Below are positions 1-64,000 of a stretch of DNA of 64,000 nucleotides, piece after piece (within the stretch, counting starts at the first letter, position 1; each line of letters opens with the position of its first letter). The position numbers were made by a program, and so were the translations under genes. Under the pieces are notes generated by a model. It was not told the DNA's origin and made no database searches. It saw nothing but the letters and a program-made list of their open reading frames with translations. Origin of the DNA: Aphrocallistes beatrix (Eukaryota > Porifera > Hexactinellida > Sceptrulophora > Aphrocallistidae); the NCBI GenBank assembly GCA_963281255.1, contig OY725490.1:1488001-1552000 (forward strand). The letters are read 5' to 3'.

Positions 1-151
1 TACCTTCTCCGTTAAAATCTTTTTGAATAATTAGGATATTTTCAATGCGATTGTGCTCTTCAGCATTTTGAGTACTAACAATGAAGTATATGACTGACAT
101 GAAAGTAACTAATAGCACTAAACACAATACCAACTTAGCTTCACGATGCAT
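1..151 (-). CDS. 5' exon of a possible type II membrane protein (partial, runs off the window)
   Basis: Read on the minus strand from an ATG at 151, the frame stays open to base 1 (50 codons). It starts with a short basic stretch (MHREAK), then a hydrophobic segment at about residues 7-25 (LVLCLVLLVTFMSVIYFIV), then a polar region with acidic and Asn residues. No signal-peptide cleavage site stands out, so a signal anchor with a luminal or extracellular C-terminus fits best, as in Golgi transferases; that identity is a guess. The bases at the window edge (GAAG then GTA) could be a splice donor. A degenerate copy of the same exon lies in inverted orientation at 2207-2445, where it has a stop codon. 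Confidence is limited because only one exon is visible. Confidence 0.4.
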   Translation of the reverse strand, partial: MHREAKLVLCLVLLVTFMSVIYFIVSTQNAEEHNRIENILIIQKDFNGEG

Positions 152-364
152 ATTGTTAGAAATACACAATACAATCAGTTCAAATTAAGATAGAATTAGC
201 ATCCACCATTATATGCTGCCTATTTGCAAGATGAAGAATGCCTATGTATAAATTAGTAGAGTCAATGTATGCATAAATTATGTATTACATTACTCAAGCA
301 ATGGTATTCAACCACCCACTAAAACTCCAATAGTTTTAAAGTAGATCTATTCTAAAGGAATGTG

Positions 365-1376
365 CAGGGGCCTCATTCACTAAAGTTCTTAGAATTCTTC
401 TTAATTTAATTCTAAGTGCAATTCTAAGAATATTTCTTAGAATTGCTTTGAAATTCTTAGAATTCATAAATAATTCTTAAACTTGAAATTCTTTACGGAT
501 TCTAAGAATTATTCTTAGAATTTGATCAATTCTTAGAATAATTCTTAGAATCGCATTTTTTCTTAGAATTCTTATAGAATACTATCTTAGAAATTTTCTT
601 GAAACATTAATTAAAGTTGATGCTAATATTATAAAATCCTTTACAAATTTCAACATTGGTGAGAGCTGAAGGGCGTAGATGTTACGACGTTGCACCTAAC
701 CATTTCATAAAGTAAAGCCAATGTTTTTTTACTGAAACTAACGGTATCCAACAACGTAAACTATACCTTAAGAGACACACATTCTATTCATCATTAATTA
801 GCTAATATTAAAAAAATCGAACTTCAACGATTTAGAATGACGTTAAGTCAACCTCCTACCTCACTTAAAAATTCTCTTAGAATTCGTATGCATTCTAAGA
901 ATTTTTCTTAGAATTCAAGGATTTTCTAAGAATTTGACTTTAGAACTATAGTGAATACCACTTAAAATAATTCTAAGAATAATTCTTAGTTTTAAGAAAA
1001 ATTCTAAGAATTCGCTAAATTCTAAGAAAAATTCTAAGAATTCACTAAATTCTAAGAAAAATTCTAAGAATTTGACTTTAGAACTTTAGTGAATACCACT
1101 TAAAATAATTCTAAGAATAATTCTTAGATTTAAGAAAAATTCTAAGAATTCGCTAAATTCTAAGAAAAATTCTAAGAATTCACTAAATTCTAAGAAAAAT
1201 TCTAAGAATTTGACTTTAGAACTTTAGTGAATACCACTTAAAATAATTCTAAGAATAATTCTTAGATTTAAGAAAAATTCTAAGAATTCGCTAAATTCTA
1301 AGAAAAATTCTAAGAATTCGCTAGATTCTAAGAAAAATTCTAAGAATTTCAGTTTAGAACTTTAGTGAATGGCCTG
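365..1376. mobile_element. foldback/MITE-like element built from AATTCTTAGAATT palindromes
   Basis: The ends are inverted repeats: CATTCACTAAAGTTCT after 365 and AGAACTTTAGTGAATG before 1376, with GGCC next to them on both sides. The inside is dominated by TTCTAAGAAT/ATTCTTAGAA palindromes. On the right, a 138-bp unit that begins with a copy of the terminal sequence (TAGAACTTTAGTGAAT) is repeated three times, starting at 941, 1079 and 1217, and the end copy starts at 1355. A shorter relative lies at about 2650-2860. There is no coding potential. Confidence 0.75.
941..1354. repeat. 138-bp tandem repeat, three copies
   Basis: Three consecutive units start at 941, 1079 and 1217, each opening with the element's own terminal sequence TAGAACT(T/A)TAGTGAAT and followed by TTCTAAGAAT palindromes. 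The exact 138-bp spacing, with the real element end at 1355, suggests unequal exchange or slippage that multiplied the terminus. Confidence 0.8.
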
Positions 1377-2206
1377 TACTCAAACTGTAAGCAATATTCT
1401 ACTTTGAAAATCAAATAATATTATTATTATTATAATATACATTTATATAGCGCAGGTTCCATTTTAATATGTTCACTGCACTAGACTCATTTAAGAAACT
1501 TTCTGCATGAATACTTATTTTAACGTAGAAATTTAACCAATGGACGATACATTCGCATATTATAGGAATTATTTAAGCTTTTATTAGAGCCGAAAATATA
1601 ATTAGTATTAGCATCAGGCAGAGAATGGTTCCTCTCACATGTGGAAATATTATACAGAGAATTCTTGCTGGCATAACTTCAATATTTGATCTAATAATCT
1701 TTGGTTAGAAGTACTAAGTCGTACCCTTGTTCGTGTGCAGATTTAAAATATAACCATTCTTTCCCTATGAGCTGCACTGACATTTTAGTATATTATGCAT
1801 GGATCGAATTACTTTATAATAGTTTAACTTAAAAATGAGTAATTCGGATGTGTAGTTTACGAATTAAGAATGGAATATTTATTACAGTTTGAGTATATAT
1901 TCCTTTATGAATAGATTCACTTTAATACTATTTGTATGGAGTTTTAGTGGTGCCGAATATCTTTGATTGGGTGATGTATTACGTAAATTAATCAATAAAA
2001 CGATATCTCTACTATTGGTTATTCAGTGCGTAGATTTCAGAAGAATTTATGTATGGATTGAATTATTCTACTAGTTTATACATAGGCAAATCTCATCTTA
2101 CAAATAGGCAGTATATTATTGTGGATGTTAGAATTCATCTATTTTAATGTGAACTGACTGTATGATAGATAGTAAATAGAATTTTAAAAAGATGAATATT
2201 TGAAGC

Positions 2207-2445
2207 TAAGTTGGTATTGTGTTTAGTGCTATTTTCTACTTTCATGTCAGTCATATACTTCATTGTTATAACTCAAATCTTCAAAGATACATCCGAATCT
2301 TGAAAGATACAATCGCATTGAAAATATCCTAATTATTCAAAAAGATTTTAATGGAGAAGGTACAACCACTCTCACAATTGCAAATGAAGACCAAAACGAT
2401 CTTAACAATAAAAAAATTTGTATTTCAGAAATGGCCGTTCGATGC
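2207..2445 (+). pseudogene. inverted, decayed copy of the type II membrane protein exon
   Basis: On the plus strand this matches the exon at 1-151: the TM-coding stretch, then CATTGAAAATATCCTAATTA, then GATTTTAATGGAGAAGGTA. The start ATG is gone, a TGA falls in frame at about 2318 and the middle is rearranged. After GGAGAAGGT the frame stays open for about 30 more codons (TTTLTIANEDQNDLNN...), which may show how the real exon continues beyond the window. It then runs into a repeat end at about 2460-2490 (ATCTCCTATACTAGGAGCTG) that recurs at 17620, 18210 and, inverted, at 52235. Confidence 0.55.
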
Positions 2446-2649
2446 CGATCACGACATAAGACATCTCCTATACTAGGAGCTGCACTAAAATTAAGTGAGG
2501 TCGAGGGCTCACTTAACTTACACTTAGTAGTATATTATACAGTATTATTATTGTTTCACCTCTATTTTAGAGCTCTCAATTTTTCAATTCAAAAACTCTA
2601 CAGTTTAAAAATAGATTTGTACTAATAATTCTGTGAAACCGTTAAGAAG

Positions 2650-2862
2650 TGTATCGAGTTTAGAATGCTTAAATAATCTTAGAATTTCATGCAATTCTAA
2701 GTTTTAGAATTCTAAGAATCGTTTTTAGAATTTGCTAAGGATAATAAACTTGGAATTCTAAACTGATTCTGAGAAAATTTGTAAATTTTAAAAGAAATTC
2801 TTAGAATTTGACTAAGAATAATTCAAATAATTTAGTGAATAATTCCAGGCCCCAGATATGCA
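2650..2862. repeat. short copy of the TTCTAAGAAT palindromic element
   Basis: Several TTCTAAGAAT/ATTCTTAGAATTT motifs, ending with TTTAGTGAATAATTCCAGGCC, which resembles the right end of the element at 365-1376. Non-coding. Confidence 0.5.
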
Positions 2863-4489
2863 ATAGCTGTCATAGTTTGAATGGATTTGCCTCAAAGGAT
2901 AGACCTGTTTTTACTTTGCCAACCAGAGATTCCAGGGCTGGCAAAAAAAGTTGTACCGATATTTTTCCAACCGTTTACCTGCTCCTTCATTTTAGTTTTA
3001 GTTTTACTTACTCACTACTTTTTGCTTGCTACCTATTTTATGACCGGCATTTAGTTGGGGTGACTAAGTATTGATCGAAACGAGTGTGCATCGAGCGATT
3101 TGTAGAAATATTTGAGTAATTTCAGAATCAGAATTTTCTTAATGTTTATCAGGTCCAGTTTCACAATTGCTCACCATCCAGAAAATTTACTTACTACCCT
3201 TTTTTTCCATCAAAAAATAAATAAATATATGTATATATATATAAAGGTAGTAAGTAGCAAGTAAATCCCTGTTACTATACTATAGTATAGTGAACTATCC
3301 TCTGCCCTGATGCTAATACTAATACGTATATTGCCGCAGCAATAAAAATTTTCTTATCACATATTATAGAAATAACAAATAAGCAGCATATAATTGTGGA
3401 TGGTAGAATTCATCTAATTGAAAGTGAACTAAGTTCACTGAACTTCCAGTATGGCAGAATTCTAACAAGTTGCATTGTAAGCTGAATTAATACAGTACAC
3501 CCTCGCTAATCCTAAAATATTTTCTTATTCAACTCTATGCTTTGAATCAACGATTATAATTTTATATCTTTCAATCCTTTCAATAAGATTGAAAAGCTTC
3601 GTTAAAAAGCAATCTTAACAAATTAATATCCTTATTATTCTACCAGTAGATTACATTGGGAGTTCCGATACATGTGACTGTGACGTCATAGTGTACAGCT
3701 ACCAGTTCGAGTGTACTAGTGTGTCAAGGGTAAATTAGAGGTCAAAATTGAAAATTTGTTAAAAAATAGCCCAAAATCGGGTGAGAATGAAGTTTACCAC
3801 CAAACACCTTTTGGAAGCTTGATAGAGTTTAAAAACGTTTGTAAACTGCAAATTTCAATCTCATTCCCGCCCGAAAGTGTGATTTTAAAAACATTTAAAT
3901 TTTGGCAACTAAATTGTGTTTTTTTCGGCAAAAGATTTTTGGCAAATAAATGCCATTATTTTGGCACACAAGATTGGAGCCACAATCCAAATTATTTACC
4001 AAAATAATGTTACCCAAAAAAACACTATTATTTAGTTGCCAGAATAATATTGCATTCGTATGTCTTTATATATAGTTTTGCATGAGCCTACATTAAACCT
4101 TGAATATAAACATTTGATTCGTTATAAAGTTGGGAACCTACTGTTCTGATTTATTTCTACCACACAAAGAACAGTAGTCTAATATTTGGACTATCACACT
4201 CTTGTCTGAGTTTATTTCTATCTTAGATACTCTTGATGATGTGTAACAAGTCTTTATTGTTCAAGTGTTTACTGCTAAATTGCTTATGGGGTAACTTATC
4301 AATTTGGAATGCTACAATAAATTGTAACCAGAAGATTGAATCATCATAGCGATTACTAATTCATTAGCAGCCTGCACCACAATGTAAGATCTTTCCCTTA
4401 AGTATCTTATTGATATATTACACGTACGTACACAAGTGTACATTTGCTGTGTGGCTAGAGAAAGAGTGCAATAATAGATATCATACAAT
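2863..4489. other. intergenic AT-rich DNA, no gene seen
   Basis: I see no supportable gene. The stretch holds a partial copy (about 3360-3475) of the flank of the inverted duplication, a short AT microsatellite near 3225-3245, and a block near 3735-3850 that recurs degenerately at about 36240-36330 (TAGAGGTCAAAATTGAAAA). Short ORFs at 2808-3074 and 3756-4007 have no recognisable composition or domain. Confidence 0.5.
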
Positions 4490-4598
4490 TTAACTGTAGA
4501 ATGCCCAGCATTTATATGGCTTCGGTGCCATATAAAATGGCTGGGAGATATCCGCGATACCGGGGACACTGTGTCTCCTCTGGGCATTCTACGGTTAA
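4490..4598. repeat. short hairpin element with TAGAATGCCCAG ends
   Basis: A 109-bp segment bounded by inverted repeats TTAAC(T/C)GTAGAATGCCCAG, with an inner stem GCCATATAAA either side of a short loop near 4530. It looks like a tiny MITE or a foldback. Confidence 0.5.
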
Positions 4599-5481
4599 CT
4601 CTAACTATCAAGCTTGTAGTTGTGCCAAATTTAATTGAATCTAAAATTCACATCTCTTACGAAGAAAAAAACAATAATATACAAAACGGTAGAAAAAAAC
4701 TTATAATTGGGTTATTATCCACATGTAAGATACGAATAATCTATCTTTAATTAACTCTATACAGACATACATCCAATCTCGATACTGATACAATATATAT
4801 ATTCTCTTAAATGATTTCCAGATGCTCACTTTACTAATTAACTAATCAGAATTTCCAATCATCATGTTCGCATCTACAGTACTATAATTAACATTCATTA
4901 CACACAGATGGATAATAACCAATGTCTACTTATATTATAAGGCATAGCAATGAGAATTTCAGGGAAAAGATCTTGCTTCGTTCTAATTCACTGAGAATTC
5001 CTAATTGATTCTAAGTTGACTAATTCATTGAAAGATGATGAAGAATTTTTGAATTATTCAATTAATTAATGAATTATTCAAAATCTCAAACATGAGTGCG
5101 GATTCTATGCCCAAAAGTGGTTAAAGGTTGCTCATGTTATATACCTCTAACATTGCTCAGTCCCTAAACGAAATATCAAATATTTTTTCATTATTTTAGT
5201 TTCAAATTTTGAGTAATTCATTGATAATTCATGAATTATCCAACTTAGAATTGATTACACAGCATGTCACATATGCTGTTCTGAAAATGCTATTCCGACA
5301 ATTAAATTGAAGTCAAGCAATAAACATTTCACATCATTATACTGTGTATACTTATATCCTAATACGAGGATCTGTGACAATTTGATCAAATTAATTATAA
5401 ATATTAATCATAAATTCATTTCAAGAACCAATGTCAATAATTACTAAGGCTTTACTCAACTGACATGCTGGATACTAAATA
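4599..5481. other. intergenic DNA with AATTCATGAATT-type palindromes, no gene seen
   Basis: Bases about 4995-5250 carry inverted ends AATTCTAAGTTG(A)ACTAATTCAT... and ...ATGAATTATCCAACTTAGAATT around Met-codon-like palindromes, a smaller cousin of the repeat at 11570-11995. The rest is AT-rich without coding signal. Confidence 0.4.
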
Positions 5482-5636
5482 CAGTAGAACTCGGTTAGTA
5501 CGTACTCATTTCTGTGAACCAGAATTCATTTATTATATAGATTCCTATGTAATATCAACTCGGTTAGTACTTACTTACGGATAGTACGTATTTTTTTCCA
5601 CTTCCCAGAGGGGTACGTACTAACTGAGTTCTACTG
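5482..5636. mobile_element. pogo/Tigger-type MITE (CAGTAGAACTCGG ends)
   Basis: TA-flanked 155-bp element. The left end CAGTAGAACTCGGTTAGTAC is matched by the inverted right end GTACTAACTGAGTTCTACTG. TA duplication and CAGT termini are typical of pogo/Tc1-superfamily MITEs. Confidence 0.7.
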
Positions 5637-6563
5637 CATTTTTTATTATCTAATTTTAGGAATTATCAAATGGACGCACGTAGTAGTTCACTATTACTCT
5701 ATGCATATTTAAAAATATTCAAATGATAAATTTGAAGTAAAAATTTATTTATTTTAATAAGAAAGATATAAATAGAATATTGTTTACAATATAAAATATA
5801 GCAATACTATGGTAGTACAAATTCGGAAATAGAATAGAAAATGGATTAAGATCGTTTGACTATACGTTGTATAGAACTAATATTGATAATATAATGAATA
5901 GGAGTTGGGAAATAAAAGCTAAGCGATAATAAAAAGTAAATGTTGAAGATGTTGAGCCAAGAATTCTAGAAAATAAGATAAAAAATCTAAATGTGACATA
6001 ACAGTTTAATTAACAAGATTGTTATAATTCTATAAATAGAGACATTTACTATGTTCACGCGCCAAACAATGTGACACACGAGTGTGTGTGGTGTCATTAA
6101 TACATGTTATCGCTACGCTACGTATATCAATCATGAATTCATTGATACTTTACAGATTACGTAACACTCGTTTATGTACACAAATTTTGCAACAACATAA
6201 GAAAAACCCCGATGTTATTTCAGAAAATTTTCTGTTTTATAAGAATCCTAATTTGATCATTAATTGATAATTAGTTAACTGAATCAGAAGTTTTTTCCAT
6301 GTTCAATTTTTTCCATGTTTTTTTCCATGTTCAAAAAATCACTCATCGTTCACTTTCGCTTCGCTACTTGTGGGATGAGTAAATGAAATTCGAATATAAT
6401 ACACATAACCCATCAATTAAGCTAGTGAGGACAGGCCTATAGCCACTGACCATTTCGACCAAGTTAACCTCCAAAAGGCTATTCTGTACGGTCGGACTGG
6501 TTTCAACTGACCACTTCACACCTTATGCCTGCAGCCTTGAAGGAAGTTGTATGTAGTATATTA
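5637..6563. other. intergenic DNA, no gene seen
   Basis: AT-rich with no splice-bounded coding blocks. Short ORFs such as 6082-6267 lack domain features and codon bias. Confidence 0.4.
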
Positions 6564-7135
6564 CAGTAGAACTCAGATAAGACGTACCTCCTCGAAGGAA
6601 TTAATAGTACCTAACCATGTACCAACCGATTTTAGAATAAATAGAAATACAGTCGAACCTGCTATAACGGCCACTCTATATAACGGTCACCTGTCTATAG
6701 CGGTCACCAATGAACAGTCCCGTCCGAAATTCCATAATATTGACCCTGTGTATAGCGGTCACCTGCTCAACGCGGCCAGCGGCCACCCGTTTGCAATCCA
6801 TTACTGACCCTAAAACTGTCTATAACGGCCATCACCTTTTTCACCTTTTTATGTGTTTATTACCTGTTACGAACGATAAAGTTTCATGTAATTACTTCAA
6901 GTAATGGATTCTAAAAACTTGATATTTATTGCACTGCGTTGATTCCTTTTGGGGATTAAGACAATCACCTGTATATAACGGTCACCTGTGTATAAAGGCC
7001 AATTTTGTCCAGTCCCTTGGGTGGCCGTTATATACAGACTCCATTATATATATTGATTTGGTATAGAGAAATGAGTACGTACAAAACTGAAGTACGTCTT
7101 ATCCCGAGTACGTACTAATTAGCCGAGTTCTACTG
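6564..7135. mobile_element. MITE (CAGTAGAACTC ends) interrupted by a second MITE
   Basis: The outer element has the same end family as 5482-5636 (CAGTAGAACTC ... GAGTTCTACTG, TA on both sides). Inside, at about 6650-7044, sits another element starting CAGTCGAACCTGCTATAACG with degenerate inverted right end GGCCGTTATATACAG. A closely similar copy of the inner element is at 43536-43961. Confidence 0.7.
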
Positions 7136-7149
7136 TATCTTATACACTA

Positions 7150-7497
7150 CAGTCGAAACCGGTTTTTTCTCACTCAGGTTTATCCTTAATTATCGTTTGT
7201 TTCTCACTATTTCAGAATCTTAATTATGCAAATTCGAATCTATATTAATTTCCAGCGGGTTTTTCTTACTATCATTTTTCTTAGTGTTGAAAATGAAATA
7301 CAGTCGACTCCACTAAATAGGGTCACATTGTTCAGAGGACATTTTGCCCCGATTAAGCAGAGGACCCTATTAACCGAAAATATTTTGTATTAGCTTTGGA
7401 TGCGTGAGAGTTGTTCCCGTCCTGCCAAAAGTATCCCGATTAAACAGTGACTCTATTAAGCGGAGTCGACTGTAGTAAGAAAAAAACGGTTTCGACT
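7150..7497. mobile_element. MITE (CAGTCGAAACCGG ends) with nested MITE 7301-7472
   Basis: Outer ends CAGTCGAAACCGGTTTTTT and, inverted, AAAAAACGGTTTCGACT. The nested element has ends CAGTCGACTCC ... GGAGTCGACTG with TA on both sides (7299-7300, 7473-7474). Relatives of the inner one are at 45840-46026 and 28341-28490. Confidence 0.75.
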
Positions 7498-7542
7498 ATA
7501 TATTGTATGTAAAGTAAAACTTACCTGATAATTTTGAGAAAT

Positions 7543-10500
7543 TCATGACTCCTCGACTTCTATAAGTAAGAATTTCTTTCGAAAAAAGTAATAGCCAATA
7601 CCAGCCACAACCACAATGACCACAATAATTATAACAGAAATAGAACTCAACACAGTCAGCTGACTTGCTCCATTTTCTTTGGATGTAACTAAAAATATAT
7701 GTCATGAAACCTAGTGCCATTCTATAAAATACGTATTACTAGAACCTTAATTTTTTAAATCTTCAAAATAAATGTAAGGTTGAAATACTTGAGTCAAATA
7801 GATTGGACTCTATTAATAATAAGATACAAACAGGATATTCAGGTGAACTAACCAATTATTCAGTGTTCGTATGCATATTTGTGATTTTTTCAAAAAAATT
7901 TGAAAATACTATGATATTCCGTACAAGCGCGTTTTTCACATTTGCGTGTTTCGGCTGCGCGAAATCATTAATCCCACCATAGACGATGCAACTTTGTTGC
8001 ATGCAACAAGTTGCTTGCAACAATTTTCGTGGAGCATAGTTGCATGCAATATTGTTGCCTGAATTTTGTGCTTATTTAATAATTTTGATTCTATATACCT
8101 ATTTGTGGAATCTTTTGTTTAAATTGAACTAATTACATCAAATTTATTCTGCATTTTTACATAATGGTAAAAAACGTATCGTCGTACCTGTCATTGCCCT
8201 CGCCCTTTTGAGAAAGCAATCTATTTTAATGGCTTGATCGTATTTTTGATAATGCTTATCGTTATCGTTATCGTTATCGTAATAATTAATATAATTTTGA
8301 TGCAGAATGTTGCATGAAAATAGAACATGTTCTATTTCCATGCAACAGGTTGCATGCAATACTCGACATACACGATGCAACTTTGTTTCATGCAACATTT
8401 GTTGCATGCAAAATACTACCATACACGATGCAACATTGTTGCATGAAATTTTAACATACACGATGCAACATTGTTGGCTTGTTGCATACAACAAAGTTGC
8501 ATCGTGTATGGTGGGCTTTAGGCGCTACTGAAACGAAATATGTTTTCACATTCAGTAAAACATTTCCTATATTTCCTATAAAAACATGAAATTTGGCATC
8601 AATGTTCTTAATTGTTTTTTTTTTCAATCCAATAATTTAACCACTTGAAAAATTTGCCTTCCTGCGAAAAAATCGGTTTTATATTCATATTATTATAATT
8701 AAACTCAAAAAGATCGGTCTTCATATATCCGGCTGAGGTTTAATGTCCAGATCGTGCAGTGCTGCCAAGTGAGTTCAGAAAAATTCCTGGAGATTGACCA
8801 TAAAATTTACGGAGAAACAAATTTTTTTACGGAGCATTCTAAAATGACCCAACAGGTCTTAATTTACTTTTACAAATAACATAAACTAACAACTTTGTAT
8901 GAATTATCATAAATAAAGATAGATATATGGACGCTTTCGCAAACTATCAAAGCACTATTTAATATGGTCGTACATACTTTGTGAAAGAATTAAGCCCAAA
9001 TCCATTTTAAAAGATTGGATGATGTCAAATTTGTCAACTGACTATATCTCGCGATCTAACATAACTTGAAGAGTATTATTAATGTGATATAATCAGAATG
9101 ATAATATGGTTCACTAATAATAACAAAACACGCAGTTAGATGTTCTAAACAAGAAGTATTAAATGTATTACGCAAGAAATACGTATAAATCGGGTCTTCA
9201 TACGTAGACACGTAGATTGCAGTCAAATGTACGTAGTCTACGTAAATTTACGGAGACTTGGCAGCACTGAGATCGTGCAATATGGAAGTTTCTTTAACCT
9301 GATCAGTTAAAAAGGATACTTAAAAGTCATTTTTTGACAGTAATTTACATTCAACGATAAATACTCTAGTCTCATACTTGAGTTAAAGAAACATTCCATT
9401 GCTGTTCCATCGAATGACTGTCCACACTGCTGTACTATCGTCAAGTTAGCTGTAATGTTAGTCTCTACTCCATCTAGCTGAGTGAAGTTGTGAGCAGTTA
9501 GAACTGTATTGTAACTGAGTTGAGAAGATGGTAGAGTGAAGCTAGTATTGTCAGTGTATGTGTGTGTTACACCTTGTCTACTGTGAGAGTAGAGGAGTTG
9601 GAGAGAATACGAAATGTCTAATCCTGATACTCCTGATGGCTGTGTAGGTACACTCAATCCCTAAAAGAAATTCCTTGTATATAAAATAAACAAGCGCGCT
9701 TCGCTTGCTTGCGGTGCACGGCTGGCGGACACTTGGTCAACCAAGGGGTTCGGATAACTGAAGTTTGGATAGCTGACGTTCTACTGTGTTTTGAACTGTT
9801 TGAAGTATGCTTTTAAGCGTTATCCATAGAGCCTGTAGAAGGTTGAGAACTCCTGTATTTGTGTATATAATGCCATGAATGAGTATATACGTAAAGTCCA
9901 AAACTCAACTAACCAATAAAATGTGAGGTCTCCAGTGACTGTGTCATACTCAAAACACGAGAACTGAGAAGAACACTTCACTACTATTAGTGAGTAACCT
10001 AAATTAATAGAAATATTATTATATATAAGGGATACTATTCCGGGATTAATTACAACTTATACGACTTGTAATATTCAGTGCTAAATCGGTTCTAATTAGC
10101 GAATGAAGTTATTAAATATAGATAGAAGAATTACGTGAAGAGAGATCAGAATTTAAATGAACAAGAAAACTGAAAACTGAAAATAAGTCCTAATTGTATG
10201 TAGTATACAGGGTGACAATTAAGTTCTGTTACAAGCTTCATTAGGTATAAAATTTCTTACACTCAAAAGATCTTAGTTATTATGGTCCTTAGAGATTGTA
10301 ATTCGAATATTTTCAATGATTTTAAAAGATTTTTCGATTCTAAGACTTAGAAATGTGTTTTGTATGGCGAGTTTTGAGAAAAAAATGTGTCCTGGCACGG
10401 AGCGAAATCGTGAATCAGGGCCCACTGCTTTTCAAGTTATCTTCCCAGAGTCTTCAAATTATGGGAAAAATTAGCTCACACATTTTCCTCGAACACTCTA

Positions 10501-12315
10501 AATTTGTAGAGATATAAGATGTTCAGATCAGTGCATTTTGAGGACCAATTGGATCAGATTTTTTTGTGATGTGAAAAAAAGTGCAATTTTGGGGAATTTT
10601 GCAAAATGTACCTAATTTGAACTGCGAATGAATAACTTTTTCTCGTTTCTGATAATCAATTCAGTGGATTTATAAAATATTTATATGCAGAATGAAAGGT
10701 ATCTGGTGCTAAATCGTCATGGAACATCGATTATGAAGACATTCTTACAGAAGCAGTGGGCCCTGATTCGCGATTTTCGCAGCGTGCCAGGACACATTTT
10801 TTTTTCTCAAAAGTCAACATACAAAACACATTTCATAGAATCGAAAAATCTTTTAAAATCATTGAAAATATTCGAATTACAATCTCTAAGGACCATAATA
10901 ACTAAGATCGTTTGAGTATAAGAAATTTTATACCTAATGAAGCTTGTAACAGAACTTAATAGTCACCCTGTATGTCCAGAATGATTCTATTAGACTCACT
11001 TGCGATAGAAACATCAATAGAGCTGGTAGTAGAGTTACCAGCACAGCTCATAGCTGTTACAGAGTACTGATAGTCAGTATTGATATTCAGAATAGTGGAG
11101 TGAATGTAACTGGTAGAATTAGTAGTAGCTAGTGGAGATCCATTAAGATGCAGGAAATACCTATCAACAGTTTTGTTGCTAGGAGGAGTATTCCATGCCA
11201 GAATTACGATAGCTGAGCAAGTAGCTGTGTTGAAGTTAGAAACAGAGCTCTGTAGACTGGGAGCAGAAGGAGGAGCTAGGGAATGTATCATTAAATTCAA
11301 TAGTTTTAATACTTCGCTCTTTAAATGACATTTCCACCCTGAAACCTTGATTGTTATTAGAGATTATTCAATTGAAAGAAAATTGGGAACAATACATCCT
11401 GCTCATCAATTGTAGTTTATTTGTAAGTAAACAACAACATTTATGATACTTTAGATGATGAAATAACCAAGGATGTTATAATTGTGAAGATTTTACTCGG
11501 CACCGTTCATTCGTCTATTTAAAAACAATTTTTGTTTTGCTAGCAGTTGAAAGCAAGTCTCTAGCTAAGTTGACTAATTCATGAATTAACCCTACTTGGA
11601 CTTGGGGTCAAAGGTATAAATAGAAAATTCCCACTTTCATTTTCACTTTCAGTTCACTTTCAATTAACTTTCACTTTCACTTCAACATTCCAAGTCCAAT
11701 TAGGGTTAATGAATAATTCGAATAATTCATAATTCATCAAGCCTGAGAAGAATTATTCAAAATTGAAAGTTTTTGCAACAAAATATCATGATTATATGAA
11801 TGATTTTTCGAATAATTCATATTTCCTGAATTATTAATAATTCCTAATTCAGGAATTATGAATTATTCGAATTATTTATTAATTCATGAATTTGTCAACT
11901 TAGCTTATGATTGACTAATTCATGCTTGAATTATGAATTATTCGAATAATTCATAATTCTTTGCCATTTTTTAATGAATTAGTCAACTTAGGTCTCTAGT
12001 ATGCTTTCAAAATATGTTTGTTTTATGTATCAATTGTAAAACAACATTTATCATAGTCTCGAAAATATAATATTCGGATTCTAAAAACCAAGGAAATACT
12101 TTGTTCACCCAATTCATTTGATATAATTTAATTTAGGTTTATTCCAACTTTAATTATAAGTGTGTTTCGTTGAGTTTGCCTAATATTAATATTCTATTTT
12201 TAGAACTCTTGGGTATCAATCCCGTATTATAAGATCATAGTCGTAGTATACCTTGACATGAATAACAACTGAAGAGAGATAATATCAGGAAGATATGCAA
12301 TAATAGCCCATTCAT
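7543..12315 (-). CDS. P1: signal peptide-FN3-FN3-TM receptor, short tail (probable frameshift)
   Basis: A small cell-surface receptor in the array. Exons (minus strand, 5' to 3'): 12315-12252 signal peptide (MNGLLLHIFLMLSLFSCYS, donor after CAAG); 11275-11000 FN3 with core Trp and the ...YSVTAMSCAGNS strand; 9998-9914 and 9660-9378 second FN3-like sandwich; 7688-7543 TM exon with a hydrophobic run (VIIIVVIVVVAGIGYYF) and a short basic tail ending IEVEES. It has no Ig exon between signal peptide and FN3, although the phases still join. Summed exons give 854 nt, one short of a multiple of three. The exon ending at 9914 ends TATTG|GTTAG, where every sister copy ends TGG at a phase-0 donor, so one G is missing. 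Either the gene is broken here or splicing is non-canonical. The tail has no tyrosine motifs. A donor-like CAG|GTAAGT follows the stop, so an alternative 3' exon is possible. Introns hold several MITEs. Confidence 0.55.
7973..8515. mobile_element. MITE rich in TTGCATGCAA palindromes, in an intron of P1
   Basis: Ends CCCACCATAGACGATGCAAC and, inverted, GTTGCATCGTGTATGGTGGG. The interior repeats CGATGCAAC(A/T)TTGTTGCATG several times on both strands, plus a short (GTTATC)n run near 8255-8280. Its ORFs (8144-8494, 8307-8531) are by-products of the repeats. Confidence 0.75.
8757..9269. mobile_element. hAT-type MITE with 8-bp target duplication, in an intron of P1
   Basis: Terminal inverted repeats CAGTGCTGCCAAGT and CTTGGCAGCACTG. 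The flanks are the same 8 bases, AGATCGTG, at 8749-8756 and 9270-9277. An 8-bp duplication and CAGTG...CACTG ends are diagnostic of the hAT superfamily. Non-coding, 513 bp. Confidence 0.85.
9690..9745 (-). repeat. GC-rich Helitron-like 3' end fragment
   Basis: Contains ACAAGCGCGCTTCGCTTGC followed by a G/C-rich stretch. It is the reverse complement of the terminus seen at 43030-43056, 44320-44385, 49080-49151 and 56490-56540. The end can fold as CAAGCG-loop-CGCTTG. Here only the end is recognisable. Confidence 0.5.
10208..10970. mobile_element. long-arm foldback MITE (CAGGGTGAC ends) in an intron of P1
   Basis: TA-flanked (10206-10207 and 10971-10972), 763 bp. The arms of about 225 bp are near-perfect inverted repeats, from CAGGGTGACAATTAAGTTCT inward past AGGGCCCACTGCTT near 10425 and 10755. 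The ORF at 10685-10915 is simply the right arm. Confidence 0.85.
11570..11995. repeat. AATTCATGAATT/GAATAATTC palindromic repeat in intron 1 of P1
   Basis: Bounded by CTAAGTTGACTAATTCATG and its inverse ATGAATTAGTCAACTTAG. It contains repeated GAATTATTCGAATAATTCAT palindromes and a C/T-rich CTTTCA(A)CTTTCA tract near 11630-11690. It resembles the element at 365-1376 in style but not in sequence. Confidence 0.6.
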
Positions 12316-12505
12316 TTTGTAGTTTAGAGAGATGGAGGTTAGTCTGAAGGTATGTGTGTAGATAGAAATAGCTATTTAGAAAAAGAATTATTCAAATCAA
12401 GGATATAATTTAAATGGCGGTCAACAGACTGATGATATAACTTCATTAAAACACTACTCTTGGTGTCCAAATAAACAGGAGTGTTGAACAGAATTTAATT
12501 CATGT
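12316..12505 (-). promoter_or_regulatory. conserved 5' flank of the MNGLL-type signal exon (possible promoter/5'UTR)
   Basis: About 190 bp directly upstream of the P1 start recurs upstream of three other signal exons or relics (26468-26655, 37350-37520, and 41483-41602 continued at 43057-43110). It contains TCATTAAAACACTACTCTTGG and, further out, GTGTTGAACAGA. Conservation outside the coding exon suggests a shared promoter or 5'UTR, or merely recent duplication. Confidence 0.4.
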
Positions 12506-12537
12506 ACGTATTACACAATAGATATACGTATGTATTA

Positions 12538-12721
12538 CAGTCAAGGTCGCTTATAGTAATATAAATTCGCTTAATATAAACATTCGTTTATTATGAACTA
12601 ACCTCCTGGTCCCAATTTCATTTTTAGATAGGATTTGTATTGAATCAAGTTCGCTTAATATGAATCTATTATGAACTGATTTTTTGATCCCCAGGTGGTT
12701 CACAATAAGCGACCCTGACTG
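12538..12721. mobile_element. pogo-type MITE (CAGTCAAGGTCGCTTAT ends)
   Basis: TA-flanked 184-bp element with inverted ends CAGTCAAGGTCGCTTAT and ATAAGCGACCCTGACTG. Non-coding. Confidence 0.75.
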
Positions 12722-13066
12722 TATCTAGATTTAGAATAGAATACTCGTAGTCGTAAAAATCAGAATTAAAATGGCAGAATCAAGACAATCAGTAAAATCT
12801 ACTCATACAAGCTTGAGATGGATCCGCCTGTAAATTGAATCAATAAAACGAAAAATAGATTCTGTTTAATATATCACTGAAAATTAATGTTAAAAATACA
12901 AAATATACACAGAAGCTATAAATGTTCATTTTGATAAACAACAAAATAAACAAAAATATACAAATGCATTCACAATCGTAATTATTCAATATTAAAAACA
13001 TAAAAAAGGGAATCGGAAAACAAATATACACAGAAAAGAAGAATTAAGATATTATGTCTCATCCAT

Positions 13067-16000
13067 TCATTTCAAGTTAGCATAGAAAGGAGGTTGAGTG
13101 CTATCTTGTTTGTGTACAGAACTCATAGGAACATAATCCTGAGGAGATTGTTGTTGAGTAGGAGAGCTGATGTTACCACTCAACTCATCTAGATCTATGT
13201 ACTCGTAAGGATGAGATGGAGCTGGTTTAACAGTTAATGCTGAGTTTAACTGTTTCATCTTTCTAGCCATGAAGATAATGACTAATATCAATATTGCAAT
13301 GATAATGACAGCAATCAGGGTTAAGAGTCCGAATAGAACAGTTAGAGGTAGCACTCCTATAAAACAGAGATTGAATACATCAGTTGAGACAGTACAGAGT
13401 ATAGCTAGCTAGCTGCATAGAAAAGCATCTAAAAGGAATCACGTTATCTTCGTTACATCCACTGAATATAGTATTAGACTTGATTAGATTTACCAGTATC
13501 AAAGCAGCTATTCGCGGTGATAATAGTGGTACAGCTAGAAGTAGGAGTTGTCGTTGCCGCTAAAAGAAAACTGGGTGATAAATTAATTATCTACAAATAC
13601 ACAGGTCTAAGAATTATAAACAAAATCAAAATAGACAAGGCGTTGGTTAAAAAGAATTGAAGCTAAATATATCAACATATTCGAACATAAAATGATGTAT
13701 GTGGTATCTCACATGAACGAACAGAGGAGAGAGTAGAACTTGATGCGTTGGGGGTAGAGGTAGGAATAGAGATAGGGAGAGGTGAATCTAGAAAAGATAT
13801 CATAATAATGGCAGCATTTCAGTTCTAATTTGAAAGCAGTGGCGTAGACAAGATTTTACTCGTGGTGGTGTGGTATCACTTTGAGTTGGTGCATATAGAA
13901 TTAAATGAGAGAGATTAGCAAACCTCTCAACTCTCAATTCTCGTCGCGTCACACAATAAGATTAAAATTAGAAAGGTATTATTAGTATTTATAATTGCTA
14001 GAAATCATTGTCTCCTAATAATAGTTCAGCAATTAAAACGGAAAATCTTAAATAAATGGTAGCCCAATTTCATTGAAACTGTTGATACCTGATCTAAGAC
14101 TACAGCTAAGTTCTGTTCCAACCAAATCCTGTCCACACTGCTGTAGTATTCGTAGATGAGCTGTTATGTTAGTCTCTACTCCCTGAGGATTAGTGAAGTT
14201 GTGAGGAGTTAGAATTGTATTGAAACTGAGCAGAGAAGACAGTTGAGTGAAGTTGGTAGAGTTAGAGAATGAGTATGTCACTCCTTCTCTGCTGTGAGTG
14301 TACATTAATCGGAGAGAATATGTTATGTCCAGTCCTGATACCCCAGTGGGTTGTGAAGGCATATCTAGTTCCTACAAGGATTGTTAGATACAATTTATGG
14401 GGGGCCTGATACAACCACAAGTTAGCTAAATAAGATAGTTCGTTATACAAATACTTGGTGACATAATTATATTCATTTTGTTATATCCTGATATTGCTTA
14501 TAAAGCCTCGCATTTAATATCGTTCAACATTGCTAAAGTCAGAGGTTTTTACGAATATAATTAGCTATTACAATTTAATAAGAGTCGTACTTCTACGTTC
14601 TCAGAGACGTGCACAACTGTATTTGCAACAAAGTGATGTGTCCTTTAATGAAGTGTCCATATAAAAATAGAAATCCGAACAATGTACTCGGTAAAATAGA
14701 AACTGCATTTATTATCACATGCAGCTTAATTATGTGTTTAAATGACCTAAATGAATAAATTGCAAACAAAAATCTTAGAATCGTATAATCCAGTTCACAT
14801 CGCCCATATCTTAGAATAAATCCAATTTTGTTTGTTGAAATAATGATTGGACAAACTGTACAAATACAAGTTAGCTAAATAAGATAGTTTTACGTGTTTT
14901 AAAATGACGATAAATAATACAAAACACCGTACATACAAGTCTATTCAACTAACCCAGTTAACAGTGAGCACAGCAGTATTATTGTCATAAGAGAGACACT
15001 GAGGTAGAGGATTATTCACAGTGAATGAGTAACCTAAATAAATCCAAACAGAATTCATTCATTCAAATAAATAAACTATCTGTAAACTTGATTCAAATTT
15101 AACTCAAGTTACTCTTTCATTATCTTGTAAGAAAGGCGTATTTACTTGTAGAATGTGTTCCTGTGACCTTAAAACATAGCTTTGATCTGGATTTGTACAT
15201 GAAATGTGGGAACAGAGAGTTGTGGTATAAACTCACTAGGATATCAGAAATACGAGAACTCTACTATAACTCGAAACTCACTTGCGACAGAGTTAACATT
15301 AGTAGAGCTGTTAGTAGAGTTTCCAGCACAGTTCATAGCTGTTACAGAGTACTGATAGTCAGTGTTGATATTCAGAATAGTGGAGTGAATGTAACTGTTA
15401 GAATTAGTCGTAAATAGTGGAGATCCATCAAGATACAGGAAATACCTATCTACAGTTCTGTTGCTAGGAGGAGTATTCCATGATAGAGATATGTCAGCTG
15501 AGCAAGTAGCTGTGTTGAAGTTAGATACAGAACTCTGTAGACTGGGAACAGAAGGAGGAGCTAGGAAAATTATATAAAAATGTTAGTCGACACATGATTT
15601 TATTGACTAATACGGATTATAGCTAACTAATGGATTAAATAAATCACAATTTTGACTACTCAAACTTAAATCTGATTTGTTGACATGGATAAAATTATTT
15701 GCAACGCAAAATAGTTGCATATTACACAATTAAATTAATCAAACGAATTCTCAATATTACTACATACATAATATATTTCAATCCCTCAATTGATATACTA
15801 ATACTCCGCTATGAAAAATTGATAAATTCATTATGTGACCAGCTGATTGATGTATATGTATAATTTCTTACATTATTTTGAGAAAACTTGGATTGGAACG
15901 AAGTCTCATTGACGAAAACGTCGTCCGTTATTAGTGTGTTTTCTATTCTAAGTATTATATAGGATATATCTATGATCCTATAGTTGGTGCCAAACCCTAA

Positions 16001-16702
16001 AATGCACATTCTAATGTTCGCCACTAGCAGACACTCTATAATAGAAAGATACCATTTTAAGAATCCGGAGTGGGAACACCCATTTATGAACCGCTTTATT
16101 CTTTGCTTGTTAACAAAACTCTGTTCCTCCTCAAAAATTAAAATTTAGAAAATTCGACGTAAAATGCTAACGAGAACTAACCTGCTTGCATCAGTACAAC
16201 TGTTTCAATCAAAGACATCACATTGCCTACATTCCCTCCCACAGCATATCGAACAGTACATCCTATGCGAAGACCGTCATTAGCGTTGGTGAAGCTGAGT
16301 AGTGTGATGGATCCAGTTATGAAAGTAGAAGTGCCGAGAGTTCCACTAACAGTCACTTGAGACAAATCGAATCCATCGTGGATTCCGTTACCTTGAGCGT
16401 CTGTAAACGAAACAGGAGTATCTGTATCTCCAATTATGAAACTGATTACAGTTTCTATAAACACATCACCAGCAGGAACATCTGGTGGAATCAGTGCACA
16501 CTCAATAGTGATGCGATCTCCTACACAGGGAGATGTGGATGGATTCTGTAGCACTGTACCTGGAAAATATGAAAGTAAGAGTCAAGTCACTAAGATATTT
16601 ATTTTCCAAAAATTGCTTACCATAAGCAAGGTTAACATTTGTGCTTAGAATTATGATTTGAAAGAAATTGAATACAGAGACTCGATAGGAACTTGAAGTC
16701 AT
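13067..16702 (-). CDS. P2: Ig-FN3-FN3-stalk-TM receptor with tyrosine-motif tail (intact, 510 aa)
   Basis: Exons 5' to 3': 16702-16621 signal peptide (Met-Thr-Ser-Ser..., core NFFQIIILSTNVNLAYG); 16559-16182 Ig-like domain (126 codons, F-strand motif NDGLRIGC); 15560-15282 FN3 (core Trp in ISLSWNTPP, G-strand region YSVTAMNCAGNS); 15033-14954 plus 14371-14089 second FN3-like sandwich split by a phase-0 intron; 13787-13713 and 13559-13494 Ser/Thr/Pro stalk; 13356-13067 TM and cytoplasmic tail to stop. Lengths sum to 1533 nt with no stop. The tail carries YEYIDLDE, DYVPMSS and FYANLK: YxxI/L, YxxM (class IA PI3K p85 SH2 consensus) and YxN (Grb2 SH2 consensus). I read it as a type I plasma-membrane receptor that signals through tyrosine phosphorylation; the ligand is unknown. 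The Ig and SP exons are the most divergent among the copies. Confidence 0.8.
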
Positions 16703-16775
16703 TGATCAATGCTTGGACTGATTATTTCCTCTTAATATTTCTCACTTAGCTAATCTAGGTTTAAAACAGTAAATT

Positions 16776-16875
16776 ATCATCTCATCTATATCTATGTACT
16801 CGTAGACAAAAGGATTGGGTTACAATAAGTAGAATAATAAAGATAATAAGGAGAATAGCCGTGAGGATGTGTTAA
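16776..16875 (-). pseudogene. relic TM/tail exon of a lost ninth receptor copy
   Basis: On the minus strand a TM-like run (LTAILLIIFIILLIV) at about 16868-16820 is followed, after a frame change, by codons for YEYIDIDEM at about 16805-16779, the hallmark of the P2-type tail. No exon neighbours remain, and the rest of the tail is absent. Confidence 0.6.
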
Positions 16876-17682
16876 CCTCTCATAAGCAGAAGAGCCGCTC
16901 TAACTGTACCTTATATTATAGTGGGTGCCCCTTATTGTGACTATTATAATTAATACTATACGTATGACGTAACTTCATTGATATTATCTAAGTGTTTAAT
17001 AGAAAATAATTCGTTTGCATTAATATTGAAATACATAGTAACACAAAATTTAATAACAAAGTTATAAGTTAAGGACATTTCATTGCTAAATTAAAAGATT
17101 GGAGCAATAATTTTTTATGAAAATATACTTGTGTACTTTACACAAAATATAGCTAAGCGATAGCGACCAATAATAAGTAAATGTATAGGGGGAGTGGAAC
17201 CAGGATATCTAAAAATAAATAAAAATAATTTTTTAAATTGTAAAAATACAAAATGAGACAAGCCATGAATTAAATAATCAATTTAAAATCAACTTTTGTA
17301 GCAAGATCCCATTATGATATATTAGTGCATCAATTCCCTCATTACAACAGTGTAAACATACTTCCTTTAGTCTTAAGCAAAAATATGAAGTAGGTTTTTC
17401 ATCTAAAACATTTTCAATGCAGTTCCTAAAATACATATGTACTGAGTGGTTCATTACTTAATGGACAGGGAGGAACGAATTTGCGTGTGTTGGAGAAAAC
17501 AAAGAAAATTAGTTCAAATAAGATATAATGCTCCCTATTTGATGTTAGATTTTGCAGTAGCGTGCGTACGGACATACACACGGACGGACGTAGCACGTCG
17601 CAATACCATAAAGGCATCTCTTCTAGGAGCTGCACTAAAAACAGATGTATGTAGTTTAAATATAAGAATCGGATATAAATAC
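16876..17682. other. intergenic DNA with repeat fragments, no gene seen
   Basis: AT-rich. A repeat near 17540-17650 contains the recurrent end CATCTCTTCTAGGAGCTGCA also seen at 2470, 18215 and 52235. The block near 17140-17240 recurs at 45440-45545 (AATATAGCTAAGCGATAGCG), which is the corresponding 3' flank of the sister gene P8, so it marks the duplicated 3' ends of the short-tail genes. Confidence 0.5.
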
Positions 17683-20600
17683 CTAAAAGAAGTATTTATG
17701 AGAAAAAAGCTTCTTTTTACAAATGAAAATGAAGATCATGATCAACAAAATGACAACGAAGAGTAAGATCAGCACGAACATGAAGATACTAATAAGTATA
17801 ATCGTAGTGGCAGAAGAAGAAAGTCCAGCTGCAGGTCCTAGAAAAAAATGTTTGAAATAACACAACAAAATTATATACAGCAAAGTATTACGTATGACAA
17901 TTCTAAAAATAATATTTATAAACAGGTATATTTCAAGTCAGAAATAGTTTTATTTTAAGCCAGGGATTCCAGATCTGGCAAAAAAAGTGTTTTTGTTTAC
18001 ATGCAACGATTTGTGAATTGTGGTCTAAAAAATGTTTTCACTAAAAATGTTGACATTTTTTGTGAAAACATTTTTTAGAATTTGGACCCAGGTTCAAATA
18101 TCCACCATATAAGGAATATATGGTGCAATCTGATCTAATAGAATCTCCAGGAGCGAGTAGAAGGACCCACTTACCTACGGACCAAAGTCTCACGCCTCAT
18201 GACTTAAGGTATATCCTATCCTAGGAGCTGCACTATAAAACCTGAGTTTTAATATATAAGATAAGAGCAAATCTAAAATAAGATTTATTGAACATTCATA
18301 CCTGTCACAGGACAGCAGAAAGGAACCTCAAAGTTTGGCATTTTAATTCCATTGAAATATATCTGTAGGAATATCTCTTCTTCACATACAATCTTTTCAA
18401 TAATATTAAAATTATAGATGAAGGGAGACACTACGATGATGTTAGTTATACTCATCGAAAAGGTGGGATCATTTCGTTTAATCAACACAGCTGAGAGTAG
18501 ACCATCAAACTGAGTTTCATAGTCTTCATTGGAACAAGGTATATTATTTATGATATATTTCGTAATATTAAGTGTTACTGGGCCTGACACCTATTCAAGG
18601 AATAAACACTGATCATTAGTCACGTTTTCTAAATCTAGAGGAAGACAATTAAATTAATATGGACCATCTTATTTTAAGCTTTGAATAGTACCTCACAATA
18701 TCTACCTACAAAAATGAATAGTTGAGTGAGCATTTGGCTAATAACACTAATAATTAAAAATTAATTAAGACTCGACCAAGTTGGTGATGCAGAATCGAGA
18801 ATTAATATCTCGTATTACAAGCTGTCCTGTATTACCCAACTAATCCTGAGTCCTAGCTCAAGACCCTGCTATGTATTAACCAACAGTTTACGCCTAGCTA
18901 AATTAAGAAAAAAATTACATACAAAAAATATGTACTATGGTTTATCTTGATCACCAAATATTCACTATAAGCAATTTGGAGATGATTTAGTGGTCGGCTC
19001 CCCTCGTGCAGATCTATAATGGGATATGTCCGGTTTGGGGCTTAAATTGCAAAAGACATACTTCTGATATTCAAAGAAACTAGTAACTGATATTTGGGGG
19101 TGGCTTTATATCAGCTAATACTACATTTTAATGATCTAAAATCTACCGTTTCGGAGGTATTGGTGAAAAAAGTTGGGACCATTAATAATTACAAGTGCGT
19201 ATGGAGGCAAATCTTTCACCAATATCTCCGAACCGATAGATTTTAGCCTATTAGAATGTATTATTATGTTTGGTGATAAAGGTAAACTATTTGAAGAGTG
19301 TGTATTTAAAGATTCAAACTTTCGATCTTTTTTGAAGACCCTATGGAGTATACATGATTTAACTTACTGTATAGAATATATTTTCTAGATGTCGTTGGAG
19401 AACTCTCAATTGAACATGTCTTCACAGTTGTTTCAGTGAAGTAGCAAGTGTCAAGAGAAAAATCACCATTAAACATTTCAGAAAAATCTTGGATGGTATC
19501 TACAACCTGGTTGTTAGAGTTGAGATCGCTTTTAATCAGTTTAATTGTGTATTGGAAAGCTTGAGAGATTCTAATTGTACGGATGTTTGGAGTTATTTTC
19601 AAGGTGTCTAGCACCATTATTGGTGTAGGAGGTGGAGGACTAGGAGAAGCTAGAGTGTATAGAGTTAAATTATGAGGAAGAAAAATATTATACTGAATTA
19701 GTATACATATACTATCAATATTACACCATAGTGCAACCAGAGGGAACTAGGAGGACCAGAGTTCAATGTTATACCCAAGGAAAATGCATTAAATAGGTAA
19801 ATAGTGATATAATCAAGGATGTATAAAAATCCAAAGTTTAGACCTATGTCCCACATCAAAATAGAATTACAAGTATCTATCCAGTTGATGAAAGTGAAAT
19901 TACCTGGAATAAAGAAGATCGTTTCATCAGACGTGTTTCCTGCACAGTTAGTAGCTGTTATAGAGTAGATGTATGGAGTATTCAGTTGTAGAGAAGTGCT
20001 GTAAGAATATGAACTGAGAGGAGGAATGACAGTATCAATCATTGTACCATTCAGATACAAGAAGTACTGATCTACAGTTAGAGGACTGTTGATTGGTTGA
20101 TTAGGATGAGTCCAGGTTAAGGTAACAGTCGTAGTACAAGCAACTGAGTTAAAGTTAGTGATAGAGTGTTCCAGAATAATTTGATATATCGATAAATCAA
20201 CTAAAATTAAAATTCAGTAACATTCATGTCAAGTCTGAAGAAATCCTTATTGTGTTATTTTATATGCCAACTCATTAGAACTAATACCTAGGGAGTCATT
20301 ATGATTATTTATATGCATTGAGTTATATCTAACCCCTATTGGTTAATAATATCTAACCAACTGTAATTTTAATCCTTTATTCTGATTTGTTAATAGATTT
20401 TGACACCTTTGGTAAAAATTTGTAGAATTTGCAACCAGTTCAAATCTTCCTGAGTGTGTCAATAGAGAGAATGTTAAATATGCAAAATCTCTGAATGTCA
20501 TGTATTTATGTCATATATCATATATAACATGAAAATTAATGTCTCGCACTTCAGTATTGAATGTTAAATACATTTGTTTAGGGTCACTGAAATCACGTTT

Positions 20601-21493
20601 GGAGAATTCTGACAATTGTCTCATTCTTCTGGCACAGAATGTAGAAATGTCACTTCTTTCAAAAAACAACGATCTTCATGTAATAAACAAACATACCAGC
20701 TTGTACAAGTTCAAGTGCTTGTACGAGTTGGATAGGACTACCTGCTCCACCAGCTCTATAATCACTAGCACATCCCATGCGTAGACCTTCATCGGTGTTG
20801 TCGATGTAAGAGAGGAGAGTGATTGATCCTGAAACCTCTGTAATATTTCCAGCATTGGAAGTAGCCGTGAATCGAGAAAGATCAACACCGTTAATAGTAG
20901 TGGTTCCATCGACATTACTTTCTGTTAATGTTAGATTAGTTGGTCCAATAATGAAGTTAGGTCTTGAGGAATCGAAAAACATCTCCAGTTCCCGCATCAG
21001 GTACGGTCAGTACACAGCTGACAGTGATGCTCTCTCCTGAACACGCGAAGGATGGACTCTGTGTCACTGTACCTGGAAAATTAAACTCAAGAAATCTAAC
21101 TGAATTCCATAAATGCCAGATTAATGTAATAACATCACCTCTAAAAATCTAAATAATAAAGAAAGGTTGAGTTTGTTTCAACTAAATGTTAATAACCACT
21201 TTCATTAATTCTATTTGGAGCTTCAAGACAAATTTTTCTATCCAAAAATATTTATTCCCATTCACTTATTATCTAAAACAGAAAATTATGCTATTAGATC
21301 CCCAAATCAGCGTTCAGCAAATTTGGAATATCATATATCCTAGTTAAATCATTGAATTGGAATGATCAGTGAATAAATTATAATGTAGAACTGTTACAAG
21401 TTAATTAAACAGCTGAACTAGGTAGTTCTTACCATCTAGATAACTAAGTTGAGTGAAGAGGAGAAGTATCTGAAAGAAACTGGAAAAATACAT
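17683..21493 (-). pseudogene. P3: short-tail Ig-FN3 receptor, sister of P8, with two disabling lesions
   Basis: Exons 5' to 3': 21493-21433 signal peptide (MYFSSFFQILLLFTQLSYLD); 21072-20697 Ig-like; 20200-19904 FN3 (Trp in TLTWTHP, end SITATNCAGNTSDET); 19649-19368 a Pro-rich start then an unrecognised 94-codon module; 18634-18302 an unrecognised 111-codon module with a Cys pair near its end (PFCCPV); 17837-17683 TM exon with a long hydrophobic run and a short lysine-rich tail (CKKKLFSHKYFF). Two breaks are visible. The Ig exon is 376 nt against 375 in P4, P7 and P8, because of an extra base in the A-run at 20975-20979, which brings a stop soon after. Codon 18593-18591 is TAG where P8 has TGG. 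The total of 1504 nt is one over a multiple of three. All splice borders are still canonical, so the decay looks recent. Confidence 0.75.
19137..19245. repeat. short inverted repeat in an intron of P3
   Basis: CTAAAATCTACCG...GGAGGTATTGGTGAAA is mirrored by TTTCACCAATATCTCC...CGATAGATTTTAG, with about 40 bp between. A foldback of about 109 bp, non-coding. Confidence 0.6.
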
Positions 21494-21942
21494 TAACAAG
21501 ATGCCAGTCGAATTGCTACTCGAATCTACAAAGAATAGAAGTCAATATTTAAGTACATTTTCTATGACTTGTAAGAATATTCCTACTTGGCGCAACCAAG
21601 TTGAAATAATTTGTGTTTTTAAAATATTTCCACTTGGCCCTTACGCAAAGTAGGAATTACACTTTGGAAAGTATGTATTTGCGATATATTTGGGTTTTGC
21701 TAGGTGTCGCCTTATGCCACATACACCCATTTTGACCACTATACATGATGGCAATGAATTACCTATGGTGGCTCAGTCTGATAAGATTGTTCATTGAGTT
21801 GAGTAATTTATTAGTTATGTTCAACTATGACTAATTCGAATGTGTAGATTTCGAATCTGAATTCAGATTTTTAGTATCTCTTTGAATTTGAACGTATTGC
21901 CCTTCATGAAAAAATCCGATTTAGTATTATTTGCATGGGAAA

Positions 21943-22336
21943 TAGTGTTTGGAATCTGGAAAGTAAAATCCGGATAATATCCGGATAGTGAATAGTAGGA
22001 TATCCGGATATTTAGGAAATTTAGATATCTTGGCTGCAATCGGTAATTAGTCAAGGATTCATAGGGGTGTCAGTGTCATTATATGATTTACAACTTCACT
22101 GATATCGATGTGTTCAATTGTCAGATATTTGTTTATGTTACTCGCCTTAAAATCCATAATCTACGTAAAATGCTTATTGTGGAAGCCTAACTGTGGGGAT
22201 ATTCAATAAGAAAGATATCAGTTAAGATTCTTTGAAAATATGGCAAACAGCATTAATCCGCGACGAAATGTCCGTGCGGCGAAGTGTCCGCCATTCTATC
22301 CGGATATCTGTGAATGGAGAATACTTCCAAACACTA
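21943..22336. mobile_element. hAT-like MITE with 8-bp duplication ATGGGAAA and an empty-site match
   Basis: Ends TAGTGTTTGGAA and TTCCAAACACTA, flanked by ATGGGAAA at 21935-21942 and 22337-22344. The host repeat it split exists uninterrupted at about 46735-46760 (TTTGTATGAGAATCAAGTGT), which confirms the insertion. Length 394 bp, non-coding, with repeated TATCCGGATA motifs inside. Confidence 0.8.
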
Positions 22337-22429
22337 ATGGGAAAGAATCAAGTGTGGAAAAACTTTTGTCCGGTTGGTGTATATCTCTAAATACGTCTAT
22401 TTGACTGTTAAACTCGATTTCACTCGAAA

Positions 22430-22685
22430 AGTCACCAAATTTGCCAATTTTTTAAATTTTGATGCGTAATGATGACGTAATAACAGAGTGAGGAGTCATC
22501 ATTTTTTGATGATAGTAGTATCATATGTGAGGTGTATTAATATACACATTCTATTGAAATTTCAGCCATCTATCAACTAGAATGGCCGAGTTATAGTCGA
22601 AAAACTGAAATTTATAATCATAAAAAGGTGACAATGACGTCATAATACCATGATGATTCGACATTTTCGTCTGAGGTCAGAACTT
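22430..22685. repeat. dispersed repeat, inverted partner at 43984-44260
   Basis: About 250 bp shared in opposite orientation with 43984-44260, including TGATGACGTCATTGTCACC-type ends and ATATACACATTCTATT. Function unknown; probably part of an old transposon. Confidence 0.6.
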
Positions 22686-22879
22686 AGTAGAGCCAGAGCC
22701 AGAAGACTCCCACATGCCAAAAATCAGCTTTCTCCGCCTGGCAGTTTCTTCAATCAATTCGTTCAGATATCACAAATTGATTGAAGAACTATCAGGTATT
22801 CTCAACTAAGAATAAGCATAAATATTCTCGAGAAGTCCCGAACCCCGTTTGAAAATCACTGGAGTAAACAAGTTAAATA

Positions 22880-22994
22880 CAATGGAGTTCGCTTATTCGC
22901 AAACAGTTCCAAGTCTAGATTTTGGGTTAATTATGTTGCCCTATTTGCAACCTTTTGTAAACAAAACTAAGTTGCTAATAAGCAAATTCCACTG
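22880..22994. mobile_element. small pogo-type MITE
   Basis: TA-flanked 115-bp element with ends CAATGGAGTTCGCTTATT and, imperfectly inverted, AATAAGCAAATTCCACTG. Confidence 0.6.
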
Positions 22995-23265
22995 TATTTT
23001 GATTTGTTTTTACACTTAATTTCAGTGATTCATTAAAGTTGCAAATGCTCATTTTGATAATAAACAACTATATAAACTCTCAAAAAAACATTTAATCTCG
23101 AAAAAAAACATATACATACAAATGCACTCACAATAATTCGTAAAAATTCAATATTAAATACATCAAAAAACATCAAAAAATGAATTTTAAAAAAAATATA
23201 TACGTGTATATGTACATATACTACAGAAAGGAAGAATGAAGATACAAGTATTATGTCTTAACCAT

Positions 23266-26200
23266 TCACTTCAAGTTAGCATAGAAAGGAGGTTGAGTGC
23301 TATCTTGTTTTTGTACAGAACTCATAGGAACATAATCCTGAGGAGATTGTTGTTGAGTAGGAGAGCTGATGTTACCACTCATCTCATCTAGATCTATGTA
23401 CTCGTAAGGATGAGATGGAGCTGGTTTAGATTGAGTTAATATTAAGTTTAACTGTTTATCTTTCTAGCCATGAAGATTAAAACCAATATTAACATTGCAA
23501 TGATGAGAACAGCAATCAAGAAGAGAAGTCCAAGTATAACGTTAGAAATGATGAGCTGAGAAGATTCTTCTAAGAAAACAAGCGAAATAACTCTAGTGCA
23601 GAAATTTTAATTTTAATATAATATTGAGTACTAACTGTATGTATTGTAAATGAATCTCATATCTGTACGAGATAGAACTTACCAGTATTGGAGATACAAC
23701 AGAGAGTGTTAGTACTGCAAGTAGGAGTTGTAGAACTTGTGCTGTTAGTGGTCAGTACTAAAAGAGTAACATAATTGTGGAACAGAATAGTTACAAATGA
23801 AACATATCTCAAATAGAAATTATATTGAATATTGTATATAATACAATGCAATATTTCATAATATATTCTTGTATCTTACTTGAGCTAGTGGAGGAGGGAA
23901 CAGATGTGATAGTGCTAACAGTAGGAGTAGTAGTGTCAGGGAGAACGATAACTAGAAGAAGTATGTACATTAAATGATTTTCAAGACTGGAACATTCAAT
24001 GCTATTCGTATACCATTAATTCTAGTGCTTGCGAGTTCGCATCTCGGATACATTTATATGGAATTCTTTAAAAAAACTTTTCAATGAATAACAAAATTTG
24101 TAAAAGTTCGAAATATCGAACGGAATTTATAGTTTAATACTTTTTATGGGAAATCAAACCTGTTCGAGTTAACAGCTGTCGACTATACCTGATCTAAGAG
24201 TACAGCTGAGTTCTGTTCCAACTAAATCCTGTCCACACTGCTGTAGTATTCGTAGATTAGTAATTATGTTAGTCTCTACTCTCTGAGGATTAGTGAAGTT
24301 GTGAGGAGTTAAAGGTGCATCATATGTCGTTACAGTAGAAGTAAGATTGAAGTTATAAGTGTCAGTGAATAAGTATGTGACTGTTCCGTTACTATGAGAA
24401 TATGTTACACGAACTGAATAAGTAATGTTAATTCCTGAAGCTCCAGTTGGTTGTGAAGGAGTGTTTAGAGTCTAAGAACGAAAAAAATTATACTAGAAAT
24501 AAATTATTTTATTTGTGTAGGAACAAATGTGAGAAAAGTACTTCCTTTCAGGTTTTGGGATCTGTCCTGGTTATTACTAATGTCACCATAGATATAATCT
24601 TAGTCCATTTAGAGTGACAGATAATATACGTAGTTAATATTTCAAAAGAATTTGGGAAGAAAGAGAACTGAATTTGGGAGAGCGAATCCTCTTATTCCTT
24701 AATAAGTATGTATAAGAAAATTGCAGGTCTCAAATGTCTCATTGAATTCTGACATGTATGTATTATAAAAAAGCAACTAAACTTACCCAATCGATTGTAA
24801 GTGCACCAGTCACAGTATTGTATTGAGCACACGATACATCTAACTGCATGTATCCTAAATGGAGCGAAAGTACTTGTACATCCATGGGTGCTGAAGTTAT
24901 CTAAGGACAATTTCGGGGTTCCAGGGGGTTCGGCGCCTATGTGTACATCAAGCAGGGAAGTAATTTCAGTGACTCAGTTACTCACTAGCAAACCTCTCTA
25001 CATCATAGACATATTCTAGCTGATTAACTTATCAGTTTAAACTCACCATTAACTCGTACACTAGCATCTCCATCAGTAGAGTTACCAGCACAGTTAGTAG
25101 CTATGATAGAAGTTGGATAGTTAGTGTTGAGTAGGAATTGAGTGTTGTATATAAACTCTGTATCAGAAGACGGTAGATTAGATGCTATACTGCTACCATT
25201 GAATAAGATGGAGTAACTGGTTATGTCTCTGTCAGACGTAGCAGCTAGATTGAATCTGAGAGTTCCTTCACAAGTAGAAGGGTTCAAGTTCTGAATGGTT
25301 GGAATGGGAGAACTGATGGAAGGAGGAACTATATATTGAGAAGCTTTAAATACTTGGTGTTCCTTCTAACGAGCCAGCTTATCGGCTACCTAGCTTCCAA
25401 CTCTAAACTGAAGACTGTTATTAAATTTAAAATATATATTCGCGAGTTTAAATCTTTTTTAATTCCGGTGAGGAAAATTTTAGTATTGCTAATCAAAATT
25501 ATCATTCATTTTTGGATTGAAATGATGTTTTCGCAATTGTCTCATTTTTCTAGCGCCGATCGACGTAAAAATATCAGCTCTTTCAAATAAACAACAAACA
25601 GTCTTCGTGTATACAAACATACCAGCTTGTAACAGTGTGAGAGCTTGAACGAGAATAATAGGACCACCTGCTCCACCAGCTCTGTAATAATTAGCACATC
25701 CTATACGTAGACCTTCATCAGTGTTGTTGATGTAAGAGAGGAGAGTGATTGATCCTGACACCTCTGTGAAACTTCCAGGATTGGTATCAACAGTGAATCG
25801 AGAAAGATCGAAACCATTGGCAGAACCGTTTCCATTAACAGTACTTTCTGTTAATGTTAGATTAGTTGTTCCAATAATGAAGTTAGGTCTTGAGGAATCG
25901 AACAAATCTCCAGCTCCAGCATTAGGTACAGTCAGTACACAGTTGACAGTGATGCTATCTCCTGCACACGCGAAGGATGGACTCTGTGTCACTGTACCTA
26001 AAATTTAAACTAAGTGAATTCCATAATTTCCAAATTAACTTAATAATACGCGAAAATATCTAAAACTTTAAATGTGCTTTAAACTGAATGTTATTAACTA
26101 TAGATTCTATTTCGTGCTCCAAAGATGTTTAAACTAATTAAAGATTTAAATTCTATTCATTGATCGAATGACCAGTGAATAATACTAACGTAATCGACTA

Positions 26201-26289
26201 TTTAAACATATAGATAGGTAGTTCTTACCATCTAGACAAGTAAGTTGAGTGAAGAGAAAAAATATCTGAAAGAAACTTGAAAAATACAT
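23266..26289 (-). CDS. P4: Ig-FN3-FN3-stalk-TM receptor whose tyrosine tail is cut off by a 1-base deletion
   Basis: Exons 5' to 3': 26289-26229 signal peptide (MYFSSFFQIFFLFTQLTCLD); 25997-25623 Ig-like; 25328-25047 FN3; 24854-24787 plus 24471-24189 second FN3-like domain; 23951-23880 and 23757-23683 stalk; 23569-23266 TM and former tail. Up to the TM the frame is clean. Just inside the membrane the sequence reads ...IFMARKINS then TAA (23450-23448), because the T-run at 23455-23457 (plus strand) has three bases where P7 has four. The protein would be 445 aa. The whole downstream tail, with codons for YEYIDLDEM, DYVPM and FYANLK, is still present in the +1 frame down to a TGA at 23268-23266. 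It could be a natural decoy receptor with no signalling tail, a null allele or an assembly error. Only the SP exon is markedly similar to that of P3, so the front half may come from the short-tail lineage. Confidence 0.7.
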
Positions 26290-26429
26290 TAACAAGATGT
26301 CAAATCTAATTGCTACTCGAATCTACAAAGAATAGAAGAGTCATTATTTAAGTGTGAAAAGACTTAATTAATGTTAATATATATAAATTCCAGGGCAGTC
26401 GTGTGTCAGAATCTCCAACAAGGAAGAAA

Positions 26430-26467
26430 GATAACATCAGGAAGATATGCAATAACAGTCCGTTCAT
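26430..26467 (-). pseudogene. relic MNGLL-type signal-peptide exon
   Basis: The ATG at 26467 opens MNGLLLHIFLMLS as in P1 and P7, but homology stops before the splice donor. The conserved 190-bp 5' flank (26468-26655) is still attached. No matching downstream exons belong to it; P4 starts at 26289 with a different signal exon. Confidence 0.6.
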
Positions 26468-27020
26468 TTGTAGTTTAGAGAAATGAAGGCTATTAGTCTG
26501 AAGGTATGTGTGTGTAGATAGAAACGGCTATTTAGAAAAAGAAGTGTCCAAATCAAGGATAGAGTGTAAAATGACGGTCAGCAGACCGATGATACAACTT
26601 CATTAAAACACTACTCTTGGAGTCCGAATAAACGTGGGTGTTGAACAGAGTTAATGAATGTACGTATTACATAGTAGTGGTATATACTTGTACTATATAT
26701 CAGATTATCTACGGAAAATAGTCAGATTCAAGATAAATCTAGCCCTACAAGCTGAGATAGACGTCTTGCTTTGTAAATTGAGTCAATACAACGAAAAAAT
26801 AGATTCTGTTGAATTTGGGGAGTGTTTAATTAATCACTGAAAATTGTAAGCAAATACTACAAAATATACAAGACACTGTAAAAGCTCATTCTGATAAACA
26901 ACAATATAAACTCTCAAAAAGATATATAAATACACTCACAATGATTCGTAATTATTCTAATCTAAAAATAAATATTTACATCGAAAGGAAGAATAAAGAT
27001 ATTACATATGTCCTATCCAA

Positions 27021-30000
27021 TCATTTCAAGTTAGCATACTGAGTGGGAGGTTGAGTGCTGTCTTGTTTGTGAATAGAACTCATAGGAACATAATCCTGAG
27101 GAGATTGTTGTTGAGTAGGAGAGCTTATACTAATACTCATCTTATCTATGTACTCGTAAGGATGAGATGGAGCTGGTTTAACAGTTAATGCTGAGTTTAA
27201 CTGTTTGTTTTTTCTTATTAGGAATATTACAATAATCACTAACATTGCAATGATAATCAGAGCAATCAAGAAGAGAAGTCCAAGTATAACGTTAGGAATG
27301 ATGAGCTGAGAAGATTCTCCTAAGAAAACAACTGAAATAATTATAGTTCAGAAATGTCAATCTTATCAGAATTTCGAGTATTGTAGTAAATGAATCTAAA
27401 TTCTCTGTACGAGGTAGAATTACCAGTATTGGAGATACAACAGAGAGTGTTAGTACTGCAAGTAGCAAGTAGGAGTTGTAGAACTTGTGCTGTTAGTGGT
27501 CAGCACTAAAAGAATAACATAATTGAGAAAAACAGAATAGTTAAGATGAAACATATCTTAAATAGAAATTATATTGAATATTATCAATTTGCAATGCTAT
27601 ATTTCATAATAACTTCTTACTTGAGCTAGTGGAGGAGGGAACAGATGTGATAGTGCTAACAGTAGAAGTAGTGTCAGGGAGAAGGATAACTAGAAGAGTA
27701 GTGTCAGTAAAATCTAAAATCAGGATACACTGACTCAATTTCATAACCTTTCACAATTGTTTTATCAAAGGTTGGAAGCACACTCCCATCCCGTTAATGA
27801 GTTTTCTTGTGGAAAGTCACCCCAGACCCCCTGGGTCGCTCCCGCTTTTTAAAATCCTGGATCGACCACTGAGAAACGTACTGAAAAGATTATTAATTAA
27901 AATTTGCTTCTATCTATTCTATACCACGAGTTAACAGTACGAATCATGGAAGTATTTCTTAAAGAAGTAAGATAATCAATTAGAATCAATGAAATTAATA
28001 TCATACGTGAGTAAGAGAAACATTTCATTGCTGTTCCACTGAATGACTGTCCACACTGTTGTACTATCATCAAGTTAGCTGTAATGTTAGTTTCTACTCC
28101 ATCTAGCTGAGTGAAGTTGTGAGCAGTTAGAACTGTATTGTAACTGAGTTGAGAAGATGGTAGAGTGAAGCTAGTACTGTCAGTGTATGTGTATGTTACA
28201 CCTTGTCTACTGTGAGAGTAGAGGAGTTGGAGAGAATACGAAATGTCTAATCCTGATACTCCTGATGGCTGTGTAGGAGTAATCAATGCCTAAAAGAATT
28301 TTGAATAAATAATTAATTAGTTTTCGACTAAAATAATATATAGTTGACTCCGCTTAATTGGGACACTTTGGTTCCAGATATTTTGTCCCGATTAAGCGAG
28401 TTCCCAATTAACCGATGAAATTTAATACTTGTATTAGCTAGGGAACAATTCCGTTCCTGGAGACTTGTCCCAATTAAGCTGAGTTGGCTATATGTTAATA
28501 AAAGTAAGCAATTATCAGTAGGATTTGATTAAGAACTGGGAAATTTCCTCTGGAATTTCAGAATTATTTTGTCCTAAAGTAAACTAGAATTTCAAATTGT
28601 TTTTAATGATCAAGTCTTAATGTCTGAAAACACAGAACAATCCTTTTAAAACAACCAAATTAAAGTAACTTTTTTATCTAAATTTATTTTTGAACGGTTT
28701 AGCTAGATTTCGACTAAAGAGATGACCAATTAATAGATACGTAGATAGCGAGTAGTAGGAACAATCTAATATGAATTAAAAGTATATAGAAGAGTATAAC
28801 TAACCCAACTAGCTGTGAGTCCTCCTGTAGCATTGTTATAATTCAGGCACACAGACTGAGAACTCATCATCAGTGAGTAATCTAAAACAATTTCAAACAG
28901 TATCATTATAAATATCTACCTAGGTTGTTCATGTTTGTACTTGCCTACTCACCATCGTACATCAAACAAGACCCAAACTACAATTACAAATCGTATACTA
29001 GGACTAATTAAACAGCAAACACTGTGCGAACAAATGAACAACTCTAAACGTTGAAGCTATTTCGATAAGTAAGTACCGAAAAGCTTTAGTTAGATTAAAG
29101 GTACACATATAATTAATATTTCTTGCTACTAACCATTAATAACTACTTTCTTTAGGATAATTATATTGAACATAACTAGATTAAGGTATTTTAAGATTTT
29201 TTACGACTCACTTGCAACAGAGTTGACATTAGTAGAGCTGTTAGTAGAGTTACCAGCACAGCTCATAGCTGTTACTGAGTACTGATAGTCAGTGTTGATA
29301 TTCAGAATAGTGGAGTGAATGTAACTGTTAGAATTAGTAGTAGCTATTGGAGATCCATCAAGATACAGGAAATACCTATCTACAGTTCTGTTGCTAGGAG
29401 GAGTATTCCATGATAGAGATATGTCAGCTGAGCAAGTAGCTGTGTTGAAGTTAGATACAGAGCTCTGTAGACTGATAGGAGCAGAAGGAGCTAGGAGATA
29501 TCTCATTAAATTCAACAATTTAAATACCGCGTTCTTTAAATAACATTTCCACCATGAAAATATCAAATTAAAATCTCATCACCCTTTCTCAGTATACTTT
29601 TCAGCGATTACCACTAAATTTATGATACATAGAGAGACAAAGTGATTAAAAGTAGAATGTAAATGATTGCGTATATTCACGAATAAATGAATCTAAATGA
29701 CAATAAAATACCCCAACCCTATCATGAACTAATTAATATTAGGCGACCATAGCTGACTTATTTGACTCCTCCAGAGCGACTCTGCGGTCATGAATTGTTT
29801 GGTAGCCGCGCTACTCATGTGCGCAAAGCGTGCCTGATTTATAAGAAAACATATTAATAAAAATTTGAACGTACCGGAGTTAATGCACTCATTTCCATCA
29901 TCACAAAAACCGGACAGATTCTCATTAAAACCCTCCTGGCACAGACAAGAGTAATTCCCAAAAGTGTTGTTACAACTGGAATTAGCGGGACAATTGTAAA

Positions 30001-31243
30001 GTGAAGTATTCAGGCATTCATCGATATCAACACAGTTAAGAGAGTTTGAAGAATTTGTAAAATTCAGGCCTGGATGACAGACACATTGAAAAGTATTCGA
30101 AAAGTCAAAACAGGTAGAATTAACAGGACATAGGCCTAAAGCACAGCCCTTGATTTCAACACAGTTTCTCCTGGTCGCATCTAGCGTGTAGTTCATTGGA
30201 CAGGAACAGGTTGCATTCATTGAGACTATATCGAGATTACAAATCCCTAGAGCGCCGCAATCGAACCCATCGCATGGATGTGTACAGACATATCCGTTTC
30301 CTTCGTAACCAGTGTCACAGGTACAAACTGGTCAATTAGAAACCGAAGAACAAGAACCGAAATTAGAACATTGTGTATTCTGACACACAGCCTCACAACC
30401 ACTTGGGTCTAATGTTATGTCTGAAATCTTCTGACCAGCTAAACTGCTCGGATAACCACAGGTAGCTGCATCTGCTCCCGAATTAGAAAACTTAGTAGGT
30501 TGAGATTTTATAAGAAATTGCAAATCGATCAAATAGCAGTCACAGATGAATGGGTTACTACCTAAGGTTACTACACCAGCTGAGTCTAAAATAGAACTCA
30601 AGTTTGAATGGATTCTGACGATATTATTTCCACTCAAATAAATATAGTTGAAACTTCCACCGGATATAGGGAAAGGCCGCGAACTCAAAAGATTGAGGGA
30701 ATTATCTCGAATATCGAACTGGGTTAGACTAGTGGAAGAGAATATGAAATCTGGGAGGTGTTGAATCTGGTTCCCTTTGAGTAAAACCGCTCCGAGACTC
30801 GATACATTATCAAAAGATCCTTGTTCAATCTCAGTAATCTGATTGCTTTGCATATCGAGATCTACGAGAGAAGTTATCCCATTGAAAAAGTGTGGTCTAA
30901 TTCTCTTGAAAGAATTGTCCGATAAATCGAGGTTAATCAATTGAGTTTCTAAACTTGAAAAAGCGCCAGATTCAATCTCACTGACATTGGAGAATTGTAT
31001 CGTAATTCTATTCACGGAACTATAACCAACGAAAGAATTTGTCTTCAGCGTTTGTATCTGACAAACTGAACAAACAAAAGTGGTGAAAGAGGTTATGTCT
31101 GCACCAACAACTTCGGAGGGAATCTCAGTGATGTCTCTACACGTGATGGAAGTCCCTGCACAAAAGCATACCATACCACACGTGACAGACAAGGAGAGAA
31201 CTGAATTTAGGAATGAGAGAGAGATGAAGAGTTGCAGGTACAT
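27021..31243 (-). pseudogene. P5: LRR-EGF ectodomain fused to the array's FN3-FN3-stalk-TM-tyrosine-tail rear half (two lesions)
   Basis: Exon 31243-29875 encodes a signal peptide (MYLQLFISLSFLNSVLS), a Cys-rich LRR N-cap, about six leucine-rich repeats (e.g. LINLDLSDNSFKRI), an LRR C-cap (NPFICDCYLIDLQFL) and EGF-like modules (DIDECLNTS... type, calcium-binding). The last EGF is only begun (NECINS) when the exon ends. It then joins at phase 1 to 29490-29212 FN3, 28881-28805 plus 28289-28007 second FN3-like domain, 27689-27621 and 27505-27424 stalk, and 27319-27021 TM/tail with YEYIDKMS, DYVPMSS and QYANLK. Lesions: an in-frame TGA at 30334-30332, between two EGF-like Cys motifs, after which the frame stays open, and a 7-bp duplication (GCAAGTA twice, 27458-27471) that shifts the second stalk exon (82 nt; P4 has 75). 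A chimera by exon shuffling is clear. Whether it still makes protein is doubtful. Confidence 0.75.
28341..28490. mobile_element. MITE (TAGTTGACTCCGCTTAATTGG ends) in an intron of P5
   Basis: Ends AGTTGACTCCGCTTAATTGG and, inverted, CCAATTAAGCTGAGTTGGCT. Same family as 7301-7472 and 45840-46026. Confidence 0.65.
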
Positions 31244-31517
31244 CGAAACGTAGAGTTGCTAGTTCTAAAGTAATAATATGTTATTAACAGACACATGTGA
31301 TGGAGGTAGAGTGGTCCTAGCATACATGGCAAATGTCTCGTTTTTACAATGAAATTTCATACTATGTCTCGCTTTTTCTATTCTATGTATGTATAAGAAC
31401 TTTCCATTGCGTCCCGCCATATCCACAAAATTCAACGCTAGGGTCGAGAGGTGCTGTACTTTCCTACACTTGAAAGAGCGCATCTCCAAGTCATTTTTAA
31501 CAACACGCCCGATGGAT

Positions 31518-31799
31518 CTAACTTTGAGTTCTTTGACATTTTTCTAATTGATCGGCGGGGATTTCGGCGAATTCGTTCACGTAATACTTTTTTTTAAGCC
31601 GCTGAGCCATTGCATAGCGTGGACAGCCAGATCTAAGTTTATCAATAATCCTGCCAGTCGCTTCATATCGCTCAATAGTACGATAAATGAACTTCCTTCT
31701 ACTGTTAGGGAATTTTAGGAATTCTGAAGGAATTTGTCCCGATTGAAATAATTCGATTATTTTAGACCTCTCCAGTTCCCTGACAAAAAGTCTCTTCAA
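31518..31799 (-). pseudogene. Tc1/mariner transposase N-terminal helix-turn-helix remnant
   Basis: A 93-codon open frame begins MKRLFVRELERSKIIELFQ and continues with a second helix-turn-helix (FIYRTIERYEATGRI) and an arginine/glycine-rich linker (KLRSGCPRYA). This matches the paired HTH region of Tc1/mariner/IS630 transposases. The DDE catalytic part is absent. A short piece (GTGAACGAATTCGCCGAA) recurs inverted at about 32790, so the element is broken up. Confidence 0.65.
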
Positions 31800-31938
31800 A
31801 TGGATAAGATAGTAAATTATTCAGATAATGTAGAAAATAACATCTAAATTCATTTATAACCTTTTGCATCTAGAGTCTTACAATGGTAATTACGTACGCC
31901 TACATTGCCCTACAATCAATATCGATACATCCACTTAC

Positions 31939-31998
31939 CAAGGAAGTAAGTTGAGTGAAGATAAATATTATCTGAAAGAAACGGGGAAAAAGGTTACA
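31939..31998 (-). pseudogene. relic MYFSS-type signal-peptide exon
   Basis: The minus strand matches the signal exons of P3 and P4 (..RFFQIIFIFTQLTSLG then GTAAGT donor), but the start ATG is lost. Confidence 0.55.
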
Positions 31999-32254
31999 AC
32001 TGTTAGATTGTGCTTGGTGGTATGAATATCGTGTGTGGATAATATTACAGAGATATTGCAGTTACCAGAAATTTTTGTTGTACATATTAAAGAATTGGTT
32101 CAATGGTAAACTGATACTTAAGTACTACTTAATTGAAAGTATAGAGTAGCTAGACACTAAAACTAAACCACTCGTACCTACTTACTGTATGTTTGTGCAA
32201 ATATCCAAAAGCCACCAGTCTCATTCATCAAAAATATACAGTTTAAAATTTGGT

Positions 32255-32360
32255 TATGTCTCTGTCAGACGTAGCAGTTAGATTGAATCTGAGAGTTCCT
32301 TCACAAGTAGAAGGGTTCAAGTTCTGAATGGTTGCAATGGGAGTACGATGGAAGGAAGAC
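32255..32360 (-). pseudogene. relic FN3 exon fragment
   Basis: The first third of the FN3 exon of P4/P6/P7 (acceptor TTTCTAG, then the region coding IQNLNPSTCEGTLRF...TSDRD) survives. The rest is missing. It lies between two relic signal exons, so it marks a nearly erased receptor copy. Confidence 0.65.
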
Positions 32361-32518
32361 CTAGAAAAATAAAAAATGTTATCGTTTTTCAAACAACTTC
32401 GAAATAGCGGAGGTCATAGCCAATTCAACATGGAATGTTGTTACAATCCTAAAAAAATAGACATTTTTAGACTCCGCATACGCCTACAATGAGTATTGAT
32501 TGTCCATCTCATACTTAC

Positions 32519-32572
32519 CTTGGAAATAAATAAGTTGATGAGGAAAATAAATAATATTGAAAGAAGCTGCAT
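32519..32572 (-). pseudogene. relic signal-peptide exon (MQLLSILFIFLINLFISK)
   Basis: 18 codons from an ATG at 32572 to a perfect GTAAGT donor. It is hydrophobic as in a signal peptide, but phase 0 where every working copy is phase 1. Its nearest downstream partner is the FN3 relic at 32255-32360. Confidence 0.5.
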
Positions 32573-32991
32573 AAAAGCTTACAATTGTTAGATAGTACTT
32601 GCTGATATGAATATCGTGTGTGGGATAATATTACAGATATCTTGTTGTGCATAAATTAAAGAATTTGTTTGTATGGTAAACTGATAATGCTTAATTGAAG
32701 AGTATTAGAGTAGCTACGATACTCAAGCTACACTACTTGTACCAACGTACTGTATGTTTATGCAAATATGAAGTCACCAAGTATTACGTGAACGAATTCG
32801 CCGAATATGAAGTCACCAGAAGTCACCAGTTTCACTCATCAAAAACTAAACAGTTTTAATATTGTCACAAATTTTATAAACAAAAATCTAAAAACAAAAG
32901 ATACAGCAATTAGTAGAAAGTTACCCAAATCAAAAGTATACAATCATAAATAAAAATAATTCGATTCAATGTGTCTTCATTCTCCATCCAT

Positions 32992-35900
32992 TCATTTCAA
33001 GTTAGCATAGAAAGGAGGTTTAGTGCTATCTTGTTTGTGAACAGAACTCATAGGAACATAATCCTGAGGAGATTGTTGTTGAGTAGGAGAGCTGATGTTA
33101 CCACTCATCTCATCTATTTCTATGTACTCGTAAGGATGAGATGGAGCTGGTTTAGCTGGAATTAATATTGAATTTGACTTCTTGATCTTTCTAGCCATGA
33201 AGATTATGATTAATATTAACATTGCAATGATGAGAACAGCAATAAAGAAGAGAAGTCCAAGTATAACGTTAGAAATGATGAGCTGAGAAGATTCTCCTAA
33301 GAAAACAATTAAAATATTTATGTACAATTCTTTCAATTTTATGAGACGAGTATTATATGCATGTATGTAATGTAAATGAATTATATCTGTACGAAATATA
33401 ACTTACCAGTATTGGAGCAAGTACAACAGAGAGTTGCAGAAGAACTATGAGTAAGAGTTGTAGTATTATGAGTAGGAGTTGTAGTACTTTGAGCAAGAGT
33501 TGTAGAACTTGTGTTGTTAATGGTCAGTACTAAAGAACAACACATTTGGGAGACAGAATAGTTACAGATGAAACATATCTTAAATAGAAATAATACGCAT
33601 TAGAGATTATCAGTATATAATTCAATGCAAAATTTCACAATATCTTCTTGTATCTTACTAACTTACTTGAGCTAGTGGAGGAGGGAACAGATGTGATAGT
33701 GTTAACAGTAGGAGTAGTAGTGTCAGGGAGAAGAAGGATAACTAGAAGAAGTATGTACATTAAATGGTTTTCAGGACTGGAGCATTATACCACTAATTCC
33801 AGTGCTTAATGGCGAGTTCGTCCTACCAAGTATATTTCTAGTCAAATACAGGAAACCTGTCTATAACGGTCAGTCAAGGGACAGGCATAAATAACAATTA
33901 TATACAGGTGACAGTCATATGGAAGTTGTTAGTAATTGGAAAGTCTACGAGATTGGACTGTTTAAGTACGTGACAGTTATATAGAGTGGCCGTTAAAGCA
34001 GGTTCCATTGAATCAATTTAGGAGAACCGTATTTCAAAACAAGATAAACGTCAAAAAGCATTGATACCTGATCTAAGACTACAGCTAAGTTCTGTTCCAA
34101 CCAAATCCTGTCCACACTGTTGTAGTATTCGTACATGAGCTGTTATGTTAGTCTCTACTCCCTGAGGATTAGTGAAGTTGTGAGGAGTTAGAGGTACATC
34201 ATATGTCGTTACAGTAGAAATAAGATTGAAGTTAGAAGTGTCAGTGAATAAGTATGTGACTGTTCCGTTACTATGAGAATATGTTGAACGAACTGAATAA
34301 ACAATGTTAATTCCTGAAACTCCAGTTGGTTGTGAAGGAGTGTTTAGATTCTAAGGAAGGTTAAGTGAGAGAATATTTTGAATAAAACTAGGATATGGTT
34401 CCTCAATGCAATATCGCTTATGTAGTACGAAGAATATAAGTAACTTTCTCTCAGGAAGTTTCATCTTGATATCTAACATATTCTACTACGGAAAAAGAAC
34501 TATTCTTTAAGAGGATCAACTCTCTACTTCAGTTCATAAGTATAAGGACCTATAAGGTAATCAACATGAACTGTAGATGCTTGAACGAGTGTTTCTTACC
34601 CAATCAATCGTAAGTCTTCCAATCACGTTATTGTATCCAGCACATAATAGATCACACTGTGAGTATTCTAAACATATACAAATACATACTCAACAACCAA
34701 ATAAGGCAAATTGAGTAGAATCAAAGGAGCTTTAACTTAATTAACACAGCGATTCATGACATTAATCTCTCAACACAAAATGGAATATATCTGTAATCTG
34801 CAGGGATGGAAACAGCACTGTTGTAACAACAACTTCCTTATTTTGTTTGAAATGGATAATTTTATATATAATAACTAGTAAAACTTACAATATTAATTGA
34901 GGTGATGGCAAGTTTCCAATTTATGTTGGTGCAAAATGTCTAATATTAATTTTTTAAGGATTTTTCATAGCAACTAATTTGCTGTTAACAGCTGTTAACA
35001 CTGTTAACAACTGTTAAAAACAACTATTTTTTAAATATTGAAAGCATCTAATTTGCTGTTATAACAGTACAGTAAAGTAGGAACTTTCTAACTATACTAA
35101 CCTTTGGGGGAAAAAGCCATACTGTTAACAGTAATTTGGAAAGTGTTATTAATTAACAGTTAAAATTAAAACTTGCTGCTAACAGCATTCTACAATCTGA
35201 GACAATTAGCGAATTAGTTTATATGAGTTTAAACAGCCTTGTTTAACCATTAGGTATCCATCCAAATATTAAATTTTATGTATCGAATTAATAATGATTG
35301 TCTCACCATTAACTCTAACACTAGCATCTCCATCAGTAGAGTTACCAGCACAGCTAGTAGCTATGATAGAAGTTGGATAGTTAGTGTTGAGTAGGAATTG
35401 AGTGTTGTATGTAAACTCTGTGTCAGAAGACGGTAGATTAGATGCTATACTGCTACCATTGAATAAGATGGAGTAACTGGTTATGTCTCTGTCAGACGTA
35501 GCAGCTAGATTGAATCTGAGAGTTCCTTCACAAGAAGAAGGGTTCAAGTTCTGAATGGTTGCATTGGGAGAACTGATGGAAGGGAGACCTAGAAATTCAG
35601 AATCCTAGTCTAAATTCACAATTTTACTGTGAGGAATTACAATTAATCAATAAATAAACAATCAAATTCGTATTCTAGAATTAAAAGACATACCAGCAGG
35701 TCGTATCTGAGTCGTAATGGTCTCAGCATTTCTAGGACCAGATGTACCAGAGAGGAAATACTCCTGTGTACATCCTAGACGGAGACCTGCATCAGAGTTA
35801 GTGTACGAGAGAAGAGTGACTGTACCTCTCACAAGCTTGAAAGTTCCATCATCAGCTGAAGCAGTCAATCGAGTAAGGCTGATACCTCCGTGGATGTAGG

Positions 35901-36411
35901 TTTGAGAGTTTATGCTAATGTCCGAGATGCTAATATCACTACTACCGACAATGAATTTGGTTATAGTCGAGATGAAATTGTTGTTGACAGAATCTGGAAC
36001 AGTCAGGTTGCACTGAACAACGATCTCGTCTCCAAAACAGGCGCCAGTGGGAGTCTGCAGTATGGAACTACCTGGAACAAGAAACAGAATTATGTGATGT
36101 TACATAGTTATTCAGATTTATAGAGTCGAGATCTCCTCCTACTTGATGTAGCGGAATTATTCATTAGACTTAATGTGCGTACAGGAATATGTTGACTTGC
36201 TACTGATACTATTAATAGTCTTAAAAGGTTAAATCACGGTGTAGAGGTCAAAATTGAAAAATTGTTAAGAAATCCCACTTTTGGACAAGAATGAGAATTT
36301 ATAGTTTGCACCTTTTAAGGTGGTTAAGATGTTTCAAAGAATGAATGAGAACTCACTTTGAGATTGAGTGAACAAACTGTATAAGAGCATCCCATAAATA
36401 AATACAAGCAT
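32992..36411 (-). CDS. P6: Ig-FN3-FN3-long stalk-TM receptor with tyrosine-motif tail (intact, 522 aa)
   Basis: Exons 5' to 3': 36411-36357 signal peptide (MLVFIYGMLLYSLFTQSQ; an upstream in-frame ATG exists but gives a poorer leader); 36071-35694 Ig-like, divergent, with SDAGLRLGC; 35588-35307 FN3; 34667-34600 plus 34350-34068 second FN3-like domain; 33741-33667 stalk 1; 33529-33407 stalk 2; 33296-32992 TM and tail (YEYIEIDEM, DYVPMSS, FYANLK). The sum is 1569 nt, in frame without stops. Stalk 2 is 123 nt against 66-75 in the others, because a Ser/Thr hexapeptide-like unit (TTLAQS, TTPTHN, TTLTHS) is repeated. The stalk is probably O-glycosylated and would hold the ectodomain further from the membrane. 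Role as for P2. Confidence 0.8.
33849..34009. mobile_element. degenerate MITE (CTATAACGG family) in an intron of P6
   Basis: Ends CAGGAAACCTGTCTATAACGG and, inverted, GGCCGTTAAAGCAGGTTCC, related to the inner element at 6650-7044 and to 43536-43961. Confidence 0.6.
34811..35102. repeat. intron block nearly identical to 39656-39946
   Basis: About 290 bp in the intron after the FN3 exon of P6, almost identical to the same intron of P7. It contains CTGTTAACAGCTGTTAACACTG. It ends ACTATACTAACC in both genes. Confidence 0.75.
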
Positions 36412-37278
36412 TCTAATATTAGAAACTATCTTGGAAATATACAACACGAGAAATAGGAGATGAAACGGTATGAAGCTAACAGAAAATACTTGTATAAATG
36501 CAAATACTCTCCAAGATCTAGCCAATTAATTAATAGGCGTGAAGAGAAAGAATATCTAAGTTGTACAAAAGAAAAAAAACATTTTTAGTGGATAATTAGA
36601 AAAGCAATCGACCGTTTCTTGAATATTGAAAGCGATACTCTGCGGACGTCTGCAGTGTCTGCAAAATTATTTTCTAAAAAAACATTCGAAATGTATTTTA
36701 AAGGAGCGGATAGATGAGCGCGCTCCTAATTTTGAGGAGCGCTTAATGCTCTGAGTATTACACACTATTCAATGTTATGTATCAGAATATCTAGAATTTA
36801 AATAGAATACTCGATAGAATTCAGTCGAAAAAATATCAGATTGAAGACAGCCAGTAAAATCTATTCCACAAGCTCGAGATGGATCTATCTTGCTTCTAAA
36901 TTGAGTTAATAAAACAAAATGAAAAAATAGATTGTTTAATTTGTAGACTGGTAAATTAAATTATTTAACCTCGATAATGACGGTCTATTCTATTTGTGTA
37001 TGTACAACAAAGTAAGAAAAAAAGAAGAATTCTCAAGATTTTCATCATATTAATATTGCAGGCAGTAGTCACTTCTTCTCTTGAGTTAGTTGAACAGAAA
37101 AGCTATTCTACTTGTATTGATCAAATAAACCTCTAGATATATAACTAAATGTAAAGAGTGTAGAGCTAGTGACGTCGCGCGGGGATATACTACACAATAT
37201 CAAAATTCTATTTTTCGAACTCTTGGGTATCAATCGCGCATTACCATTGATATCCTGATGATCATAGTCGTAGTATAC
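36412..37278. other. intergenic DNA, no gene seen
   Basis: The AT-rich spacer between P6 and the P7 3' side contains a short GGAGCGCGCTCC-like palindromic repeat at about 36705-36760, related to the GC-rich repeat at 58900-59210. No coding blocks. Confidence 0.4.
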
Positions 37279-37349
37279 CTTGACATGAATAACAACTGAA
37301 GAGAGATAACATCAGGAAGATATGCAATAATAGATAATAGTCCATTCAT
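37279..37349 (-). pseudogene. relic MNGLL-type signal exon with a 7-bp insertion
   Basis: 71 nt against 64 in P1 and P7. Extra bases near 37331-37340 shift the frame, while the donor and the 5' flank (37350-37520) are retained. Confidence 0.6.
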
Positions 37350-37829
37350 TCTGTAGCTCAAAGAGATGAAGGTAGGTGTGCAGATAGATAGAACAGCTAT
37401 TTAGAAAAAGAGATGTCCAAATCGAAGATATTCAAAATGACGGTCAGCAGACCGATAATACAACTTCATTAAAACACCACTCTTGGGGTCGAATAAACGG
37501 GGGTGTTGAACAGAAATTAATTAATGTAGTATTCCACAGTAGTGATATGTATCAGAATATTTAGAATTAGAATAGAAGATTGTAGAATTCAGACAGAAAA
37601 TATCAGATTGAAGACATCCAGTAAAAATATAGTCCACACGCTAGAGATGGATCTGTCTTGTTAATTAATAATTGAAAATTAAATGTAGACAAATACAAAA
37701 TATACACAAAGCTGTAAATTCTCATTTTGATAAATAACAATATAAACTCTAAAAAAAACATAAAAATATAAACACTCAATAATTCGTAATTATTCAATAT
37801 TAAAAAGGCAAAAGGAAACTAATTTAAAT

Positions 37830-37850
37830 ATATATATATATATATATATT
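37830..37850. repeat. (TA)n microsatellite
   Basis: About ten TA units just downstream of the P7 stop codon. Confidence 0.8.
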
Positions 37851-37877
37851 TACAGAACAGAAGATTGTCTTATCCAT

Positions 37878-40800
37878 TCACTTCAAGTTAGCATACTGAG
37901 TGGGAGGTTCAGTGCTATCTTGTTTGTGTACAGAACTCATAGGAACATAATCCTGAGGAGATTGTTGTTGAGTAGGAGAGCTGATGTTACCACTCATCTC
38001 ATCTAGATCTATGTACTCGTAAGGATGAGATGGAGCTGGTTTAGATGGAGTTAATATTAAGTTTAACTGTTTTATCTTTCTAGCCATGAAGATTATGACT
38101 AATATTAACACTGCAATGATGAGAACAGCAATAAAGAAGAGAAGTCCAAGTATAGCGTTAGAAATGATGCATTGAGAAGATTCTCCTAAGAAAACAACTG
38201 AAATAATTCCAGTGCAGAATTTTATCAGAATATTGTGTATAACTTATATTGCATTGCGATTGAAAGTATCAAATATAGACTAGAGGGAACTTACTAGTAT
38301 TGGAGTGAGTAGAACATGGAGTGCTAGTACTAGAGATAGTAGCTGGAGAACTTGTATTCACGACTAGAAGAATTAACTATAAATATTATATCGTGAGAAT
38401 AGGAACAATCATAGATGAGAACATTTTAAAGAAGAAATTTGTATCAAATACTCTAATGATTCACTATGCGATTCTGTGTAATAACTTGATCCTTGACTTA
38501 CTTGAGCTAACTGAAGAAAAAACAGATGGGGTGGTGCTAACAGTAGAAGTAGTTTCAGGAAGATCGATAACTAGAGGAAATGCTTCAGTGTTGATATTGC
38601 TTCTTTACTTTTTGATAAAATTAAACATATGTAACAAGTATAGTACAATACTCAATGTGATGTCTTGAGAAACTTATGTGCACATTTTAGTAAATATTAA
38701 TCAAACAATACGAAGTCCTACTTCGTACTTACAAATTGGGATGTAAAATATATAAAATGGCAATTGACACACCGACCGGTCAGGGCTACAGATTGTCAAA
38801 CTAACTTTATAACTTTATAACTGGGAGCATTTTTAGTAAACCAAAAATGAAAAGCATGAAGCTCAAATTGGCATTCAAGGATTTACACCAATCTTAGTTA
38901 TCAATAGCTTCATACTTGCCTCACGCTCAAATAAAAGACCGGGAATACTGTCAATTAAAAGTTTCCGAGATAATTGTTGATACCTGATCTAAGACCACAG
39001 CTAAGTTCTGTTCCAACCAAATCCTGTCCACACTGCTGTAGTATTCGTACATGAGCTGTTACGTTAGTCTCTACTCCCTGAGGATTAGTGAAGTTGTGAG
39101 GAGTTAAAGGTACATCATATGTCGTTACAGTAGAAATAAGATTGAAGTTAGAAGTGTCAGTGAATAAGTATGTGACTGTTCCGTTACTATGAGAATATGT
39201 TACACGAACTGAATAAGTAATGTTAATTCCTGAAACCCCAGTTGGTTGTGAAGGAGTGTTTAGAGTCTAAGATATATGAGAAAACATTTTAAGCTAGAAA
39301 TAAATAATATTTGTGTAAGAACAAATATGAAAATTTTCAACATTTGGGAAACCTTTCTGAGTTATTACTAATGTCACCGTAGATATAATCTTAGCTCATT
39401 ATAGTAGAGTGGCAAACAATATACTAGAATAGCTACAAATAGATTGAATGAGGAACTAAACTTACCCAATCAATTGTAAGTGTACCAGCCACATTATTGT
39501 ATTGAGCACACGATACATCTGATTGCCTGTATCCTAAATAGAACGAATATATAAAGGAAACTAATTTCAGTCCAGTACTAGCTAGCAAACCTCTCTACAT
39601 CATTATAAATGTTCTAGTTGAACAACTCAACATTAACTCAACAGCACTAAACAACAACAGCACTGCTGTAACAACAACTTCCGTATTTTGTTTGAAGTGG
39701 ATTATTTTATATATAATAACTAGTAAAACTTACAATATTAATTGAGGTGATGGCAAGTTTCCAATTTATGTTGGTGCAAAATGTCCAATATTAATTTTTA
39801 AGGATTTTTCATAGCAACTAATTTGCTGTTAACAGCTGTTAACACTGTTAACAACTGTTAAAAACAACTATTTTTTAAATATTGAAAGCATCTAATTTGC
39901 TGTTATAACAGTACAGTAAAGCAGGAACTTTCTAACTATACTAACCATTAACTTGTACACTAGCATCTCCATCATTAGAGTTACCAGCACAGCTAGTAGC
40001 TATGATAGAAGTTGGATAGTAAGTGTTGAGTAGGAATTGAGTGTTGTGTGTGAACTCTGTGTCAGAAGACGGTAGATTAGATGCTATACTGCTACCATTG
40101 AATAAGATGGAGTAACTGGTTATGTCTCTGTCAGACGTAGAAGCTAGATTGAATCTGAGAGTTCCTTCACAAGTAGAAGGGTTCAAGTTCTGAATGGTTG
40201 GAATGGGGGTACTGATAGAAGGGAGACCTAGAAATTTAGAACTTATCTAAAGACAATACTTGATGCAGTGTTCCAATATTCTTTCTACGGACCTATCTAG
40301 CTTCCAACTCTAAACTGAAAACTGTTTCTAAATTAAAAATATATATATTCGGAATTTAAATCCTGTGGGGATTATTTTAGTATTGCAATCAGAAATCCCA
40401 TTTATTTTTGGATTGATATAGCAACTGTAGTTAGTAACCACTTTCTATCTGCTTTTGACTGATCACTTGTGCAATGTAAGTCAATGGGAATCTGGTAAAT
40501 GTTAGAAAAGCAAAATCTCTGAAAGTATTTAGTATGTTAGATATCTCTAACATGGAAATCAATGTTTCGCTCAGATGTTAAATGTTAAATATAGTTATTC
40601 TGGATCACTTAAATCACTTTTGGAAAATCGTAACAATTCTAACCTTCCAACTATCCTAACTTTTCTACTTCTCACAATTATCTCATTTTTCCGGCACCGA
40701 TCGACGTAGAATTATCACCTCTTTCAAATAAACAACAAACCATCTTCGCACAATAAACAAACATACCAGCTTGTACCAGTGTGAGTGTTTGAATGAGTGG

Positions 40801-41482
40801 AATAGGATCACCTACTCCACCAGCTCTATAATCACTACCACATCCCATGCGTAGACCTTCATCAGTGTTGTTGATGTAAGAGAGGAGAGTGATTGATCCT
40901 GAAACCTCTGTGTTACTTCCAGCATTGGTAGTAGCCGTGAATCGAGAAAAATCGATATTATTAGCGGTACTGGTTCCGTCAACAGTAGCCTCTGTTACTG
41001 TTATATTCGTTGGTCCAATAATGAAGTTAGGTCTAATTACATCGAACACATCTCCAGCTCCAGCATTGGGTACAGTCTGTACACAGCTGACAGTGATGCT
41101 ATTCTCTGCACACGCGAAGGGTGGACTCTGTGTCACTGTACCTAAAGTTAAAATCAAGACATATAATTCCATAATTTCCAGATTACCGTAATAATACGCG
41201 AGAGGAAAATATTAGTTAGCGTTCAAATGTATACACTGCCTGGACAAAAGTATTCTTACACTCCACACCCTGTAAATAGTTTGGTCAACAATTCATTTGA
41301 TACAATCAGTTTGTTCCAACTTTAATTAGAAGTTTGTTTCGTTGAGTTTGCCTAATGTCAATATACTCTTGGGTATCAATCCCATATTATAAGAGACCAT
41401 GATCATAGTCGTAATTACCTTGACATGAATAACAACTGAAGAGAGATAACATCAGGAAGATATGCAATAATAGCCCATTCAT
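37878..41482 (-). CDS. P7: Ig-FN3-FN3-stalk-TM receptor with tyrosine-motif tail (intact, 505 aa)
   Basis: Exons 5' to 3': 41482-41419 signal peptide (MNGLLLHIFLMLSLFSCYSC); 41141-40767 Ig-like (Cys in ITVSC and EGLRMGC, no core Trp); 40227-39946 FN3; 39533-39466 plus 39266-38984 second FN3-like domain; 38570-38502 and 38363-38295 Ser/Thr stalk; 38185-37878 TM (LLFFIAVLIIAVLILVIIF) and tail with YEYIDLDEM, DYVPMSS and QYANLK. The total is 1518 nt, in frame. The Ig exon is nearly identical to that of P8, a short-tail gene, while the rear half matches P4 and P6, so the gene looks recombinant. The FN3 donor is GTTAGT where P4 and P6 have GTGAGT. The 5' flank is split about 120 bp above the ATG by a Helitron-like insertion. 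Confidence 0.82.
39656..39946. repeat. intron block nearly identical to 34811-35102, abutting the FN3 exon of P7
   Basis: Same block as in P6, but here its last bases (CTAACC) touch the exon and supply the donor GTTAG. In P6 about 200 bp separate block and exon. Confidence 0.75.
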
Positions 41483-42081
41483 TTTGTAGTTTAAAAAGAA
41501 GAACGATAGACTGAAGGTAGATGTGCAGATAGAAACAGCTATTTAGAAAAAGAAGTATCCATATCAAGGATAGAATTTAAGATGAAGGTCAGCAGACCGA
41601 TAATCTTATACATTAAAACGCAATGTTTTTTTTGTTTGTTTGTGCAGAATTGAGGAACTGGGAGGTGTTAGAAATGTGAAATTTGGTGCACAGGTAAATA
41701 ATAATGAGTCTACGATTAAGTTCGAAGATCTAAGCGAAATCTTCACACCTCGTCGAGATAGGTGACAAATTGTGCTGACCAATGAAATTCATTTCTTTTA
41801 TAATGCAAATACATTGGGATCAAACAGTAGTGACTTATGCATACAATCAAAAGGACTATTTGTGATTGAAATTAATTGGGTAATGTGAGAACCAATCAAT
41901 TATCAAAAATTTATAATGCGATTCACACGATTCTATTTCATATAAAAATATTTTCAGGTCTATATGATAAATTATTTGTTTACTCTTGTTTACAATAGAT
42001 ACTTGTACATAAAGTAAACAAATCTCAAAAATAGGCTAGAGACTAGCTTCCAACAGTTGACATGGGGATTTTAGAGGTGTA

Positions 42082-42870
42082 CACTGCCTGAACAAAAGTA
42101 TTCGTACACCCCATAATTTCCCATACAAATAGTTATAATACTGATTTATTTAGCGAATGTATTTAATTGGTAAGAGATACGCTTAATTTAACTTCAAATT
42201 CAAATTCTCCACATTCAAATGACCCACTTTATAAGTTTTCAACTTAATTACTCTTCTTCAAGATTAAGTATTTTCAGCATTTGCTTTCCTATGCCACATG
42301 TCGCGAGCGATCGTATATGATGGCATTGGTGGTATGAGGTGGCACAGTTTGAAAATCTTTAACCTTGTGGGAGTGTAAACAAGTTGAAAGATTAAAAATT
42401 GAGTAATTCGAATTTGAAGTTAAATTAAGCGTACCGTATTGCTTCGAATAAGCGCCCGGGCGCTTATTTATTTCGTACACCCTTTTTTCAAACCGGCGCT
42501 TATTCAAGCCCCGGCGCTTATTTTTTTCATTCGCTATTTTGACCAGGTGCTCTTTTTTTTGTTTACTACATTGACTGGTACTTTTATTTTTGCCACAACT
42601 AAGAATGTTAGTTTTATTAAAAAAGGATAATGTAATGTTTCAAAAAGCACTTGTATCTATGCCACTTCTGAGAATACTAGTTTGATATGATGTTCAGAGA
42701 ACTAAAATGCCCGGCGCTTATTTATTTCGCTCACCCTTTAGACCCGGCGCTTATTTAGGGAAATACGGTATCTCTTACCAATTAAATACCTTGAAACTGT
42801 AAATAAATCAGTATTATAACTATTTGTATGGGGAATTATGGGGTGTACGAATACTTTTGTTCAGGCAGTG
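42082..42870. mobile_element. Tc1/mariner-type MITE (CACTGCCTGAACAAAAGTATTCG ends)
   Basis: TA-flanked, with long inverted ends CACTGCCTGAACAAAAGTAT and ATACTTTTGTTCAGGCAGTG. A sister copy lies at 48557-49032 in the analogous place, inside another Helitron-like element. A lone end is at about 41230. Confidence 0.8.
42434..42768. mobile_element. TA-flanked MITE nested inside 42082-42870
   Basis: Ends CCGTATTGCTTCGAATAAGC and, inverted, GCTTATTTAGGGAAATACGG, with TA at 42432-42433 and 42769-42770. The uninterrupted site AAGCGTATCTCTTACC is present in the sister copy near 48926, proving insertion. Confidence 0.85.
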
Positions 42871-43535
42871 TAAATTTCGAATGTTATATTTTCGGATCCA
42901 TATGAGAAATTATTCGTTAACCTTTGTTTATAATATTTATATAAAGTAAAAAAAATCCCAAAATAGGTTAGATTGAGTAACTCCAGCGCCCGCAGGGCGA
43001 CTCTGCGGATACGCAGTGTCTGAAAGCCGCGCAGCGCAAGCAAGCGAAGCGTGCTTGTACTTTATTAAAACACTACTCTTTTGGTACGAATAAGCGGAGG
43101 TGTTGAACAGAAATTAAAACAATTCACATATTATTGCATAATCATTCCCTCAACAAATATAAAATCGATTATTCGGGTTTGGTTAGGAATTAGAGGTCAT
43201 ATATTATATGTCAATATTACTACACATTGATTGGTCGAGGTGCCATATTTCGGAGCTACCGGATTTAGAGGTTGCCTGCATATATGTATTTTCACTTATC
43301 GAATCACTCCTGTGTTTATACTCAACAACCAAAAATATTAGCGATTTTACTTACTAATATACATTGTACAAAAGGAATTGAAATTTGTGATAATTCTGGA
43401 TAGGATCGAAAAGAAATTCCTGTGGCAACTTTGTTCAGAATCATTTTCTTTATCTGATGCCGTAGTGTTTACAAAAAATAAGTTGAATTTTTTGAGTTAT
43501 CCTTACTATTAAAACTCGATTAATATTTATATATA

Positions 43536-43961
43536 CAGTCGAACCTGCTATAACGGCCACTCTATATAACGGCCACCTGTCTATAGCGGTCACCAATGAA
43601 CAGTCCCGTCCGAAATACCATAATATTGAACCTGTGTATAGCGGTCACCTGCTCAACGCGGCCAGCGGCCACCCGTTTGTAGTCCCTTACTGACCCTAAA
43701 ACTGTGTATAACGGCCACTACCTGTCTATAACGGCAATCACTATTTTACTTTTTTATGTGTTTAATACAGGAACTGTTACGAACGATAAACAAGTTTCTT
43801 GTAATTACTTAAAGAAATGGATTTCTAAAAACTTATATTTATTGCACTACGTTGATTCGATTTGGGGATTGAGACAATCACCTGTATATAGCGGTCACCT
43901 GTGTATAACGGCCAATTTTGTCCAGTCCCTTGGGTGGCCGTTATATTAACAGGTTCCACTG
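43536..43961. mobile_element. pogo-type MITE (CAGTCGAACCTGCTATAACGG ends)
   Basis: TA-flanked. Ends CAGTCGAACCTGCTATAACG and, inverted, GTTATATTAACAGGTTCCACTG. The inside repeats GTATAACGGCCA / TATAGCGGTCAC motifs. Long parts match 6650-7044. Confidence 0.75.
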
Positions 43962-43983
43962 TATATATATCTGTAACGAATTG

Positions 43984-44260
43984 AGTTCTGAGTTCTGAGC
44001 TCAGACGAAAATGTCGACTCATCATGGAATTATGACGTCATTGTCACCTTTTTATAATGAGAAATTTTTTTTCGACTAAAACTCAGCCATTTTAGGTGAT
44101 AGAAGGCTGAAATTTTAATAGAATGTGTATATTAATATACCTCACATATGATGCAACTATCATCAAAAAATGATGACTCATCACTCTTTTATGACGTCAT
44201 TGTTACGCATCAAAATTTAAAATTGACAAATTTAGTGATTTTTCGTGCGATATCGATTAT
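43984..44260. repeat. inverted partner of the repeat at 22430-22685
   Basis: About 250 bp matches the reverse complement of 22430-22685 (GTCGACTCATCATGG..., ATTATGACGTCATTGTCACC). Confidence 0.6.
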
Positions 44261-44319
44261 AACAGTAGGACAGACGTATTTCGAGTTGCTATCTCCCTTT
44301 TAATTAACCAATGTGACCC

Positions 44320-44395
44320 CAGGCGCCCGCAGGGCGCCTCCGGCGGACACAGTGTCCGCCAGCCGCGCAGCACAAGCAAGCGAAGTGCGCTTGTT
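44320..44395. repeat. GC-rich Helitron-like 3' end
   Basis: GGCGCCCGCAGGGCGCCTCC, then GGCGGACACAGTGTCCGCC palindrome, then the CAAGCAAGCGAAGTGCGCTTG terminus. Compositionally far more G/C-rich than its surroundings. The matching left end is not clear. Confidence 0.55.
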
Positions 44396-44399
44396 TATT

Positions 44400-45839
44400 A
44401 ATAAGATATGAAGTGAAAATATTGTGTCATGATGTGTCGGGTTAAAAATAGCATTGTAACTTCGTCAGTTCATAAAAATTATACATCTTGTCTCCAAATC
44501 TGTTCGCATTCCGCGCAGCCAAAGTGAGCGAAGTTTACTTTTCCTTTATCAAGAACAACTTTAGATCAGGGGTTTTCAACGTTTGAGAACTGCGATCCAC
44601 TTCTAAGTTTTTAAATTTCGCGTCCCCTAAGAAAAGTGATCTAAATTTTTATAGTTTTTGTTACAATATCACACTTCAACTGTTTGATTCTTTCATTTGT
44701 ATACTGTGTTGCAAGAACAATATAATTCACCAAATTCATAATTAGAATATCTATAAACTGTGTTTTCTCTAATTTTCGGGAGGAGGGGTATACTATAGGA
44801 CTATTGACAGGATGTTCAACCGAGTAGTCACCCTCGCTAATCCGAACACTTCATTCCTACAATCCGAACAGTCAAAATATAATCTTATTGTTTTGAATCG
44901 ACGTTTGTAATATTATATTTTTCAAAAAATTTGAGAATCCTAGTTAAGCTAAATAATATCCTTAATATTCTAACAATTCAAATTAATTATAGTAATAATA
45001 CTCTATTGAATTAGTGTTATTAGTATTTCACTCATCGGAACAAATTCACTATTCCGAACTTCGAACTTTGGTTCATTGGGTACGAGAGAGAGAGAGAGAG
45101 CTCTATAGCTGTAGTGCTTCACACCATACTTATAAGTTATAGTTAGGCCGGTATGCACCCAACGCATCCCCCAGCCTACGGGCCTGTGCACCAAACCACC
45201 TGATCAGTTCTGGGCGAGTAAATATCCCTTAGTCTAGTGTGCCTATGTTAATTAATAGTACGCATTACATATAAACTTTATAAATATATTCAAATGTTTA
45301 ATAGAAATAATTCATTAGTATTATGAAATAGTAACACAAAATTGAATAATAATGTTTAAAGTCAGAGAAATAATAGGAAACTACATTTATTGCTAAACTA
45401 AAAGATTGGAGCAATACATTTTTATGAATATATAAATGTTCACACACAATATAGCTAAGCGATAGCGATAAATAATAAGTAAATGTATAGGGGAGTAGAA
45501 CCAGGATATCTAAAAATAAAAAATACATTTAAATCGTAAGATACAAAATGGTACAAGCCATGAATGAATGAATTAAATTTAGAGAAGATCTCATTTTGAT
45601 ATTATATCATATTGGGCGACACATTATGGTGTCGTGATCATTAGGCCTAAAATAGGAATGCCAAATATACGATTGTTAAGTGAGTAAAATTGCAATCTGA
45701 AATATTTTGTAATATTTTTAGTTTTCTATCTACAGGGTGACGCATAAGTTCTGCATATTTTAAAAGATAGATTTTTAGATTCTTCCTCAAAATATTTCAA
45801 TACAGGAATTTAAATACATGTGTAACCATAATATATATA
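44400..45839. other. intergenic DNA, no gene seen
   Basis: It holds a hAT-like lone end near 44568 (CAGGGGTTTTCAACG), a short (GA)n run at 45087-45101 and, from about 45290 to 45550, AT-rich sequence matching the 3' flank of P3 (17000-17240). No coding blocks. Confidence 0.45.
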
Positions 45840-46026
45840 CAGTTGACTCCACTTAATAGGGTCACATCGGTCAAAGGACATTTTGCCCCGATCAAGCGGA
45901 GAACCCTATTAACCGAAAATATTTTGTATTAGCTTCTAAGTGTGAGAGCTATTCCGGTCCTGCCAAAAGTGGCACGATTAAGCGGTTGACCCGATTAAAC
46001 AATGACTCTATTAAGCGGAGTCGACT
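45840..46026. mobile_element. pogo-type MITE (AGTTGACTCCACTTAATAGGG ends)
   Basis: Ends CAGTTGACTCCACTTAATAG and, inverted, CTATTAAGCGGAGTCGACT. Close to 7301-7472. It lies just past the 3' end of P8. Confidence 0.75.
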
Positions 46027-46090
46027 ATATATATATAGTTAAATATAAGAATTGGATCTAAAATACCTGAAAGAAATAATTATGAGAAGC

Positions 46091-49000
46091 TCACTGCTTT
46101 ACATCAGTGTACTTAGTTTTACGAATGATAATGAAGATCACGATCAATAGCACGACAACGAGGAGTAAGATCAGCAAGAAGATTAGGATACAAATAAGGA
46201 TAATTGTAGTAGGCGGTGTAGGTACTATAAAGAAAGATAAAATTATGTTTGAACTAACAACAATATTATAGACAGGCATATTCATTCCTTCATACGCCTA
46301 ATTATGATCCATGGGATCAAATACGCGCCTCTAGGCACGCCCAGTACGCCTGGATGAAAGCCTGATAGAGATAGTATCCAGCTGTATGCATCTCTAAAGT
46401 CCAAATACCCTCTATATGCCATAATTTAATTCGCTCTTAATTAAAATAACTTATCCCCATACTCTAGGGGTCCGAATAAACGGCCCCCGCTTATTTATTA
46501 ATTTGTGGATAAATACACCCAGGGGACAAAAGTATTCGAACACTGAATTCAATGAATTACCTATGAATTACCTATGGTGGCTCAGGCTGATGAGATTGTT
46601 CATTGAGTTCAGTAACTTATTACAAAGTAGATAAGTTCAACTATGACTAATTCGAATATGAGGATTTCGAATCTGAAATCAGACTTTTAGTATCTCCGAG
46701 AATTTGAACGTATTTCCCTTCATGAAAAGATCCAATTTAGTACTATTTGTATGAGAATCAAGTGTTGAAATACTTTGTCCGGTTGGTGTATATTAGAACT
46801 CTAATTATTTGTTTGGGAAATATTGTAGTGTACGAATACTTTTGGTAGGGCAGTATATGCATTGCATCAAATATCTTCTATCTAAATTCTATAGAATAGT
46901 ATTTTATTCTTATTCTAGATGATCTAATACGTATTACTATGTAATAGATCAATGAATTTCAATTCAACACTTCTAGAGTAAGCAGTCGATTGATTTTATC
47001 CCTAATGAGCAACCTCACAAAGTGTTGATTTCAGATGTATTTAAAATGTCAGTCGACAGTACCATAATCGTAGATGTTGGGGGCTGGTAGGAGGGGTGCT
47101 TCTCCCCCCAGGCTTGGAGCTTGGGATTACCTGAAAAATCACTAAATTCTTTATTTTAAAGTTGAATTGCATGTCGAAGGCTATTCTACATTCTCTAGCG
47201 TTTATCACTACTCTCCAAGTATGGTTGTTGCTTATTATCGAAATCAAGACAATCTAGATATATTTTTACTCGTTAAACTCTCAAATTTGATTAGTTTTCA
47301 AAAATTTACGCCCATCCGATAGTGCAGCTCTGGTAAGTTAAAGGTTAAATGTGAATATTGTAATTCATGGAGAGACAATCATTTTAGAGCTTTTTACCTA
47401 CATACTACCTACCCAATATAAGAGCTAATTTAAAAATAAGTTATTTTAACATTCATACCTGGCACAGGACAACAAAAAGGAACTTCAAAGTTTGAAATTT
47501 TATTTCCATTGAAATACATCTGCAGGGATATCTCTTCTTCACATACAATCTTTTCAACCAAATTAAAGTTATAGCTGAAGGGAGATGTCAGGGTGATGTT
47601 AGTTATATTCATCGAAAAATTGGGATCATTGCGTTTACTTAACACAGCTGAGAGTAAACCATCTGCCAAGAACTGAGTGTCATAGGCTTCATTGGAAGAC
47701 GAAATATTACTCATGACATAGTCTGAAACATTAAGCGGTACTGAGCCTGATGCCCATTCAGAGGATAAACACGTATCAATAATAATGTTTTCCAAATCTA
47801 GAGTAATTAAATCAATTAAAATGAAATTCCTCAGTTAATAAGCTTGGAATATTAAATGAGAACATCCACACATAATTGGATAGTTGAGTGCTAGTTGGTT
47901 TACTAAAACTAATTTTATATATTAAAACGCAATGTTTTGTTTTTATTTGTCCAGAATTGATTGAGGAACTGGGAGGTGCTAGAAATGTGAAATTTGGCGC
48001 ACAGGTAAATAATAATGAGTCTACGATTAAGTTCGAATATCAAAGCGAAATCTTCACACCTCGTCGAGATAAGTGACAAATTGTGCTGACCAATCAAATT
48101 CATTTCTTTTATAATGCAAATACATTGGGATCAAACAGTAGTGACTTATGCATACAATCAAAAGGACTATTTGTGATTGAAATTCATTGACTCATACGAG
48201 AACCAATCAATTATCAGACTTTATAATGCGATTCACACGATTCTATTTCATATAAAAATATTTTCAGGCCTATATGATAAATTATTTGTTTACAATAGAT
48301 ACATAAAGTAAACAAATTTCAAAAATATGCTAGAAACTGGATTTCAACAGTTGACATGGGGTTTTCAGGAGTGGAGATTTTGAATATCATATTTTCGAGT
48401 AAATTTGATAATTAATTTGTTTACTTTTGTTTACAATAGATACATAAAGTAAACAAATTACATAAGTAGGCTAGAGGCTGGCTTCCAATGGTTGAAATGG
48501 GGTTTTCAGGGGTGTAGATTTACCCATATGAGAAATTTTTGTTTACAATATTTATACACTGCCTGAACAAAAGTATTCGTACACCCCATAATTCCCCATA
48601 CAAATAGTTATAATACTGATTTATTTAGCGTTTCAAGAATATTTAATTTGTGAGAGATACACTTAATTTGACTTTAAATTCGAATTCTCCACATTCAAAT
48701 TACACACTTTATGTTTTCAACTTAATTACTCTTCTTCAAGATTAAGTATTTTCAGCATTTGCTTTCCTATGCCACATGTCGCGAGTGATCGCCATTGTAT
48801 ATGATGGCATTGGTGGTATGAGGTGGCACAGTTTGAAAATCTTTAACCTTGTGGGAGTGTAAACAAGTTGAAAGATTAAAAATTGAGTAATTTGAATATG
48901 GAGAATTCGAATTTGAAGTTAAATTAAGCGTATCTCTTACCAATTGAATACTTTGACTCGCTAAATAAATCAGTATTATAACTATTTGTATGGGGAATTA

Positions 49001-52000
49001 TGGGGTGTACGAATACTTTTGTTCAGGCAGTGTATAAAGTAAAAAAATCCAAAAATAAGTTAGATCGAGAAACTCCAGGCGCCCGCAGGGCGACTCTGCT
49101 GACACACAGTGTCCACAAGCCGCGGCAGCGCAAGCAAGCGAAGCGCACTTGTTATTAATTATGGCTCGACAAAAAAAAAGGCTTAGATGCATAGCTAAAT
49201 TAAGGTAAATATTTACATACGAAAAATAGTTTTCTATGCGGTGTTCGTTTTAGTCAAATAAAGGAGTATATATGATTTAACTTACTGTATAGAATATATT
49301 TCCTAGATGTCGTAGGAGAACTCTCAATTGCACATGTCTTCACAGTTGTTTCCGTGGAATAGTAAGTGTCAGGAGAAAAAATACCACTGAAGGTTTCAGA
49401 AAGATCTTGAATGGTATCTACAACCTGGTTGTTAGAGTTGAGATCGCATTTAATCAGTTTAATGGTGTATTGTAAAGCTTGAGAGATTCTAGTTGTACGG
49501 ATGTCTGGAGCTATTTTTAAAGTGTCTAGCACCATCATTGGTATAGGAGATGGCGCCTTAGGAGAAGCTAAAATGTATAAAATTAAATTATGAGAAAGAA
49601 ATAACAAACTGTTTTGGCATGTATTAAAAACGGTCCACAGTATGCACTGAACACGAGGGATGCTGGGATTGAACCCTAGGTAGCGAGAGTAACAAGAGTT
49701 TTGTTATCCCTATCTTCTACGGACATAGCTTGTATACAACTCTGCCTACTCCTGGATTTGATTTTAATAAAAAATTAGGTTTGAGCTACTCTTAAAACTC
49801 GATTCAATGAAAGATTTTAAATTTCCCTGTATATCACGATATGTAAATTACGATACGTATCTATCAAAGGATGCTAAAAGCAGGGGCAGTGCCATATTGT
49901 ATTCTCTGGGGTTGCATATGGGTCGGAATCCCTCATAATGGGGTCATGGACCCTCCGTTGTACATCAAAATTATTTTTGATATTTGATCGATTGCTATTA
50001 CACTACCTGAGAAATGAAGTTTCAATCCTTTGGAGAGACACCAATGAATTATGTCAATTAGCATATATGTAGGTGTATGCAGATTAAAAAATTCATCGAT
50101 CGTTTAAATCATTTGCTCTAGTTATGCCACTTCCGTCTGGGCTCAGAAACCTCTAAAAATCATACTTTAATCTTTTTCTAAAACAATTTGTCGACCGAAA
50201 TAATGCCATTATTTGATCTACTGTACGATGTAAATGATATTTAATATGATGGTAACTATAGATTTGTCTAAGTACAAAGGTTTTCTGAATTAGGAGCTTG
50301 ACCTTTCGATTTCCCGCAATACTCAGCAGAAATTTATCTAATTTATCCACAAAACCTTTCCTAGCATATTTTGCATATTTAAACACAATCAATTCATTAT
50401 ATCGTATAGACCAATCATGATTAATAGTTGTATATTAATTTAAAACCTTCTAATATGTTTTACTTCAAGTAATAGTAACTATTCGCATGGTGTCGGACAT
50501 GATAATTTCCCACTTTTTTTTAGAATTTGTTTAACTTCCATTATACTTATATATTATTTGGTATATATCCAGTTAATGTTGCATTTACTGTAAAACATAA
50601 TTATTTGCACGTTCATTCGTTTCTTTATTCATTATTAATTTGAAAGCCACAAGTCTTAAAAGCATGATATTTGTATATTGTTGTAATTTTTCATTGGGGT
50701 TGTTGAATAATTAGCTATATCGGAACAAAGTTCAGTCAGTAGAAAATGATTGAATTATATTCAATATGTTTGTGTATTTTGAAACTTCAATCAGTTGATA
50801 TTATATAGCTCAGCAAAATATCATTCATAATTTAATACCATGCACAAAGCTTCACATACTAATTGACCATCGAGAGGAATTCTTACTAACTGTAATAACT
50901 AAAAAGGATAATCTGATACTTTAATAATGCACCAAAGGTTATATACTTAGGGCATTCAATTAGTTCGTAACCCTTGCTTTTACTTATATTGTTTAACCAC
51001 ATTTCTCCCCTATTTGCTTCCATTTATATAGCTTATAGTATTTTTCCAAGTTACTCTTTCCTAAAGATTGGCTCTAGTAACCACAGAAGAATTTATGGCT
51101 TCTAAATCGAACGAAATTTTAATAGAGCAGAGAACCTACATCAAAAATTCACTCATTACTCAGCGATACTCCAAGGAATATCCACCAAGATTTGGTTACT
51201 GTATTACTGTATTGCGACCCTTTTCGCGCCGCCCCCGGCTAGAAAAGAAATTACCTGGAATAAAGAGGATTGTTTCATCGGATACATTTTCTGCACAGTT
51301 AGAAGCTGTTATAGAGTAGATGAAGGAAGTATTCAGTTGTAGTGAAGTACTGTAAGAATATGAACTGAGAGGAGGAATGACAGTATCAATCAATGTGCCA
51401 TTCAGATACAAGAAGTACTGTTCTACAGTTAGAGGACTGTTGATTGGTTGATTGGGATGAGTCCAGATTAAGGTCACAGTAGCATTACAAAATGTTGAGT
51501 CAAAGTTAGTGATAGAGTGTTCCAGATTAATTTGATAAAACTGCAAAGGAACTAAATGAAAAAATCAGTAAAATTAAATTCTGAAGAAGCTTGATGATAG
51601 GCTTGTATGTATAACAATTTATCTACATGTAATAACATGTAGTATCTATCTATCCTTGAGGGTCAATTTATTAAAACTATGAGAGCTACTTTAAATATTA
51701 TATTAAATTTTCACATTCGAATTGACCGATTTAAAAGATTCCTATAAAATATCTACATACATATGGGTGTTATGAAAAGTAATCTAGAAATAGTTTTTTT
51801 CGGTTCTCCAAAAAGTTACATCCGGACATTCCACAGATGTGCCCAAGTATAGTCCAGCACAGTGAATTTACTATGACGTGCCCGACTATACTCACTTGGT
51901 ATCGCGGCACATCTGTGGATGGAAACTCACAGTGGCTTAAATTGGCTGGATGATGGAAGTAGGTATTTAGGTAGAAGCAAGGCCGTCAGACATGGGACGG

Positions 52001-55000
52001 CTGGGGAAGCCACGGCCGCCCCACTTTTGAGGAGCTTCCTACGGCCCTGGGTAGAAGTTAGACTAAATGCATTATTGATATATTAATATTAAATGCATTA
52101 TTGATATACTAGTATTAGTGCAGCAGATTATGTATCCATTACAGAAAGTATTTCTGGGTTTTTTGACGTTTGGAGTTCTCGTACTATCTTTCCATATATG
52201 GTAATATTGTCTATAAATCATTTTTAGTGCAGCTCCTAGTATAGGAGATACCTTATGTCATGATCGGCATGAAATGTCTGTATACCAGGGTTGGAATTTA
52301 ACCCGGGTTAAATAGGTTTTGCCCAGCCCAGTGGGTTAAACCCGGGTAAAATCCGGGTTTAATTAGTTTAACCCGGGTTAAAACGGGTTTTATTCTCCAG
52401 AAACGGATTTTCCCAGTTATTGTCCTTGTTTTCAAATTCAACGATATAATTAATTATATTAGCGTATTTATTGTAAGAGGTGCATATCAAAATCTAATAC
52501 ACTAATGAAAATCAAAACAAATGAAAAGCAAATCACCATTCAAACTCCACTGAACCTCTCAATTCTCGATAACAGGTTACCAATTTTGCTGGTTCTCTAA
52601 GTCTAATCTATTTCAATGTTTGTTCTGGACTAAACTAAAGTTAGAAAATATCCGCTCGATAGAAGCATTTATGCGGCTCACCTTGGACCTTCTACTTTTA
52701 GAAAAAAAGCTTTGAACAGGATCACTGGGCCACCAACAAAACTTGCCATTATACATGTAGTACCTGCTATAATTAGAGTAGGTAAGATGAACAAACTGCT
52801 CTATATAATAGTAGTATCATTTGATTGTTTACTTAAAGCACCTCAGATTGTTGTAACTTTTAAGAAATTCCATGTTCGTACATCAGGTCTTATTAAAAAT
52901 ATCATTACTGAATCTCAATATAATACTCGCAGAATAAGGTTTTTCAATCCAAACAATTAATATCGCTAAAATTAACTTGATTTACAAGTACATTAGAATA
53001 AAACCCACTTTAACCCACAAAAGGGGGTTTTGCCCAGCCCGGGTTTAACCCGGGGGGTGGGTTTAATTAGCCAACCCTGCTGTATACCCATACATCTGCT
53101 GGCTCTTGGGAATCCTATTGGACAAATTATAGTTGATTGAGCCCTGTTTATGTCGCTTGTTAGACAGATATACAGCCTTGTTTGATGATACAGTCATGTT
53201 ATCACAACAACCACTCGATGTTCATAAGTTTTTCTGCTTAAGACTGAGGATATAAATTATTTACACAAAAAGAATAGTTTTAATCTTCGGCCAAGCTATG
53301 CAATGCAACAGAGCGAATCTATTAAATATTGTGACAGTCGTCTCTCTCAGTCCTGAACTATCATTCATGCCTCCTTTGTAACATACAGTGTATGTATCTT
53401 GCCAATTCTGACTTTTGTGTCCTTCGCATAGGACCATCATCGTGAAATAAAGCAGGAGAAACACTAGCCAGTTCGAATGAAAATACACTTGATTCAGGAG
53501 GGCCTTTTACCAGAAACACGGCAATTAAACATTGATATAATTCAGCTGTAGACATGCGTCATCATTTCCATCTACTTTGAAGGATCTTTGCAGTACTATT
53601 GCAAACGTTTTTGCCAGATTTGACCTTTTCATCACACTACATCACCATACAGTGCCGGTCAAATAGAATTGCTCAAAATCAATCTATACAGTATACTAGT
53701 AGATGTCAAATAGTCTTGACTCATTAGGTAGTTTATCTCTCGCGAAACCATATACATTTTTGTTTATTTTAATAAGTAACACCCAAATACATATATTCCA
53801 TTTATTATTTTTGTAGAACTTTCTTTTTTCACTTTCCTACTCTTTCCAATGCATTCGAAACCCCGAATTTCTATTTTAAAATCAGGCAAACCTAATATTG
53901 TTATCGAAAAGAGTCTATACTCAGAGGGAGGTAGCTAAATGTTTGGGTGCAGTTCTTATCCTATGGAAACATAGACTGACTGGCTCGGTAAGGGACATCA
54001 CTATTCCGGGTAGGCCTCTGTCACAACCAAAAGGCAAGACAGTTTACTAGTCAGAAAATGCCAAAGCTACTCAGATCAGAGCCTAAGTATTATCAGAATA
54101 TCCGCTAAAAATTTTCCACTTCCATAGTTCATAGAAGGTTACGAGGGGCTGGACAAGAAATCATAGACTTAAGAATGACCGGCACTGTATATTTTGTTGT
54201 TTAGTTGATCATGAACGTTTTGGCCGATATCTACAGCATTGAATACATTATTGAAAAATAATGCGACGGGATTGGTTGCAGATCATAGGGTTATCTGCAA
54301 CCAATCCCGTCGCATTATTTTTCAATTCATCATATTCAGAAACAAGAAAAGGATTGTGATCCTGTAAGAAAATACAAACTTTTCGAGGTATTCAATGTCA
54401 TGTCTAATGTTTCTAGGGTGGAATTCTCGATGCTATTATGACCATGTACCATTAAAGGTACCAGTCAACGAGCGGAGGGCATCGGTATACTGGGCCAGAA
54501 TATGAACAGAGAGTAGCCATTTTGTTCTGGCGGAGTCTTGGAGTATTGTTTATTAGGCCACAGTGAGTTTTCCCTGCTCTCATAAGACTCTATTCAATAA
54601 TCATATCTGACCACATGTCCCACACCAGAAAGCTTGTTAGTTCTGAGCGCGAAAATCTTCTCATGTTTTCATCTATTGAAATTGTAGTCTAAATTCTAGC
54701 AGTGGCCCGGGCCTCTCTGATTCTCTCAGAGGCTCTGCTTAATACATGAAGCGTGTGTAATGTTGACTTTCAGAATTATTTATAGCAATTTCAAACTCCG
54801 ACTCAATTAGTTTGTCATCAATTAGTTTGTCAATTGATATAAAATCAGATGCAGAGCAGAATCAGTTGATAAGCAAGTTCGCAATGTCTTTGTGTATGTT
54901 TTCCATTATTTTTGGCAGAGAATTTCATACTGACTCATACTGACTGGCCGAAATAGCAAATAATTAAATACTGATATACTGGATATTCATATCCAACAAA

Positions 55001-55669
55001 GGAGATTTTGTTGGTGGTTTGTATCGTTTGATCAGATGAGGCGCATGCATTTGTCCAAAATTTTAAGTTGTCATTTGTCCGAATTGCATCAACTGCAATT
55101 TGTCTTGGAATATTGCCACTTGAAATTAAAATGCCAATTTTACACTCAATTGGACAATATTTCGAACTTGAAAAGCTCCCTTTCACACTTTTCTGATATA
55201 TGTATATCATTTCCAAAAATGTTGACTTTCAATCTCCCATTCATTCTAAAAATAAACTAAAATTACGATTCGGACAAATGACAATATTCCAAGAATTGAT
55301 CAGGACAAATGACAGTTAACGCAATTCGGACAAATGACAACTTGAAATTCGGACAAATGCTGCGTCCCGATTAGATCGCCAAAATCACATTTTAGGTTCA
55401 TTATGCAAAAACTCAACCATTTTCGATCACATCCCTGGTCCATAATTCAGAAGTTACAGGGACCGTGTTGAGGCATTATGTAAAGAAGGCTATGCTAATA
55501 ATAATAATAACAAGCGCGCTTCGCTTGCTGCGCTGCGCGGCTGGCAAACACTTTGTGCCCGCCAGAGGCGGCCTGCGGGCGCGTGGGGTCACATTGATTA
55601 ATCTTATGGGAGATAACATCCCTAAATTAAAAAAATCAACAAATTGTCAATTTTTTATCTATCTAACTA

Positions 55670-55744
<75 letters not shown>

Positions 55745-56591
55745 ATCTATATATTTATATCTTATATATCTATATATCTATATCTTATATATCTATATAT
55801 CTATATCTTATATATTAAAACTCTAGGATTTTTGTTTGTTTGTCCGAATTGATTGAAGAATTGGCAAGTCGTAGAGATACGAAAATTGGCATGTAGGTGT
55901 CAAATGATGACTATAGGATTAAGTTCGAAGATCTAAGCGAAATGTTCACACCTCGCCGAGATAGGTGACAAAATGTGCTGACCAATCAAATTCGATTATT
56001 TTATAATGCAAGTACATTGGAATAAAATAGTAGTGACTTATGCATACAATCAAAAGAACTATTTGTGATTGAAATTCATTGGTTTATGTGAGAACCAATC
56101 AATTATCAGCCTTTTATAATGTCATTCGCACGATTCTATTTCATATAAATGATTGAATACTGCTATTTTGAGTCTATAATTTGATTGTTAACAACAATTA
56201 AAATGTGTTATATGCTACGATCAATCAATTCAATCATAAAATAACTTTAAACGACATGGACTGGAATTGATTATTCAAATTGAGCTTACATTTAGGATTA
56301 GTTGACTTAATACGAAGTAAATTCTATTTATCACGAAACAAAATTTCTGCTACAGTTCTGATTTCATTAATGTAACCGTGGACAAATGACAATCCAGCGT
56401 ACTTAGTATAGAACAAGAAAGCGACGTATTGTTTCTCAAATAGTGCAATAGTGGGCGCTTGCGGACAAGCGCCCACTGGGTAAATCTGCAGATACGCAGT
56501 GTCTGCAAGCCGCGCAGCGCAAGCAAGCGAAGCGCGCTTGTATATTTATATATCTATATCTATATCTATATCTATATCGATATCTATATCT

Positions 56592-56622
<31 letters not shown>

Positions 56623-56644
56623 TAGATAGATAGATAGATAGATG

Positions 56645-56704
<60 letters not shown>

Positions 56705-58561
56705 TAGATAGATAGATAGACCTAAATTGCTCAATGACAATTGCGATCGTCGAAAAAGGATGGCGATTGTGATCGTGAGGTCCTAATGCCCTATGTTAGC
56801 ATGTATATACGTAATATATACGTACACAAACCAATGAAACCATCTTCGCATAATAAACAAACATACCAGCTTGTACCAGTGTGAGTGTTTGAATGAGTTG
56901 GATAGGATCACCTACTCCACCAGCTCTATAATCACTACCACATCCCATGCGTAGACCTTCATCAGTGTTGTTGATGTAAGAGAGGAGAGTGATTGATCCT
57001 GAAACCTCTGTGTTACTTCCAGCATTGGTAGTAGCCGTGAATCGAGAAAAATCGATATTATTAGCGGTACTGGTTCCGTCAACAGTAGCCTCTGTTAGTG
57101 TTATATTCGTTGGTCCAATAATGAAGTTAGGTCTAATGGTATCAAACACATCTCCAGCTCCAGCATTGGGTACAGTCTGTACACAGCTGACAGTGATGCT
57201 ATTCTCTGCACACGCGAAGGGTGGACTCTGTGTCACTGTACCTGGAAGAGGAAAATATAATAATAATAATATTGCCCATGGAGAATTTGACAAATCGTCC
57301 AGAAATGTGACAACCGTCGCCCTTTATTATTCGAAATCCACCGTGAAAAATACAACAATTTTTTTAAATTCTAGAAATGTGTGCCCACTTGTCACCTGCG
57401 GCGTTGCCCCTGACGCAGGTTGACATAATAAAGGGTCTACAATATTCATGTATTATTCCGACTTATGAATAATTGGATATGTTGCTGGCATCATGATAGT
57501 GATATCATTAATCCAGGAAAACAATAGATTATACATGCTCTAGGGCTCAGAGTCAGGATGTGTTCGTGGCTCTATGTGGACATTCATTTAAACAAAAGTC
57601 CTAGTAGCTTTGGTTCTAAATTAAGCAAGGCGTAGTCTAGTACTGCTCTGGATGTCTGCCACCAAAGCTGCACACTGGCCCAGAATAACGATGATCGTTG
57701 AATACACATTTTGCACATCTAGAGTCTAGAGTCTAGACACATATGCGTATACTGTAGATTTGAGGAAGAATGATGGCTCGTGGCTTTAACCTGATCTTCA
57801 GGAGCACAAGCCGTGGGTCGGATAGGTTGATTGGCATGGATATCTCAACTAGCAGCCGTAACTAGCACATACGGAGGCGGTAGAGGAGATAATTATTACT
57901 ACCTTCAGAGACCTGATAAGTCTCTGAGATGGAACGAAACGACATCCCCTTCAGGCTCCCTTGGATGGGAAAGTGCCCGATGATATTTTATATGGTTATA
58001 TGACACATATATAGTATTTTATTTGGGTCGGAATTATTAACCAATAGAAAGCGATTGATATCTAACAATTGAATGGCGGATACTTCGTCCACTGGCCATT
58101 TCGTCGCATGGATCAAACACATCAGTAATAATTTGAGTGCGAGTTCATTCATTGACTTATCTATTCATAGATCTGCTTAACACTATACCATCAGATAAAA
58201 TAATTGGCACTTCGTTTTGAAGATACAATATTGCCCTAAAAAGCTCCAAATAATTAGTCGAGATTTCCTTTATTCCTCGCTTAAATGCCCCATTGTCCCC
58301 TCGCATTTCCTCTTTGCTGAAATGGTATGCGGTGTAAAAGTTTGAGAACCACTGATTTATATTTTTTGGATTCTAGGGTTTTCAATACCGCCGAAAACAA
58401 TAAAGAGATATTTCGAGACCAGTAGTATATAAAATATTTTTTTTTAAAAATTAATTTCAATACACAAAAAAGCATTTACCTTCAACTGAATAACAAGAAT
58501 CAAGCAACAACAATGATAGAAGTTGAAATATAACGAGAGACTGTAATGATCCCACTAACAT
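46091..58561 (-). CDS. P8: Ig-FN3 receptor with two unrecognised modules, TM and short tail (intact, 502 aa)
   Basis: Exons 5' to 3': 58561-58480 signal peptide (MLVGSLQSLVIFQLLSLLLL); 57241-56867 Ig-like, nearly identical to P7; 51551-51255 FN3 (Trp in VTLIWTHPNQP); 49567-49286, a Pro-rich start then a 94-codon module with KLIKCDLNSNNQVVDTIQD; 47797-47459, a 113-codon module (DTCLSSEW...VCEEEISLQMYFNG...PFCCPVPG); 46224-46091 TM (about 25 hydrophobic residues) and tail RKTKYTDVKQ. All borders are GT...AG at phase 1 and the sum is 1509 nt without stops. The short tail has one tyrosine and none of the YxxM/YxN motifs of P2/P6/P7, so it may need a partner chain, act as a ligand or act as a decoy. 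The TM has no clear central charged residue in what I read. The gene spans 12.5 kb because its introns filled with transposons; its sister P3 spans 3.8 kb. Confidence 0.75.
47915..49151. mobile_element. Helitron-like element in an intron of P8, with nested MITE 48557-49032
   Basis: The left end TATATATTAAAACGCAATG and the following block match the element at 41603; the right end is GCGCAAGCAAGCGAAGCGCACTTGT. The nested TA-flanked MITE (CACTGCCTGAACAAAAG ends) sits where the sister element has one, so the composite moved or was duplicated as a unit. Confidence 0.6.
49600..51060. other. long intron of P8, no gene seen
   Basis: AT-rich with no splice-bounded coding blocks. A tRNA-like B-box (GGTTCAATCCC on the minus strand, near 49670) is present without a full cloverleaf. 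Short ORFs (50153-50392, 51068-51319) have no domain signature. Confidence 0.4.
52286..53079. mobile_element. hAT element with 8-bp duplication CTGTATAC and transposase remnant
   Basis: Ends CAGGGTTGG and CCAACCCTG, flanked by CTGTATAC at 52278-52285 and 53080-53087. On the minus strand at about 52680-52580 a frame reads SRINASIERIFSNFSLVQNK, then a stop, then NRLDLENQQNW, the C-terminal dimerisation region of hAT transposases (SxER.FS...RNRL). The subterminal regions are rich in AACCCGGGTT palindromes. The element is dead. Confidence 0.85.
53650..54187. mobile_element. Tc1-like element with decayed transposase N-terminus
   Basis: TA-flanked, ends CAGTGCCGGTCA and TGACCGGCACTG. Within, broken frames on the plus strand read ...GRPLSQPKGK... 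and ...VHRRLRGAG..., matching the linker and second HTH of Tc1 transposases. The catalytic domain is deleted. 538 bp. Confidence 0.75.
54251..54325. repeat. perfect 33-bp hairpin with 9-nt loop
   Basis: The arm at 54251-54283 is the exact reverse complement of 54293-54325, with loop CATAGGGTT. The arm includes AATGCGACGGGATTGGTTGC. A foldback transcript would make a perfect 33-bp duplex. It is in an intron of P8, on the transcribed side of that gene. No larger transposon ends are obvious around it. Confidence 0.85.
55046..55362. repeat. foldback repeat with GACAAATG motifs
   Basis: GCATTTGTCC...AAGTTGTCATTTGTCCGAATTGC at the left is mirrored by GCAATTCGGACAAATGACAACTT...GGACAAATGC at the right, with additional direct CGGACAAATGACA copies between. 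MITE-like. Confidence 0.65.
55500..55595 (-). repeat. inverted copy of the GC-rich Helitron-like 3' end
   Basis: ACAAGCGCGCTTCGCTTGC..., then GGCCTGCGGGCGCGTGGGGTC. It is the reverse complement of the termini at 44320-44395 and 56490-56540. Confidence 0.6.
55665..55815. repeat. (TATC)n microsatellite, degenerate to ATATCT
   Basis: About twenty TATC units followed by TATATCTTATA repeats. The Tyr/Ile/Ser-rich ORFs across it (55465-55818, 55644-55826) are artefacts. Confidence 0.95.
55810..56541. mobile_element. Helitron-like element between two microsatellites in an intron of P8
   Basis: The left end TATATATTAAAACTCTAGG plus the shared block (GAATTGATTGAAGAATTGGC); the right end CGCAGCGCAAGCAAGCGAAG then CGCGCTTGT. 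About 730 bp, with no nested insertion, so it is the cleanest copy of this family in the window. Confidence 0.65.
56545..56722. repeat. (ATATCT)n and (TAGA)n microsatellite
   Basis: Directly follows the Helitron-like 3' end; roughly complementary to the microsatellite at its other end (TATC versus GATA). Confidence 0.95.
57430..58470. other. first intron of P8, no gene seen
   Basis: Bases about 57560-57990 are less AT-rich than their surroundings and resemble old transposon sequence, but I find no reading frame or tRNA-type promoter that I can support. Confidence 0.4.
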
Positions 58562-58679
58562 GGCAATATAGCTAAAAAGTAAAAAGAGAGAGAGAAAAGT
58601 TGAATCGTGAAAAGCATAGGTGTGGGCATTTTGTTTGATAATTGCTTAGCAGGGTGGTGCGCCTTATACTTGAATGAAA

Positions 58680-59215
58680 TACCAGTCAACTCGTACTGTC
58701 AAGCCGTAGATGGTCCCCGCCAAGGTTGGTCCGGCCAGACCATCGACGGCGCTGTCAGTGGTCTTCCTGTGCTATGGATGGTCCCCGGACCAATTACAGC
58801 AGCGGACCATCCACGGTGTGACAGTACCACATTCCATTCATATCGTCATGAACTAATTATCAGAGCGTTAAGCGTTCCTTAAAGTTGGGAACGCACTCTC
58901 GCTCCGTGTTCCTTACCTATAATTGGAGCGCGCTCTTCCATGCTCTCCCCTAAAATACTTTTCGAAATTTTTTCGAAAATAATGGGTTATAGGGTTATAC
59001 TTGTACAATGAAATTTATCGCAAAATTCAAACAAGATTAGAAAAAAATAAAGATTTGAATAATACACTCCGTTTTTAAAGGAGTGCGCTCCTGTTTCGAG
59101 GCGCGGAGGTTGGAGCGCGCTCCATGTGAAACACAGGAGCGGAACCCGGAGCGGCGATCTATTTTTCGATGACCGCGATCACTGGAGCGCACTCTTTGCA
59201 ATATAGTTTGTTTTC
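58680..59215. repeat. GC-richer repeats with GGAGCGCGCTCC palindromes
   Basis: 58690-58820 has inverted GGTCC/GGACC motifs (ATGGTCCCCG...CGGACCA). 58880-59210 has repeated GGAGCGCGCTCC and GAGTGCGCTCC motifs. A short relative is at 36705-36760. The 91-codon ORF at 58607-58882 crosses the first part and shows no domain. Confidence 0.5.
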
Positions 59216-59295
59216 ACAATTTTTCCTAATATCTATCAATTTTTCTAAACGTTTCCTACTGAAATTCAATTAGGGTAAGTTTAAATTATAAAATC

Positions 59296-60364
59296 GTATA
59301 CCATAGCCTACTGTACATAAGGCCTTACAGTAACTTGCGGATTTTGGACTAGGGATGCAGTAGAAGATGGTTAAACTAATACATGAGCTGCCTTAAATCA
59401 TTAACAAAGCACAATAGAGCTTAGGAATGTATTACCAGCATATATAAATATGGTGTCAAAGTACCCATATCCGTTGTTAAAATTTAGATTAGTTACCAAA
59501 TGGCTGCTCAATAGGTTATATTTGTGACAAAATTGGTGATTTTCAGAGGCCGTTTAGGGGGACTTCTAAGTGTTTTTATTATAAAATTTTTCGCATAGAA
59601 CTGAGATGTAAGTGGGTTATTAGGAAAAATTGGGAATTTTTCGTGGAATGTTGCTACATTCCACTGTTGCTATGGAAACGTATTTTGATCAGTTGGGATC
59701 ATATCTTGAAAACCGCATGAGCTAGACATTCAAATGTAATTCCATTTGATAGTCAATAGACTATTTCCTATTAAGTGATAATATAATTTATTTGTCTAAA
59801 TTCAATAGTTTACGAGTTATTAGACAATTTATCATATTGGTCACATTTGGTAATTTGTCGAATATATCTTAAACCATTGAATTTAGACGTCGAAATTATA
59901 TTATCGCTTAATAGGAAGTAGTATATTCGCTATCAAATAGAATTAAATTTTAATATCTAACTATCGTGGTTTTCAAGATATAACTCCAACTGACCAAAAC
60001 ACGTTTCCATAGCAACATTCCATGAAAAAATTCCAAGTTTTTCGTATTAACCCATTTACATCTCAGTTCTATGCGAAAAATTTTATAATAAAAACACTTA
60101 GAAGTGCCCCTAAACGGCCTCTGAAAATTTGTCACAAATATGACCTATTGCGCAACCATTTGGTGACAAATCTAAATTTTAACAACGGATATGGATACTT
60201 TGACACCATATTTATATATGCTGGTGATACATTCCTAAGCTCTATTGTGCTTTGTTAATGATTTAAGGCAGCTCATGTATTAGTTTAACCATCTTCTACC
60301 GCATCCCTAGTCCAAAATCCGCAAGTTACTGTGAGGCCTTATATACAGTAGGCTATGCTTATAC
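59296..60364. repeat. 1.07-kb near-perfect palindrome
   Basis: The left half, from GTATACCATAGCCTACTGTA, is mirrored through the centre at about 59830 to the right half ending TACAGTAGGCTATGCTTATAC. Landmarks pair at 59380/60280 (GATGGTTAAACTAATACATG) and 59670/60005 (GTTGCTATGGAAACG). The two halves differ by scattered substitutions. Part of the same repeat (GGATATGGATACTTTGA) recurs singly at about 63877. Confidence 0.85.
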
Positions 60365-60367
60365 ATT

Positions 60368-60900
60368 ATTTAAAACTCATTGGTTTTTTTCGTTTTGTTT
60401 GTGTAAGTTGATTGAGGAACTGGGAGGTAGTACTAGAAATGAGAAATTTGGCATACGGGGAATTCCAGGCCAATTCATCCAGTTATTTCACCAACATCAA
60501 CCGATTTGCCTGAAACGCAAGCCCTTTACTAGCCAATGAATATGTGAAAGTTTCAAATCGTTTGGTCCAGCCGTTTTGTAATTATGACGTCACCAAAAAT
60601 TTGGAATCTCATTTCGTGTTTCTGTGAAATTCTAAACTCACTGAAACACTTCCAACCAATATAGATTTGTCATTTTATGCCCGAACGGTCCAAAATTAAT
60701 CATGTCAGTAGTTTAAAATGTGTAGAGTTCAAAGTCGCGGTCCCAATTTGATTTGAATGCATTTTCGGTCTCAAAAATGGACCTGAAACTAACACCTGAA
60801 GTCAAACCGGAACTATGAGATAACATTCGGGGATATTTTGGGTACCTAAATTTTAGTGATTAAAGCATTTTTCACTATATTGAAAATTCCAGCCCCCCCA
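60368..60900. repeat. left part of a Helitron-like element
   Basis: Opens near ATTTAAAACTCATTGG, then the shared block (GATTGAGGAACTGGGAGGTA, GAGAAATTTGGCATACGG) found at 41640, 47960 and 55850. No GC-rich 3' end is found before the hAT at 60946. Confidence 0.5.
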
Positions 60901-61034
60901 AAATTTCTCCTTGAGTTATGCAAAAATCTATTACATACCCTACGACAGTGCTTCTCAACCTTTTAGTAGCATGGAACCCTTTCAAAATTGTAAACGTTTT
61001 GAGCAACCCTTCTGGCTTCATATTTTTGAATATA

Positions 61035-61929
61035 CAGGGTGGGCCACGGGAAACAGGTTGAAATAAAATTGCAATAACTGGACAGTCTTTTGTCTAATTC
61101 CTGTTGGAGACCCATCATTTTGTAGCTAGAAGGATGCTATTTTATGTTTTATTAACCTCTATATCACTAGCAAGTTATGACAAGGGCTGACGCGTGGTGA
61201 AAGGAGTACTGTCATAAAATGGTACTACGGAAATCATAATTCTATAGTTACAACGGAGAGAAGGTTTAGGAGATTCTATAAATCTAGAACTGCACCTAAA
61301 CCAGATACCATTAAAATATGGTCAAGAGGTTTGAAAGGAATGGTAATCTAGATGATACAGCTAGGCCAGGACCATCCAAGACAGTGAGGACCCCCATTAA
61401 CACAAGAGAGCTGCAATTATCCAGGACAACAGTTAGGAGGATTCTCATAGATGACCTCAACCTCTTCCCATATAAGATACAGATCCTACAGAAGCAATCT
61501 ACACTCCAAAAAGAGAAGAGACTGACTTTTGCAAAACTTATGTCAGAGAAGATTGGGAATAATGAGATTGACATGTGGAGTGACGAGGCTCATTTTCACC
61601 TTTCTGGACAAGTTAGTAAGCAGAACATGAGCAAAGTTTACTCGAATCCTATCCCTGAGACTACTGAAGACCTTAATAAAAACATCCGGGGTGAAATAAG
61701 ACGGATCAAGGCAGAAACATTTAAGAAAGTCTCAGAAATGTCCTCATGAGATTGCAAAAAGTGATAGCTTTGAAAGGGAGCTGGATTGAACATATTATTA
61801 ATGGATAGATGCTATATATGATGAGAAATAAAAATAGCATTTAATTATACTTTTACAGGATCGAGTTATCTCTTTTGGTTTAAAAATTATTAAGACTTTA
61901 TTTCAACCTGTTTCCCGTGGCCCACCCTG
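61035..61929. mobile_element. Tc1/mariner-superfamily element with partial transposase
   Basis: TA-flanked, with near-identical ends CAGGGTGGGCCACGGGAAAC (inverted at the right, GTTTCCCGTGGCCCACCCTG); the identity continues into GGTTGAAATAAA. 895 bp. The ends are unusually well preserved, so it moved recently. Confidence 0.9.
61318..61749 (+). pseudogene. internally deleted Tc1/mariner transposase
   Basis: A 143-codon open frame inside the element at 61035-61929. It starts MVKRFERNGNLDDTARPGPS (the linker between HTH motifs), passes a second HTH (RELQLSRTTVRRIL), and reaches the second-aspartate region (MWSDEAHFHLSGQ). It then jumps to a C-terminal-like tail: the rest of the DDE domain, with the last acidic residue, is missing. 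Full-length relatives are around 340 residues, so this cannot be active by itself. Confidence 0.8.
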
Positions 61930-62535
61930 TATATTAGTACAAATTGCACTAACATATATAACTAAAGAATACAAAATCAAAAAGGCTGTATTGTATTTAA
62001 GATTCTTAAAATCTAAAGACATGTAAACTGATTAAGCTGATTAAAAGAATGACGGAAAATTCCTCGCAAAGAAAATTCGTCGCTATCGTATTTAATGCCT
62101 AAATAAGCATTTAACCTGCATCCAGTGTATTTCCATTTTCGGATGATTTCGAGTCATAGCGGCTAAAATCAAGACATCTACAGACATTACAAGCTCGTAC
62201 ATAAGCTACGGCTGTGGTGCAAGATCCCATGATTCCATTATCATTCACCTAAATTGCCATGATATCACGTGACGACTTTAATTCTCCACCTCAAAAAAGG
62301 CTCTTTGACATCTGGTTTCGAGCTCCATTCCTCCTTTCAAATGCATTCGGCCTTTGGCCCCTCATCATATTCCCACACCTAAAAGCACCATCTTCTTACA
62401 CATTGTACATACAACTTAGATTCCCGTGACGAATCTTTCTGCGACGAATTTTCCGTTAACGGATTAAAATTATGTTCCGCAGTGATATTTTGACATACTG
62501 GTAACATATATCTAAATATCATAGATGTAATCCCT

Positions 62536-62912
62536 CAAGGGGAGTTCGACAATTCGCAACACGACAACTCGCAATATATTTCAGCTTTGAAGAGGGAGCA
62601 AGGACTTGTAGAAGTAAGACAGGCAAAATACATTGCTAGTGATAACCCGACTAAACGCAAGACGGTGCAGGATAACGAAAAGGCCCTGAAGAATCTAGTG
62701 AGAAGCAGATCGTCCCAGGTTGGAATTTTTGAGAGGCGTGGCGCACCATTTCAGCATTGGGACTGACTAATGCGTGATGACACATTATATTGATTAAATG
62801 ACAATAGTTAATAAATAGTTAAATACTTGACTTCGCTAATAAAAGGAATAATAAAGTAGTAGATTTTATGAGGATTGTCATGTTGCGAGTTGTCGGACTC
62901 CCTCCCTCAAGT
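62536..62912. mobile_element. TIR element carrying a coding-like segment
   Basis: Left end GGGGAGTTCGACAATTCGCA...CGACAA and inverted right end TTGTCATGTTGCGAGTTGTCGGACTCCC. It lies within the hAT. It carries the open segment at 62581-62766. Confidence 0.65.
62581..62766 (+). pseudogene. exon-like open segment, possible last exon of a lost transposase or captured host exon
   Basis: After a good acceptor (ATATATTTCAG) an open frame of about 60 codons with balanced base composition reads ...LKREQGLVEVRQAKYIASD..., then NEKALKNLVRSRSSQVG and ends FQHWD-stop. It has no ATG, so it would be a terminal exon. I do not recognise the sequence. Confidence 0.4.
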
Positions 62913-63097
62913 CAGTTCATATTAATTCTTATTATAATTTATGGCTTTACTGTCATAAAATAATAACAGATTACAATCAATACATGGAATCACTAAGTGA
63001 TGTTTTGGTCGCTATGTGCTAATAATTTTCAATACAAATGTAGGGTATGAATAAAATCACTTTAGTGGAACCCCGGTTGAGAAGCACTGCCCTACGA

Positions 63098-64000
63098 TAA
63101 CAGAGAGGGACTAAGTTAAAAATCAATAAATATTGTTATTTATAATCGATGTATAGACAGAAAATGTATCATCAATCTAGAGTATACCCATCCTAAATAA
63201 TCGTTTGATCTAGTCAGATCAAGTCTATCACTTTTTATTCATTCATTATGAGTCATCACATTCGAATCAGAAGATGAAAAATAGGTGAAACGGTTAAGTT
63301 TGAGATAGACACATCAAATATATTATCAATGTATAGTATATCGACCATAAAAAATCGTTTGGCCAGGTCAGATTACTTGTATATCCTTTTGATTTTTCAT
63401 CATGATGTCATCACAGTATAAAAATGTCTCTTTTACAGTATTTAGGCTAGTATTCTCAACTTAAAATGCAGCTTTAAATTTTTCTTTAAATATCTCATCC
63501 AGAATGCTTCATACTTTCCATTGATTCCATCCCCAGAAGGTACAATTATTCCTGATTATTCACTGTCACTCATCTAAAATGCCACTCAACCACCTCTCCA
63601 TTCAGAAATTCCTCTTTCAGTCTTTAGTTGATATTCTCAACTCAAAATGCTGCTTTTGCTTTCTTCTTGCAGATATCTCATCCGAAATGCTGGACAATTG
63701 TGAGAAAGAACTAACGCACATATTCAAAAAGTAGAATCAACGCCCATTTTGGGAGTAGAACTAACGTCTACATTCAAAATAGATATAATGTATATAGATG
63801 GAATAGAACTAATGCATGCGCCTCTCCATAAACTGCTTCTGAAAATCATTAAATTCGACACAGATATGACTGAATGGATATGGATACTTTGATACCGTTT
63901 ATATATGCTGGTAATACATTCATAACCTCTACTCTGCGTGGTTACTGACTTTAATTAGATCTTCTATTTGTTCTGTCACGAAAATTTTGGTCCGGGGGCC
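63098..64000. other. intergenic repeats, no gene seen
   Basis: A block at about 63430-63510 (CTCAACTTAAAATGC...ATATCTCATCC) is repeated at about 63625-63690, and GAACTAACG motifs recur at 63700-63770. The end (63870-63960) is a single copy of part of the palindrome at 59296-60364. No coding signal. Confidence 0.45.

Follow-up and report, generated by a model that had tools for sequence, protein, structure and literature searches.

The window (the whole stretch of Aphrocallistes beatrix DNA that was analysed, 64,000 nt; C3:1488001-1552000 in a genome of 100.5 Mb and 28 contigs) carries eight tandem genes on the minus strand, from 58561 to 7546. The original prediction of this array proved real: the genes have modules in common, and in several of them splice sites stand at matching places. 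Neither tRNA genes nor Rfam families at gathering score were found in the window. The features are as follows (positions of the window; coordinates with a contig prefix refer to the genome).

56719..60945, no strand: left arm of a 4.2-kb inverted repeat with the gene 1 front end (99.98% to C3:1557787-1562012)
58480..58561, minus: gene 1 signal-peptide exon (MLVGSLQSLVIFQLL..), identical copy at C3:1560171
56867..57241, minus: gene 1 Ig exon, protein 98% identical to gene 2 Ig
51255..51551, minus: gene 1 FN3 exon, gene-6 type
49286..49567, minus: gene 1 membrane-proximal module, gene-6 type
47459..47797, minus: gene 1 third module (D3), common to gene 6
46094..46224 (start approximate), minus: gene 1 transmembrane (TM) exon, no tyrosine motif; a candidate donor precedes the stop
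41419..41482, minus: gene 2 signal-peptide exon
40767..41141, minus: gene 2 Ig exon, predicted V-set
39946..40227, minus: gene 2 FN3 exon
39466..39533, minus: gene 2 X1 exon, phase 1-0
38984..39266, minus: gene 2 X2 exon, phase 0-1
38295..38570, minus: gene 2 Ser/Thr-rich stalk, two exons (38502-38570 and 38295-38363)
37878..38185, minus: gene 2 TM and tyrosine-tail exon, stop included
35694..36071, minus: gene 3 Ig exon (32% identity with gene 2 Ig; backbone near-identical)
35307..35588, minus: gene 3 FN3 exon
34068..34350, minus: gene 3 X2 exon
32992..33296, minus: gene 3 TM and tyrosine-tail exon
29877..31289, minus: partial copy of an LRR-EGF gene on C9, interrupted in frame by a stop at 30332-30334; unlikely to belong to a receptor
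29210..29490 (3' end approximate), minus: gene 4 FN3 exon; no Ig exon found
28007..28289, minus: gene 4 X2 exon
27021..27319, minus: gene 4 TM and tyrosine-tail exon
25623..25997, minus: gene 5 Ig exon
25047..25328, minus: gene 5 FN3 exon
24189..24471, minus: gene 5 X2 exon
23266..23569, minus: gene 5 TM and tyrosine-tail exon, its frame broken in an A-run near 23450
20697..21073 (ends approximate), minus: gene 6 Ig exon, frame break at a T-run near 20980
19904..20200, minus: gene 6 FN3 exon
19368..19649, minus: gene 6 membrane-proximal module
18302..18590 (start approximate), minus: gene 6 D3 module, no in-phase acceptor found
17686..17837, minus: gene 6 TM exon without tyrosine motif
16730..16870 (limits approximate), minus: frame-broken relic of a TM and tyrosine-tail exon (VYEYIDIDEM) behind gene 6
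16621..16702, minus: gene 7 candidate signal-peptide exon
16182..16559, minus: gene 7 Ig exon
15280..15560 (3' end approximate), minus: gene 7 FN3 exon
14089..14371, minus: gene 7 X2 exon
13067..13356, minus: gene 7 TM and tyrosine-tail exon
12252..12315, minus: gene 8 signal-peptide exon, one residue off the gene 2 signal peptide
10998..11275 (3' end approximate), minus: gene 8 FN3 exon; upstream Ig exon not found
9378..9660, minus: gene 8 X2 exon
7546..7690, minus: gene 8 TM exon, short tail; second genome copy not found

Gene anatomy and the extent of the complex

Gene 2 consists of a signal peptide, an Ig exon, an FN3 exon, X1 and X2 (together the membrane-proximal module), two Ser/Thr-rich exons and a single exon for TM and tail. 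Exon phases were assigned by the analyst, and donors and acceptors were then looked for by script. The splice sites are consistent with symmetrical phase 1-1 exons, except X1 (1-0) and X2 (0-1); for X1 and the stalk exons this check covered gene 2. In genes 3, 5 and 7 the Ig, FN3, X2 and TM exons are all present, and their splice sites correspond in position. For two FN3 exons, in genes 4 and 7, the script found no donor in phase, and for D3 of gene 6 it found no acceptor.

Ig and FN3 modules had been predicted to be shared by all eight genes. FN3 and the membrane-proximal module are indeed present in 8/8, but an Ig exon was found in six only (genes 1, 2, 3, 5, 6 and 7); in genes 4 and 8, FN3 and X2 are present and an Ig exon was not detected. 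A second backbone, common to genes 1 and 6, differs in its FN3 and X types and in its TM exon and has a third module. Among the sequences scanned, the Pfam FN3 model scored above cut-off in gene 7 and in a protein of the glass sponge Oopsacas minuta (P0001, see below) and below it in gene 6; the Ig exons of gene 3 and gene 7 and the protein of gene 2 gave no Pfam match that passed its cut-off.

The Ig exon of gene 6 and the TM exon of gene 5 have one homopolymer frame break each, and these breaks may be assembly errors. Upstream of gene 4 lies a 1.4-kb copy, 95% identical, of part of an LRR-EGF gene on contig C9. This copy is unlikely to be the gene 4 ectodomain, because its protein is 96% identical to that of the C9 gene and is interrupted by an in-frame stop. 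A second LRR-EGF frame (C3:1609263-1610489) is uninterrupted and is located 1.1 kb before a tyrosine-tail exon.

Searches of the own genome with Ig, FN3, membrane-proximal and tail exons placed 303 of 322 matches in C3:517-1832 kb. Within C3 516.8-1831.9 kb we found 74 of the 82 Ig matches, 120 of 127 for FN3, 78 of 80 for X2 and 31 of 33 for the tail, split hits being counted twice in the genome counts; after merging of split hits C3 retained 73 Ig matches and 76 X2 units. At least 21/76 X2 units have a class-1 tyrosine tail (defined below) at most 5 kb away, and divergent tails were found besides. The confinement to C3 holds for these exon families and not for FN3 domains as such: the best 150 matches of the Pfam FN3 model are all on other contigs. 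The eight genes of the window are a slice of an antibody-domain-like surface receptor complex. What had been described as a cluster of eight genes thus stands as a tandem receptor complex, but its extent is ~1.3 Mb rather than 51 kb.

Mosaic histories of the exons

Comparison of genes 2 and 3 by DNA bins gave an identity of 36-49% across the Ig exon and its flanks and 93-99% across FN3 and the start of the following intron; the other introns and the stalk were at 43-65%, X2 at 71-99% and the tail at 86-92%. Synonymous divergence (dS) between the two genes was 1.14 in Ig, 0.07 in FN3, 0.04 in X2 and 0.13 in the tail, and between genes 4 and 7 it was 0.11 in FN3 and 0.62 in X2. We extended the comparison to 18 genes (153 pairs). 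FN3 dS was below 0.35 in 47 pairs; Ig dS was larger in 47/47 of these and at least 0.6 in 35. The Ig data reject the FN3 tree (AU p=2.9e-5) and the FN3 data reject the Ig tree (AU p=1.6e-8; 18 genes, GTR+G in both tests). The histories of the Ig and FN3 exons differ within genes. In the class-1 tail exon, dS averaged 0.89 over the TM segment and 0.13 over the tail.

The 18 genes come from 34 recovered Ig exons; the other 16 were left out for being short or for lacking an FN3 exon within 2 kb in the DNA retrieved, and they include those of gene 1 (FN3 5.3 kb off) and gene 6 (broken Ig). The count of 0 reverse cases among the 18 therefore excludes gene 1, itself a reverse case with a 98% gene 2 Ig on another backbone.

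Read from these divergences, the stalk and tail are homogenised and the Ig exons old, divergent and swapped. Since the pattern is seen in silent sites and in part of an intron, exon exchange or gene conversion is needed and selection alone is insufficient. That positive selection alone caused the Ig divergence is unsupported, as synonymous sites differ equally strongly between exons of the same genes. The dN/dS ratio of Ig exons is mostly <1; among the listed close Ig pairs (dS <0.5) it exceeds 1 in 10, seven of which involve one exon (C3:1649254; uncorrected), and for one identical pair it is undefined.

A recent rearrangement, the 4.2-kb inverted repeat, has placed a second copy of the gene 1 front end at C3:1557.8-1562.0 kb. 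Behind this copy the first exons found are of gene-2 type; a 200-N gap separates them from it, so the junction is uncertain.

The Ig domain and the tails

The original prediction had suggested modelling the Ig-like exon, and a V-set-like fold is predicted for it; the distal domain would be a V-set Ig domain, the model having the Ig sandwich with a B-F disulphide. One of five structure models was confident (84.7), the remaining ones scoring 62.6 to 39.5. Foldseek gave no match at E <= 0.001 (best E 2e-3). When 16 members of the Ig family were scanned against Pfam up to E 10, with HMMER filters that discard most matches above E 0.1, seven families were matched and no Ig-superfamily model was among them; two of the seven are bacterial Ig models, matched by one member each (best E 0.05). 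A PDB profile search with the Ig family had antibody light chains as its best match (E 0.21); the gene 2 Ig exon alone had no relative among PDB sequences, the best match (E 0.18) being an unrelated enzyme. The FG region is the most variable part of the domain, and concentration of variation in CDR-like loops was not significant (p=0.10). A full-length model of the Oopsacas protein P0003 was discarded (pLDDT 35).

Tyrosine-motif tails had been predicted in five genes and were found in 5/8: the TM exons of genes 2, 3, 4, 5 and 7 end in PYEYI..YVPM..YANLK-stop. This window type, with YEYID, YVPM and YANLK-stop, is our class 1. Class 2 tails, on an exon of their own at C3:1605, 1622, 1639 and 1648 kb, add YYSEM and YYTPM, and class 3 tails (near C3:1315, 1330 and 937 kb) have 11-13 tyrosines in repeats. 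YxxM occurs in 18 and YxN in 18 of the 19 tails counted, which include one Oopsacas tail; class 2 and 3 tails had passed a tyrosine-motif filter, so motif frequencies there partly reflect selection. Not counted among the 19 were L077 (which overlaps L075), a 53-residue fragment in L020 and the class-1 tails L010, L016 and L017, each of which has YVPM and YANLK. Among 14 class-1 tails recovered by similarity, the four tyrosines occur in 14, 14, 13 and 14. The tail of Oopsacas P0003 ends in YIDMD, YTPM and YGNLK.

YxxM recruits PI3K p85 and YxN recruits Grb2; the motifs seen here are presumably of this PI3K/Grb2 type. A p85-like gene is located at C2:797 kb. Its SH2 region matches p85alpha best (5.8e-30); its inter-SH2 region scored 28.8 bits, below the Pfam cut-off of 31.5, with a profile that also gave a sub-cut-off match in 1/14 control genomes. 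The original prediction drew a comparison with receptors whose tails have opposite signalling ability; paired signalling of the ITIM/ITAM type is ruled out for the tails read, with 0 ITAM and 2 ITIM matches among the 19. Receptor tyrosine kinases are ruled out for class-1 tail genes because the tails finish at a common, conserved stop after YANLK. No kinase match lies in C3:517-1832 kb among the matches listed (143/413 candidates scored).

Three genes had been described as short-tailed forms alternating with signalling ones. From gene 1 to gene 8 the tails run none, Y, Y, Y, Y, none, Y, none, so that the two kinds do not alternate, and the tail-less forms are putative. Genes 1 and 6 have homologous TM exons, each with a candidate donor, GTAAAA in phase 1, just past the TM segment and before the stop. 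In genome searches the TM exon of gene 6 and that of gene 8 each matched itself alone; the gene 6-type search also missed the homologous exon of gene 1, so its silence on further copies is weak. Behind genes 1 and 8 a pattern search found no exon with the searched tyrosine motifs, and behind gene 6 there is the frame-broken tail relic. The near-identical Ig domains of genes 1 and 2 on different backbones suggest a paired-receptor-like arrangement in which the 3' end of gene 1 is a candidate. The claim of paired receptors keeps this much and loses ITIM/ITAM opposition and alternation.

Possible function and known systems

The full-length gene 2 protein, compared with 5.8 billion proteins, had one relative, Oopsacas minuta P0001 (E 1.3e-51; best 7998 candidates). 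The front end of P0001 retrieved P0001, P0002 and P0003, all from Oopsacas, and a search with the membrane segment and tail of P0003 returned P0003 alone; source names are 'Chitin-binding protein' for P0002 and 'Chitin binding protein' for P0003. No Alr or other cnidarian relative appeared in these searches, which reach only relatives with exact words in common (best 7998 candidates for gene 2). The nearest proteins found are those of a glass sponge, in agreement with the early-animal origin proposed initially. A uniform set of single-copy orthologues is seemingly not what exists, with 73 merged Ig matches on C3 versus three Oopsacas proteins in a search of limited sensitivity.

We consider it likely, with a probability of about 60%, that the locus is a ~1.3-Mb multigene complex of single-pass receptors, immune-type or for self-recognition, diversified by exon exchange. 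The predicted receptor has a signal peptide, one variable V-set-like Ig domain, an FN3 stalk, a Ser/Thr-rich spacer, a TM segment and often a YxxM/YxN tail. Modules, extent, tail motifs and mosaic exon histories can be read from the DNA itself; immune-type recognition, of microbes or of self/non-self tissue, would be the likeliest use. A self/non-self or immune receptor complex, as first proposed, is consistent with the clustering and the predicted V-set variable Ig; opposite tails of ITIM/ITAM type are not supported.

On binding a ligand or like receptors of an adjacent cell, the receptors would cluster, a Src-type kinase would phosphorylate the clustered tails, and PI3K p85 and Grb2-type adaptors would dock on them, giving an activating or co-stimulatory signal. 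Gene conversion and exon exchange would keep stalk and tail alike, and Ig exons would diverge and move between backbones, including those with no recognised tail. Several results count against this explanation: the Pfam scans without an Ig match, the best Foldseek E of 2e-3, the single confident model out of five, the p value of 0.10 for loop variation, the Ig dN/dS mostly below 1, the broken copies, the 21/76 X2 units (a lower bound) with a nearby class-1 tail, and the sub-cut-off inter-SH2 match of the p85 candidate, whose profile behaved likewise in one control genome.

Ig-FN3 ectodomains are common among adhesion proteins, and clustered protocadherins offer a comparison. Receptors for adhesion or sorting of the sponge's own cells, with a genomic logic like that of protocadherins and no immune role, would fit the ectodomain and are nonetheless unlikely, the apparent lineage-specific expansion, broken copies and swapped Ig exons being unlike a conserved adhesion code. 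It is more improbable still that the locus holds mostly decaying duplicates, exon copies piling up in a repeat-rich region with few genes expressed. The frame breaks in genes 5 and 6, the tail relic, the interrupted LRR-EGF copy and the units lacking Ig or tail would accord with decay; 81/82 listed Ig matches are free of internal stops (frame shifts uncounted), splice sites and tail tyrosines are conserved, and the tail grammar is common to Oopsacas, all of which argues against it.

The receptors could possibly serve innate immunity, recognising microbes or symbionts and diversifying via paralogy rather than allelic matching. This possibility draws on the many paralogues, on the apparent lineage-specific expansion (the 73 merged C3 Ig matches and three Oopsacas proteins above) and on a tail type that is activating elsewhere (its sign is general knowledge), but the receptors that were scanned showed no domain known to bind microbes. 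Somewhat more doubtful is an allorecognition complex in which the Ig domain would bind matching or differing alleles of neighbouring sponges, leading to fusion or rejection, as in Hydractinia Alr. Clustered mosaic Ig-superfamily receptors with a single variable, distal V-set-like domain speak for allorecognition, and sponges tell self from non-self by a response thought to be based on a polymorphic genetic system (relevant passages of PMC5450542). The ITIM/ITAM signalling of the Hydractinia and Botryllus candidates (as outlined in PMC12065747) is unmatched here, and a large number of paralogues could equally serve pathogen recognition.

Returning to the multigene receptor complex, a tentative fuller form of it would be a sponge self/non-self complex: a V-set array with germline-mixed Ig cassettes, homogenised stalks and PI3K/Grb2-docking tails, some Ig domains sitting on both signalling and non-signalling backbones. 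If true, such an array would amount to allorecognition or immunity built on receptors without ITIM/ITAM switches. The molecules of sponge self/non-self recognition are unsettled. Sponge aggregation factors are Calx-beta/Wreath domain proteins. In an Amphimedon graft study, genes of adhesion mediated by aggregation factors were not significantly enriched (passages of PMC5450542). No title or abstract opening among the papers listed by searches of open-licence PMC mentions such a receptor family, nor does the term-matched text of the Oopsacas (PMC10280926) and Aphrocallistes (PMC10282587) genome papers describe it; in that text the latter paper relates another tandem cluster, with AIG1 domains, to immune gene expansions. 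A demosponge genome paper describes, in the relevant passages, SRCR combined with FN3 and Ig domains (PMC4772301). The mapped complex provides named loci for typing grafted or fused glass sponges, and it bears on whether clustered V-set receptors with tyrosine tails are of sponge age or arose repeatedly. It bears as well on how far into sponges the ITIM/ITAM convergence in allorecognition, proposed from cnidarians to mammals (relevant passages of PMC12065747), may reach.

Among known systems, the three Oopsacas proteins have the same Ig domain (36-42% identity to gene 2 Ig in the alignment) and FN3 domains; P0001 and P0003 also have the membrane-proximal module, and P0003 the same tail grammar. 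They differ in that three proteins only were found, P0001 and P0003 having more FN3 repeats, P0001 ending in a hydrophobic stretch with no tail and the deposited sequence of P0002 having no TM segment. Vertebrate paired receptors of LILR/KIR type carry the same Ig domain on different backbones, and the 98% identical Ig of genes 1 and 2 on two backbones resembles this; unlike them, the sponge tails read have no ITAM and almost no ITIM, and the tail-less partner is a candidate. Tails of CD28/DAP10 type bear YxxM and YxN docking motifs, as ours do, but sponge classes 2 and 3 carry more motifs per tail, and the likeness seen is one of motifs. Hydractinia Alr is a family of at least 41 loci with clustered Ig-superfamily single-pass receptors (as summarised in PMC11067881 and PMC11999971). 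The C3 complex, likewise a genomic cluster of many Ig-superfamily receptor genes, resembles it as a set of clustered single-pass receptors of an early animal, whereas the sponge receptors have one Ig on FN3 and YxxM/YxN tails. The ITIM/ITAM-type motifs reported for Hydractinia and Botryllus candidate allorecognition receptors (passages of PMC12065747) contrast with the scarcity of such motifs in the 19 tails. The FcoR genes of Botryllus (fester co-receptors), according to the same passages, form a large cluster, and their products have an Ig domain of variable type and tails with tyrosines; in these three respects the sponge complex is like FcoR, which combines sushi and C2 Ig domains with ITIM/hemITAM, where the sponge receptors combine FN3 with YxxM/YxN.

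Possibly duplicated or allelic receptor exons

Searches of the sponge's own genome with receptor exons returned Ig and FN3 matches with the same scores and in opposite orientation on two contigs, at C4:2023629-2033023 and C3:1686732-1696126 (C3 being the contig that holds the window). Either the sequence was duplicated recently or the assembly would contain it twice by artefact. An Ig exon on the small contig C21 (stretch L043, 15.8 kb) is close to the exon at C3:1218318 (dN 0.09, dS 0.08); C21 is perhaps an alternative haplotype and, if so, gives a hint of allelic variation.

A 200-N assembly gap lies within the receptor complex at C3:1565543-1565742 (stretch L036), close to the 99.98% inverted repeat. 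Repeated or possibly mobile sequence in the window includes the following features, the two ORFs being putatively Tc1/mariner transposase-like:

61315-61749, + strand, ORF
31518-31820, − strand, ORF
924-1400, tandem repeat, period 138 bp, three copies with 90-100% identity to the reference copy

LRR-EGF frames and tyrosine-repeat tails

A long LRR-EGF gene on another contig (within C9:4147001-4154000, L068) has its 5′ part copied, at 95% identity, at window positions 29877-31289; on C9 the gene is a single open frame, and the window copy is interrupted by an in-frame stop. An uninterrupted LRR-EGF frame of 409 aa (C3:1609263-1610489, + strand; L069/L012) is followed shortly by an exon for the class-1 tyrosine tail, the type found in the window, and here an LRR ectodomain is possibly joined to such a tail.

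Tails near 1315 and 1330 kb of C3 (L074 and L075) are made up of YYxxM-like repeats in tandem and carry 12 and 13 tyrosines, respectively. As predicted from sequence, docking valence differs among paralogues.

Naming of the Oopsacas relatives

Of the related proteins of the glass sponge Oopsacas minuta, P0002 bears the source label ‘Chitin-binding protein’ and P0003 the label ‘Chitin binding protein’. These names are probably wrong, because both proteins have Ig and FN3 domains, and P0003 has a TM segment with a tyrosine tail.
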